Of a stretch of 64,000 bases of DNA, positions 1-64,000 are shown one piece after another. Position 1 is the stretch's first letter; every line of letters starts with the position of its first letter. The DNA is taken from the NCBI GenBank assembly GCA_030710605.1, contig CP092865.1:34324244-34388243 (forward strand). Reading direction: 5' to 3'. The notes beneath the pieces were generated by a model. It saw only the letters and a program-made list of their open reading frames with translations. It ran no database searches and was not told the origin of the DNA. This DNA comes from Cordylochernes scorpioides. Lineage: Eukaryota; Arthropoda; Arachnida; Pseudoscorpiones; Chernetidae. The position numbers and the translations under genes were made by a program.

Positions 1-2144
1 TTGTCTTTTTTTCTGGATAAAATTATTGCTTCACTTTTTTGGGGGTTCATTGTGACTCGCCATTCTTTACACCAGAGCGTGGAAAAGATGCAGGCCTCTT
101 GAAGTTTCATGTGGAGTCTGTCGAAGTCGTATGTCGAGGCCAAAATGGCGGTATCATCGGCAAATAGGTGTAAAGAGGTGTCTTCAATACAGGGGAAGTC
201 ATCTATATATATGTCAAATAAGGTTGGTCCTGTGACTGATCCTTGGGGGACCTCGGCAAGGATGTTCCTAGCTGTTGAAAGTTCGTCTTTGACTCGTACC
301 TTGAATGTTCTATTTGTTAAGAAGTTTTGCGTTATTTTTATGATGTCTCCTGGAAGGTGCTTTTTGCACATTTTGTAGAGAAGGGCTTCGTGCCAGACTT
401 TATCGAATGCTTTGGCAATATCGAAAAATACGGCTCCTGTTATTTGGCCTAGGTCCATGGCTTTTCTTATTTTTTCAGTGACAACAACTAGCTGGTGCAA
501 TGTTGAGTGCTTGGCTTGGTAGCCAAATTGTTCAGGTCTGAGTGAATTCTTTTCTTCTAGGGATTTTCTGAGTCTTCTTAAAACAATTCTTTCGAATAGT
601 TTTGAGATGGCAGGTAACAGCGAAATGGGCCTGTAGCTTGTTGGTTCATGCATGGGTTTTCCTTTTTAAGTATGGGACAGATAATGGACGTTTTCCATCT
701 GTCAGGGAAGTGGGCAAGCTGCAGTGAGGCATTAAATATTTCGGTTATTGATGCTAGAGAGAGTATATGATTAGGGAGCAGTTTGAGAGCTTCATTAGGC
801 AATTCGTTGATTCCAGGAGCTTTTTTATTTGGTAGATATTCAATAATCGCTTTTATTTCACCAATGTTTGTTGGTTCTAGTCCTGTTTCTTTATTTTTTT
901 CCATGTTTGAATTCACACGTTTTATGTATGTATGAGTAGGTTTGGAGTGGGATGTAAAGGGTTTGGGGGTGAACTGTTTTTCATAGTTGTTGGCAAATGA
1001 TTCAGCTGCTTCTTCTGTTGTTAGTGTCTGCCCATTGTTTGTCTTCAGTGTTGTTTCTTGTTTTTCAGAGTTGGATAATCGTTTGATGGCTTTCCATAAG
1101 GTTTGGTCCGTGACTTTCAAGTTTTCGATAAAGTGGTCCCAGCTGGTGTTATCGTGCTCTCTTGTAAGTTTCTGTGATTCTCTCCGGGCCATCATGTAGG
1201 CTGATTTATCTCTGGGGTCGCAGGTTTTTTTCTTTTTTTTTCTTAGTCTGTAGGTGGATTGTATTTTTTCTTTAATGTTAGGTGGATATCTTCGTTCTAG
1301 TTCCGGGTCCTTATATTTTGTTGAATCTTTCAAATTTTGCACCATTGTGCAATGTGTGTAATGGCCTCGTCAATTTTTGAAGATGTGTCTAGGATCAGTT
1401 CAGGAGGTTCAGCGATTTCCATTTTGTATTTGAATAGGGCCCAATCTGTAATTTTTATTTTTGTATTTGAGTAGGAGATTTTGAAATCCTGTAGCGCAAG
1501 TAGTACTGGGAGATGATCAGAGGTTAGTTTGTGCAGGACTTTAGAGTATGCGCTTTGGGAGATGTTTTTATGCACGGCGTTATCAATGATGTCTGGAGGT
1601 GAGTCATGAGTAGGTTCGTCGGGGTAGCTCACATCTAGGTCCATAACGTTGATTGCGTTTTGGAGCCTTCTCCCGCTTGGGTTAGTGGTGGTGGAACCCC
1701 AGGCAGGATGTTTGCAGTTAAGGTCCCCTGCTATGATGGTCGGTGTGTCCGTTGAAAAAATGTTATAGATATCGGTTTGATCTAGATAGGTGTTTGGTGG
1801 TTTGTAGCACGAATACAGGTTCATATTTAACCCGTTTTTGTTTTTGATTGAAATTCCTGTTGTTTCCAGGCTTGAGGTGGTGGCATGAATAGGTGCATGG
1901 CTGTACTTCTTGTGGATAAATATGGCAGTTCCACCACCTTGTCCGGTTAGTCTGTCTTTGCGCAGGGTGATGAAGTTTTGAATCCTCATTTTATGGCACG
2001 GCTTAAGCCAGGTTTCTGACACTAGTGCGATGTCGATGTCGTGGTCGTTCAGGAATTCTGAAAATTGTTGTTTTTGTTTCGGAGACTGCACGCGTTCCAG
2101 TGAACGATTCGAAGGCTATTTTTATACATATTTTTGTGATTCAT
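1..2144 (-). pseudogene. LINE ORF2, AP endonuclease plus reverse transcriptase, frameshifted, truncated by window edge
   Basis: The likely start is the ATG at 2144 (minus), overlapping the ORF1 stop as ATGA. The first frame carries the endonuclease N-terminal WNA motif, then the frame changes near 2065-2078. The second frame (to 1330) holds SETW, GGGTAIF, AGDLNCKHPAWGS and SDHLPV, the conserved AP-endonuclease blocks. Another change near 1335-1345 leads into a connector and the start of the reverse transcriptase, and a third in an A-rich run near 655-666 leads into a frame open to base 1. That last frame shows SYRPISLL, FDIAKAFDKVW (about 392-420), PQGSVTGP and the catalytic FADD (153-164). 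The family nicks target DNA and reverse-transcribes element RNA at the nick. Confidence 0.92.
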
Positions 2145-3598
2145 TTACATCTAAAGGTATCTACAACGTTTTTCATGATGTTGGCTATTATTGCGGGGTC
2201 ACTGAGAGCCTTTTTGATAGCGCTCTCTAGTTGGTTTACCTTAGTGGCTGAAGGAGGATTGGGACGTTCTTTATTAACACGTGGAGTTTTGTTCTTGTTT
2301 TGAATGGGATGGGGAATTTCAGAAGGGTTTCGACCTATAGGGTTGGATTTTACTTTTTCTGTATTGAGGTTTGGTTTCTGATTATTTTGAGTTTGGGGCA
2401 CTCTATTTATCTTTCTGCATAGTGGGCAACCACGCCAACTTGCTGTATGCTGACCCTGGCAGTTTGCACATTTAGGTGGGGCTTCTTTTTCTTTGGTGCA
2501 TTCGGATGTGAAATGATTTTCTCCACATTTTACACATTTGGGAGTTTCCCTGCATTCAAACTGAGAGTGCCCAAAGTTTTGGCACCTATGGCATTGTCCG
2601 GGGCCTTTGGGAGCCCTGTAAGCCTCGACGTTGCACTTCATGTCGCATAGATCTGTGATATTGTAAATTTCTTTATTTCTTGCAGTCTTAGAAAGGGTTA
2701 CCTGGATTAGTGGTAGCTCCTCCTTTGTTCTTTAATTTCGTAATCTTGCAAGTTTGGACATCTCGAATCCCTTGTTTTCCAGATCCTCTTGTATTTCGGG
2801 GATGGTGATGCAGCGGTCGAGACCTCTGACGACCACTCTAAGGCACTTTTCGTCGTCTAGGATCTTGAAGTGGAAGGTGTAGTGGCGATCTTCCAGCCAC
2901 TTGGTAGCTGTCCGGTAGTCTGATGTTGTGTGAGTCTGAACGTTGATGTATCGGCCTGATGTGTAAAATTCTGGCTTTTGTTTGATACACTTGATAAGAC
3001 CATCTCTAAGGCCTGACCATTCCTTTACTCCGCTTATTTTAATCGGTGGTAGTCTGATCTTGGGGTTAGGGGTGGGATTGTTAGGTTTGTTATTCGATGT
3101 TTCGTTAGATTTCTTTGATGAGTTAGAGTTTTTATGGTTTTGTTCATGATTTGGCATTTTGTTTGGTGCCACTTCGATTTCCATTTCGATTGTTTCTGCT
3201 TCATGAGGTTTTTCAGGCTGTTTATTTTGTAATTTTGGCTCAGGATTACCTTGTGACCTTTGGTTGGAGCATCTGGTTGTTTTTTGCGTTGTTGTTTCTT
3301 TTGCGGCTACTGGTGATTTTTCTCTTGGGCGCTTCGCGGGAGCTTTTGTAGTATTGTGTTCTAGGTAGTTTGAGCGCAGTTCGCACAGTTCCCTTTCGTA
3401 AAAGTCAATAAAATTTATTAGCTCGGCAAAGGTGGTTTTGACCGCGCCGGAGTATTTCTTCAAAGCTTGAGAATCTTCTTCATTTTTTAATTCTGGACAT
3501 TATGGAAGTTTCCAAATTGAATATTTATGGGTACCTACCCGGTATTTGGGGTTGGTAAAATTAGTGTTAGGGGCTTCTGGTGCAGGGAGGTCTTCCAT
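2141..3598 (-). pseudogene. LINE ORF1 (gag-like nucleic-acid binding protein) with two in-frame stops
   Basis: The best start is the ATG at 3598 (minus), which has A at -3 and G at +4. One reading frame of 486 codons runs to the TGA at 2141-2143 but is cut by TAA at 3500-3502 and TAA at 2732-2734; no frameshift is needed. The middle is Lys/Glu/Asn/Pro-rich and probably disordered. It is followed by a segment resembling the PRE_C2HC domain of Jockey ORF1 proteins (about 3060-2700). Then come three closely spaced CCHC/CCHC-like knuckles (about 2600-2400; CHRCQNFGHSQFEC, CVKCGENHFTSEC, CANCQGQHTASWRGC). In this family the protein coats element RNA. The last four bases overlap the ORF2 start (ATGA). 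Confidence 0.88.
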
Positions 3599-3862
3599 GG
3601 TTCGGTTTTTCGCGTGGGACTCGAATTTCTTTATTGATTTTGTATTTATAATTATTTTTATTAATATATTATTTCATTTATAAATATTAAAATTTATACT
3701 TAATAATATGTCGTTTTTAGGCGTTAAAATAAATTATTTTGAGCAATTATTTTTGAAATGGAGTTATATCGATTTAAAAATGGCGTATTATTTTATTTTG
3801 ATAGTTTAAAATGTAAATATAAAAATATATACTTGATATATTTTTTTATATTCTAATATATA
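3599..3862. other. AT-rich spacer between LINE and Helitron-like element
   Basis: Very AT-rich sequence with no convincing ORF. It may include the untranslated 5' leader of the LINE, but I see no boundary or target duplication. Confidence 0.5.
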
Positions 3863-3915
3863 CTAGCGGAATGACCTGGGCAACGCCCAGATTTTACCCG
3901 ATTAAATGTTTTTAT

Positions 3916-4140
3916 TCAAATACTATTCATTACAATTATAAATTGGCGCCGTGGATGTCACTTTTGTGAAACGTCCCGCTCCTAACTTTGTGTGTTTTTA
4001 AACTATAAAAATAAAAATGTAAATTTTCACAACGATATTTGAAAATTATATTATTTTGATTTTCAAATACTATTCGTTACAATTATAAATTGGCGCCGTG
4101 GATGTCACTCTTGTGAAACGTCCCGCTCCAAACTTTGTGT
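3916..4140. repeat. Internal direct duplication in Helitron-like element A
   Basis: Two 78-bp copies, 3916-3993 and 4063-4140, differ at only a few positions and share the segment around TTGGCGCCGTGGATGTCAC. The intervening 69 bp is AT-rich. Confidence 0.85.
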
Positions 4141-4690
4141 CTGAGAAGCGATATTTTTTATAGAAAGATGATCTGGCTTTTGTTTTCTGCTCGAATGAAT
4201 GTTTTTCTGTTAGAATTTTGTTCCTGCGTACAAAAAAAAATGAACTGGTTTCACCCGTGGGCTCTGCTTTTTGGAATTTTTCCCGATATAATTTTGTATC
4301 TGATAATCAAACATAATACAGCAATATTGTCATAATCATTTTCTGACTAAAAAAAACAACTATTTTTCCCCAGAACCTGTCAATTTTATTTTTTATTGGC
4401 TAAAAATCCGATAAATATATTTTCCAGATTTTTCTCTATGTCCTGTCAAAACAAGTTTTACATGTACATTAGGTCAGCTTATATTACCTCCCATCTTCAC
4501 CACTAGAGGCGCTGCTTGCGAGCGAAAAGGCAAATTTGGAACGCAATTTGCAAATAACTCGAAGAATATTCGGGATAGAGACCTGGAATTTTCACAATAA
4601 GTTTTTTTTTCCAGATTCTACTCTATATACTGTTAAAATTTCAGTCAGATTAGTTACGTATTGTGGACGTGTATAGCCGACATAGATACC

Positions 4691-4720
4691 CACATACATA
4701 CATACATACATACATACACT
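4691..4720. repeat. CATA microsatellite
   Basis: A run of CATA tetranucleotides near the 5' end of Helitron-like element A, a common subterminal feature of such elements. Confidence 0.9.
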
Positions 4721-4772
4721 GACTTTTATATATATAGGGATTAATTTTTTAATTTCCGAAAATAATTATTTT

Positions 4773-4978
4773 GATGTCGAGTTTCGAATTCATTTTGAAC
4801 AACGACTTTCTTTAAGAAATTAGTTTACCGCTGCGATTTAACTTGATGTCGAGTTTCAAATTTTCTTCGAACAAAGACTTTCTTTAAGAAATTAGTTTAC
4901 CGCTGAGATTTTACTTGATGTCGAGTTTCAAATTTTCTTCGAACAACGACTTTCTTTAAGAAATTAGTTTACCGCTGC
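4773..4978. repeat. Three tandem 72-bp units
   Basis: Units begin at 4773, 4845 and 4917 with GATGTCGAGTTTC; the third is shortened to about 62 bp. Units contain TTCTTTAAGAAATTAGTTTACCGCTG and differ by a few substitutions, the first being the most diverged. No coding signal. Confidence 0.9.
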
Positions 4979-5080
4979 CACCATGTGTTGTCAGTCAGGA
5001 CAAAATACCAGCTTGGCTAAACAAATTCTTTTTAATAACTATCTAAATATCTTTTCATCTCTACAAGTCACAAAATATAT

Positions 5081-5579
5081 TGAAGCGATGCAGCAAAGAA
5101 ATAGAAAAGAAGACGTGGGAAAGCCAAGAGAAGAGGTATGCAGGGGCTCCTTCAGGGAAGTGTGGATTGACAAATTCCAGAGGAGGGGGTGGCAGACAGG
5201 CAGTCCAGCTGGCGCCGACGTGGTGAAGGGATCAGCCGGGATAGCGGCCGGGCTGCCTGGGGTTTGTGCTCCGAGAAAACCTGGCAGTCTGGGGAGAGAA
5301 GTCTGTCTGGTGACAACGGGACCTGCAGCGAAGAGAACGGCGGCAAGTTGGCTGGAGGAAGTGGGCTCCGGGACTGTGTGGATTAACAAGAGCAGGACGA
5401 GGAGGAACCTACCTGGGGCGGCATTGAAGGCAAGTGTTCATCTCCCATGTATAGTTATTGATATCCCTTTTATAGTTGTGGTAATAAATCTATAGTACTA
5501 AGCTGTATCCAAAACGAACCCACATTGTCTTCTCAGAAACCTTGCACGCAAACATCGACGGCTGAGAAGCGTCGTAACA
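5081..5579 (+). repeat. 5' LTR of element 5081-7696
   Basis: Begins TGAAGCGATGCAG and ends GTCGTAACA. A poly(A) signal AATAAA is at 5483-5488. GC-rich in its first two thirds, which produces long spurious ORFs on both strands. Confidence 0.93.
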
Positions 5580-5581
5580 TT

Positions 5582-5597
5582 TGGTGTCAGAAGTGGG
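5582..5597 (+). promoter_or_regulatory. Primer binding site, tRNA-Leu type
   Basis: TGGTGTCAGAAGTGGG starts two bases after the 5' LTR. It is complementary to the 3' end of an animal tRNA-Leu (acceptor end CCCACTTCTGACA plus CCA). The identical site occurs in the Gypsy element at 8988. Confidence 0.85.
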
Positions 5598-5654
5598 GTA
5601 CAGCTTAGTTAATTTTAATTGAAGATTTTATTTTGCGCTAATTTAAAAAGAAAA

Positions 5655-7343
5655 ATGGAAAAACTAACCGACCTCGAAATTGAAAAATTCACAAAATTGC
5701 TCAGTCTGATAAGCCAGAAAGTAGATGAGCTCGGAAAAAACTTGGATACTCGATTGAGCCGACTCGAGCATATTCGGAATGTCAAACGTTCTGCCACACC
5801 CATGTCTTGCGAAGTTCAGTTCAATGTACTACCGCCAGAAAATCCGGATGGCTTTTCAAAAACAATCAGAGCAGCCAATAGCCCACGTATTCAATGTCTG
5901 AGGGGACAAAAGACGATCCCAGGTGATAAAGATCCCGACAAGACCATCACAACAAAGATCATCACGTCAGGAGACGTTGTAAGTGAACTGTCAGAATCTA
6001 CGCTAGAAGATTCTCCCGTGATCCAGAAGTCCGAAGAGTGTCGACAGCAGGAAATGATCCAGACTGGTTGTGTAGCGGAGGAGGGTGAGCTGATCGCCTC
6101 CGACAACGGCTGTGGCACGAGTGTTTTGTATAAAATCAAGCGGACGGAAGGAGAATGCCCTCAAGGTGATATACAGAGCGAAAATTCAACCCCTGGGATT
6201 CTTTCTGAAATACTCCACGAGAACAGCAACGATCTTGGCGAGCTGCAGTGCGACAGCGTGGCTGACTTCAGCGACAGTGTCAGACTGTCAGGGACTACAG
6301 CGGCGATCCAACTGAACGGGACGGAGCTGGATGCTCCGTGGAAGTGCGACAAGGCTAGATGGTCGAAGCACCCTGAAGTTGGAGCCGGCAACCCGACTGA
6401 ACGGGATAGAGCATTGGACGCTCTGTGGAAGTCCGACGACAATGTCTGTGACGCGGAAGTCGCGCGCAATGTGTCAGCGCCGTCGTCTGCAATGCAAGCT
6501 GAAAAGATGTGGCAAGAATGTGTACCATTCATCTTCGTTCCTTCGCCCGACAAGGTGCAGATCAAGCAGCCACCGTCTAGGAAAAGTTCTACCGACCTTG
6601 AGACTGCCACCGGATCCGACACCTCCAGAAGGTTTAAGAAATTCACAGCCCTGTGCGTGGTCGGCACTAAGGAGCCCAGGTTTGAAGGGTTTGGAAAGAG
6701 AGAGCCTCTAGAGCAAGAGAATGGGAAACCTAAAGAAGAGAAGGGAGGCTACGAAATGGACAGCGTGGATCAGGTGGACTTATCCACTGTAAAGATCGGC
6801 GATCTACAGCCCCGTCGTGGAAGGAAGCGGCGAAAGCGCAATACAAACGATCACAACCCTTTGTACATTGCGGCTACAGAGTGTTCACAAAGAGAATTCA
6901 AAATATCAGATGGAAGCATCGTAGGCAGTGAAATATGGCCGCCATCTTGTGGAGAACCACCGCCCTTTGCTAGACAGCGAGACCAATCAATGGCGTCGGC
7001 ACTGGTTGAGAGTGGAAAGAAAGCGCGAGTTGAGATGTGGTTCTGCAAACAAGGGTTGGTGTTAACCCTGCCGTTACGCTTCCAGGAGGCTGACGACCCT
7101 TATGTGGCCAGAGACGTCAAGGAGATCAAAGGGCCGCCGATCAGCGCCTCTGGTGAAATCAGCCTTTTCGGGACGAAAAGGATTGAGAAGGGGGCAGTGA
7201 AGCGATGCAGCAAAGAAATAGAAAAGAAGACGTGGGAAAGCCAAGAGAAGATGTATGCAGGGGCTCCTTCATGGAAGTGTGGATTGACAAATTCCAGAGG
7301 AGGGGGTGGCAGACAGGCAGTCCAGCTGGCGCCGACGTGGTGA
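5655..7343 (+). CDS. Unrecognised 562-aa protein of a non-autonomous LTR element
   Basis: I do not recognise this protein. The frame is open from 5619, but the first ATG is at 5655 (AAAAATGG, A at -3, G at +4). Residues 1-40 form a likely coiled coil (heptads of Leu/Ile/Val: LTDLEIEKFTKLLSLISQ), a gag-like N-terminus. The middle is acidic and Ser/Thr-rich with two related motifs, LDAPWKCD (about residue 224) and LDALWKSD (about residue 254). A basic cluster RRGRKRRKR near residue 392 could be a nuclear localisation signal. There is no CCHC knuckle, D-S/T-G protease motif, YXDD or DDE motif. The last 146 bases lie inside the 3' LTR, so the C-terminus is LTR-encoded. It could be a highly diverged gag or a captured sequence; the uninterrupted 1.7-kb frame argues against plain decay. 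Confidence 0.65.
   Translation: MEKLTDLEIEKFTKLLSLISQKVDELGKNLDTRLSRLEHIRNVKRSATPMSCEVQFNVLPPENPDGFSKTIRAANSPRIQCLRGQKTIPGDKDPDKTITTKIITSGDVVSELSESTLEDSPVIQKSEECRQQEMIQTGCVAEEGELIASDNGCGTSVLYKIKRTEGECPQGDIQSENSTPGILSEILHENSNDLGELQCDSVADFSDSVRLSGTTAAIQLNGTELDAPWKCDKARWSKHPEVGAGNPTERDRALDALWKSDDNVCDAEVARNVSAPSSAMQAEKMWQECVPFIFVPSPDKVQIKQPPSRKSSTDLETATGSDTSRRFKKFTALCVVGTKEPRFEGFGKREPLEQENGKPKEEKGGYEMDSVDQVDLSTVKIGDLQPRRGRKRRKRNTNDHNPLYIAATECSQREFKISDGSIVGSEIWPPSCGEPPPFARQRDQSMASALVESGKKARVEMWFCKQGLVLTLPLRFQEADDPYVARDVKEIKGPPISASGEISLFGTKRIEKGAVKRCSKEIEKKTWESQEKMYAGAPSWKCGLTNSRGGGGRQAVQLAPTW
7185..7197 (+). promoter_or_regulatory. Polypurine tract
   Basis: GAGAAGGGGGCAG lies immediately before the TG of the 3' LTR, the expected plus-strand primer site. 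Confidence 0.85.
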
Positions 7344-7696
7344 AGGGTTCAGCCGGGATAGCGGCCGGGCTGCCTGGGGTTTGTGCTCCGAGAAAACCTG
7401 GCAGTCTGGGGAGAGAAGTCTGTCTGGTGACAACGGGACCTGCAGCGAGGAGAACGGCGGCAAGTTGGCTGGAGGAAGTGGGCTCTGGGACTGTGTGGAT
7501 TAACAAGAGCAGGACGAGGAGGAACCTACCTGGGGCGGCATTGAAGGCAAGTGTTAATCTCCCATGTATAGTTATTGATATCCCTTTTAAAGTTGTGGTA
7601 ATAAATCTATAGTACTAAGCTGTATCCAAAACGAACTCACATTGTCTTCTCAGAAACCTTGCACGCAAACATCGACGGCTGAGAAGCGTCGTAAGA
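7198..7696 (+). repeat. 3' LTR of element 5081-7696
   Basis: Same length (499 bp) as the 5' LTR; poly(A) signal AATAAA at 7600-7605. The terminal ACA of the 5' copy reads AGA here. Confidence 0.93.
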
Positions 7697-7718
7697 ATAT
7701 ATATCTCAATATATGAAA

Positions 7719-8361
7719 CTAGCGGACGTACCCGGCTTCGCCCCGAGTAAAGGTCTGTCTAACGAACATTTGTTAAAACAATTCTCTATGAACTTATATA
7801 AAAAAGAAGATATATTTTGATAATTTGAAAATCGTAAATTTGAATCTCTCGATAAAGTGAACATTTTTTCCGGTCCCTGTGTGCCGTGTCATCCTGAATT
7901 TTGTCTTTCCTAATTTTCTACATTACAAAATCATCGTTTTATCTAGTGAACATGGTCCCTTGAAAAATACTCGATAAGTTGAATGAAATCAATATTAATT
8001 GATTCCCTCGGTAATTGGAAGTTAAAGGAATAGTATCTTTGCTTTGGAATTGTATCATTATTCTTGTCTCAAATAAATTGCCTTGTCATCCTGAATTTTG
8101 TCTTTCCTAATTTTCTACATTACAAAATCATCGTATCATCATGATAATATTTAGAGCAGATTGTTGAATTATTACAGATAAATTAAAATATTTATCTTGA
8201 TTATTTCAAGGCGAAAAGTTTTTCAAAAATTTTATTTGCTAGAAACCTTCCCAGTACTATACTAAATAACTTCCCAAAGTTTCATGGCGTTCCAATGAGT
8301 GGTTTGGTCAGGCATAAAGGACAGACAGACACACACACACATACATTCATTTTTATATAGA
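7719..8361 (-). mobile_element. Non-autonomous Helitron-like element B
   Basis: On the minus strand it ends ...GGGCGAAGCCGGGTACGTCCGCTAG followed by T, with a GGC-GAA-GCC hairpin core just inside the CTAG. It starts TCTATATAAAAATGAATG after A; because of a GATA run the start could be 4-8 bases further out. A (CA)n stretch lies next to the start at 8328-8343. The 3' half is similar to element C at 32164-33280, sharing the blocks around CTCGGGGCGAAGCC, GTTCGTTAGACAGACC and GGGACCGGGAAAAAATG. No ORF. Confidence 0.75.
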
Positions 8362-8475
8362 TAGATAGAATACAATAGAATAGAATAGTAATAGCAGAGT
8401 CATATTCCTTTTCTTCTCAGAGCTCCCAATCTCTGAGCCTAATACTCTGCACAGTTTCAATAGATAAATAAATAT

Positions 8476-8985
8476 TGTTACGAGAAGAGCACTTGCAACC
8501 TCCGCCAGTAGATGGCGCGTTCGCCTGTTTTGCATCTGCAACTGATGCGGGAGTCGCCGACTGCTGTGATCCCGTTTCCTGGGGAGGCCACCTCTCCTGA
8601 CTGTAAATACCTTTTTATATTGGCCCCAGGAGGTAGCGTAATGTAAATACCTGTTGTTTATTATTCAAGTTTAGTAATATATGACAATAAGGAAGTGCTT
8701 CAAATCTCCGTGCCGCCTCCTGTCGTTACTACCGCCACTGCCATCGTCACCGGGCTACTGCAGCTGCTACTACTCTTCTGGTAAGTCTCTCGTGTCCCCC
8801 CACCAGTGGTAAGGCCGAGAGATACTGCCAGAAGAAGGGAGTATCCACTTGGGTGGTGGAACTCGGGACGTCCTTGGGTGGCCCGCGGGGAAAAGCCGCG
8901 GGGAGGAGAAACGGGAGCCTGAGCGGGTGATCCACGAAGAGAGAAGCGGCGTTGTCGCAAAGAACCAGAGGGTAAACACGCGACA
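8476..8985 (+). repeat. 5' LTR of Gypsy element
   Basis: TGTTACGAG...CGCGACA; lacks the 12-bp ATATGTAATGCT-like insertion seen near 11956 in the 3' copy. Confidence 0.94.
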
Positions 8986-8987
8986 AC

Positions 8988-9003
8988 TGGTGTCAGAAGT
9001 GGG
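8988..9003 (+). promoter_or_regulatory. Primer binding site, tRNA-Leu type
   Basis: TGGTGTCAGAAGTGGG begins two bases after the 5' LTR and is identical to the site at 5582. Confidence 0.88.
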
Positions 9004-9090
9004 ATTCTTCCTCGTGGAGGTCACCAGGAGGCTCCCTTTGAGATTTCTTCGGTTGCTGACGAATGCCCATCGAGACTAGAGGTCAAAAAA

Positions 9091-9432
9091 ATGGCCTCGG
9101 AGCAGAACGTGCTGTCCACAATCACCCAGATGATTCAAGGGCTTCGGGAAGAGAAGGAGGAAGAAAAGCTTCTTAAAGAAAAAGAAGAGTTCTTAAAGAA
9201 GAAGAGAAAGAGAAAAGAAGAGTTCTTAAAGAAGAAGAGAAAGAGAAAAGAAGAGTTCTTAAAGAAGAAGAGAAAGAGAAAGAAAAGCTTCTTAAAGAAA
9301 AAAGAAGAGTTCTTAAAGAAAAATAGAAAGAGGAAGAAAGACTTCTTCGACAGCAGGAGAGGGAGGAGTTCCACCAGAGAGTTACAAATTTGGAGATTAG
9401 GTTCCAGAGCGAGATCGGGGGGGTCCAGGTAG
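9091..9432 (+). pseudogene. Gag N-terminus with Lys/Glu-rich repeats, out of frame with main ORF
   Basis: The ATG at 9091 (AAAAAATGG context) is the first good start after the primer site. About 25 residues of gag-like N-terminus lead into a run of charged 11-residue repeats (EEFLKKKRKRK). This frame stops at 9432, while the capsid-integrase frame is open only from 9327, after a TAG at 9324-9326. Reading the other frame across the repeats gives Glu-rich heptads more like a coiled coil, so an indel inside the repeat array probably shifted the frame. A programmed frameshift is possible, but I see no clear slippery site. Confidence 0.7.
9184..9282. repeat. 33-bp tandem repeats in gag
   Basis: Three units starting at 9184, 9217 and 9250 (GAAGAGTTCTTAAAGAAGAA...), continuing as degenerate units to about 9350. 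The 33-bp period preserves the reading frame (11 codons). Confidence 0.9.
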
Positions 9433-11732
9433 CTTTAGAGAATAATATTGGTGAAGTCCGGACAGAGTGCAAGAGGCTGGAGATCGAGCTGGCGCACATG
9501 AAGAGTCTAGAGGGTGCTGTGATCTCCCCTACAGGCCGCAACATACCTCCGCCTACCTTTGACGGACAAACTTCCCTCGAGGGTTTTAGGCGACAATTTG
9601 AAGCAGTAACTCTCAACAATGGCTGGGGAGAAACCGAAAAAGTGACAAATTTGATTGTGGCTCTTCGGGGACCGGCCTTAGAACTGCTTCAGGCGGTTCC
9701 GCGTGCAGATCAACAGAGTTATGCGATGTTGATGGGAGAACTTGAGTTGAGATATGGAGAACAACATCTAAGGCAAGTATACCAAGCTCAACTTAAGCTA
9801 AGAAGACAAAAAGTCGGGGAAAGTTTGCAGGGGTTTGAAGCTGATGTCAAGAGGCTCTGTCATCTGGCCTACCCTGGTGCTCCCATTGATTTCCTTGACC
9901 AATTGGCCGCCCAGACGTTTATCGATGGTATTCGAGACGTAGAAGTCCAGAGAGTGTTACGACTTGCTTCTCTCGATAAATCAAGAGAGGCGCTGGTTCG
10001 CGCCCTGGAGGTGGAGGCGGCCTACCGAGTGAGCGAATCGGGGTACCCACGGGTCCGTGGTGCAGAATTAATTGTGGAACAAAGCACCACTGGAGGCGGT
10101 GGGAAATCAAACACCATTAAGGAGATACTGAAGAGACTAGAACGGCTAGAAGAGACCGGCAGGCCTGGCAGACGATCGGCTGGGCCCTGTTTCCGCTGTG
10201 GACGACATGGTCATCTAAAAAGGCAGTGCACCATCAGGCTGCCCGACCAGAGACAGCCAGGGAAACTAAATTCTGCCAACGTTATGAACCGGCCTGGAAG
10301 TAAACATAGCAATGCAGATGCTCTCTCCAGAAGACCTTGTGGCGACTGCAAGCATTGTGAGAAAATTGATGAACCTGAAGTAACCTCGAGGAGGACAACT
10401 ATGGTGCCGAGTAACGATTGGACCTCTAAAAGTTGTAGGACTATCCAGCAACGGGATCCCAACGTCGGCCCAATCTTGGAATGGAAAGAAAGGGGGAATG
10501 AAAGACCAAGCTGGGAAATGATATCCGACAAGAGCCCCGAATTGAAGACCTTGTGGTCACAGTGGGACTCCCTCAGTATAGAAAACGGACTGCTGAAAAG
10601 AATTTGGGAAAGTGCCGATGGAAAGAGTAAAACCATGCAGCTAGTAGTCCCTAGGGTCCAGGTTCCCAATGTCCTACGGGAAATACACGGTGGAGTCTCG
10701 GGGGCTCATTTTGGCATTGATAAAATGCTAAAGAAAGTTAGGGAGAGATTCTATTGGGTCTACTATCACGAGGATGTGGAAAGGTGGTGCAAGGAATGCG
10801 ACAGGTGTGCCGCAAGCAAAGAAACAAAAACTAGGTCCAGAGGAATGATGAGGGAATACAATATGGGCGCACCATTTGAGAGAATCGCGATCGATGTGAT
10901 CGGCCCATTCCCAGTTACCGAAGGCGGCAACAGATATATTTTGGTCGCCATGGATTATTTCACTAAGTGGCCTGAAGCCTACGCAATCCCGAATCAGGAG
11001 GCTACGAAGGTTGCGAAAGTTCTAATGGACAACCTGATTTGTCGGTTTGGAGTGCCACTGGAACTGCATTCGGATCAAGGACGAAACTTCGAGGCAGGGG
11101 TGTTCCAAGAATTGTGTAGGCTGTTGGGGATTCGGAAGACAAGAACTACTCCCCTTCACCCCCAATCTGATGGAATGGTTGAAAGGTTCAATAAAACGAT
11201 GGAGGAACATTTGTCTAAAGTTGTGGAGCAGCACCAAAGGGATTGGGACGTAAGATTGCCGCCATTTCTTATGGCGTACCGAGCCGCCATTCACGAGACA
11301 ACTGGGCAGACACCGGCCAAGATAATGTTTGGAAGAAAATTACGACTTCCATGTGATTTGGAGTTCGGCAATCCTGGGGCGCCGCCGGCAGAGGTGGCTG
11401 GTTATGTAAACAATTTGAGGGGTCTTCTGTTGGAGACTCACGAATTGGTTGGGACCAAGATTCGCACGGCAAGCCACCGGATGAAGACTCGCTATGACCA
11501 AAGGGCGAACCACGATGGATTTAGACAAAATGATTTAGTATGGCTGTTTCATCCAGAAAGAAAAAAGGGACTTTCACCAGGGTTGATGCCGGTTTGGGAA
11601 GGGCCCTACAAAATCATCAAAAGGATCAATGATTTGGTCTACCGTATCCAGCGAAGTTCTAAATCAAAGGCCAAGGTGGTGCATTTGGGAAGACTGGCTT
11701 GCTACCAAGGAGATAGGACTAATTGGACCTGA
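9327..11732 (+). CDS. Gag-integrase fusion protein lacking protease and reverse transcriptase
   Basis: Frame open from 9327; first ATG at 9390 gives 780 aa. Counting from that ATG: a Ty3/Gypsy capsid region (about 45-240, including FDGQTSLEGFRRQFE), a CCHC knuckle CFRCGRHGHLKRQC at 267, then an abrupt join near 290-305 to the tail of RNase H (HSNADALSRRP). After it comes the integrase: HHCC zinc finger (His about 431-440, Cys about 467-473), catalytic core D502, D562, E598 (D-59-D-35-E) and a GPY/F module (WEGPYKI, near 737). Protease, reverse transcriptase and most of RNase H, normally about 700 residues, are missing, yet the frame is maintained. It would act in particles and integration complexes if expressed. 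Integrase motifs all look intact. Confidence 0.9.
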   Translation, partial: KEEERLLRQQEREEFHQRVTNLEIRFQSEIGGVQVALENNIGEVRTECKRLEIELAHMKSLEGAVISPTGRNIPPPTFDGQTSLEGFRRQFEAVTLNNGWGETEKVTNLIVALRGPALELLQAVPRADQQSYAMLMGELELRYGEQHLRQVYQAQLKLRRQKVGESLQGFEADVKRLCHLAYPGAPIDFLDQLAAQTFIDGIRDVEVQRVLRLASLDKSREALVRALEVEAAYRVSESGYPRVRGAELIVEQSTTGGGGKSNTIKEILKRLERLEETGRPGRRSAGPCFRCGRHGHLKRQCTIRLPDQRQPGKLNSANVMNRPGSKHSNADALSRRPCGDCKHCEKIDEPEVTSRRTTMVPSNDWTSKSCRTIQQRDPNVGPILEWKERGNERPSWEMISDKSPELKTLWSQWDSLSIENGLLKRIWESADGKSKTMQLVVPRVQVPNVLREIHGGVSGAHFGIDKMLKKVRERFYWVYYHEDVERWCKECDRCAASKETKTRSRGMMREYNMGAPFERIAIDVIGPFPVTEGGNRYILVAMDYFTKWPEAYAIPNQEATKVAKVLMDNLICRFGVPLELHSDQGRNFEAGVFQELCRLLGIRKTRTTPLHPQSDGMVERFNKTMEEHLSKVVEQHQRDWDVRLPPFLMAYRAAIHETTGQTPAKIMFGRKLRLPCDLEFGNPGAPPAEVAGYVNNLRGLLLETHELVGTKIRTASHRMKTRYDQRANHDGFRQNDLVWLFHPERKKGLSPGLMPVWEGPYKIIKRINDLVYRIQRSSKSKAKVVHLGRLACYQGDRTNWT

Positions 11733-11749
11733 TCGGGACGATCTGGTTT

Positions 11750-11762
11750 AAGGGGGAGGTAG
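11750..11762 (+). promoter_or_regulatory. Polypurine tract
   Basis: AAGGGGGAGGTAG directly precedes the 3' LTR. Confidence 0.85.
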
Positions 11763-12284
11763 TGTTACGAGAAGAGCACTTGCAACCTCCGCCAGTAGAT
11801 GGCGCGTTCGCCTGTTTTGCATCTGCAACTGATGCGGGAGTCGCCGACTGCTGTGATCCCGTTTCCTGGGGAGGCCACCTCTCCTGACTGTAAATACCTT
11901 TTTATATTGGCCCCAGGAGGTGGCGTAATGTAAATACCCATTGTTTATTATTCAAGTTATATGTAATGCTTAGTAATATATGACAATAAGGAAGTGCTTC
12001 AAATCTCCGTGCCGCCTCCTGTCGTTACTACCGCCACTGCCATCGTCACCGGGCTACTGCAGCTGCTACTACTCTTCTGGTAAGTCTCTCGTGTCCCCCC
12101 ACCAGTGGTAAGGCCGAGAGATACTGCCAGAAGAAGGGAGTATCCACTTGGGTGGTGGAACTCGGGACGTCCTTGGGTGGCCCGCGGGGAAAAGCCGCGG
12201 GGAGGAGCAACGGGAGCTTGAGCGGGTGATCCACGAAGAGAGAAGCGGCGTTGTCGCAAAGAACCAGAGGGTAAACACGCGACA
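11763..12284 (+). repeat. 3' LTR of Gypsy element
   Basis: 522 bp, TGTTACGAG...GCGACA, with a 12-bp insertion relative to the 5' LTR. Confidence 0.94.
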
Positions 12285-12458
12285 ATATAATAGTTTATTA
12301 TGAATCTCAAATTTGACTCTGGACCTTTTTTTTAACCCCAGTTAGAGCAGGATATATGCAAATTATATTTATTTTATATAGTAGGATGTATATTTCGTGA
12401 ACTCCCTGAGAATGAAAGAGCCTTCATGGATTTCAGACGAAAGCGTTAGAAATCAGCT
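12285..12458. other. Unique flank between the Gypsy and BEL elements
   Basis: A short AT-rich stretch without gene signal. Its last five bases, CAGCT (12454-12458), are the left copy of the BEL target duplication. Confidence 0.6.
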
Positions 12459-12928
12459 TGACGCGAAAATAGGTACTTTTGGGCCAACCGACGCTGGCAA
12501 GACTGCCCCGCTGCCCCCCCCCGCGCGCATGCCCAAGCAGAAAAAAAAGGATCAACCCCGCAATTCCGGTGAACAAAAGATGTTTCGACGCCAACGTTTG
12601 GTTTTGACAGGCCTGAAAAAAGAACTATCTCTCATAAATTTTTATAATTGTTTTGAATAATATTTGTATTAATATTAATTTGTGTGGTTTTTAAATAAAT
12701 ATTTCTTTCAATAATTATTTAATTATTCATCACTGTTTTCTAAATTAGGCCTCGCCATTCAGCGTTTTGATTCAATTCTACTGATCACTGCAACAAAGGT
12801 ATTGATTTATCAATTTATAATTTTCAAGTCAGTTTCCAGCATTACTGTAAAGCTAGGAGCTTTTAGTTCAGGTTAAGCCATCGGGACCTTGTATTGTCTT
12901 TTTTGTTCAAATGTAAGGAAAGATAACA
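12459..12928 (+). repeat. 5' LTR of BEL element
   Basis: 470 bp, begins TGACGCGAAAATAGG, ends AGATAACA; contains AATAAA in the AT-rich 3' half (near 12695). Confidence 0.93.
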
Positions 12929-12931
12929 TTT

Positions 12932-12949
12932 TGGCGCAGTCGACAGGAT
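12932..12949 (+). promoter_or_regulatory. Primer binding site, tRNA-Ser type
   Basis: TGGCGCAGTCGACAGGAT starts three bases after the 5' LTR and resembles the tRNA-Ser-type site of several insect LTR elements. Confidence 0.7.
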
Positions 12950-12995
12950 ACAGATTGAAGAATTACTGATTACACAAAGGTGCAACTGTGAACCA

Positions 12996-14903
12996 GTGAT
13001 TACTTCTCAGGATGGCGACCAACCAGTTAGTAGTGCTGAACTGAAAAAGCTTAGGACGCCAGTGCGTGCAAGGTTCACCAAGGCGTTCAATGAACTCGAA
13101 ACAGAGATCAAGAAGAATGAAGTCAATAAAGCAGATGTAGAGAAAATCCTCCGCCGATTCCAGACCCACCATGAAAAGCTTACAATATTAAACATGAGGA
13201 TGGAAGATGCTCTGCTACGAGAATCAGCGTCTGAAGACATTTTCACTGCTGAGTACGAATCCGTTTGTGAGTACGAAGATAATTTCAGTAACATTATTAC
13301 TGATTACGAGGCTCTTGCGGAAAAGGATGACGTTAGTACAATCAGCGGCACAGCAGCAATGAACTATCAACTACTGAAGCTGGAGTTCAAGAAGTTTGGG
13401 GGAGAACCAAGAGAATGGATTACATTCTGGAGTCAGTTCAGCACCATTGACTGGGATCCACAGATGCCTCCAGAAACTAAGTGTCAGTATCTCTTTCAAG
13501 CCACCGCCGAGAACTCCGAGGCAAGAGAAGCAGTCGAAAGTTTTCCACCGAGTGCCGACAACTACCCTAAAGTCATCGAGTATATCAAATCACGTTTTGG
13601 AGAGGATGAAATGCTTGTTGAGATTTATGTACGTGACCTGCTCCAGAATGTGCTTCAGAGTGTGAGAGCCGAAGGTAAGATGTCTGTAGTGAAGCTTTAC
13701 AATAGACTGGAGACACAACTGCGAGCATTAGAAGCATTGGGCGTCGCTCGTGACAAGTTTTCGGCTATGCTGTACCCACTCGTCGAATCAGCGTTACCAG
13801 AGGACACCCTTAGAGTATGGGAACGAAGTCAATATACGGTGAGCGGAAGAGGAGTACAGGATAAGTTGACACAACTCATGACGTTTTTGAAGACAGAAGT
13901 GAAGGGCGAGAGTCGAGTGAATGTGGCCAAAGCAGCGTTCAAGATCGACAACAATCAAGATGCGAAGGATGATCGATCAAACAAGAAATCTTTTTCTAAG
14001 AAGAATACTGGAAGTAAAATGCCGACGGCTACTGACCTCGCCAACACCACTCAGAGGCGAAACAACTGCATCTTTTGTGGGAATGGTCACCCGAGTCAAG
14101 AATGCTACAGTGGACAGCGGATGCATCTACCAGAGAAGAAAGATAAGGCTAAAGGGAAGAATGTTTGTTTTTGGTGCCTGCTTCCTGGCCACGGATTCAA
14201 GAAATGCCGGATTAAGCCACGTTGTTCTGTCTGCAGAGGGAAGAATTACCCCATTATGTGTCCTACTTTGGAAGCCCAGAAGACTTCTCATCTTCAAAAA
14301 GCGGAACTAAAGGTTTCAGGGGAAGGTCCTGCAATAAAGCAAGAGACCGCCAATCAATTCACGTCAACAACTTTAAACAACGCTACCGTGGGAGGAGTCT
14401 ATCTACAAACTCTGATAGTCAAGATAAGCGGACCAAAGGGGAAGCATAATGTTCGAGTGTTGCTTGACTGTGGATCCCAGCGGTCCTATATTTCAAAGAG
14501 AATGGTGGACGCACTGGGCCAAAAGAGAGTGCAGCAAGTTACACTTACCCACAATCTGTTTGGAGGCGGAGAAATTCGTCAAAAGAAGCACAATGTGTAC
14601 AAAGTAAATGTTTCCAGCCTCAACAACGAATACATGGATGATCTCAAATTCTTGGATCAGGAAGTAATTTGCGGACACATCAGTCAAGTACAGAATCATA
14701 CTATACTCAATGAGTTAAAAGCTCGAGGGATCAACTTGACTGACATATGCCAAGGTGAATAGATATCAATCCACAAGTTGATTGGTTCAGACTTGCTTAG
14801 CAGCATTCTGACAGGCAGAATGCAAATATTACAAAGTGGAGTTGTGGCGACTGAAACCAAGCTGGGGTGGACAGTAATGGGACCAGCAATAGGGAACGAC
14901 ATG
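12996..14903 (+). pseudogene. BEL gag-protease region, interrupted
   Basis: The long frame (12996-14762) has no good ATG at its start. The ATG with the best context (CAGGATGG, 13012) is in another frame that stops after ten codons, so a one-base shift near 13040 is likely. The gag part has a coiled-coil N-terminus and a DUF1759-type capsid region (residues about 120-280, LEFKKFGGEPREWITFWSQF). Cys-rich knuckles follow (CIFCGNGHPSQEC, CFWCLLPGHGFKKC, CSVCRGKNYPIMC). A DUF1758-type aspartic protease then carries LLDCGSQRSYIS, with Cys where D-S-G is usual. TAG at 14760-14762 is an in-frame stop, after which the A17-type region (LIGSDLLS, ETKLGWTVMG) stays in frame up to the O insertion at 14904. 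Confidence 0.9.
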
Positions 14904-15357
14904 TGTTGAATTCCCGTTTTTAGACCAATGGGAATGGAGCATGTAAGATGTGACTTAGTAAAATTTCCTTATTAAGATATACAAGTGTGACATAGAAATA
15001 GACAAATATAGGACTTAAACAGCTAAGGTTATACTTGAGGAGATAGAATATCAGATAATATATAGGGTACAGAAGGATTTGAGGACTACGCAACTCCAAG
15101 TGAAAACTTTCTTCCATGCCAGGCGTGGGTGGGATCCCCCAAAGGGGGGCTCAGATCGGGGAGGACCGTTGATAGATTCCTTCCTGGAATGTATAGAGCG
15201 TCGGGTGTCGCGAGGACTAACAAGGTCTATGGAATGTGAAGTTCCAACGTCCACCCCCCCCCCCCCCCCTCCTTCTTCTTCTACGAAAGAGATAATGGCG
15301 GGCCCCCCAAAGGGGGCTCAGCTATCCTTTTATGAGACTTCTGGAATAATGTCCTTC

Positions 15358-17253
15358 TGTTGCGTTCCCGGTTTGGATAGATGAAAAGGGAGGATACACG
15401 ATGTGACTTATTAAAGTTTCCTTACTTAAGTATATATATATATAGCAATTTAGGTCAACAACCCCATGTATATAACCCGCAGCAAGACCTTAATGTTGTA
15501 TAATAGAAGCACAGCTGTCAATGATACACTATCGACATATGTCTTTACATCATCACATGTAATGCAATTTGTGCAAACAGGATAAATAAAGAAAAAAAAA
15601 ACGGGGGAAACTCTGTAATTGATTAAGAGTTTGAGTTAAAGCAGGGATCGAGCATATAATATTGTCAGGACAAAGGTCTAAAGATGGAAACAACCACGAC
15701 ACTAGTATACAATTTCATCAGACAACCCATGAAGTCGTTATTAAATTGGGCAATCTATAAAAGACTCCTTCTGGAGGTTTAGCAACCCACTGAAGACGCT
15801 GGGAGCTATTTCATAGAGGAAAATTATAGCAACAGATCTCTATAATTTCTACAGATCAACTGTAAATAGATTCACATTAAGGCATTTTTTATAGCCCAAA
15901 TAACAAAAACAATAGTCAAACATACAAATCTGTTTGCATCATGCCGTACCCTCCTAACAGCGTAAAAATAGCCCGAGGAATCAGAAAATATGGTATAATG
16001 GTAAATATGATGGAATAACGCACTGAAACACATAAAAGTACAAACATTACTAAAACCTGGCAGATAGATACCCTCAAAATAGCCCTAATAAAGTCGTAAT
16101 TTTGCAACTGTTGCTGTGTCAATATATCACAGCAAAGATATAGTACACAACTCTATTTCAACAGAGTCGGTTGTTCTATAATTTGTACACTTTGTGAAAT
16201 TAAGGTGTGGGGGGTAGTACCATAAAGCAAAAGGAATGAAATATGTATGAGAGGAAACAAGAAAATTTCTCTAGATATTTATTTAAATAAATTAAAATTT
16301 GGGAACATGTCTATACTGACGAGATATGCTATTTACATAGTAAAATTTAGATAGAGGTGACCTGAAGTTACTTTATAGCCCTTTAGGGCCCATGCGAAAT
16401 CTAGGTTGGTTACTACACAAAAAGGGGGGGGGGCGCTAAGTCATAATGACAAATGGCTTACCTTTTCTCGAAAGTGCCGGCAAAGGTCTGGTCTCCCGTC
16501 TGAAAACTGTCCTCTCACTGAGCGACTCCGATTCAATCCCCTTTTGGCCAAGAAACCCTCTTTTATTCATGTCTCTCTCCGTTTTCATTCGCTGCCGAGC
16601 CAAAGTTTCTATTGGCTGGCATTTTCATTCGCCGAAAGAAACACCAATCAAAATGGCCAACGGCTCCAGTATACAATTTCATAGACGCCCCAGGCCTCTC
16701 CCATCAAAATAGAACATATAGTATTACCAAAACAAAAAAAAATCTAAAGAGAGAAACAGCCACGGCCCTAGTGTAAGATTTCAGACCCCAGGCCCCCCCT
16801 CCACATGGATTGAAATACTATCCTCCCTTGTTCTCGGGACGGTATATATATATCGCCCCCCCTCCGTCTTAGCTAAAAATCGACACAGGCCCCTTTTCAC
16901 TTGAACTGTAATATAACGCTTTCCTTTCTCGGGAAGGATATTTTATAAGGTTCAGTCTTTTAGAGATCTTCCTTCTCCATTTTTTTTTTTTGGTCACCTT
17001 TACCTAAATTTTTGGTGAGGGGAATATATGTACATATGGAACAACAGCTTCCAGCGCGGATGTCTCTGGATGTCACTGGTGTCTTCTTCACCAGGCATCA
17101 GCTTTCGGCATGGAAGTCTGGTGTCATCAATTGTCTAGGTTTCTGGGCAAAAAGTGGTCTGTAAGTCTATGTGGGAGGGAAGCCATGTATCCATTTGATT
17201 TGATTATACATACGCCTTCTGTTGGGGTATGGTTTCAAAAACGTGTCCCAACA
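15358..17253 (-). repeat. 3' LTR of element L
   Basis: 1,896 bp, in minus-strand sense TGTTGGGACACG...GGGAACGCAACA. It holds a TATA-like AATAAAAG (16559-16568), CCAAT-type motif CCAGCCAATAG (about 16611-16622) and splice-donor-like AAAGGTAAGCC (about 16455-16465). Short ORFs conserved between the LTR copies reflect repeat identity, not genes. Confidence 0.9.
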
Positions 17254-17267
17254 ATCCTCCCCCTGCC
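17254..17267 (-). promoter_or_regulatory. Polypurine tract of element L
   Basis: Minus-strand GGCAGGGGGAGGAT adjoins the 3' LTR; R has the matching GGTGGGGGAGGAAT at 47576-47589. Confidence 0.85.
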
Positions 17268-20200
17268 AAGTAATGGACAAATGCGTTTGTGCTACTCATT
17301 ATTCATCTGCCTTTCATCAGTTACTATGAAAGCAGGCCCATTTCTAGCAAAATGCATTTTCCATTACTAGGTGAAGCCAGATGTACCGAAACCTATAGGG
17401 AAGATAAGGCTAGTCAAAATGATGGTATGCCATTCTAGATGTTTATTATTCCGAACATTAGTGGGCATTGCGCATCCTGGCAAAGGGTTTTTTTATGTGT
17501 TATTATTCTGTCAGCACACTGTTATCAACATAGGTTATGGGGGACAGTCATATCATATGTATGGAAATAAGCAAGGTCATCTGTCTTACCATTCATGGGT
17601 ATATATACCACCCTTCCACTTTCTTCTTTGGCCTTGAGGAGTAGGCCTTCCTTGTGGTAAGTCCTCTCAACCCCATCCTTGCCTCTGGTGTGCTGGTTTC
17701 ATTGCTACCTTCTTTCTGCTAACAATACAGTTAGAACATTTCCCTATTTCATATTATATAAAAAAATTTTGGGCGCCAAGAAGTCGTTTAGAAATAACTG
17801 ACTAGTCCAACTCCTAAAACATGCCAGCATCTTTATTTAAGTACCAATCAAGACATTCGTGTGGTATAGTTATACATATACAATCAAGGAAAGGATAATT
17901 ATAGTTAGCTGAAAGAAATATCTTGGTATATAATAATTAGCCTATGACATGATGACTTTTGCTAAATTAAAAAAATTACAGAAACAAATTGTGAAAGTAA
18001 TTATTAAATAAGGCACGAAATATGTAATGATAAAATGAATCCTTCCATGTTATATGATGGGTATAATATATATATTGAAGAAAACACGTATCATGCAGAT
18101 AGTGATTAAATATGATAAAAATCATCCCATGATAGATGATAAAGAAAACCACTACAAAATTATATATGATGACAAAATATATATACATATACAAGTATGG
18201 CGGATAAAAGACAATAAGGATAAAATAGATCATGCCTTGAGGGAAGAATAAGCCACGACAACATGTTAAAAAAAAATGCAACATGGCAGGTAAATATTAC
18301 TAATATCATGAATATCAAAGGAAATAAATTTGTTGAAATGAATAGTATATGATTATAATATAATATAAATGATATAAAATAATAACCTATTCAATAAGAA
18401 AATGAAAACACCTTATATATATATTTGTGCGCTGAAGGATCAAGGTTTAGTATCTCAGTTAAGTTTTCAATCTTATTCAGTCTGGAATCACGAGTTGGTC
18501 ACTGGGTAATATTCGTCTATCCCGATCCTACTGGAGGGTGTGTTTTCTCTTATGTGTTAGATTCCTCTGTTACAATACTCTCAACCCAGGTGGGAACGTC
18601 ATTCAGAATCTTGGTCAAATGGAACATAGCCCAGACCTCTATTAAACTACACAGTCCTTTTGAATCTAGGGTGACAACCGTATGAAGAGAAATTTTCTGT
18701 TTTGGCAGAGCGACTAATCAATTTCTACTATTTTGTTTGTGGCTCCGTTTACCTTGCCTCTGGGGTGTGTACAGTTCAGCTACCTCCCCCTTCCAAGAAA
18801 TTCACATTACTTTCATCTACTAATATACCCTCTATTCATTGACCTGAATCCTATAAATCTACTTCTTATAAGTTTGAATTTTATCAATCTGAAATTTTGG
18901 TTCCTTTTACAAGTTCCTTCAGAATTCTACTCCCTGTATAACTGCTCTTAATTCTACTGTCCTCAATACAACACTTCTAAAACTTTGACTCACTGGCTTG
19001 TTCTGGCGTCTCGTTCGCGGTCATTATAGTTAACTAATACTTTAAAATCTTATCCTAACATGGAACGAGTCTAAACTCGTTGAAGGTCCTAATAATTACT
19101 TATTCTGCCTCTCGAATCGGTCTTATGCTCGAATTCATTCCAACAAAACGTATGGCAGGGCGAATCCTTTATTAGAAGAAACTTCCGCTAGCTATGGGGG
19201 ATCAAACTGGTACCCAAAAAAATTCAATAGACGGAAACACTTCGTCTAGAATAACTGGGCAATCTCTGCCTACTTGCCAATCTTACAGGACCTCCCGTCT
19301 GGAATACCCTCGCTCCAGCCACGCTAAAAGCGTCGAAACTACGGTGTCAGATCGGTTATCCAAGGTCGCGCCGTTATACCCCAGGCTATACGGCATGGCT
19401 AAAACAAATCCCCCATCCTGCATAAAATTCAATCTATACCTCTTCGTTTCCTCTTGCGAGGAGGAGTTGAGTGGGAAATTCGGCTTGATCCTTGCCTTCC
19501 ACTATCTCCAAGTCTGAGGGTCGGGATAGGGATCATTTATCCACAATCCTTAGAATTCAAGCTAAACTAAGATAAAAGAAAATCAAAGGAAAATTATACC
19601 CCCTAACGAGGGACCTAACAAAAAGGGAGCGAATATTTTCTAACTAGATAGAGTTGTAGTTGTCCTGTTTGAGGCTTCTCGGTCCTAACAAAATTCGAAA
19701 TAAAAAATAAAATAAAATTAAAATCGATCCTATTAAAGTCCTCAACCCTATTCTAATGTAATTTGGGCTCACAATATAATAGTTTTTAACCTTTTTCTAC
19801 ATTCATTGCACCAATTCATTCATACACCCTCCCCCCTATCATTCGCGGTACGCATACAAACTAAGGTTGAAAGCTGCTACAAAGGCCAAAATACTCATTT
19901 ATCTATATCAATAGATCCTAACAAATGATAACATCTTTCAGGACACAATGTGAAATCAAATAAAATAATAAAATTAAAACAAGTTGGGAACTAAAGCCCT
20001 AGGTTACTCAAAAGAAAATGCCTCTGTACAAGCTCTATATATACTAATACTTTATACTCGATAAATGATTGTTAACAATAATTGTTAACAATTCTAAATA
20101 ATCTGGAAGCTAACTTACTAAAAAAAAATCAGTGTAACTTCAAAAACTGCCCTTGCCTTGACACCAAGCGACTTTTCACGACAATTCTATATAAAGACAT

Positions 20201-20910
20201 ACACAAATTATAATGGCGAATAAAGGACCATTAAGCGTGACACCTCATAAAAGCGGATTGAGTCTCTCCCCTAGCCACCGTGGGTGAAGTCACTTTCTTC
20301 TTACTTCCTCGTGCGTCTGCCCCCTTTGCAGTAGTCCGACCTCAGCACTCTATTGAAAGATGGATTTATAGGGTTTACGATTCACTACCCAACACTAACA
20401 TTCTCAAGTGCTTTCCAAGGATCGACTACAGTTTGGGCCTACTTAACTTCTACCCCTGACCTAGGGTCCCTATACTTCACAACTTCACTCTGAGAGATTG
20501 AACTTTTATGTCCTCATTAGACACCTATTTCAAAGCTACTACCTGAAGGCCAGGGATTATAGGGTTTCTGAATTACCCAACACAAGCCATAGGATGCCTA
20601 TTAGGTTTGTTGTTTTAGACATAGCCTCCTTCTAAGTTGTGATTTCCTACACCTTCCTTCACCTATTACTCCTGATAATAACTAAAATTTCAGATTTACA
20701 CTAAATAGTTAATTCACAATGGTATACATTATTCTCATTGGTCTTTGAAACTCGGGTTTTAACAAGAAATAGTTTGTATAGAAAAAAAAGGAATCCTAAT
20801 GAAGTTCTACTTTAAAAAAAAAAGGTTTTTAAATGAAAAAAAAAAAGGTTGAAATCTCTAAACTTCTCATTCTATCGAGCTGATTCTCCGTACACACTCC
20901 AAAATCCTAG
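17268..20910 (-). other. Non-coding 3' body of element L
   Basis: AT-rich, no convincing ORF on either strand. The segment around 19120-20100 is recognisably similar to R (about 44900-45830, opposite orientation) and to T (58330-58800), for example the blocks near ACAATATAATAGTTTTTAACC and CAGGACACAATGTGAAATC. The part at 17800-18420 is AT-rich and without visible relatives here. Confidence 0.7.
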
Positions 20911-22008
20911 TTAGTGGCGACAGTCTAAGCAGAATTTACACTGTGTGGGCCTTTTCACCCTTGTAGACCTGCGTAAAGTTAAACTGTTCACACTAACTCT
21001 GTCAACTTCCCCTCGTCTCATTACTTCTGAGTTCGCTCTGGTTGTCACCCCTTGTGGAACCACTACATTAACGGACCTATTAGGGAGATAAGCTGGACCT
21101 GTAAGATGAATCCAATGATCTTCATCACTGGAACCTTGACTTGAATTACCATCACTAGTTTCCTCCTCCTCTGTGGGGAAAATCCTAATTGGTATATGGT
21201 ATTGTTTTAACCTATCTATATGGTATTTATCCAAATTCCCAGTTTCTAGATTCTTCAAGAGATATACAGTATCACCAGCTCTTCTTAGTACCTCATATGG
21301 ACCCCCATACCTTGGCTCAAATTTGTGACGCCCCTTCGTCTCATGCATTCTCTCCACTAGGACTAAGTCCCCGTTATTGAAAGTTCTCAGCCTTTTGTTT
21401 TCGAACTTAATCCTAGCTTCTTCCTGTTCATTCAAGTAGGTTTGCCTTACCACCTCTCTTATCTTCTCGACCTCCTCTGTTAGTTCCCGCTCGTAGAAGG
21501 CTGCCGTTTGAGCAATCAAATCTTCGCTTACAGGACTTTGTCCCGCTTCCTGAAAAGGTTGCGGAAGCCTCAGCTCATGTCCGAAGACGAGTTTCGCTGG
21601 CGTAAATCCTGTACTAGAATGTTCAGTGGTTCTGATAGCTAAAGCTACCATGGGTAGGATGTCATCCCAATTAGAACTTGCCTCACACCTACGCAAAGAT
21701 TCAATTACTGTTCTGTTGAGCCTTTCTACAGCGCCATTACTTTGAGGTCTCCAAGCAGTGGTGTTAACTGCACTTACCCCCATGGCCTTGCAAGTCCCTT
21801 TAAAAATACAGCTAATGAATGCCGAACCCCGGTCCGAAAGTATAGTTTTCGGTACTCCAAAGATAGTAATTACGCTTTCCAACAGCGCTTTAACCACTGT
21901 ACTGGCACACTGGTCTCTTGTAGGTATTAAAATAGGGAATTTGGTAAATAAATCGACTATGGTCAGGATGCTAGAATGTCCTCTGGAAGTCTTCTCTAAG
22001 GGTCCTAT
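20911..22008 (-). pseudogene. Gypsy integrase, C-terminal two thirds (element L)
   Basis: Open for 366 codons from just after a TGA at 22009-22011. It starts inside the catalytic core (IGPLEKTSRGHSS, TIVDLFTKFP), so the zinc finger and first catalytic Asp are absent. The second Asp (SDRGSAF) and Glu (GAVERLNRT) remain with 35 residues between them. A GPY/F module (RYGGPYEVL) follows, then a polar linker and a tail RRSTRVKRPTQCKFC ending in a cluster of Cys/His. R keeps 296 codons and T 55 codons of the same protein, with the same tail. No in-frame stop occurs, but lack of the first Asp makes strand transfer unlikely. Confidence 0.9.
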
Positions 22009-22011
22009 TCA

Positions 22012-24380
22012 CCGAGGGGTGAAAGATGGGTTCATGGCCCAAAAGGAAAAGGAAATGGGAGAGGTACATGTTCATCCATGTGGGTGGATAGTAATCTTAG
22101 ATCAATGCTCTTTCTGGGTGTATTGAAACTAACTAGCCATGATGGTAGAGGCGCTGTTCTCACTGCCTCTACTGTACATCAGAATGAACTATAATTATTA
22201 CTAGTGTATTATTATTCCAACAGCCTATGACCTTTAAACCTTTATACCTTCATATACACTCGACGGGGTAGTCACCTTGTTAAAAAAAAAATCTATAATG
22301 TCATAGATCAGCTAGAGGGAGAACATAACAAAATTGTGCGAATAGTCTGTTTCAACTACTGATTGTAAGCCTATTAAACTCGTTCTCTTTAGGTTGGCTC
22401 GCTCATTAATCTACAATCTACGTTCAATAGTCATATTGAGTTCACATGGATGCTAGATGTAAACTGTATCAAAATAGTGTAGTTTTCTAGTTTCCGAATT
22501 ATATGACAGTTAGAAAAAGAAACAAACATTCTGGAAATATCTCGCACTGGCTACTATTAAAAAAAATTGAATGGGGTACAGCTCTGATCTTACAGGATAC
22601 CTCATGGCTCATAGAATTGAATCGCTCATTTCTCACTAAAATATTCACACAGGGTATGGAGGTCTCCAGCGGTTCTATAGCTATTGGTCAACTAAATTAA
22701 TTAATGGCAGGAATTGAAGTTAGTTTAAATGCTCATGTGCTGTTTTGTCATGCGTCTTTATGTCATCTGCGAAGGAAAGTGTCGCCTCAAAGGACCTAAT
22801 TCTGGGACTAACATCCGCTGCACATTTCAGGAAGGAGTGGTCGTCCATACAATAGCAAGATATCATTTTGCTGCCAATGTACAATGTTGAGCATTTTCCA
22901 TGTCGTCATTTTGTCGATCCCCAATCTTCTAGGGTGTTTCTTTAAGCATTTCTTGATGTCATTTAATGCTTCATGCGATCCCGCCCGGCATTCAATAAGT
23001 AGTATTTGATCGTACCACCTCCAGGAGACCATCCCATTGCGGCCGAATCATTTCCACCCAACTTATAACGCCGTCCATATCGCGTAATTGAAATTAGTGT
23101 AAAACTCAAAGAATAAGACCTTAATCTCTTAATTCTTTACTAATTTCAGTTGGCTCAACATAAATCTTCTCAATTATTAATTTAGTACAGTGGCGTGACA
23201 TGTCACACTTCTTCTAGTTCTTTCGCAAGCTCGATTAATCCCAGTGAAAGCCAGTTCAGGCGTCAATCCCGTGCTAACCCGTCATGCATGACTTCAAATT
23301 TGGAAATTATTAGACCTGAATATTTGCAGTGGCATTTGCTTCCACTGAAAGTATTTAAGACACAAGGCTGCCTCTTATCTTGTTTAAATCACTGTCTTTA
23401 CTCCCATATGCCTGTGTAAACTTTAACCATGACCTTATCAATTCTCAAAATTCTGCCTATCGAATATCCTGAGAATCAATGTTCTTCTTGTCTACGGCGG
23501 ATTAACACAATAATTGTTCCCTAGAGTTATCTGCGTCGAGTGGTCAGTCTGTACTACTAATTCTCCACTCTAACTCCAGGATTCCTTTATCTACTCAGGC
23601 TGTTCAAATATTTTCAAGACAGTTGTTCAAATCCCCAATGATAATCTGCTAAATTTCGATAATTATTGATATTCTCATTAAACAGACTAACTACACCTTC
23701 CTGACACAGAAGTGTCCAGCATCAAGATATGGCGTACTGCCCATTTCTTCATTTGATGACTGTGTCAAATTACAGCTGAAGAAACATACTAAGCATATAA
23801 CTGGTTTAAATTTCATGTAATCTCATCATGCCTTCTGCTGGCAAATATTTACTGTAAAATTCAATACTATCAAGATGGTTTTATTTGTCTTCATCCAAAA
23901 AAAAATGTTTCAGAAATAGAATCTTGGAAATCTCTACTAAAGACAAAAAATTATACATTTGTCAATTCAGGATAACCTTCCCTTGTCAGAGTGTATACAG
24001 GATATTTAAGATCATATGCAGTTGGAGGCATCATGAAAAAAAAAAAAGTCGGTTGCCTGACGCGTCTTTTTATGGTGATCAAACTTCTCTCTTCACGGGT
24101 ACGCTAACTGGATCTTCAATTCTATTTTCACCTTAAGGCTCATATATCTGCCACTCTCCCAATCCACTATGCGTTAAAAAAATAAAATCGATTAACTATC
24201 ATTCAGCATGTTAGCCCTAATCTGGATGCACAGGCTAGTATGATTTGATAGAAAGCGCTATTAAAATGAAGTTAAGATATTTGTATCCAGCAATATTTAT
24301 CAGAACTCACCTCTGCTGTGAGAAATTATATCAGAGCTATGATGAAAAAAAATGCTAAGTCATTTCAGTAGACTACTGTA
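22012..24380 (-). other. Non-coding 5' body of element L
   Basis: No supportable gene. The first part (22085-22320) matches T at about 61850-62060 (CTGGGTGTATTGAA and CATCAGAATGAACTAT blocks). The minisatellite present at this place in R and T is missing. Confidence 0.7.
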
Positions 24381-25480
24381 AAACACTGATCACCGTTCTA
24401 AATTTGAACCATGGCAATCCAACCTCATTTCTCATACTGTATATAATAATTTGAGAAAGTAAAATAAAGAAATTGTAATCAATGGTGCTCGCAACAGAAT
24501 TCAAAATGATTGAGACACAGAACATTATAAATAATGTCCAGCAAGCAGGATACCAAACCACCTTTATATTACAACATTTCCACAAAAGTATAACTATCAA
24601 TAACCCAATAAACAAAACCACAAAATATCTATAGGGCGATATGTTACATTCCATACTCACAAACATCTATAACAATAGCCAACTACTTAAGAAACTCTGG
24701 CATCCAAACATATTACTGTAATTCCCCTAACATAGGCTCCACCATAAAAGTCCACTATCTAAAAATAATCCTACTATCATAAAACCCACTAACCAAAACA
24801 GAGAATAAAAGGCAATATATTCCGTAGAGTGTAACAGCTGCCAAGCCAAATACGCAGGGGAGACAGGAAGGAGAGTCAGCAATAGAATATATGAACATAG
24901 ACGCAACGTTATTAATCAAGATAATAGGTCTCTAATTTTCCAATACTGCAAAGGAACAGGTCACACTTTCGCATTAGGAGAACCTAGAATACATTACAAT
25001 AACATAAACAGCAAATATCAAGGCTTATAATTGATTCTCTATTATTCAGAAAACACAATAGCATTAATAGAAAATAGATTTGCCCGAAACATATAACACA
25101 ATATATCCTAGTACCAGCTAATAATATCAACAATAATATAAATAACTTATATGTAATAGCCAATAACTATTATAAAACTACTTAAATAATAGAATTTCTA
25201 ACCTATAAGATAATTCATAGAATATAGCAAACAATAGTAGAATATGTGTAAATACCTTAACCAAAAAAAATTGTCTTAAGAAAACAAATAATATGCAAAA
25301 CTTCCTAATGTATATATATATATATATGTACATAGAATAATAATAGTTTTAGCATCAGGCGACGTTATATTTTCTTGATATATTGTATATGTTTCTCCTG
25401 TAGAAGGGCGGACAAGCTCGAAAGCTCGAGAAGACCAGAATAAAAGATACTCATCCCCATAAACGTTTTACTTTGATATC
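24381..25480 (+). mobile_element. Penelope-like element remnant, 3' end, antisense within L
   Basis: On the plus strand, opposite to L, degenerate codons for the C-terminal part of a Penelope-like protein lead into a GIY-YIG endonuclease module and a 3' tail with the AAGCTCGAAAGCTCGAGAAG motif near 25410. A homologous antisense remnant sits in R at 38861-39990, so it was acquired before L and R split. Confidence 0.75.
24812..25030 (+). pseudogene. GIY-YIG endonuclease module of Penelope-like remnant
   Basis: A 73-codon open stretch ending in TAA at 25028-25030. It contains AIY (for GIY), CNSCQAKYAGETGRR (YAG for YIG) and NRIYEHRRN, matching the CxxC-YIGxTxR...EH pattern typical of Penelope-like GIY-YIG domains, then TGHTFA. 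An in-frame TAA upstream near 24805 and the altered GIY/YIG residues show decay. There is no start codon, so this is a fragment of a larger protein. Confidence 0.78.
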
Positions 25481-25749
25481 AGAAATCAATGATAATATAA
25501 AGGTTTTGCCACAAACAATGTGAATCGTAAAAGACAGCGGCGGGAGATGCGGTATACACCGCCTCAACATAACTTTCATTGCCTGATAAAATTCCAGTGA
25601 AACGGAAAGCATAAATTATAATTCACGATTTATAATAGACTGTTAATCTCAGGATGCGTGGACTACTTCACCAATACTTAAAAATAGTATGGCTTTTCAT
25701 TAGGTATATATTTCTAAAGTATAGGGGATGAAACATATACTAAATTCGA
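25481..25749 (-). other. Conserved leader after the primer site of L
   Basis: In minus-strand sense this follows the primer site and is closely similar to R 38432-38850, including AATTTAGTATAT, TAGAAATATATACCTAATG and TGAGATTAA. The conservation without coding potential would fit a packaging or dimerisation signal, which is inference. Confidence 0.6.
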
Positions 25750-25767
25750 GCCCCGCGGCGGGCGACA
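25750..25767 (-). promoter_or_regulatory. Primer binding site of L, tRNA-Lys-like, degenerate
   Basis: Minus-strand TGTCGCCCGCCGCGGGGC starts one base after the 5' LTR. R has TGGCGCCCAAAACGCGGGGC at the same place. Both approximate the complement of the tRNA-Lys(CUU) 3' end with indels. Confidence 0.6.
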
Positions 25768-25768
25768 T

Positions 25769-28700
25769 TGTTGCGTTCCCGGTTTGGATAGATGAAAAGG
25801 GAGGATACACGATGTGACTTATTAAAGTTTTCTTACTTAAGTATATATATATATAGCAATTTAGGTCAACAACCCCATGTATATAACCCGCAGCAAGACC
25901 TTAATGTTGTATAATAGAAGCACAGCTGTCAATGATACACTATCGACATATGTCTTTACATCATCACATGTAATGCAATTTGTGCAAACAGGATAAATAA
26001 AGAAAAAAAAACGGGGGAAACTCTGTAATTGATTAAGAGTTTGAGTTAAAGCAGGGATCGAGCATATAATATTGTCAGGACAAAGGTCTAAAGATGAAAA
26101 CAACCACGACACTAGTATACAATTTCATCAGACAACCCATGAAGTCGTTATTAAATTGGGCAATCTATAAAAGACTCCTTCTGGAGGTTTAGCAACCCAC
26201 TGAAGACGCTGGGAGCTATTTCATAGAGGAAAATTATAGCAACAGATCTCTATAATTTCTACAGATCAACTGTAAATAGATTCACATTAAGGCATTTTTT
26301 ATAGCCCAAATAACAAAAACAATAGTCAAACATACAAATCTGTTTGCATCATGCCGTACCCTCCTAACAGCGTAAAAATAGCCCGAGGAATCAGAAAATA
26401 TGGCATAATGGTAAATATGATGGAATAACGCACTGAAACACATAAAAGTACAAACATTACTAAAACCTGGCAGATAGATACCCTCAAAGTAGCCCTAATA
26501 AAGTCGTAATTTTGCAACTGTTGCTGTGTCAATATATCACAGCAAAGATATAGTACACAACTCTATTTCAACAGAGTCGGTTGTTCTATAATTTGTACAC
26601 TTTGTGAAATTAAGGTGTGGGGGGTAGTACCATAAAGCAAAAGGAATGAAATATGTATGAGAGGAAACAAGAAAATTTCTCTAGATATTTATTTAAATAA
26701 ATTAAAATTTGGGAACATGTCTATACTGACGAGATATGCTATTTACACAGTAAAATTTAGATAGAGGTGACCTGAAGTTACTTTATAGCCCTTTAGGGCC
26801 CATGCGAAATCTAGGTTGGTTACTACACAAAAAGGGGGGGGGGCGCTAAGTCATAATGACAAATGGCTTACCTTTTCTCGAAAGTGCCGGCAAAGGTCTG
26901 GTCTCCCGTCTGAAAACTGTCCTCTCACTGAGCGACTCCGATTCAATCCCCTTTTGGCCAAGAAACCCTCTTTTATTCATGTCTCTCTCCGTTTTCATTC
27001 GCTGCCGAGCCAAAGTTTCTATTGGCTGGCATTTTCATTCGCCGAAAGAAACACCAATCAAAATGGCCAACGGCTCCAGTATACAATTTCATAGACACCC
27101 CAGGCCTCTACCATCAAAATAGAACATATAGTATTACCAAAACAAAAAAAAATCTAACGAGAGAAACAGCCACGGCCCTAGTGTAAGATTTCAGACCCCA
27201 GGCCCTCCCTCCACATGGATTGAAATACTATCCTCCCTTTTTCTCGGGACGGTAAATATATATCGCCCCCCCTCCGTCTTAGCTAAAAATCGACACAGGC
27301 CCCTTTTCACTTGAACTGTAATATAACGCTTTCCTTTCTCGGGAAGGATATTTTATAAGGTTCAGTCTTTTAGAGATCTTCCTTCTCCATTTTTTTTTTT
27401 GGTCACCTTTACCTAAATTTTTGGTGAGGGGAATATATGTACATATGGAACAACAGCTTCCAGCGCGGATGTCTCTGGATGTCACTGGTGTCTTCTTCAC
27501 CAGGCATCAGCTTTCGGAATGGAAGTCTGGTGTCATCAATTGTCTAGGTTTCTGGGCAAAAAGTGGTCTGTAAGTCTATGTGGGAGGGAAGCCATGTATC
27601 CATTTGATTTGATTATACATACGCCTTCTGTTGGGGTATGGTTTCAAAAACGTGTCCCAACACTTCCTTGTGTTATACCTGTATATAACCCGTAACCTGT
27701 ATATAACCTGTATATAACCCGCAGCAAGACCTTAATGTTGTATAATAGAAGCACAGCTGTCAATGATACACTATCGACATATGTCTTTACATCATCACAT
27801 GTAATGCAATTTGTGCAAACAGGATAAATAAAGAAAAAAAAACGGGGGAAACTCTGTAATTGATTAAGAGTTTGAGTTAAAGCAGGGATCGAGCATATAA
27901 TATTGTCAGGACAAAGGTCTAAAGATGGAAACAACCACGACACTAGTATACAATTTCATCAGACAACCCATGAAGTCGTTATTAAATTGGGCAATCTATA
28001 AAAGACTCCTTCTGGAGGTTTAGCAACCCACTGAAGACGCTGGGAGCTATTTCATTGAGGAAAATTATAGCAACAGATCTCTATAATTTCTACAGATCAA
28101 CTGTAAATAGATTCACATTAAGGCATTTTTTATAGCCCAAATAACAAAAACAATAGTCAAACATACAAATCTGTTTGCATCATGCCGTACCCTCCTAACA
28201 GCGTAAAAATAGCCCGAGGAATCAGAAAATATGGCATAATGGTAAATATGATGGAATAACGCACTGAAACACATAAAAGTACAAACATTACTAAAACCTG
28301 GCAGATAGATACCCTCAAAGTAGTCCTAATAAAGTCGTAATTTTGCAACTGTTGCTGTGTCAATATATCACAGCAAAGATATAGTACACAACTCTATTTC
28401 AACAGAGTCGGTTGTTCTATAATTTGTACACTTTGTGAAATTAAGGTGTGGGGGGTAGTACCATAAAGCAAAAGGAATGAAATATGTATGAGAGGAAACA
28501 AGAAAATTTCTCTAGATATTTATTTAAATAAATTAAAATTTGGGAACATGTCTATACTGACGAGATATGCTATTTACACAGTAAAATTTAGATAGAGGTG
28601 ACCTGAAGTTACTTTATAGCCCTTTAGGGCCCATGCGAAATCTAGGTTGGTTACTACACAAAAAGGGGGGGGCGCTAAGTCATAATGACAAATGGCTTAC

Positions 28701-31322
28701 CTTTTCTCGAAAGTGCCGGCAAAGGTCTGGTCTCCCGTCTGAAAACTGTCCTCTCACTGAGCGACTCCGATTCAATCCCCTTTTGGCCAAGAAACCCTCT
28801 TTTATTCATGTCTCTCTCTGTTTTCATTCGCTGCCGAGCCAAAGTTTCTATTGGCTGGCATTTTCATTCGCCGAAAGAAACACCAATCAAAATGGCCAAC
28901 GGCTCCAGTATACAATTTCATAGACACCCCAGGCCTCTACCATCAAAATAGAACATATAGTATTACCAAAACAAAAAAAAATCTAACGAGAGAAACAGCC
29001 ACGGCCCTAGTGTAAGATTTCAGACCCCAGGCCCTCCCTCCACATGGATTGAAATACTATCCTCCCTTTTTCTCGGGACGGTAAATATATATCGCCCCCC
29101 CTCCGTCTTAGCTAAAAATCGACACAGGCCCCTTTTCACTTGAACTGTAATATAACGCTTTCCTTTCTCGGGAAGGATATTTTATAAGGTTCAGTCTTTT
29201 AGAGATCTTCCTTCTCCATTTTTTTTTTTGGTCACCTTTACCTAAATTTTTGGTGAGGGGAATATATGTACATATGGAACAACAGCTTCCAGCGCGGATG
29301 TCTCTGGATGTCACTGGTGTCTTCTTCACCAGGCATCAGCTTTCGGAATGGAAGTCTGGTGTCATCAATTGTCTAGGTTTCTGGGCAAAAAGTGGTCTGT
29401 AAGTCTATGTGGGAGGGAAGCCATGTATCCATTTGATTTGATTATACATACGCCTTCTGTTGGGGTATGGTTTCAAAAACGTGTCCCAACACTTCCTTGT
29501 GTTATACCTGTATATAACCCGTAACCTGTATATAACCTGTATATAACCCGCAGCAAGACCTTAATGTTGTATAATAGAAGCACAGCTGTCAATGATACAC
29601 TATCGACATATGTCTTTACATCATCACATGTAATGCAATTTGTGCAAACAGGATAAATAAAGAAAAAAAACGGGGGAAACTCTGTAATTGATTAAGAGTT
29701 TGAGTTAAAGCAGGGATCGAGCATATAATATTGTCAGGACAAAGGTCTAAAGATGGAAACAACCACGACACTAGTATACAATTTCATCAGACAACCCATG
29801 AAGTCGTTATTAAATTGGGCAATCTATAAAAGACTCCTTCTGGAGGTTTAGCAACCCACTGAAGACGCTGGGAGCTATTTCATTGAGGAAAATTATAGCA
29901 ACAGATCTCTATAATTTCTACAGATCAACTGTAAATAGATTCACATTAAGGCATTTTTTATAGCCCAAATAACAAAAACAATAGTCAAACATACAAATCT
30001 GTTTGCATCATGCCGTACCCTCCTAACAGCGTAAAAATAGCCCGAGGAATCAGAAAATATGGCATAATGGTAAATATGATGGAATAACGCACTGAAACAC
30101 ATAAAAGTACAAACATTACTAAAACCTGGCAGATAGATACCCTCAAAGTAGCCCTAATAAAGTCGTAATTTTGCAACTGTTGCTGTGTCAATATATCACA
30201 GCAAAGATATAGTACACAACTCTATTTCAACAGAGTCGGTTGTTCTATAATTTGTACACTTTGTGAAATTAAGGTGTGGGGGGTAGTACCATAAAGCAAA
30301 AGGAATGAAATATGTATGAGAGGAAACAAGAAAATTTCTCTAGATATTTATTTAAATAAATTAAAATTTGGGAACATGTCTATACTGACGAGATATGCTA
30401 TTTACACAGTAAAATTTAGATAGAGGTGACCTGAAGTTACTTTATAGCCCTTTAGGGCCCATGCGAAATCTAGGTTGGTTACTACACAAAAAGGGGGGGG
30501 GCGCTAAGTCATAATGACAAATGGCTTACCTTTTCTCGAAAGTGCCGGCAAAGGTCTGGTCTCCCGTCTGAAAACTGTCCTCTCACTGAGCGACTCCGAT
30601 TCAATCCCCTTTTGGCCAAGAAACCCTCTTTTATTCATGTCTCTCTCTGTTTTCATTCGCTGCCGAGCCAAAGTTTCTATTGGCTGGCATTTTCATTCGC
30701 CGAAAGAAACACCAATCAAAATGGCCAACGGCTCCAGTATACAATTTCATAGACGCCCCAGGCCTCTACCATCAAAATAGAACATATAGTATTACCAAAA
30801 CAAAAAAAAATCTAAAGAGAGAAACAGCCACGGCCCTAGTGTAAGATTTCAGAACCCAGGCCCTCCCTCCACATGGATTGAAATACTATCCTCCCTTTTT
30901 CTCGGGACGGTATATATATATCGCCCCCCCTCCGTCTTAGCTAAAAATCGACACAGGCCCCTTTTCACTTGAACTGTAATATAACGCTTTCCTTTCTCGG
31001 GAAGGATATTTTATAAGGTTCAGTCTTTTAGAGATCTTCCTTCTCCATTTTTTTTTTTTTGGTCACCTTTACCTAAATTTTTGGTGAGGGGAATATATGT
31101 ACATATGGAACAACAGCTTCCAGCGCGGATGTCTCTGGATGTCACTGGTGTCTTCTTCACCAGGCATCAGCTTTCGGAATGGAAGTCTGGTGTCATCAAT
31201 TGTCTAGGTTTCTGGGCAAAAAGTGGTCTGTAAGTCTATGTGGGAGGGAAGCCATGTATCCATTTGATTTGATTATACATACGCCTTCTGTTGGGGTATG
31301 GTTTCAAAAACGTGTTCCAACA
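25769..31322 (-). repeat. Tandemly triplicated 5' LTR of element L
   Basis: Three LTR units: 25769-27662 (1,894 bp, complete), 27663-29491 (1,829 bp) and 29492-31322 (1,831 bp). Units 2 and 3 lack about the last 100 bases of the LTR (minus sense). Each is joined to the previous unit by CTTCCTTG, the genomic flank also present at 31323-31330, plus short CTGTATATAACC repeats. Units are almost identical. Unit 3 shares several variants with the 3' LTR (e.g. TAGACGCCCC, CTAAAGAGAG) that units 1 and 2 do not, so the array is mosaic and recent. Confidence 0.93.
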
Positions 31323-32163
31323 CTTCCTTGACTTTATTCGCGAAATCTAGTACGACTTATTCTTTACTATTCTCCCTCAATACCCTTGTCTAGCACCAAT
31401 CTCTTCTAGAATTATCCATAGTCATTTTGTGGCATATACTGTGCAACATCCATGAAGTCATTATTGATTAGATAATCTATAAAAGACACCTTCTGGCGAT
31501 TTAGCAACCCACTGAAGACGCTGGGAACTATTTCAGAGAGGGAAATTATAGCAATAGATCTCTATAATTTCTACAGATCAATTGTAAATAGATTCATACA
31601 CAAAAGATATAGTGCGGAAAGTTTAGGACAGATGTGTAAAGAGATTCCTCATTAAACTAAGGCTCACGTGTACTTGGGAAGAAAGGAGGGAAATATTGAA
31701 TTATTCTCGTTCCTACATTAAATTAATTGATCTATGAAATAATGGTCGGCTCTCCCATCAAAATAGACGCTGAAATTGATCGCCATCTATTGGCCGCCTC
31801 TACAGACCAACGGACTCGGGCAGTGACAAGCCCATTTTGTGTCAAATTCTCTGAGATCATCCAACAACTTTAAGGGATCTCAGATTGAGATGAACATGTT
31901 ATTATTAGAAACTATAAACCTGAATATAAGACCAAATTAACAATCTCTATAGAAGTATAATATGTTGAAATCATTATTTCAAAATTAGATATCAGGAAGT
32001 ACCAGGTTCAGATTTTATTAGTAATAAAATCTGATTAAACATGCAGGTTTCCTTTTAATCCCGATTTTTATAACAAAGATTCGACAAAATGCGTTGAATT
32101 AGGTTACTATCTGGATATATGGAAAGGACTCTATTTGTAAAGATTATACCAAAATCTAACAAA

Positions 32164-33280
32164 TCTATATATATATATAAAAATGAATGTCTGTGTGTCT
32201 GTCTGTGTGTGTGTCCTCTATGGATTCAAAAACCATACATCCAATCGCCGTGAAATTTCGGGATATTATTAGGCATATCCCCGGAAAGGTTTACGAAAAA
32301 TAATATCTTGAATATCTTTAATATCCTTAGAGTTATCTGCAGATTTGTAGCTTTAACTAGCAAGCAGCGTCACCATTGAGACGGAAATAGGCTTTTTCAA
32401 GAGGGGGAGTAATGTTAGGAGAGAGGAGCGCGGCTCGAGGCGGGTGCTCACGTGTCACTGTTAAAAACCTATTTGTTTTGGCTACATCTTTTCCCGTGGA
32501 CTTAACGATAACTTTTCTAAAACTTATTTCAAATTTCATGTATAATTATTTTTACATCATTTAGTTTAGTATAATTATTTACTATAACTTCCTATCGTTC
32601 AATTATTATACTTTTTGTTCTTAAAGATTATTTAAGACAATAATCTTTAATTAGAAAGTGCTTTGCCAAAAGTTTGGAGTGGGGCAGACCCCGTGCGAGA
32701 ATGGATTCGCCCGGCCGCCGGCCGACAGTCAAAGTACCCACCGACCAATCAGGGCAGAGTTGGTGACACAGCTATGCCAAGTAGACAAGAAAAAAAGCCT
32801 CGCGGGAGCTTGCCCAAGATGACCTCCGGGAACTTCGTCCATCTTCCATAAACGACCATGAATTTATTCAACCTTATCGAGTATTTTTCAAGGGACCGGG
32901 AAAAAATGTTCACTAGATAAAACGATGATTTTGTAATGTAGAAAATTAGGAAAGACAAAATTCAGAAAGACACGGCACACAGGGACCGGGAAAAAATGAT
33001 CACTTTATCAGTTTCAAATTATCAAAATATATCTATTTCTTTTTATAAGTCTATAGAGAATTGTTTTAACAAATGTTCGTTAGACAGACCTTTACTCGGG
33101 TACCGATTAATATTGAATTTATTCAACTTATCGAGTATTTTTCAAGGGACCGGGAAAAAATGTTCACTTTATCGAGAGATTCGTTAGACAAACCTTTACT
33201 CGGGTAAAACACGGGCAAATGTTCGTTAGACAAACCTTTACTCGGGTAAAACCTCGGGCGAAGCCGGGTACGTCCGCTAG
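32164..33280 (+). mobile_element. Non-autonomous Helitron-like element C inside LTR O
   Basis: Starts TCTATATATATATATAAAAATG after A and ends CGGGTACGTCCGCTAG before T, satisfying the TC...CTAG and A/T insertion rules. A hairpin ACC(T)CGGGC-GAA-GCCGGGT ends about ten bases before CTAG. The flanking LTR sequence has no target duplication, as expected for Helitrons. Subterminal repeats are described separately. No Rep/helicase; the GC-rich middle (32690-32850) has a short ORF without recognisable product. Confidence 0.78.
32880..33250. repeat. Subterminal repeats of Helitron-like element C
   Basis: GTTCGTTAGACA(G/A)ACCTTTACTCGGGTA occurs around 33076, 33180 and 33216, and the block TTTTTCAAGGGACCGGGAAAAAATG around 32886 and 33137 with a partial copy near 32982. 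Some of the blocks also occur in element B. Confidence 0.85.
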
Positions 33281-34883
33281 TAAGCTATAAAAACAAGCAA
33301 AACTATAGACTTATACTATTGACATTAACATTTGTAATATATTTAAAACAAAAGGGGTTTCAATAATATCATGAGGGGATCAAAACCAATGAGTGATAAG
33401 GCAACATGGGTCTTTACTAAAATTAAATCAACGAATAATATAATGGTAAATATGATGGAAAAACACACTGAAACACAGGCAGGAGAACTGGCTTATTTGA
33501 TCACTGTGGGCATGACAGGCACTCGCGACAATGCATGTGGCCGGCAATTTATTGGAAGACTTGATTTTTTTTAGTAGTATTCCCTCCAAATAGGTAAGAA
33601 TCATACAATATTTCGTTTAAACAGTGAAAGAAGGGCAAATTCCTCATATGAAAATACAAATATTACTAAAACCTGACAAAGAGATACCCTCAAGGCGGGA
33701 AAAATCGTATTTACCGCTGTTTCTGTATTAAAGTATCACAATAAGGTACAATACACAACTCCATTCCATTAGAGCCGGTAGTTCTATATTTCGGTACAAT
33801 TTGTAATAATAAGATGTGGGGGGGGGTAGTACCAAAAGAATGAAATATGTATGAGGGGAAACAAAACTCTCCATATATGTTATATACTAGATATTTATTC
33901 AGATTAAATTCAATTTTAGGAACATTTCTATACTAGCGAGATATGCCATTTACATAATGATCTAGATAGAGGTGACGTAAAATTACAAATTTGCCTTTAT
34001 AAAGGGGAAAGCCTAGATCTCCATCTATTCTGGCGGGACAAAATATAAGATCCCTATCATTCCTTTTAAGTTACTTAAAGCCCTTTAGGGCCCATGCGAA
34101 ATCTACGTTAGTTTCTGCTCGAAAAGGGGGGTGCTAAGCCATAATGGCGAGGGGCTTACCTTCTCTCGAAAGCGGCGGCAAGGTCTGGTCTACTCCTTTC
34201 TACGTCTCAGGCCCGACTGTCGACTCTGGTTGAATCTCTCCTATCCTATTTTTGCCAAGAAAACCCCCTTTTATCCTTGCCTCCCTCCATTTTCATTCGT
34301 TGCTCGCGCCAAAGTTTCTATTGGTTGGCATTTTCATTCGTCGAAAGCAAACACGCACGTGATCATGACCACGCCTCCAATTTACCGTGTTGCCGCGCGA
34401 GAGAAAAAAAAAACATTGTATATTGAAAAAACAAATTAATTCCTTTAGGAAATTAAATAATATATATATCCCGAGTATTAAAAAAAAAAGGTTATTGATT
34501 TAAATGTTTATATGACAAATTGTTTTCTTTTGGTCACCTCTATCTAAAAATGAGGGGGATATATGTACATATGGTACAGCAGCTTCCAGCACGGATGTCT
34601 CTGGATGTCACTCGTGTCTTCTTCTCCACCAGGCATCAGCCTTCGGCATGGAAGTCTGGTGTCATCAAGTGTCTAGTTTTATTTGTACATGTGCTCTTTG
34701 TACATCCTTCGTCTCGGCCCTTCTGCAGCGGGCTTTGGGTCTTTAGAGCATCGTCGGCCATCGTTGGGAGTTCTCCACCTAGGCAACAAACACTTCGGCG
34801 AGACACTGCGTATATATTTATATGATGTAAATGTTTACATCTTTGTTGGGTCTTGTTTGGTGGAAAACCTGACCCAACACATG

Positions 34884-35165
34884 GAAGATTCATGCCTGAT
34901 CGTGACTTCACTTCACGTTAACAGTTTTGACGTACAGGATTTGTGGAATTTGGATGTGCTCGATATCATGGATGCAGCAGAAGCAAAATATAGGAAAGGT
35001 CTGATCGAAACCTCCAACACTCATGTCAAGGAGATCACAACACTTACTAAGAGTGAAGATTGGAACCATGTCGCAGGGGAACGCAATCCAGCAGATCTCC
35101 CATCCCGTGGTGAATCCCCATCGAAATTCACAAAATCTGGATGGTGGGAGGGACCAAAATGGCTT
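34884..35165 (+). pseudogene. BEL pol, middle fragment with RT deleted
   Basis: An open 94-codon piece continuing the BEL frame from 14903 and into 50833. Its first part (SLHVNSFDVQDLWNLDVL, ending near 34990) matches the region just before the reverse transcriptase in Pao-family pol. It then joins in frame to the end of RNase H (DWNHVAGERNPADLPSRG, GWWEGPKW). The whole reverse transcriptase and most of RNase H are therefore missing, with the join at about 34985-35000. No stop or frameshift inside. Confidence 0.87.
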
Positions 35166-35225
35166 TGTTGGGTCAGTTTTTCCATTAAACAAAACCCAAC
35201 AAAGATGTAAACATTCATTTACATC
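35166..35225. other. Two adjacent hairpins at the outer edge of LTR R
   Basis: TGTTGGGT (35166-35173) pairs with ACCCAACA (35194-35201), and GATGTAAA (35204-35211) pairs with TTTACATC (35218-35225). The same arrangement is at the start of the 3' LTR (47590-47649). O has both hairpins and L has the first one with changed bases. Confidence 0.85.
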
Positions 35226-35819
35226 ATATAAACATATATATATACGCAGTGTCTCGCCGAAGTGTTTGTTGCCTAGGTGGAGAATTTCCCAACGATGGCC
35301 GACGATGCTCTAAAAGCCCCCTTCCCTGACACAGGGCCTCTCTTGGAAGGATGTACAAAAAAACAGACACCTGAAGGCACCAGACTTCCATGCCAAAAGC
35401 AGATACATGGTGGCAGAGGGAAGACACGATGGGAGACATCCAGAGACATCGGTGCTGAGAACTGCTGTACCATGTGTACATATATTACTGTACCATATGT
35501 ACATATATTCCCCTCATTTTTTTTTGGTAGTAGGTGACCTAAGGAAAACAATGTGTCATTTATACATATAAATTAATAATTTTATATACTCGGGATATAT
35601 ATATATATTTTAATATAATCAAAATATATATATATATTAATTAATTCCCAAAGGAATTAATTTTAGGGATTAATTTGTTTTATCCAATATGCGATTTCTT
35701 TCTCGCGCGGCAACACGGGAAATTGGGGGCGTGGTCATGGGGGGACGTGCGTTTTTTTTTTTTTTTTTCTTCCGACGAATGGAGATGCCCATTGATCACG
35801 TGGGTATTTGCTCACGACG

Positions 35820-36032
35820 AATCATAATGCCAGCCAATAATAACTTTGGCATGATCAACGAATGGAAATGAAGAAAGACTAGTATAAAAGGGCCCATTTT
35901 TTGACTAAAAGGGGGATCGGATCGAGGATCAGACAGAGAGAGAGCCGCTCAGTGACAGTAGAGAATTCGTCCAGCCCGCCCTGAGACGTAGAGGAGACCA
36001 GTCCGTGCCGTCACTTTCCCGAGAGAAGGTAA
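35820..36032 (+). promoter_or_regulatory. LTR core promoter and splice donor of R
   Basis: CCAGCCAATAATAAC (35831-35845) is a CCAAT-type block, TATAAAAG is at 35883-35890, and an initiator-like region with GAGGATCAGACAG follows about 30-50 bases later. GAGAGAAG^GTAAGC at 36021-36034 is a strong 5' splice site about 120 bases downstream of the expected start. The same order recurs in the LTRs of L and O and in the 3' LTR (TATAAAAG 48305-48312, GT 48451-48452). Confidence 0.7.
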
Positions 36033-38411
36033 GCACGCCATTATGGCCCAACTCCCTTTCATAGTTTTCAATTAGAAACAGTTCTATTTAGATTTAGATG
36101 AGCCCTAAAAGGGCTTTAAATACAAGATAGAATGTTTGTATTTTCGTGTCTTGTCCCGTTAGAAGGGATGGAGATCTATGTTCTCCAATTTATAGAGAGG
36201 AAATAGTATCCTTAAGTCACCCTACCTATATTATTATGTAAATAGTATGTCCCGCCAGCATAAAAATGTCCCCAAAAATATGAATAGTCAAATAAATATC
36301 CGATACATATCGTATGAGAGTAATTTCTTGTCCTCTCTCCTACATACTCCATTCTTTTGCCCTATGATGTTAACCCCACTGTATAAAGGAAATGTTGTAT
36401 GTTTCTTATCTATTTGAAGGGAATGTTGCTAATAATTAGGTCTCCATAAATTGCCGGTCATATACATCGTTGTAAGTGTCTGTGTTTCAGTGTGCTGCAC
36501 CATGTCTACTTTATATTGTTCATTGATCTAAAATTAATATGATACATGTTGTCTTAAAACTCGTTAGGTTGTTCTCTTTACGGCTTTATTGAAGACCCAG
36601 GTTTTAGATATATTACGATTATTAATGACAATAGCATAAGTCTAATAGTATGTTTGTCTTTTATAACCTATCTGTTAGATTCCGGAATAATCTCTATAAA
36701 ACGGGGTCCTTCACATACATCCAGATGGTAACTTACTTGCTGCACTTTATTGAACCTTCATTATAAAATTGGGAATCAAATGATATCCGCACGTTTAATC
36801 AGATTTTCTACTAGAAGTCTGAACTTGGTACTTATGATATCTACTTTGAAATATGGATTTTAACTTACTGTACTTCAATAGAAATATTAATTTGGTCTTC
36901 TATATTCAGGATTTTAGCCTCTAATAGTAACATGTTCGTCTTTCTGAGATTTTCCAAAATCGTTGGATGATCTCAAAGGACGGGACACAAAGAGATGGGT
37001 GTGTCATGGTCCGTTGGACTGTAGGGGCGGTAAAATGGATGGCAGTTCCATTCCAGCGTCTATCTTTATGATGGGAGAGCCGTCCACTATTAAGTGTATA
37101 GTTTGCTTGTCTTTAAATCTTATTTGTTAGTCTTCAGAGATAATCTTCACAAGTAGGGTTCCTTCTACATATATCCTGATAGCAAATAATTCAAATATCT
37201 TAACCACTTGTTATATGCTAAGTACAGGCTATTTACATATTTCTAAACTAAGGTTAAACTATTATATAATAAAATATGTAGCTTATGAAATTTGAATTAG
37301 CCATGGAGCAGAGTTATGGCTATTGTATCTTTTTATTCTGATTTCTGACTATTGCGCTTATGTCAGGTATGTTTCTATAATATACCCCTATACCATATTC
37401 CCTAATTCTTCGGGCTATTGTTAAGCAGTTAGGAGGGTAAGGTGTGATGCAAATAGATCTATATGTATGCCTACTGTCTGTGTCATTTGGGTTATAAAAA
37501 GAAAGGGGATGCCTTAATATGAATCTATCCGCAATTGACCTGTAGAAATTATAGAGATCTATTGCTATAATCTATTGCTATTGCTATGTCTTGATGACAG
37601 AGCCGACCATTAATTCACAAATCATTTTAACGTAGTGAAGGAACGGGAATAATTCAATATTTCCCTCCTTCCTTCCTAATTACTCGTGAGCCCTAATTTA
37701 ATGGGGAATGTCTCTACACATCTGTCCTAGACTTCCCACACTATATCCCTTGTGTATAAATCTATTTTCAATTTATCTGTAGAAATTATAGGGGTCTATT
37801 GCTATAATTTCTCCATAAAACGGCACCCAGCGTCTTCAGTGGGTTGCTGTATCGACAGAAGGTGAATTTCTCAAAGGATAAGTTGAGACAATAAGGAAGG
37901 GTCCGCCATTTTCTCCTCCATGGAAGAAGAAGTAGGGGGGGAGAATGGACATGGGACCCCACACATTCTTGAGACATCGTTATTTTTTCCCGCGCGAAGG
38001 ATCCATCAACGGGACTGCCTGACGCTGGGCCCCTTTTCCCCCCCGCTATTTGTGGAATTCCACCCACGCCTGGCGTGGTTGGAAGCCTCACTTGGAACTG
38101 CATTCCTCTAAATCCTTCTGTGCCTAGTATATTATCTGATATTCCATTCTTCCAATTATAGTTCTTATGTTCAAGTGCTACATTGCTTATCTCTATATCA
38201 AACGCTTCGCCTATTGGGGTAGAGACCCTGTTACTAAAATGTTACACCTGCAGTTTTTATTAAAGAAATTTTATTAAGTCACAACGTACATTCCAAGGAT
38301 GGTGGTGACATTGTAGTCGAAGGTTACACTCGTAAATTGTATTAAGGAAATTGTACTAAGTCACTCCATACATGCTCCGTTCTCGTAGGTCTAAAATCGG
38401 GAGCCCGACAG

Positions 38412-38431
38412 TGGCGCCCAAAACGCGGGGC
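38412..38431 (+). promoter_or_regulatory. Primer binding site of R, tRNA-Lys-like
   Basis: TGGCGCCCAAAACGCGGGGC begins one base after the LTR and resembles the tRNA-Lys(CUU) complement with a small insertion. Confidence 0.7.
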
Positions 38432-38860
38432 ACGAATTTAGTATATATTTCATCTTGAACACTTTAGAAATATATACCTAATGAAAAGCCATAATATTTA
38501 ATTATTTAATTAATAAAATTGGTGAAGTAATTCACACCCTGAGTTAAGAGTCTATATCTAAAGTGACTTACAAAAATTTCGAGTTGTCTTACTTAAGGAA
38601 TGTCATGTTGTCACCTTGTGATTTTCCGTTAATTTTAAGAGCTATTCATAGCGTCCTTTCAGTATTCTAACCGCACCTACTGATACGATTTAAATCGTGA
38701 ATTCTAACTTATGCTTTCCGCTTCGCTGGTATTTTATCGGGCAATAAAAGTTAAGTTGAGGCGATGTCTACTACAACACTCGTCGCTGTCATTTACGATT
38801 CACACTGTTTGTGACAAAGCCATAATAATATCACTGATTTCTGATATCAAAGTAGAACGT
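38432..38860 (+). other. Conserved leader after the primer site of R
   Basis: Non-coding; aligns by eye with the L leader (25481-25749, opposite strand) across most of its length, including ATTTAGTATATATTTCATC. Confidence 0.6.
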
Positions 38861-39990
38861 TTATGGGGATGAGTATCTTTTATTCAGGTCTTCTCAAGCT
38901 TTCGGGCTTGTCCGCCCTTCTACAGGAGAAACATATACAATATATCAAGAAAATATAATGCCGCCTGCTGCTAAAACTATTATGATTCTATATACATATA
39001 TGTATATATATATATTAGGATGTTTTTGCATATTATTTGTTTACTTAAGATACATTCTTTTTAATTGGTTAAGGTATTTACATATTCTACTATTGTTTGC
39101 TATATTCTATGAATTATCTTATAAGTTAGGAATTCTATTATTTAAGTTAGTTTTATAACGGTTATTGGCTATTACATACAAGTTCATTATATTATTTTTG
39201 ATATTGCTAGCTGGTCCTAGGATATATTGTGTTATATACTTCGGGCAAATCTATTTTCCATTAACGTTATTATGTTTTCTGAATAACTGAAGGATCAATT
39301 ATAAGTCTTTGATATTTACTGTTCATATTATTATATTGTATTCTATGTTTCTACTAAAGCGAAAGTGTGACTTGTTTCTTTGCAGTGTTGGAAATTTAGA
39401 GATCTATTGTCTTGATTTATAATGTTGCGTCTATATTCATATATTCTATTACTGACTCTCCTTCCTGTCTTCCCCGCGTATATTGGCTTGGAGGTTGTTG
39501 CATCCTATGGAATATATTGCCTTTTATTCTTCTGTTTTAGTTAGTGGGTTTTTATGATATTAGGATTATTTAGATAGTTGATTTTAATGGTGGAGACTAT
39601 ATTAGGTGAATTACAGTAATATGTTTGGATGCCAAAGTTCCTTAGGTAGTTGACTATAGTTATAGATATTTGTGAGTATGTAGTGTAACATATCGCCCTA
39701 TAGATACTTGTGGTCTTGTTTATTGGGTTATTGATTGTTACACTTTTGTGGAAAGTTTTTTTTTTTAATATAAAGGTGGTTGGGCATCCTGCTTGCTAGA
39801 CATTATTTATAATGTTCTGTGTTTCAATCAATTTTTGGAGTCTGTTGCGAGCACCATTGATTACAATTTTTTTTTAATTGTTTTATACAGTATGAGAAAT
39901 GCGGTTGGGTTGCCATGGTTCAAATCTAGAACAGTAACCAGTGTCTTACAGTAGTCTACTGATGTGACTTAGGATTTTCCTCTCATCATA
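38861..39990 (-). mobile_element. Penelope-like remnant, antisense within R, more decayed than in L
   Basis: Minus-strand counterpart of the remnant at 24381-25480. The tail motif (AAGCCCGAAAGCTTGAGAAG in minus sense) is near 38895, and the GIY-YIG block lies around 39330-39530, where stop codons and indels break the frame (e.g. CAAGCCAATATACGCGGGGA). Confidence 0.72.
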
Positions 39991-42300
39991 GCCCTGATAC
40001 AATCTCTCTCACAGCAGAAGTGAGTCCTGATAATTATTACTGGCTACAATTTCTTAACTTTACTTTAATAGCGCTTTCTGCCAGGTCATACTAGTCTGTG
40101 CGTCCAGATTTAGAGCTAATATGCCTGGAGATAGTTATTCGATTTTATTTTTTATACAGCACATAGTGGATTGGGAGAGTGACAAATACACGAGCCTTAG
40201 GGTAGAATTAGAATGGGAGATCCAGTTAGCGCACCCGTGAAGAGAGAAGTTTTGACCACCATCTCTTCGTAAACCTTTTCTTTTAATTTGAAATCAGTAA
40301 TGGATAGAAGTCTGGTTCTTAATATTCCAATGGCAGAATTTCAAGGGATAGATATAGCGACCAATTTGCGCGAGTACTTTTAATCACTGTGGAAGTATTT
40401 ATCAACTTATGACAACTACCTGGGATAATCTTTAAATATATTCAAAGAAAAGGAGATGACTGAAGCTTGTGTCTACATGACAGCTGAGATATCCCGAGGC
40501 ACGCGTGGACAGCGTTAATTTGGTAACAAGGCAGCAAAAGCCACCTGTGTTAGAGACGGGATCTATCTAATATTTGAGGGTATAAGGGACAGGAGAGTTT
40601 ATCGAGGCTCGATTTGACACTTGTATATAATGAGGAAGTTAGCGAAGTGTGAACCTCTAGTGCGAAGTAACATCACCAAAAAGCTGTAAACAAATATTGA
40701 TGGAGTCGGGACTTCGGAACCTGTAGGCGTGAGGCGGTATCGTGATTGGTTTGGAAGGTTTGATACGCGAGAAGGGTGACCCCCTTTGACGACGTTTTCT
40801 GCCAAGTTTTGATCACTGGATGCCGATAGATCGCCAAAAAGGGTGTGTACACCACATGGAAATTTGTCATTGAAGATGTGCCAGCATGACGAGAAAGAAG
40901 ATCTAGGACGAGATGACATTTCCTAAATTTGACACACACAAGGTGCTACGCCTGGACAATAGATGGAGCAGTGAAGGCCATCTAGAAATTAGCGCTAATT
41001 CCAGAACAAAATGTGTTTAGATTGAGCTGAGGTGACCTCTCCATACCATATATACTCCTGTAGATCCTTAGATGTCCACATGTATTTCCACAGTGAATTA
41101 TGCAAGATACACACCTATATCTCATGAGCCAGGAATATAATTACCAGTCTGACAGTAGTAAGGAATAATATTAGTTCTCTAATCCAGGAACAAACAAAAC
41201 TTCTAATAAGCAACAAAGTCCTACAAAGTAATTCCCATACCAAATTCACAGTATATGATCATATCTCAACAGAAAACCCAGTTACAATTGGTATATAAAA
41301 GGGCGAAATAGCTTTGTCATTTCCCAATCCAGTGTGCTCCTGTTACCCCATGGACAGTGATCCTATAACCACATTTGACTTCATTAAAACATGATGTGAG
41401 AGAATCGAACTCATGGAATTGCAACCTTGATAACCGCACCTCATACTGTATAAATACAAAAGAAAGGCTTCTGATAACCGTCTCTAAGTGACAATGGACT
41501 CGTACACCTATTATTATATCAAGTAAATTGGTAGGATAGGTTCCCAGATATTCTACAATAGTGTATCCATAGTTTGTAGGTTGCAAACGATGTACCAGAG
41601 ATCTTCCAGGTCTTAGACGCGCCACTCGAGTATGTCCCAGAGGGGAAAGGGACCACGACGGCCAATTTCCTAAAAAAAGGCCTCCGCGCGGGGGTGATAA
41701 AAGATTTGCAGCTGGCCCCCGGTCGGGGGTAATTCTGGGGAAGTCACAAGATGAGAGCAGCGGTCGGGGCAATTAAAATTAGAAACCGTGGATCCCTCGC
41801 CTTAATTGGCAACGGCCGGGCGTGGGAGGGTTTGTTACAGACAGGAAGTGGGCCCCACCATTTAAACTATCAGGTGACGACGGCCTCCGACGCTGTAGCT
41901 CGTAAAATTGAGGATTTTAAAATACACTAGAGTTTGTGTAAGCTGACTTACCTAAATTTAGGCAACTGTATACACTAATTATCCGCGTAGGTTTATATTA
42001 GTTTTAATATTAGGTTATATATTATGTAACAAGTGTTTGTGTAAGCTAATTTAGCTAGATTTCAATGACTGTATACACTAATTTATATACATAGTTCTTT
42101 TGTAATATTGGGCTATATTAAATAACGAATACTTATTCTCCTGATGAGAAACAATTTCTTATTGGCCGCAATCTTTACTTTAATGTTGGTAAATGATATT
42201 TAAGAGTTACTCAGTTTTTTTTTTTTTTACTAACAACACTTTGTTTTTAGTTATAGGCTGTGACTTAAAGGAGTCCCAGCTTTCTTTTATTTTCTAGCTA
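39991..42300 (+). other. Non-coding body of R
   Basis: No supportable gene. Contains a GC-rich stretch at 41600-41900 of unknown nature and AT-rich flanks; short ORFs here have no recognisable domain. Confidence 0.6.
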
Positions 42301-42539
42301 CGAGTTTGTTTTCTCCTTTTAGTATTGTAATGACCCTTAAGATTTCAAATTTTTTTTATTTAAGTTAACAATTTTGTCTTAGTGCCACAGTGAACTTTAA
42401 ATAGTTTACAGTTCTTCCTTTTATCTTTTTTAAACCATACCGTGTGTTCTAGTGTTAAGTTACCGTGGAAGAGAACTTTAACACCCTGTTTCAGTGTTTG
42501 TGTGCTAATTGTCCCAACCTTGTTTTTGTGCAGTATATC

Positions 42540-43250
42540 GTCTCACAACCTTGCTGTAGCGTTTGTTGCCATCTTTAATGATTTTCAACCTTATTTTATA
42601 TGTTAGTGTGTCATTTCACAGACTCGTTTTAGTGATGAGGAGAGTTTTCACAGCCGTGTCTTAATGTTAGTCCACAGCTAAAGGGAGGTTTCACAACCTT
42701 GTCTTAAATGTTAGTGTGTCATTTGTAACAACCTTGACACAACCTGTTTTAATATTAGTATATCATCTTTTTAGGGTTTCACAACCCGTTTTAAATGTTA
42801 GTCTATCATCTTTAAGGAGTCTTCACAACCTGTTTCAGTGTGTGTGTGTCGTCTCTAAAGGGTTGTCACAATCTGTTTCAGTGGTTATATGTCATTATAG
42901 AGGGTTTCGCAACCGTGTTTTTGATATTAGTCCATCTTTAGAAAATTTTACAACCTTGTTTTTAAATGTTAGTATGTCATTTGTAACAACCTTGACACAA
43001 CCTGTTTTAATATTAGTATGTCATCTTTTAAGAGTCTTCACAACCTGTTTTAGTGTGTGCATGTCGTTTGTCACAACCTCGTCTTTAGTGTAGCTCATTG
43101 TCAAGAAGAGTCCTCACAACCCGTCTTAATATTAGTCCACAGTTAATAGGATTTTTTTTTTCACAACCCTGTTTTAAATGATAGAGTGTCATTTTTATGA
43201 GTTGTGTCACAACCTTGTAGTAATATAACACATCGTTTTGAAGAGCTTTC
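42540..43250. repeat. Degenerate minisatellite of about 43 bp upstream of the R integrase remnant
   Basis: About sixteen copies of a unit built on CACAACCTTGTTTTAATGTTAGT...GTCATCTTTAA follow one another, e.g. near 42778, 42823, 42866, 42905, 43027, 43072, 43113, 43163 and 43207. Weaker copies extend to about 42300. T carries the same array in reverse (59950-61100); L does not. Confidence 0.85.
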
Positions 43251-43276
43251 GCAATCCTGGCAGGATATGATTTAAG

Positions 43277-44167
43277 AGTTGCGTATTCAAGGGAGTCTGC
43301 AAGGCTATGGGGGTTGGTGCAGTAAATACCACGGCCTGGAGACCTCAGAGTAATGGCGCCGTAGAAAGGCTCAATAGGACGGTAATAGAATCTCTACGCA
43401 GGTGTACAGCGGGGAACAATTGGGATACCACCTTACCAATGGTAGCCTTAGCTATCAGGACCACTGTACACTCTAGTACTGGATTTACTCCAGCGAAACT
43501 GGTCTTCGGACATGAGCTGAAGCTCCCACAACCTTTTCAGGAAAGGGAGCTTAATCCTGTATGCGAGGATTCAATTACCGAAATGGCGGCATTCTATGAG
43601 CGGGAATTGGTGGAGGAGGTTGAAAGGGCGAGAGAGGTAGTGAGGCAGACTTACTTGGAGGAGCAACAAGAAGCCAGGGCTGAGTTTGAAGCTAGGGAAT
43701 TAAGGACCTTTGAGACTGGGGATCTAGCTTTGGTAAAGAGAATGCATGAGACGAAAGGACGTCACAAATTTGAGCCAAGGTATAGAGGACCTTATGAGGT
43801 ACTACAAAGGACAGGCGACACTGTTTATCTTTTGAAGGATTTGGAGACGGGGCACTTAGACAAGATTCACATAGACAGAATGAAGGCCTATCATGCCCCG
43901 GTAAAGACTTACCCTACGGGGGACGGAAACACACAAGAACAAATAGATAGTATCACTGATGATGAGGATCACTGGGTACATCCAACGTATCCCATATATT
44001 CCCATAGAACTGTAGAACCAGTGGAACCACGAGAGACAGCAACCTTAGGGAACCCGCCTGAGGTAGTAAATAGGGCAGTTGGTGGCAATGTTGCCGGCCC
44101 AGGAATACGTCGTTCAACCAGGGTCAAGAGACCCACTGATTGTAAATCATGCCCAGGTTGCCATTGA
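43277..44167 (+). pseudogene. Gypsy integrase C-terminal half (element R)
   Basis: Open for 296 codons up to TGA at 44165-44167; the ATG at 43307 gives 286 aa, but homology to L starts about ten codons earlier, after a TGA at 43268-43270. It begins between the second catalytic Asp and the catalytic Glu, so both Asp residues are gone and only Glu (GAVERLNRT) remains. The GPY/F module (RYRGPYEVL), the acidic linker and the tail RRSTRVKRPTDCKSCPGCH are intact. It lies directly after the minisatellite, which probably replaced the upstream pol region. Enzymatic integrase activity is not expected. Confidence 0.9.
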
Positions 44168-47100
44168 TTTGAACCTATAGAATGTGTACTAGAGTTAGTT
44201 AAATTTTGATCATAGTAAGAAGTGTTAGGATGTGAGTTAAAGGCCCTAGATTGTGGTTGTAAAGAAATTTCAGTTTTTTTTTTTGGAGAAGCTATTCTGT
44301 ATTGATAGCAAATGATGAATTAAGTTGAGAGTTCAACAGTGTATTTGTTTCAATTTTTTTTATTGCAGGTTTTGAGCAGTGGTTCAACTTTAAAAACAAT
44401 TAAGGGGCTTAGACGCACCAGACAATTGCTGTGCTTGTAACATATTCTCTATGGAATGACTTGGAGCTTGCGTTGGGTAAAACTTGACTCCCTGTAAATC
44501 CCTGGGTCCAGTTATACAGTCCAAAGAGAATTTCTAATGAGAGTGTGTAAGGCAATTACAGTCTAAGAATTGATGTAATAGGATAGCAAGTCATCTCTGT
44601 TGTTAAATTCCAGAACGAGCTGGGTACTGAATGCCCTATAAGTCCAAAGAAAGAGTTTAGCTGAATAGCAGGGAAAGAGGAATACTAATGATCCTATTGG
44701 GAAGCAGCGTTGGGGAAGCACTTGTAGACCTATCATATCTTGGCAATGAGGTAAATGCTTGAAGTTCAGTTCGCTCCATTTAAGTGCTAGTTTGATGATT
44801 CATTTGTTTAGACACCAAATGTCAAGATAAGGAGATTTTCAAACTGTTAGACACACAGTTAGAGTGGTAGGTTAGATTTCAGATTTGATTGTTGACAATC
44901 AACATAGTTTGATTTATTTATCTGTTTAATCATAAATAATGTTTATCTATGAGTATATAATTTATGTAGGGTTTGTATGAGGCATTTATTTAAGTCAATA
45001 GGGCTTTAGTCCCCACTTTGTTTTAATTAGAAAACTTTATTTGATTTCACATTAGTCCTGGAATTTAGAGATTGTTAGGGTTTATTTGATAGAGATTATT
45101 GAGTGTTTTGGCGTCTATAGCAGTTTGTAACTTTAGAATGAATGCCCTCAGTGACTGAATTGTGTGAATGTGAAGAGGAATAAATGTAGAAGAAGGTTAA
45201 AAAACTATTATATTGTGAGCCCAAAATACATTAGGATAGGATTAAGGAATTTATTAGGCTCAATTTTGATTTTGATTTCTTTATTTGTTAGGACCGGATG
45301 GCCTCACAGGACTGTACAACTCTACTATTAGGAAAGGAATTCGCTCCAATTTTTAGGTCTCCTCCAATGGGAGTATAAATTTGATTTCTATTATTAGGGT
45401 AGTCAATCACCCCATTTCATCATATCAACCTGAATTCTAAGAGTCGTAGATAATGATCATATCTCGATTCTCAGACTGGAAGGTTGTGGGAGGTTATGAT
45501 CAGACCAGAAAACCCACAAAACTTCTCCTCATTAGAGGGAACGGAGAGGTATCAGGTGAACTTTGTGCTAGGTGGGGGGATTCAGTTGCCGACGTCGCAG
45601 ACTAAGTGTAAAGCGACGAAAACCTCGGGTAACCGATCTGACATCGTAATTTACGACGTTCTAAACGTGACTGAGATGAGGATTTCAGACGGGAGGTTGG
45701 GAAAGTTCGGCGCGTTGAAGCTCCTCTATAAATTGCGCAACTTGGAACCAATCCCCGATAGACAGAAACTTCGAAACATGTGCTGGGTAAATCAGTCCCT
45801 ATAACTCCTTGATTTTAAGTCATAGTCTAAAGGGGGTTTCTAATGAGAGTTAACAATGAGAGAGCGTGTAAGAGACAAGTTATGATCAGACGACGCGATT
45901 CCGTCTACAGATTTTTAGGTACCAGATAGCAAAGTGACAGATGGACTGTCCAGATTCTTTGCGTTTTTTATCGCCCCAGGCTAGCAAAAGTTAATCACCT
46001 AATTAAAGATTATCAGTCTACCATACGTTTAGTTAGAACGAATTTAGGTCTAAATATCAGTTAATAAGTAGAAATTTTCTTTTTGTTACGAGAGTAACTC
46101 ATCATAAGATAAGGTAAACTTTAAATTAGTAGGACTTTTAAATGAACTTCTGAGGCAGATCACCAGAACAAGCCAATGTAGCTTTCAGATCTAAGAAGGA
46201 AGAATTTTTTTTTTTTTGAAGAGATCGATTCGGCCGTGAAATGGCCTAGAGCAATGAGCTAGTCTTATTTTTTTTATTGTAGACATAGAATAGAATATTT
46301 TCAGAGAGATGTTAAGAACTCGAGTTGAGGGTAGAAGGTATTAGTACACATTCTATAGATCATCTAAACAATGTATAATAGGGGTTAACTACATGTTCAG
46401 GTAAAGAACAAAGATAGGTTAGATTGTCATCGCGATAAGGTGACTTAGAAATAACCTGGTTTGGGAACGTATTGGCTATCATGATCCCCTTCATACATAT
46501 ATCTCCCCTGATTTAAGAGAAGCGGGGGAACATACCAGACAAAACACTCCCAATGACGAGTTGATAGGAACAATTTTAAGATATTCCAAGTAGAATTTGA
46601 AATACTAGTGAAATGTCCTAGACCCTCAGTGCACATTTATCTGTTTTATTATCATTATCTATTCAATATTACTATATAGCATATATCATTCCTTTATTAT
46701 ATTCATGTATATTTGTGTATGTAGAAATAACGAATAATTACTATGTGTGACATTTTGGTAACAGCATTGTTACCATCCTCAGACAAATGTACCGAATGAG
46801 GATTCTAATCACAATTTATAGATTCATCTGTTCACCATAGTATATCCTATATATATATGTATATCAAACCATTCCATTCATACCTATGGTAAACATCCAT
46901 CTTAAATTTTTTAAATTTTTCTCCGTGTATATCTGCATTGCCCCACTTTGACATACATAGTATCCGTGCAAATTTAATGTGAATATTCACTTGCCACGTT
47001 TCTGTTTTGCCATGTTATTAGTGTCATTGATAGGAGTTGCAATTTTAGTATTCTTTTTATATTACCATTGTCTTAGTAACCATGTATAGCCATTCCTTTG

Positions 47101-47575
47101 CTGTTATATATATATCATATAGAGTCAATAAAGTTTTTTTTTTTGGGATATGTTTTAGGAATTGTACATATCTATATTAACACACACAATTCCTTGGCGC
47201 CCTTAATGGTTATGTTTATCTAGGAGGTACTAATAGTTTGTTTGTATAGAATTGATGTTTAGACCATCCTACACCTCCACCATGAAGACCATGACTGAGA
47301 ACATGTGGACTTGACTCACATCTGGGCCAAGATTCCCCGGGTTCCAGACAGCGAAAGGGTGGGCTTAGTACATTGCCCATTAAATGGTAGGGTAGAATTT
47401 CCTCCAGTACTTACATTGAGCTAACACGTTCCAGGTTCATGGCCCGTATATTCCTCCTTTGTCCGAGTGTCAGTGATTGCTTTCTGATATCATAAAAGAA
47501 TGCATTTCCCCCGGCTTCATATTTCTCATAGACTATAAACAGATATGAATTGGAATAAACGCATTCTTTCACTCT
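44168..47575 (+). other. Non-coding 3' body of R
   Basis: AT-rich without supportable genes. Parts align with L (19120-20900) and T (58330-59740) in opposite orientation. Includes one hairpin motif at 46749-46786. Confidence 0.65.
46749..46786 (-). other. GGTAACA...TGTTACC hairpin motif
   Basis: GGTAACA (46757-46763) and TGTTACC (46768-46774) form a 7-bp stem. In minus sense it reads CTGAGGATGGTAACAATGCTGTTACCAAAATG, here split by the hairpin. Similar motifs are at 63739-63756 and 63970-63987. Confidence 0.7.
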
Positions 47576-47589
47576 GGTGGGGGAGGAAT
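47576..47589 (+). promoter_or_regulatory. Polypurine tract of R
   Basis: GGTGGGGGAGGAAT directly before the 3' LTR. Confidence 0.88.
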
Positions 47590-50500
47590 TGTTGGGTCAG
47601 TTTTTCCATTAAACAAAACCCAACAAAGATGTAAACATTCATTTACATCATATAAACATATATATATACGCAGTGTCTCGCCGAAGTGTTTGTTGCCTAG
47701 GTGGAGAATTTCCCAACGATGGCCGACGATGCTCTAAAAGCCCCCTTCCCTGACACAGGGCCTCTCTTGGAAGGATGTACAAAAAAACAGACACCTGAAG
47801 GCACCAGACTTCCATGCCAAAAGCAGATACATGGTGGCAGAGGGAAGACACGACGGGAGACATCCAGAGACATCGGTGCTGAGAACTGCTGTACCATGTG
47901 TACATATATTACTGTACCATATGTACATATATTCCCCTCATTTTTTTTGGTAGTAGGTGACCTAAGGAAAACAATGTGTCATTTATACATATAAATTAAT
48001 AATTTTATATACTCGGGATATATATATATATTTTAATATAATCAAAATATATATATATATTAATTAATTCCCAAAGGAATTAATTTTAGGGATTAATTTG
48101 TTTTATCCAATATGCGATTTCTTTCTCGCGCGGCAACACGGGAAATTGGGGGCGTGGTCATGGGGGGACGTGCGTTTTTTTTTTTTTTTTCTTCCGACGA
48201 ATGGAGATGCCCATTGATCACGTGGGTATTTGCTCACGACGAATCATAATGCCAGCCAATAATAACTTTGGCATGATCAACGAATGGAAATGAAGAAAGA
48301 CTAGTATAAAAGGGCCCATTTTTTGACTAAAAGGGGGATCGGATCGAGGATCAGACAGAGAGAGAGCCGCTCAGTGACAGTAGAGAATTCGTCCAGCCCG
48401 CCCTGAGACGTAGAGGAGACCAGTCCGTGCCGTCACTTTCCCGAGAGAAGGTAAGCACGCCATTATGGCCCAACTCCCTTTCATAGTTTTCAATTAGAAA
48501 CAGTTCTATTTAGATTTAGATGAGCCCTAAAAGGGCTTTAAATACAAGATAGAATGTTTGTATTTTCGTGTCTTGTCCCGTTAGAAGGGATGGAGATCTA
48601 TGTTCTCCAATTTATAGAGAGGAAATAGTATCCTTAAGTCACCCTACCTATATTATTATGTAAATAGTATGTCCCGCCAGCATAAAAATGTCCCCAAAAA
48701 TATGAATAGTCAAATAAATATCCGATACATATCGTATGAGAGTAATTTCTTGTCCTCTCTCCTACATACTCCATTCTTTTGCCCTATGATGTTAACCCCA
48801 CTGTATAAAGGAAATGTTGTATGTTTCTTATCTATTTGAAGGGAATGTTGCTAATAATTAGGTCTCCATAAATTGCCGGTCATATACATCGTTGTAAGTG
48901 TCTGTGTTTCAGTGTGCTGCACCATGTCTACTTTATATTGTTCATTGATCTAAAATTAATATGATACATGTTGTCTTAAAACTCGTTAGGTTGTTCTCTT
49001 TACGGCTTTATTGAAGACCCAGGTTTTAGATATATTACGATTATTAATGACAATAGCATAAGTCTAATAGTATGTTTGTCTTTTATAACCTATCTGTTAG
49101 ATTCCGGAATAATCTCTATAAAACGGGGTCCTTCACATACATCCAGATGGTAACTTACTTGCTGCACTTTATTGAACCTTCATTATAAAATTGGGAATCA
49201 AATGATATCCGCACGTTTAATCAGATTTTCTACTAGAAGTCTGAACTTGGTACTTATGATATCTACTTTGAAATATGGATTTTAACTTACTGTACTTCAA
49301 TAGAAATATTAATTTGGTCTTCTATATTCAGGATTTTAGCCTCTAATAGTAACATGTTCGTCTTTCTGAGATTTTCCAAAATCGTTGGATGATCTCAAAG
49401 GACGGGACACAAAGAGATGGGTGTGTCATGGTCCGTTGGACTGTAGGGGCGGTAAAATGGATGGCAGTTCCATTCCAGCGTCTATCTTTATGATGGGAGA
49501 GCCGTCCACTATTAAGTGTATAGTTTGCTTGTCTTTAAATCTTATTTGTTAGTCTTCAGAGATAATCTTCACAAGTAGGGTTCCTTCTACATATATCCTG
49601 ATAGCAAATAATTCAAATATCTTAACCACTTGTTATATGCTAAGTACAGGCTATTTACATATTTCTAAACTAAGGTTAAACTATTATATAATAAAATATG
49701 TAGCTTATGAAATTTGAATTAGCCATGGAGCAGAGTTATGGCTATTGTATCTTTTTATTCTGATTTCTGACTATTGCGCTTATGTCAGGTATGTTTCTAT
49801 AATATACCCCTATACCATATTCCCTAATTCTTCGGGCTATTGTTAAGCAGTTAGGAGGGTAAGGTGTGATGCAAATAGATCTATATGTATGCCTACTGTC
49901 TGTGTCATTTGGGTTATAAAAAGAAAGGGGATGCCTTAATATGAATCTATCCGCAATTGACCTGTAGAAATTATAGAGATCTATTGCTATAATCTATTGC
50001 TATTGCTATGTCTTGATGACAGAGCCGACCATTAATTCACAAATCATTTTAACGTAGTGAAGGAACGGGAATAATTCAATATTTCCCTCCTTCCTTCCTA
50101 ATTACTCGTGAGCCCTAATTTAATGGGGAATGTCTCTACACATCTGTCCTAGACTTCCCACACTATATCCCTTGTGTATAAATCTATTTTCAATTTATCT
50201 GTAGAAATTATAGGGGTCTATTGCTATAATTTCTCCATAAAACGGCACCCAGCGTCTTCAGTGGGTTGCTGTATCGACAGAAGGTGAATTTCTCAAAGGA
50301 TAAGTTGAGACAATAAGGAAGGGTCCGCCATTTTCTCCTCCATGGAAGAAGAAGTAGGGGGGGAGAATGGACATGGGACCCCACACATTCTTGAGACATC
50401 GTTATTTTTTCCGCGCGAAGGATCCATCAACGGGACTGCCTGACGCTGGGCCCCTTTTCCCCCCCCGCTATTTGTGGAATTCCACCCACGCCTGGCGTGG

Positions 50501-50832
50501 TTGGAAGCCTCACTTGGAACTGCATTCCTCTAAATCCTTCTGTGCCTAGTATATTATCTGATATTCCATTCTTCCAATTATAGTTCTTATGTTCAAGTGC
50601 TACATTGCTTATCTCTATATCAAACGCTTCGCCTATTGGGGTAGAGACCCTGTTACTAAAATGTTACACCTGCAGTTTTTATTAAAGAAATTTTATTAAG
50701 TCACAACGTACATTCCAAGGATGGTGGTGACATTGTAGTCGAAGGTTACACTCGTAAATTGTATTAAGGAAATTGTACTAAGTCACTCCATACATGCTCC
50801 GTTCTCGTAGGTCTAAAATCGGGAGCCCGACA
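47590..50832 (+). repeat. 3' LTR of element R
   Basis: 3,243 bp, nearly identical to 35166-38410; visible differences are one T/C change near 47852 and homopolymer length changes. Confidence 0.94.
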
Positions 50833-52484
50833 GCTTCAGGAAAAGAAAGAAGACTGGCCAGTATCAAAAGTACAGTATGATCTGGAAGCCATTGAAGAAG
50901 AGAGGAGGAAGACTGTGGTGGCTGGATTTGTAGCCAAAAAGCCCGAGGAGAATCCATGGTATCTGAATCTATACGAGGGAAAACGTGAAGTGACTCTACC
51001 ACAAATACTGAGAGTAATCGCGTGGATGCTACGTTTCAAGCCCTCTGAATACAAAGGAGATATCATCTCACAAGAGGAGCTAGACAGTGCTGAAAAGTCC
51101 CTAGTTAAGATAATACAGAGTGAATCGATCGGTGAGGAAGATCCCAAGATGAAGCAGCTACACGCGTTCCAAGATAAAGAAGGATTATGGAGAGTGAAAA
51201 CGAGGATAGTGAATCGAAATGACGATGAACTGTTCCGATTGCCAATTTTGATCCCAACGAATCATCGGTCACAGAGCTAATTGTGAAATCAGTCCACGAG
51301 AAAATGTACCACTGTGGAGCCCAGACGCTGCGATCAGTACTTAGAGAGAAGTTCTGGATTCCAAAAGCTCGACAACTAATCCGTCAGGTAATTCATAAAT
51401 GTCCTCGCTGTCGACGATTTGAAACCAAGTGAGTCGACGTACATGAAGCATCGTTGCCTCAACATCGCGTACGAGATGTTGTGGTTTTTGAGGTGACAGG
51501 AATTGACCTCGGAGGACCTTTATATCTGGAAGATGGACAGAAGGTTTGGTCCGTCATCTTCACCTGTGGTGTATACCGTGCGGTCCACCTCGAACTGGTG
51601 ACTTCCTTATCGACGGAAGCTTTGGTGGGAGCAGTAGAGAGGTTCGTAGCAAGACGAGGTTGCCCTGCAGTCATCTACTCAGATAATGGGACGAATCTAG
51701 TTGGACTCCGGAACGAACTTTATCGAGTTAATTTTGGAATGAAATGGAAGCTCAATCCTCCGGCAGCACCGTGGTGGGGAGGTTGGATCGAGAGAATTGT
51801 TGGACTCACCAAAAACCTGCTTCGAAGATTGCTGGGAAAACGTGTTGTCAACTACGAAGAAATGGTGACGATCCTCGAAAACTGTGAACGAGTTATCAAC
51901 GCGCGACCACTCACCTACATTGCTGAGGACAATGATGACCTTGTGCCATTAACCCCAGAGATGTTCCTTCGAGAACCAAGAACTGAAGGAGAGATTGATC
52001 TAAATGAATTCAGGTGTAACTTTGGGAAGAGCTATGAGAAACGCAAACGACTCCTGAAGGAATTCAGTAAGAGGTTCAGAAGCGAGTACCTAGGATTGTT
52101 GGTGCATCACGACAATCGCAAGAAACAACGACAGTTAAAAGTTAGAGATATCGTCCTTGTGGAGGTTGAGAACAGGAAGCAAATAAACTGGCCTATGGGA
52201 AAGATTACGAAGGTGTTTCCTGGAACTGACAATGTGCGAAGACTTGTGGAAGTTAAGACTAAGTCTGGATTCATGAAGCGTGCAGTTCAACGATTGTTCC
52301 CACTGGAAGTACCATCTGAGGACAAGGCGACGGGGAGCTTAAGCCAGCGGAGGATGAGATCCTCAGGGAGAAAACACCCAGTGTGGAGTCCGTGTCAGTG
52401 CAAGAGAAAACTACTCCAGTAAAAGTAGGGAAAGTTTACACGCGTTCTGGAAGAAAAGTCAAGTTACCGATTAGGTTTAATTGA
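50833..52484 (+). pseudogene. BEL pol C-terminus: integrase, frame-broken
   Basis: Continues the frame from 35165. The first part (50834-51280) runs from the RNase H-integrase connector; a one-base shift near 51262-51268 moves into the frame with the integrase zinc finger (His near 51298 and 51310, CPRC near 51404). TGA at 51430-51432 is in frame. The next open stretch (51433-52422) holds the catalytic core: Asp in TGIDLGGP, Asp in YSDNGTN and Glu in GWIERIVG, then a DUF5641-type C-terminus (WPMGKITKVFPG). A last shift near 52330 is suggested because another frame reads on to TGA at 52482-52484. In this family the enzyme inserts element DNA; this copy is inactive. Confidence 0.92.
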
Positions 52485-52579
52485 AGTTTGAGAGAAAATT
52501 TAATCATAAAACATTCTGTTAGATTTGAGATGATTCCTTCTTTGTTTTTTTTATTAATATTGACCTTATAGCAAAGTTC

Positions 52580-52599
52580 AAAAGGTCAAGGTGGGAGAG
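52580..52599 (+). promoter_or_regulatory. Polypurine tract of BEL element
   Basis: AAAAGGTCAAGGTGGGAGAG immediately before the 3' LTR. Confidence 0.8.
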
Positions 52600-53069
52600 T
52601 GACGCGAAAATAGGTACTTTTGGGCCAACTGACGCTGGCAAGACTGCCCCGCTGCCCCCCCCCCGCGCATGCGCGAGCAGAAAAAAAAAGGATTAACCCC
52701 GCAATTCCGGTAAACAAAAGCTGTTTCGACGCCAACGTTTGGTTTAGACAGGCCTGATAAAAGAACTATCTCTCATAAATTTTAATAATTGTTTTGAATA
52801 ATATTTGTATTAATATTAATTTGTGTGATTTTTAAATAAATATTTCTTTCAATAATTATTAAATTATTCATCACTGTTTTCAAATTTAGGCCTCGCCATC
52901 CAGCGTTTTGATTCAATTCTACTGATCACTGCGACAAAGGTATTGATTTATCAATTTATAATTTTCAAGTCAGTTTCCAGCATTACTGTAAAGCTAGGAG
53001 CTTTCAGTTCAGGTTAAGCCATCGGGACCTTGTATTGTCTTTTTTGTTCAAATTTAAGACAAGATAACA
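52600..53069 (+). repeat. 3' LTR of BEL element
   Basis: 470 bp, TGACGCG...GATAACA; followed by CAGCT (53070-53074), matching 12454-12458. Confidence 0.93.
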
Positions 53070-53079
53070 CAGCTCATCA

Positions 53080-53490
53080 GCAAGTGATTTATTTTATAGT
53101 GAATACAAATTATTAATTTGTTTACACTCTTCTTAAATCTATCAGATTTAATTTTATTTGTTTCAAACTTAGGCGATTCAAATTTATTTAATTTCTTGAT
53201 TACATTTATTTCTGGCATTCTCTCCTGTAGGATAATTGCATCTGTTCTAGCTGATTCATCATAACGTGCCAAGTTCACAGATTTTTTTTCAAATGTTAAA
53301 TCTTTCAGACAATAGCCTTTTAACTAGAGATTCATTTCTTAGACCACACATCAGCTTTATTCTAACTGATCATCCAAATATTTAATTTCACAAATTTTAC
53401 TTAATTTTGCCACATAGGTGGATACAGATCCAGTGCTTTGCATTCTTATATTGAAGTTTTTAGCGCAAAAAAATGTTCCATAAGCTTTTA
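53080..53490 (-). pseudogene. Gag fragment of another Gypsy-type element
   Basis: Minus-strand fragments in shifting frames spell a retrotransposon capsid: IRMQSTGSVSTYVAKLSKIC (about 53430-53370), then KLMCGLRNESLVKRLLSERF in a second frame, then LTFEKKSVNLARYDESARTD back in the first. The pattern (F..R.Q..gsv..Yva.L, CGL.......LLse, ltfe.av..A) is that of Ty3/Gypsy gag. At least two indels break it, and no LTR is visible nearby. Confidence 0.72.
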
Positions 53491-54290
53491 AGTGCGGCCA
53501 ACAATATTTTTAAAGAAAAAGTTTCTGAACCTATAAAAGTTAATGAAACCGTTTTTATTGTTCCGTTTTTCGATAGGATTTGCTATGAAATAAAAATTCA
53601 TTATTTCCAGATATGCAATTCTTTTTTCAGGCATAGATAAATCAAAATATCTTTAATATAATATAGTAAGTTATAATAGATAGGCAGGTGTAAACCATAC
53701 AATTACGCTTTATATATATTTAGCAATTTATATTTTGATATCAATATTTAAAAAATGATTTATTTTAAATCTTACATCATCTTAAACGCGAATCAATTGA
53801 GTTAATGTATACGTTTGAAAAAAAAAAAAAAAACTACAGATTAAAGTTCGATTAAAAAGGTTATTTGCTTTGTTTATATTCTTTGAAATTTAACTTGCCC
53901 CCTTTTCTTCCAACTCGAAAATTTCTTTGGTAAAAAGCATTTAATTAAATAATCACTTTTAAACTTTTGAACATTTTTTTGTTAATGCTTTATTTATATT
54001 TATTCTTTAAATCTTAAAAATATAAAGCAAAAAAATTGACATTTCCAAAATATATAGTTTAAAGGTAAGTTTAAATATTGAAATTCCTATAAAAAGAATT
54101 GTGTAATTTTTTTTTCGTTTAAAATGGTAGGGTTTATACCTTATTTTTTTCAAAAAAATCCGTAATCATGAGGTTTTCTAAAATATTAAAATTATATTTA
54201 TGTGCAATTCAGGTCCAAAATTGTTGTCACTTTTTGGCAATATAATTTATTGCCTTATGCATTTTAAATTTATTTTATAAACTAAATGTA
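53491..54290. other. AT-rich intergenic stretch
   Basis: No ORF, repeat or element boundary that I can support; homopolymer runs near 53819 and 54108. Confidence 0.5.
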
Positions 54291-54429
54291 TTTGTGGAAG
54301 AAGGGAAATTTTGGCCAAATGTAAATAGAGTGGAGATTTTCACACCAATATTTCAACTTTTATCCATAACAAAATTGAATAAAAATACGATAAAAATTTT
54401 TATTTTGAATTTGAAATATAATATAACCT

Positions 54430-54595
54430 CCCTGCAAAGGACACCAAATTGCAGAGCCAACTTGCCCTTTAGAGAGAGGTGTCCTCTTACCGGAGAGTTG
54501 CTAAATAGTATAAAAATGGTAATTTTGCAAATGAAAACTGTCCTTTGTGGAGAAGTGTCCGCTGGTGGGGTGTCCGCTAAAAGAAGGTTCTACTG
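54430..54595 (+). mobile_element. Terminal part of a pogo/Tigger-like MITE
   Basis: The right end reads GTGTCCGCTAAAAGAAGGTTCTACTG followed by TA (split here only by description), the reverse of the CAGTAGAACC... terminus common in pogo-type elements. Inside, several TGTCC-containing blocks precede it. The matching left terminus was not found. Confidence 0.5.
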
Positions 54596-54729
54596 TATAA
54601 AATAACCATAAATAACTAACTTTTCTAAAACTGTCGCAATTAAAGCAATCTGAAATTAACATAATTGAACCTTTCAAAAACTAACCTAAGTATTTTACCC
54701 ATTTGAATTTAACCTAACCCTACATATTG

Positions 54730-55010
54730 ATACAGAGATATCATATATTTTTCAGCCTTTTTTGGGCCCAAGTCTGGATGAAAAAGAAGGGGCAGCAGTA
54801 ACAAGCTCCCTAAAAAACTGGGCTCGGCTAGCCCGGCTGATAGTACCTTGTAAGGGCTCCTGATCCAGGGATACAGGATGAGCAGCGTTGTACTCCTTAG
54901 GAGTGGCTGCACATGGTATCTCTTACTCATTTCAGAGACAGCCATTTGGAGTTAAGTCGACCTGTCACTAAGTAGTGCTCCCAGTCTTAATGACAAAGGC
55001 AGACCCATTC
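54730..55010 (-). repeat. Left copy of inverted repeat flanking the mariner region
   Basis: About 280 bp that matches 57605-57880 in opposite orientation with many substitutions; shared blocks include GGTACTATCAGCCGGGC and TTTTTAG(T/G)GAGCTTGTTAC. Could be a dispersed repeat present twice; a partial ORF is not conserved between copies. Confidence 0.75.
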
Positions 55011-55340
55011 TACATTGCCCAATCATCATGGTTTTGCTTGATACCCTGATATGATTGGGTGGAGATAAGAAAGAAGATATATATTTTTAAAAATTTCTAG
55101 ATCTTCAAAATTTAATAATCACATCTTATGGAATATTCATAAAATTAATATAAAATTTGTGCATAAATATATTATATGATAAAATGTTTCAAAAATATTG
55201 TGAATAATCTTTTTCTCATGGTGTACCAGGTAAATTGGGAATTTCAACAATGGTATTTTAACTGAAATTTTTTGCAAGTAAAAATCAAAATATCCGAATG
55301 AAATTTGACACAGTAGTAGATAAAAGGATATAGTTTTTAT
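55011..55340. other. AT-rich flank downstream of mariner
   Basis: No gene; the downstream end of the mariner element must lie here, but I could not identify a terminal inverted repeat. Confidence 0.5.
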
Positions 55341-56357
55341 TTATTCAATGAAGTTTCCATTATTAGCTACAACAGTCTCGAGGCGAGTGCGGAATGAAGC
55401 ACAAGCCTTGGTGACGATGACCTTGTCCATTTGGGTCATCACCGTGTGAACTGCTTTCTTGACAGACTGGATGGTGGTATGAGGAGCTTTGTTGACATCT
55501 CTCTCAACAACGCCCCATACATAGTAGTCGAGGGGATTGCAATCTGGAGAATTAGGGGGCCAAATATCAGGACCCCAGTGACTAGGGACGTTAAGTGTCA
55601 GCCACGATTGTGTCTTTTTTGCCTTATGGGCTGGAGCTGAGTCCTGTTGGAAGACATACTTCCTTCCTGCGGCCACCATGTCCATCCAAGGCTTCACAAC
55701 GGTCTCCAGAACATTGATGTAGGTGTCAGCGTTCATCCTAAGGCCCTTCTCAAAGAAATGGGGAGGCATGACATCACCTTCACTGCTGATAACGCCAAGG
55801 ACCATTACGGAGGCAGGAAATTTCGTGTGCATCACGACAGGTATCTCTGAGGGGTCTTTACAGATCCAGCGATCATTCCTGGGATTTACCTTTTGGTCCA
55901 CGTCAAAGTTCTTTTTGTCAGAGAAGAACCTTAGCATGCCAAAAGAGTTGTGTTTCAGGTTGTTGAGGAGGGCAGCAGTCTTACCTTTTCTGTTATTCTT
56001 CATATTCTCAGTCAGCAACTGACCTTTCCGAAGGGCATAAGACTTGAGACCAAGGTCCTCATGGAGAGTTCTGACAATTGTCATAGAGCCAACGTCCATT
56101 TCCTTGGCTATGGCCCTCATGCTCTTCCCAGGGTTTCCATCAATCTTCTCCTTGACATTTTTGACAAATTCTTCGCCTCTTACCCTGTCCGATTGACGCG
56201 AGTGCTTTTTCCTTGTAGCTATCCCCTCTTTGTTACTGTCTGCCTCATCAAACTGCTTCTTGACACGATAAATAGTGGTTTTGGGCAACTTAAGAAAATC
56301 CACTATCTCTTTGGGGCTCCTTCCGGCGCGCATAGCAACGATGATGGTGTTAAACAT
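55341..56357 (-). CDS. Mariner (maT-type, DD37D) transposase
   Basis: 338 aa from the ATG at 56357. Residues 10-40 form a helix-turn-helix (SPKEIVDFLKLPKTTIYRVK), followed by a second DNA-binding region (about 55-110, PGKSMRAIAKEMDVGSMTI). The catalytic triad is D147 (FFSDKKN), D239 (QQDSAPAH) and D277 (NPLDYYVWG), a DD37D spacing typical of the maT group of Tc1/mariner. The enzyme cuts and pastes its element at TA sites. In the same frame the sequence upstream looks coding but has TAG at 56403-56405, so the protein may be N-terminally short relative to its family. Otherwise intact. Confidence 0.9.
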   Translation of the reverse strand: MFNTIIVAMRAGRSPKEIVDFLKLPKTTIYRVKKQFDEADSNKEGIATRKKHSRQSDRVRGEEFVKNVKEKIDGNPGKSMRAIAKEMDVGSMTIVRTLHEDLGLKSYALRKGQLLTENMKNNRKGKTAALLNNLKHNSFGMLRFFSDKKNFDVDQKVNPRNDRWICKDPSEIPVVMHTKFPASVMVLGVISSEGDVMPPHFFEKGLRMNADTYINVLETVVKPWMDMVAAGRKYVFQQDSAPAHKAKKTQSWLTLNVPSHWGPDIWPPNSPDCNPLDYYVWGVVERDVNKAPHTTIQSVKKAVHTVMTQMDKVIVTKACASFRTRLETVVANNGNFIE

Positions 56358-56409
56358 TCCCCTTGTTTCAACCTCTCCTGGATTTTTAGGGAATAATTCA
56401 TGCTACGCC

Positions 56410-56739
56410 ATGGGGAGAACCAGTTTGGGCTTTCTAGGGACCTTATAGTGTGACTTCTTATAGTTATTCTTTAAAACAATAAAAATATCTAAAAAAAATT
56501 ATCATAATGAGATATATTTAAAAACAAAATGAAGTATATTTATTTTTAAATAAAAACGCTTTCATTAATGTACATTTGATGTATAATGAGAAAATTCTAA
56601 TTGAGGTAAATGGTTGCCATAAGAAAAAAGGGAAAACAGACATTTTAAATTTGAATCGAAAATTAAGATGCTATAAATCCATTTGGTTTTCATCAACATA
56701 ATAATAACTAAGTGCAGTTATGCAGTTTTGGCCTAAAAT
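56410..56739. other. AT-rich flank upstream of mariner
   Basis: No gene and no clear terminal inverted repeat. Confidence 0.5.
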
Positions 56740-57440
56740 ACTTATTTCTAGATTTTCTAAGAAAGCATCTAAGACCTTTTATTCATTGCCTGAAACGCAT
56801 TGTTGACATTTCTTGATTTATTAGGAAATGGGTTATTCAAATATGGAACAAGTCAAAACAACGTTTGGTTGATTTTTGTTACACTATATGGTGTTCTGCC
56901 ATATAAAATGCCAATTAGAGCCGTCAGCCTACGCCTCTTTTATTTTAAATACCAACATCTGACATTTTTCATATTATTTCACATGATCAGTGTAATTATG
57001 TGCAAATTTGGTCTTAAAAAACACCTAGTTCATGTTTTCTCGGGAAGCCTCTAGGACCAAAATTTATAGTCATTGAGGTACAACCTGTACCGCATTGGCA
57101 AGAGCCAACAGCCTGAAATGTGTTTGTAGCTGGCGTTTCATGATTTCTCAAGAAATGGGTTATTAAAAAAAATGATCAAGCCAAAATCAATGTTCAGGTG
57201 ATTTTGTTCCACTATTTGGCGCTCTGCCATTAAAAATGCTCATGTGTTCAGTCATGATATGCCTCTTGTTTTTAACACTTTGGACCTGAATTCTCATCCT
57301 TCGGGTTTGACTCCCCATTAGGTAAAGATGTGACTTCGGGTCCAAAATGTTCAATATTCCATTTCCATGTTAATTTAACACTTTGGACCCAAAGAACACT
57401 AATTCACGTCCCTGATTTCTAAAAATAATCATAAAATAAC
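56740..57440. repeat. Degenerate tandem pair of about 290-330 bp
   Basis: The blocks TTTTCT(A/C)(A/G)GAAGC.TCTA(A/G)GACC, GCCTGAAA, AGAAATGGGTTATT and CTCTGCCAT(AT/TA)AAAATGC occur in the same order from about 56745 and again from about 57030. The copies are strongly diverged. Confidence 0.7.
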
Positions 57441-57604
57441 CGGCGGCCAATGCAAATTTGCCTCTACTGTGACCTTGTCCCATACCTTCTTGGCTATCTA
57501 TCAGTGGGTTGGGGGATGTCAGCTGTCCTATGTACATGTAAAACATCACATGAGACCTCCGTTCCAGCAGACTCTTATTTCCTTCCGATCTCTCTTCCTT
57601 GTTT

Positions 57605-57880
57605 TTTTGTCCTGGGCTTTGTCATCATGACTAGGAGCACTGCCCAGTGGCAGGCCGACTTAGCTCCAAAAAAAATGGCCACCTCTGACATGAGGAACAG
57701 ACGCCATGTGCAGCTACTCATAACATGGAGTACAAAGGCTTCTCATCCTGTATCCCGGGAACAGGAGCCCCTACAGGGTACTATCAGCCGGGCCAGCTGA
57801 GCCCAGGTTTTTTAGTGAGCTTGTTACTGCTCCCCCTCCTCCTTTTTCATCCGGGCTTGGGGACCGGCAAGGACAGAGTT
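57605..57880 (+). repeat. Right copy of inverted repeat flanking the mariner region
   Basis: Partner of 54730-55010; begins near GGGCTTTGTCATCATGACTAG and ends near CATCCGGGCTTGGGGACC. Confidence 0.75.
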
Positions 57881-58228
57881 ATATACTATTGTAATATATT
57901 TTAATTAATATGAATTGAGAGAGATATATCATTGGAACTTTTTTTTTTCAGAATATCTTCATAAAGAAGTTTTAGTAAAAGAGAAAATTGCATTAATGCC
58001 TGTTTAAAAAGAAAGGAAAACTAATATTTACTATATTGATCAAAATAAATGAATACAATCGGAAAAATGTGAAAAAAAATTTAGAAAAAATAAAGAAAAC
58101 CAAAAGATTGATTCAAAAACAAACTTTTAAAGAATTTTTGTATTGCGCTTTTTGCTTTTAGACTATAGAAACCTTTTGTGTGCATGTTTCTTCTTTTCAA
58201 ATAAAATAACATTTTGTTCTAAGTCATC
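57881..58228. other. AT-rich sequence before the assembly gap
   Basis: No recognisable feature. Confidence 0.5.
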
Positions 58229-58328
58229 NNNNNNNNNNNNNNNNNNNNNNNNNNNNNNNNNNNNNNNNNNNNNNNNNNNNNNNNNNNNNNNNNNNNNNNN
58301 NNNNNNNNNNNNNNNNNNNNNNNNNNNN
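58229..58328. other. Assembly gap (100 N)
   Basis: Exactly 100 N, a placeholder length; real size unknown. It hides the left boundary of element T. Confidence 0.99.
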
Positions 58329-59748
58329 TAGAATTCAAGTTGATATAATGAAATAGAGTGATTGATTACCCTAATAATAGAAATCAATTTTATACTCCCA
58401 TAGGAGGAGACCTAACAAAATGGAGCGAATACTTTTCCTAACAATAGAGTTGTACAGTCCTGTGAGGCTATCAATCCTAACAAATAAAGAAATCAAAATT
58501 AAAATCGAACCTATTATGTTCCCCAACCCTATGCTAATGTACTTTGGTCTAACAGTATAATAGTTTTTAACCTTCTCACACATTCATTATTCCAATCCTT
58601 TCATACACCCTCCCCCTATCATTCACGGAATGCACACAAACTAAAGTTAAAAGCTGCTACAGAAGCCTAAATACTCAAATATCATTATCAATATGCCTTA
58701 ATAGTAATAAATCTTACAGGACAAAATGTGAAATCAAATAAAATTAACAAATTAAAACAAATGGGGGCTAATGCCCTAGTTTACTCAAAAAGAAAATGCC
58801 TCATACAAACTCCATTTAAAATTACTTGTACTTAAATAAATAATACTCATACTTAAACAAATTAATAAAATTGATTGTCGACAATCAAATACTGAGATCT
58901 AACCTATCATTAAAATTGTGCATCTAATAGTTTGAAATTCTTCTTCTTATCTTGACACTTGGTGTCTACACAAGATGAATCATCAAAACTAGCACTTAAA
59001 TGGAGCGAACTGAACTTCAAGCATTTACCTCATTGCCATATATGATAGGTCTACAAGTGTTTTGCCAACGCTACTTCCCATATAAGATCATTGGCATCCT
59101 TCTTTCTCTGCTATTCAGCTAAACTCTTTCTTTGGAATTAAAGGGCTTTCATTACCCAACCCGTTCTGGAGATTAACAACAGAGATCACTTGCTATCCTA
59201 ACATATCAACTCTTAGACCACAACTGCCTTACACACCCTCATTAGAAATTCTCTTTGAACTGTATTCTGGACCCAGGGATTACAGGTAGTCAAGTTTTAC
59301 CCAACACAAGATCCAAGTCTGTCCATAGAGAATAGGTTACAAGCACAGCAATTATCTAGTGTGTCTAAGCCCCTTTATCTAATTTTAAAGTTGAACCAAA
59401 GTTCAGAACCTTAAATAAAAAAATTAAAACTAAACAAACTGTTGAACTTAAGTCTTAAATCACAACCTGCTATTAATACAGAATAGCATCTTCAATAAAA
59501 CAGGAAAACCGAAAACTCCTTACAATGAACATTTAACACAAACACAAGGTTGTAGCCTTAAAAAAAGAAAACTGAAAGAAACTGAATCCTTTGCAATGAC
59601 ACTTAGAATATAAAACCATGGTTGAGGCGAAAAAAAAAAAAAACTGAAATTCTTCAAGACCTCAGTCTAGGGCCTTTAACCCACGTTCTAACACTTCATA
59701 CTATGATCAAAATTCAACTAAACTCTAGTACACATTCTATAGGTTTAA

Positions 59749-59915
59749 TCATTGGCAACCTGGACACGATCTGCACTCGGTGGGCTTCTTGACCCTGGTC
59801 GAACGGCGTATTTCAGGGCCGTCAACATTGCCACCAATTGCCCTATTTACTACCTCTAGCGGGTTTCCTAAGATTGCTGTCTCTCGTGGTCCCTCTGGTT
59901 CTACAGTTGGACGAA
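59749..59915 (-). pseudogene. Integrase C-terminal tail only (element T)
   Basis: About 55 codons ending in TGA at 59749-59751. It aligns with the last part of the R protein (PRETAILGNPLEVVNRAIGG, IRRSTRVKKPTECRSCPGCQ). Everything upstream, including the core and GPY/F module, is gone, and the minisatellite starts within about 40 bases. No stop codon interrupts the retained part. Confidence 0.85.
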
Positions 59916-59949
59916 ATTGTAGCATAAAAATAAAAAAATAAAAACTAAA

Positions 59950-61100
59950 ATTTTCCTAAATCATATCCTGACAAGGTTGCGAAAGCTCTTCAAAACGATG
60001 TGTTATATTAAAACAAGGTTGATACAACTCTTTCAACTATGTACTACACTATGGGAGGTTGTGACAATTCTACACTAGGAGAAGACGAAAACCCAAGATA
60101 TCGTCCATGTAGTGAGCATGAAACCCTACCACGATCCCGAAGTACAAGAACAGATTGCCCAAGGTCATGTGACCGACTAGTAAACAGCGAGACGCTGTTT
60201 CTCTTGTGGAGGGAGTGAAATCAGGAGGACAGAGTTTCCTGGTATTCCCTCTTATCTGGACCGACCGGTCGGGTAAACAGTGGCGTCACGTGGAAGGAGG
60301 AAATATCTGAGTTCCTCCCTCTTGTTCTAACTGCTGGGTCGATTTGGCTCATGTAAATAGTAACTCTTATTTTATATCTAAAATCTCTCATATAACTTAT
60401 TAAATAAAACGGTGTAAAAACGGTGTACTATACAAGGATAAGGTTGTGACAAATTTCTCTAAATGACACACTAATATTAAAACAAATTGTGAAGATCTTT
60501 AAAGATGGCAACAAACACTACAGCAAGGTTGTGAGACGATATGCTGCACAAAGACAAGGTTGAGACAAATAACACACTAACACTGAAACAGGGTGTTAAA
60601 GCTCCTTTCAACGGTCACTTAACACTAGAACACACGTTATGGTTTAAAAATAAAAAGAAGAACTGCAAACTATTTAAAGTTCACCATGACACTAAGACAA
60701 GATTGTTAATATAAAATAAAGTAGGAAAACTGGAAGTTTAGAACACACGTTATAGTTTAAAATAAAAAGAAAAACTGCAAACTCTTCAAAGTTCACCATA
60801 ACATTGGGACAAAATTGTTAGCGCAAATAAAAAAATTGAAAACTCTTTAAAGTTCATCATCACACTAGGACAAGATGTAGCTTAAAATAAAAAAGAAAAA
60901 AAAAGGACCGAAATTTTAAGATTCATTACAACGCTAAAACAAACTCGTAGCTAGAAAAATAAAAGAAAGCTGGAACTCTTTAAATCACACCCTATCACTA
61001 AGAACAAAGAGTTGTTAAAAAAAAAAAAAGACTGAGTAACTCTTAAATATCATATACCAACATTAAAACCAAGATTGCAGCCAATAAAAAAATTGCTTCT
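59950..61100 (-). repeat. Minisatellite of element T
   Basis: Reverse-orientation relative of the array at 42540-43250, with repeated AA(A)CAAGGTTGTGA and TAACACTAAAACA-type blocks, longer and more diverged, with extra A-rich spacers. Confidence 0.75.
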
Positions 61101-61229
61101 GAAAAAAAAAGGAGAATACTTATTTGTTATTTAATATATAACCTAGTATTGTAACTAATAAAGACCTATGTATATAAATTACTGTATACAGTTGCTGAAA
61201 CTTAGGTAAATCAGCTTACACAAACTCTC

Positions 61230-63730
61230 AGTGCATAATATGTATTATTTACAGATATTGGTATCTAATCTAAAACAAATTATCCATCAACCACTTGATG
61301 AAGAGTTAAAAAATCGTTCCATCGTTCTATCAGCCAACAGCTATTCTCTAAACGTTGAACGCACCTTCTCCTATCAACCTTTATCTACTATTTATAAAAC
61401 TCTTTATCCAACTTTCTTCAATTCTTTCTCTTTCAACATCTTTCTGCATCTTTCTATCTCTTTCTCATCTTTCATCATCCTCAACACCTTTTAACTTATT
61501 TCCATCGCATCTTTCTTCAACGCTTCCAACACATTTCGACTCTTCTTCATCGCCTTTTAGCTCACTTCAACGCTTTTTCATCGCCTTTTTAACACACTTC
61601 AACGCTCTTTCATCGCCTTTTAAACATACTTCATCGCTTTTTCATCCCTCTGGTGTTTCCTTGAAACCCGTCATCGGGATTGGATCCCGATCTATTATCA
61701 TTCTTCATTTTGAACTACTCTAGTATACTATCCCTCCACTGCCAGCTCTATACCAAAGTCCGACATTCGTTCAGTGCGGGAGCCACCGAAAAAATTTTGA
61801 GGAAAATTCCAGAGAGCCAGTTTGCACCCCCTAATCTCCCCTTCGGGGAGATAAGCTCTTCCTGGGTGTATTGAACTAGCTAGCTAAGGTAGCCCATTGA
61901 TAAAGGCGCCGTCCTCTCTGCCTTTACTGTATATCAGAATGAACTATTAATCATTACTAGTGTAATAGCATCCTGATAGTCTATGATTTTAATCCTTTAT
62001 ACACACTGGGTTAGGTAGTTCTCTTGTTAACAATAGAAAGAGAACCCATAACACTGTAGGCTAGTTAAAACGCAATAAAGTTAGATAAACAGTTTGCTTC
62101 AGCCAAACTAGAAAGGGCAGCCTTGTCATGGGAATTGGAGATATATGCATGTACAAAGGTCAGTTGTCCTATAACTTGAACATTTGTATCAAAATGGGTT
62201 ACACCTAATTGTTAACATTAAACAATGCTGATTGGCTACACCTGCAATATGCATTGACATGAGTAGCTCTGAAAATTTTAACATAAGATTTCAAATTTTA
62301 AGGTGTCATAAAGAAAAATTCTAAAAAGAAAAAATCTGCTCAATTTTATCTTTTCCATTTAATGCATAATGAATTTTTATGAAATAACTGTTTCTTATGC
62401 AACTCTCCATCTTATTGTTCCTTTCCCTATTCCAGCCCGAACTCTTGTTCACTACACGTTGGTTTGAAAAAAAAATTACTGTCAATTGTTGGCTAATCTC
62501 TCTTACGCCTTTCATGATATCGTGTATTTTGTCCTGACCTGGTTTGATTCAGCACGCCTTCCTATCGGAACTTCGTCAGGATACAGTGCTGGACATTTAA
62601 CATATATATGTTGTAATGGTATCAAAGATTTGTTTCGTTAAGACATGGCTGTCGCAGTGATTTTTCGTGGTATGATAGAGGTGAACCGAGCTTGGACACA
62701 TCTGATCAGGTCCGGGTTGGCACTACCATATCTTGCGTAATTTACTTGGCATGTCGATTAGCTGATTTTGGAAGATCTGAGCGAAAACCAGGTGCATCAG
62801 CCTGCAGATGGATGAATATAGAGTAAATCTCTATATTTTATAAATGATGCATATATATTTCCGATGATTTCTTAACATAGTACCACAGTGACCCCTTCTT
62901 CAACTGATTCATGTCACGTGGTTTATACGCTCGGTGGCGTCCATCGGGATAATATGTTTTATGTCGTTCTTCACTCACGTCCACCTTCGTGAGCATCATA
63001 GTCCTATTATATAATATACAATTTTACAGACAAAATTGCATGCTCCGACGTCCATTGTTTAAACCACGCAAGATATTCTACTTAATCTTCAAGACCTATT
63101 CCCGATCTCCCAGAAATGCAGTCCTTGCTACTGATTACCAATGTCTAATGCCACATTCCATAAAACTATTAAAGCCGATGTCGAAACGAGTTTTGGGTCT
63201 GTTCTGATGCTATAAGTCTCTCCTTTGTTATAGGCCTCTGCTGCCCTGACTACTGTTACTATGGATAATAATTACAGAATTCATTAACAAATTAAATATA
63301 CTATGAGTAATAATATGTATTTCTGCAGTGTCACAAAATCTGTATTTAATTAGCTTCTTCAATCTGGCATTCTGTCTCAATAGACTCATTAAACTCTAAT
63401 TCTCTGGTAAATGGGTTCTCATCTGTAAATTAGAGCTAGTGGGGATGGAAGAAGTTGACCAGAACAGATTAACAACTTCTCTGTCGCTACATTCACTTGG
63501 TAACAAAGGTAATGGGGTGTGATGGTTTAAGTACACCATCAGAACATATAGGAATGTGGGCTATACCCTGTTATAATGTTGTGTATTATAGAAATTTGGG
63601 ACATTGCATAAATCCATGAGTTGACGATATTACCCTACGGCACTTTCTGAGAAATTTTCTTTTTGATGATCCAGTGATTTTCTTTTATTCTCCAAATAAT
63701 AATTTTTTTAATTGATTTTTAATATTTTGT
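61230..63730 (-). other. Non-coding 5' body of element T
   Basis: Pyrimidine-rich TTCATCGCCTTTT-type repeats occur at 61440-61650 and a short segment similar to L at 61850-62060. I see nothing supportable in 62100-63730. Confidence 0.55.
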
Positions 63731-63738
63731 CTGATTAT

Positions 63739-63987
63739 GGCAACAATGCTGTTACCAAAATGTGACACTATTAATTTATTTGGACCTTTTGGATTAGGTC
63801 TTATTTTCTTGTAAATAATTAACAGTTAGGTATTCGGTGAAGCAAAAAATCTCATTATAGGACACTAGATACATTAGAAAAATATATATATAAACTTAAA
63901 GCATCTAAATTTAAATGATCAAATGGAAGCGAGCACTAACTTATTTATTTGTTACCTTTGTCTGAAGATGGTAACAAGACTGTTACC
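63739..63987 (+). repeat. Two GGTAACA...TGTTACC hairpin motifs
   Basis: 63739-63756 (GGCAACAATGCTGTTACC) and 63970-63987 (GGTAACAAGACTGTTACC), each followed by AAAATRT-CACA and the second preceded by TCTGAAGAT. The motif also occurs in R at 46749-46786. Confidence 0.7.
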
Positions 63988-64000
63988 AAAATATCACATA

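Follow-up and report, generated by a model that had tools for sequence, protein, structure and literature searches.

LARDs of the Dasheng/RIRE2 type are large non-autonomous LTR elements with a PBS, a PPT and LTR ends, from which the genes of the partner are absent. In soybean, LTR swapping between autonomous and non-autonomous partners was reportedly described by Du et al. in 2010, modules being exchanged there as they are here. For wheat, the available excerpt of the source describes non-autonomous subfamilies (Angela, Wilma/Sabrina/WHAM) that track their partners, with host switches proposed to occur via gene conversion or template switching (PMC9744471). The available parts on Arabidopsis Onsen report pairwise, retrovirus-like recombination among family members during bursts, followed in new insertions (PMC5668417), and those on einkorn wheat describe Quinta, a non-autonomous Gypsy element derived from, and mobilised by, autonomous Cereba (PMC11302176). 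As far as the excerpt of that paper goes, non-autonomous LTR elements of Culex are without coding capacity, contain internal tandem repeats and apparently lack a master copy (PMC3286476).

The window, i.e., the whole 64-kb stretch of DNA analysed here, contains three non-autonomous elements, L, R and T (Table 1). L and R are likewise large, with PBS, PPT and LTR ends and without partner genes, but unlike LARDs they retain an integrase tail, coexist with copies of the parent family and, in R, have a junction exact to the base. Compared with the excerpts cited above, wheat subfamilies track the LTR, whereas in the present case the partner changes around a fixed junction involve the LTR end, the leader and the integrase/3' body alike (PMC9744471); in Onsen, old and young members recombine, whereas here one deletion is shared (PMC5668417); Quinta keeps gag, whereas R and L have lost gag and kept an integrase tail (PMC11302176); and the Culex elements are alike in their arthropod host and their repeats, but here full-length copies exist and share the repeats (PMC3286476). 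We consider it likely, with a probability of roughly 0.77, that L and R arose by internal deletion from two different autonomous Gypsy-type families, that T is a third derivative with a separate deletion, and that the R deletion has a single origin and is carried by recombination. As such partnerships, and the exchange of parts within them, have been described in plants, the R system would be a well-resolved animal-like variant.

Table 1. Elements of the window and their parts, in window positions.
Feature	Position	Strand	Remarks
R, complete non-autonomous element	35166..50832	+	LTR pair, TG..CA ends, 4-bp TSD
R leader, long, noncoding	38411..43274	+	begins with PBS; aligns to leaders of autonomous copies
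R deletion junction, leader joined to integrase	43264..43288	+	TTTAAGAG
R integrase tail, 298 codons	43271..44167	+	without zinc domain and first part of catalytic core
R 3' noncoding body	44168..47589	+	ends in PPT GGTGGGGGAGGAAT
L, non-autonomous element, second family	15358..31322	-	LTR pair and two extra tandem LTR copies, TSD CTTC
L integrase tail, 365 codons	20911..22008	-	open to stop homologous with that of R
L leader	24072..25768	-	alignment to R-family leader
T, partial third derivative	58329..62038	-	part of leader, integrase tail, part of 3' body
Solo LTR, same kind as those of L, split by L	14904-15357 and 31323-34879	-	TSD CATG
Presumed BEL/Pao element	12459..53069	+	LTRs 12459-12928 and 52600-53069

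The insertions are nested. L is inserted within a solo LTR, the right part of which contains an additional unmatched stretch at about 32165-33280, and both this solo LTR and R are inserted within an element that we take to be BEL/Pao from its DUF1759 and DUF5641 matches, with frames for gag/protease at 12996-14762 and integrase at 51454-52422. The first-pass annotation overlooked the tandem LTR copies of L, the solo LTR and the BEL/Pao host. Scanning the window for Rfam families and for tRNAs gave no match.

The LTRs of R (35166-38410 and 47590-50832), 3.25 kb long, show 3 mismatches in 3246 bp, which, for a young insertion, fits either of the exchange routes discussed below; the TSD is GCTT (35162-35165 and 50833-50836). 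Immediately 3' of the 5' LTR is the PBS TGGCGCCC, presumably tRNA-Lys-like. At about 42689-43052 the leader contains imperfect tandem repeats, with periods of 43 and 129 bp. A foreign "filler" between the leader and integrase was considered and ruled out, as this stretch proved to be leader of the autonomous type, tandem repeats included. In L, the 3' LTR (15358-17253) and 5' LTR (25769-27662) are 1.9 kb long with 12 mismatches in 1894, and the additional tandem LTR copies are at 27709-29491 and 29538-31322. Two LTRs, TSD, PBS and PPT are thus present in both L and R, as in LARDs, with a clear PBS in R and a divergent one in L. T has a 68-codon frame (59752-59955), about 52-55 codons of which are homologous to the integrase tail; its 3' body is cut by a 100-N gap (58229-58328). 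No LTR, PBS or PPT of T was found within the window, the 3' body being interrupted by the gap, and positions 62038-64000 have no match to the R leader.

These structures bear out the LTRs of 1.9 and 3.2 kb, here TSD-flanked, and the integrases of about 366, 296 and 55 codons open to the same stop, that were described in the first-pass annotation. Of the leader, 3' body and PPT said to be common to all three elements, the leader is borne out for L and R; T shares the leader in part, its 3' body is seen as far as the gap, and a PPT of T was not found in the window. Gag, protease and RT had been reported missing, and none of these families was found by the Pfam search of the L, R and T interiors, which took in 90 stop-to-stop pieces with a minimum length of 38 aa; the convincing matches were to integrase only, in the frames of L and R. 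At this piece length, domains for the elements' own movement are absent and the integrase is truncated, which is LARD-like.

The genome (2.6 Gb) holds R-family copies with the leader and 3' body of R plus a 1191-codon pol, so the suggested search for a partner carrying gag-pol was successful. One autonomous-type copy, L069 (C3:34580500-34590200), lies about 200 kb from the window. It matches R at 86% over 38412-42547 and at 97% over 43262-44369, and a 339-codon gag and the 1191-codon pol lie between these leader and 3' matches. Its domain order (gag, RVT_1, RNase H, H2C2, rve) is that of Ty3/Gypsy (Metaviridae) elements and places the R family there; no protease model gave a match in L069 at E 0.01. 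L-family copies with a 1185-codon pol are also present, so that long-frame copies exist separately for each family, and the parent families have very long LTRs and long noncoding leaders. Synonymous sites are saturated between the L and R integrases, and on sequence grounds L and R are from two anciently split families. The L and R leaders nevertheless match over 1.57 kb at 86%, and similarity of L to the R-family leader is mostly 84-94% per 100 columns before it breaks off abruptly; under the more tentative reading given last, such similarity despite the saturated integrase sites suggests leader exchange even between families.

Among the integrase matches, the 1191-codon frame was found in 14 of 132 scored and the 298-codon frame in 20 of 132; as only the best candidates were scored, such whole-genome counts are lower bounds, and frame classes were tallied by hand. 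Leader and integrase lie 4.4-4.9 kb apart in 10 R-type pairs, against 8.5-9.1 kb in three 1191-class pairs. The 365-codon frame length of L recurs in 9 of 112 scored matches, frame length alone standing in for the junction when L is judged a propagated structure. A 383-codon frame (9 of 132) was rejected as a deletion type, the one copy read having uninterrupted pol homology with an in-frame TAG. In L035 (418 class), pol starts within 2 nt of the start in L, yet the left side is unrelated sequence, and this was taken as coincidence.

The R deletion spans from the leader end to mid integrase, with about 4.5 kb missing and almost no microhomology at the junction. All 13 copies of the 298-codon class that were read have the same junction. 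The exact pattern has at least 17 matches in the genome, over 10 contigs, and its reversed control none; five of the 20 298-class copies are without an exact match, and the two of these that were read have the junction with an adjacent base change. An odd A is present in 17/17 exact matches, although the pattern allowed any base there, and it is on neither parent side, the leader reading TTTAGG (8/8) and the integrase ATG (17/17 other copies). The deletion structure of R is thus propagated in many copies, again LARD-like, and appears to have arisen once. In T, leader and integrase are joined differently, at a 12-nt microhomology, AACTGTAGAACC, and its leader is the uninterrupted autonomous leader beyond the R breakpoint; therefore, T is not a later stage of R. 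L026, of a 340-codon class, joins at CAATCCTG. The breakpoints of R, T and L026 are all within about 70-90 nt of leader, a clustering noticed after the fact, with a chance of 0.0006-0.001 for uniform points. With three different junctions, and L and R in two families, the stepwise integrase erosion proposed earlier falls; of the large non-autonomous derivative family, what stands is one R junction in many copies, not a single eroding family.

Different modules of one R-type are nearest different partners. In the 3' tree, which includes the long-branch row L014, R-types are placed beside various long copies, which takes 6-7 label changes, and a single R-type clade on the 3' side is rejected (p-AU 1.7e-44; L014 excluded here, as from the windows and the dN/dS set). 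Copies do not cluster significantly by class in any of the 13 windows of the LTR end and leader; of 30 leader loci fetched, this analysis used 19 and omitted 11 whose class was unclear. On the 3' side of the junction, 5 of 25 windows cluster weakly by class, each below p 0.05 (7-12 of 500 permutations) by one of the two measures used; this is about twice the chance expectation in 50 tests, and some local clustering may remain. The label shuffling in this test ignores relatedness, and its comparison group consists of long copies, including ones with interrupted pol, and on the 3' side also of the truncated L026 and L035. The first 300-column window clusters R-types fully because the junction codon is inside it, an effect that is gone without the first 10 columns. 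In five of the seven R-types read on both sides, no single long copy is the nearest for LTR end, leader and 3' half together, the comparison being with seven long copies, likewise fetched on both sides, which may themselves be mosaics. Copy C12 tests as a mosaic: relative to autonomous C16 it is at 98.5-100% over most of the first 2.6 kb and at 97.5-100% 3' of the junction, with an R-type-like block just 5' of the junction (excess 42 of 297 sites, 0/20000 permutations). At 3555-4446 it has 57 C16-like and 69 R-type-like sites, in tandem repeats where the alignment is uncertain.

The R deletion was probably produced by a strand jump of RT from integrase to leader end, a view supported by the joins of T and L026 near the same breakpoint; the near lack of microhomology at the R junction itself speaks against it. 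R-type RNA keeps PBS, PPT, LTR ends and leader, making packaging and copying by partner proteins possible, and an autonomous partner would mobilise the derivatives in trans. Where both RNAs share a particle, the LTR, leader and 3' half would be swapped between them by copy-choice recombination, so that the deletion persists and its surroundings are renewed from other lineages. An identical deletion recurring in each autonomous lineage, for example through a spliced subgenomic RNA that is then reverse transcribed, would also have R-types adjoining different long copies and three deletion types beginning close together in the leader, but we regard it as quite improbable. Canonical splicing is ruled out by the absence of GT..AG at the R junction (the leader continues TTTAGGAAAA and the integrase side is CATTCATGAG), the identical A of the exact matches is on neither parent side in the copies read, and C12 and C3:53.65 both have a leader end unlike that of C16, the long copy to which they are otherwise nearest. 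The modules might instead have been exchanged by gene conversion between integrated copies, which would suit patchwork identity such as the unlike patch at 1400-1800 of the C12 leader; similarity to one partner, however, spans whole LTR-end and leader blocks, in copies on different contigs, and this route seems doubtful. Carriage of the R deletion between lineages by recombination, probably during copy-choice reverse transcription, is the reading we prefer.

Selection for the retained integrase tail as a useful protein, such as a targeting or decoy factor, is improbable. It would explain why 18 of 20 298-class copies are without an internal stop, and with a dN/dS of 0.24 among R-type tails some selection may persist, but there is no common start to the retained part, which amounts to 365 codons in L, 298 in R, about 55 in T and 340 in the L026 class. 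The other set has a dN/dS of 0.14; among its members are copies whose pol is interrupted and two further types of truncated copy. Five close, non-overlapping R-type pairs have 16 synonymous and 16 nonsynonymous codon changes, versus 31 and 16 in four close pairs of the other set, suggesting, in these small numbers, weaker constraint on the R-type tail. Repeated exchange with functional pol, not a need for the fragment, would be the main cause of the open frames. The view of L, R and T as nothing more than three isolated copies in decay can hardly be maintained; it may hold for T, but for R it is refuted by the shared frame and by the exact junctions on 10 contigs, since a deletion common to many copies at different places is not one decayed copy, and the recurring frame length speaks against it for L. 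The full gag-pol copies that were expected under simple decay do exist, but R is not just one decayed copy of them.

More tentatively, the R deletion could be a freely recombining allele in a quasi-sexual retroelement population, made once and passed from lineage to lineage in copy-choice recombination, with tail and leader as homology arms; such a role, if true, would explain the retention of the integrase tail and the long leader. As the base-exact junction marks descent and the flanks record partner changes, recombination rate and tract length are measurable. For coding tails retained in such derivatives, phylogenies and dN/dS values may be a record of the partner and not of the derivative itself. 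In an animal-like genome, the R system makes it possible to test clearly, at the genomic level, how parasitic retroelements follow their partners as these change.

The partner predicted by the first-pass annotation was found where it had proposed to look, in the animal's own genome (2.62 Gb in 24 contigs, the window being C3:34324244-34388243). The R integrase gave 132 scored matches and the R leader 40, with integrase frame lengths falling into classes: 298 codons, as in R, in 20 of the 132 (one aligned from residue 25 on), and 1191 codons in 14. Leader and integrase are 4.4-4.9 kb apart in ten pairs with a 298-class integrase and 8.5-9.1 kb apart in three pairs with an 1191-class integrase. 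In L069, one of these long copies, the R leader (86%) is followed by gag (339 codons), by a 1191-codon pol lying in the -1 frame with respect to gag, and by the R integrase tail (97%), with pieces matching gag, zinc knuckle, RVT_1, RNase H, H2C2, rve and the p58 C-terminal domain. R is therefore an internally deleted form, lacking about 4.5 kb; the long noncoding leader and its tandem repeats occur in long copies too. The view that R is a large non-autonomous derivative and has a partner family holds, and we infer its movement in trans.

At the R junction, leader GATATGATTTA is joined to integrase GAGTTGCG with one additional A. This base matches neither parental side, which read TTTAGG in all eight leaders and ATG in all 17 integrases read. 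Each of the 13 fetched copies of the 298 class reads TTTAAGAG across the junction, and the 17 other fetched copies read TTCATGAG at that position. An exact 25-letter pattern, with the odd position open to any base, matched the whole genome 17 times, always with A; the reversed control pattern gave no genome match. Fifteen of these matches are 298-class copies. The remaining two, exact R-type junctions at C3:99652581 and C5:16268313, lie outside the 132 scored integrase matches and are perhaps copies with further tail loss. The other five 298-class copies deviate from the pattern somewhere; the two that were read have the junction and, next to it, a base change.

The sequences around this junction do not group in the same way. 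In a tree of the 2.4 kb 3' of it, the R-types need six label changes among the other copies, and their placement in one clade was rejected (7 changes, log-likelihood loss 1245, p-AU 1.7e-44) in a test leaving out the bases near the junction and one long-branch row. Clustering by class is weak from 10 nt past the junction: five of the 25 windows there (100 columns each, with a defined ratio) reached p < 0.05 on one of two measures (7-12/500). In the LTR end and leader, none of 13 windows clustered by class at p < 0.05. C3:53.65 and C12:37.60, two of the seven R-types compared, have the long copy C16 as their closest match in every module (LTR end, leader and 3' half). In the other five the closest long copy is not the same throughout, and in two of these it is a different one in each of the three modules. 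For C11:58.66 the closest copy is C16 in the LTR end (1.6%), C3:34.58 in the leader (3.6%) and C5 in the 3' half (0.6%); for C14:71.36 it is C5 in the LTR end (0.9%) and C3:34.58 in the 3' half (2.1%). The long copies may themselves be mosaics, a distinction that the module comparison does not make. The C12 copy was also scored site by site against C16 and the R-type C11. C16-like sites outnumber R-type-like ones by 128 to 18 in its first 2.6 kb; the counts are 57 to 69 at 3555-4446, 0 to 1 in the 70 bases immediately 5' of the junction and 18 to 6 on its 3' side. The block with the strongest R-like signal spans 3909-4506 (excess 42, 0/20000 permutations). The simplest account is that one deletion moved among autonomous lineages through recombination.

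Stepwise erosion from L through R to T, as first suggested, is not borne out: the junctions of R and T differ, and the L family stands apart. The sequences point to three deletions rather than three steps. T retains the autonomous leader past R's breakpoint and joins at AACTGTAGAACC, a 12-nt stretch found exactly in one of eight leaders and 29 of 30 integrases read. L026 represents another independent deletion class in the R family (340 codons, 2/132 scored matches, one read); the second match, at C3:137837802, shares its frame length. The leader breakpoints of R, T and L026 lie within ~70-90 nt, and the deletions probably arose by reverse transcriptase strand jumps at short repeats.

The integrase frames (365 codons in L, 298 in R and, in T, a 68-codon frame with ~52-55 homologous codons) are open to homologous stops, as initially described. 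The interiors of L, R and T yielded 90 stop-to-stop pieces at least 38 aa long. Searched against Pfam, the integrase pieces of L and R alone gave convincing matches; the other families listed are of unrelated kinds, each with a single weak match (E 0.013 or worse). At this sensitivity, the search therefore confirms that gag, protease and reverse transcriptase have been lost. A leader and PPT common to all three elements stood only in part, because no LTR, PBS or PPT was found for T in the window.

For L, a partner family is probable. Its integrase gave 112 scored matches, of which, counted by hand, 57 have an 1185-codon frame and nine L's 365-codon frame. L's leader gave 40 scored matches; two of the nine copies have one of these, at a spacing of 3.7-3.8 kb, and in four 1185-class copies the spacing is 6.3-7.2 kb. 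The partner's domains we infer from its frame length. Divergence between the integrase tails of L and R (dN 0.14; dS 2.7, saturated) indicates separate families. Even so, about 1.6 kb of their noncoding leaders is alike, with identity per 100 columns mostly at 84-94%; a gapped stretch near the leader start interrupts the similarity, which ends abruptly at the far side. Strong constraint or exchange between the L and R families could produce such likeness where integrase synonymous sites are saturated; exchange is tentatively favoured. Tail dN/dS is 0.24 for R-types (78 pairs) and 0.14 for the other set (120 pairs). Open tail frames are no proof of fragment function, because regular exchange with a functional pol would predict them.

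The window consists of nested retroelements. A BEL/Pao element carries a solo LTR (TSD CATG), which in turn carries L (TSD CTTC); R (TSD GCTT) was inserted in the BEL/Pao element separately. The R LTRs differ by only 3 mismatches in 3246 aligned bases, so its insertion is very young; those of L differ by 12 in 1894. L's 5' LTR is present in three tandem copies, of which the second and third are 109 bp shorter at one end. The first 8 flank bases (CTTCCTTG) recur in the spacer, so some flank was included in the duplication; the array may be an assembly error. The second Gypsy-type element is apparently an in-frame gag-integrase fusion produced by internal deletion.

Coordinates of features (window positions unless a contig is given)
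Feature	Coordinates	Remarks
Minus-strand pieces	1-3463	by eye, look like a non-LTR retrotransposon
Small LTR element	5081-7694	LTRs 497 bp, 8 mismatches; open frame of 574 codons, no Pfam family at E 0.1
Second Gypsy-type element	8473-12285	LTRs: 6 mismatches/514, 12 gap columns
Its sole open frame	9390-11732	780 codons; zinc-knuckle gag directly into integrase (H2C2, rve, p58 C-terminal domain); no Pfam match to protease, RT or RNase H
BEL/Pao element	12459-53069	LTRs 4.2% diverged
Alike noncoding leader, L	24072-25632	1.6 kb
Tandem 5' LTRs of L	25769-31322	period ~1831 bp, 99.6% alike
R leader matched in L069	38412-42547	
Alike noncoding leader, R	38691-40262	1.6 kb
Tc1/mariner-type transposase frame	55341-56357	338 codons
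T	58329-62038	incomplete; adjoins N gap
L026	C10:54962870-54966763	340-codon integrase frame; joined at CAATCCTG

LTR swapping reportedly occurs in soybean. Published work describes autonomous/non-autonomous LTR partnerships and recombination in wheat (PMC9744471, PMC11302176), recombination within one family in Arabidopsis (PMC5668417), exchange between partners in plant pararetroviruses (PMC5491270) and non-autonomous elements with tandem repeats in Culex (PMC3286476). Among the publications listed in the literature searches we noticed no animal case of one deletion junction traced across several partner backgrounds. What is new here is that the sequence around one fixed deletion has been exchanged.
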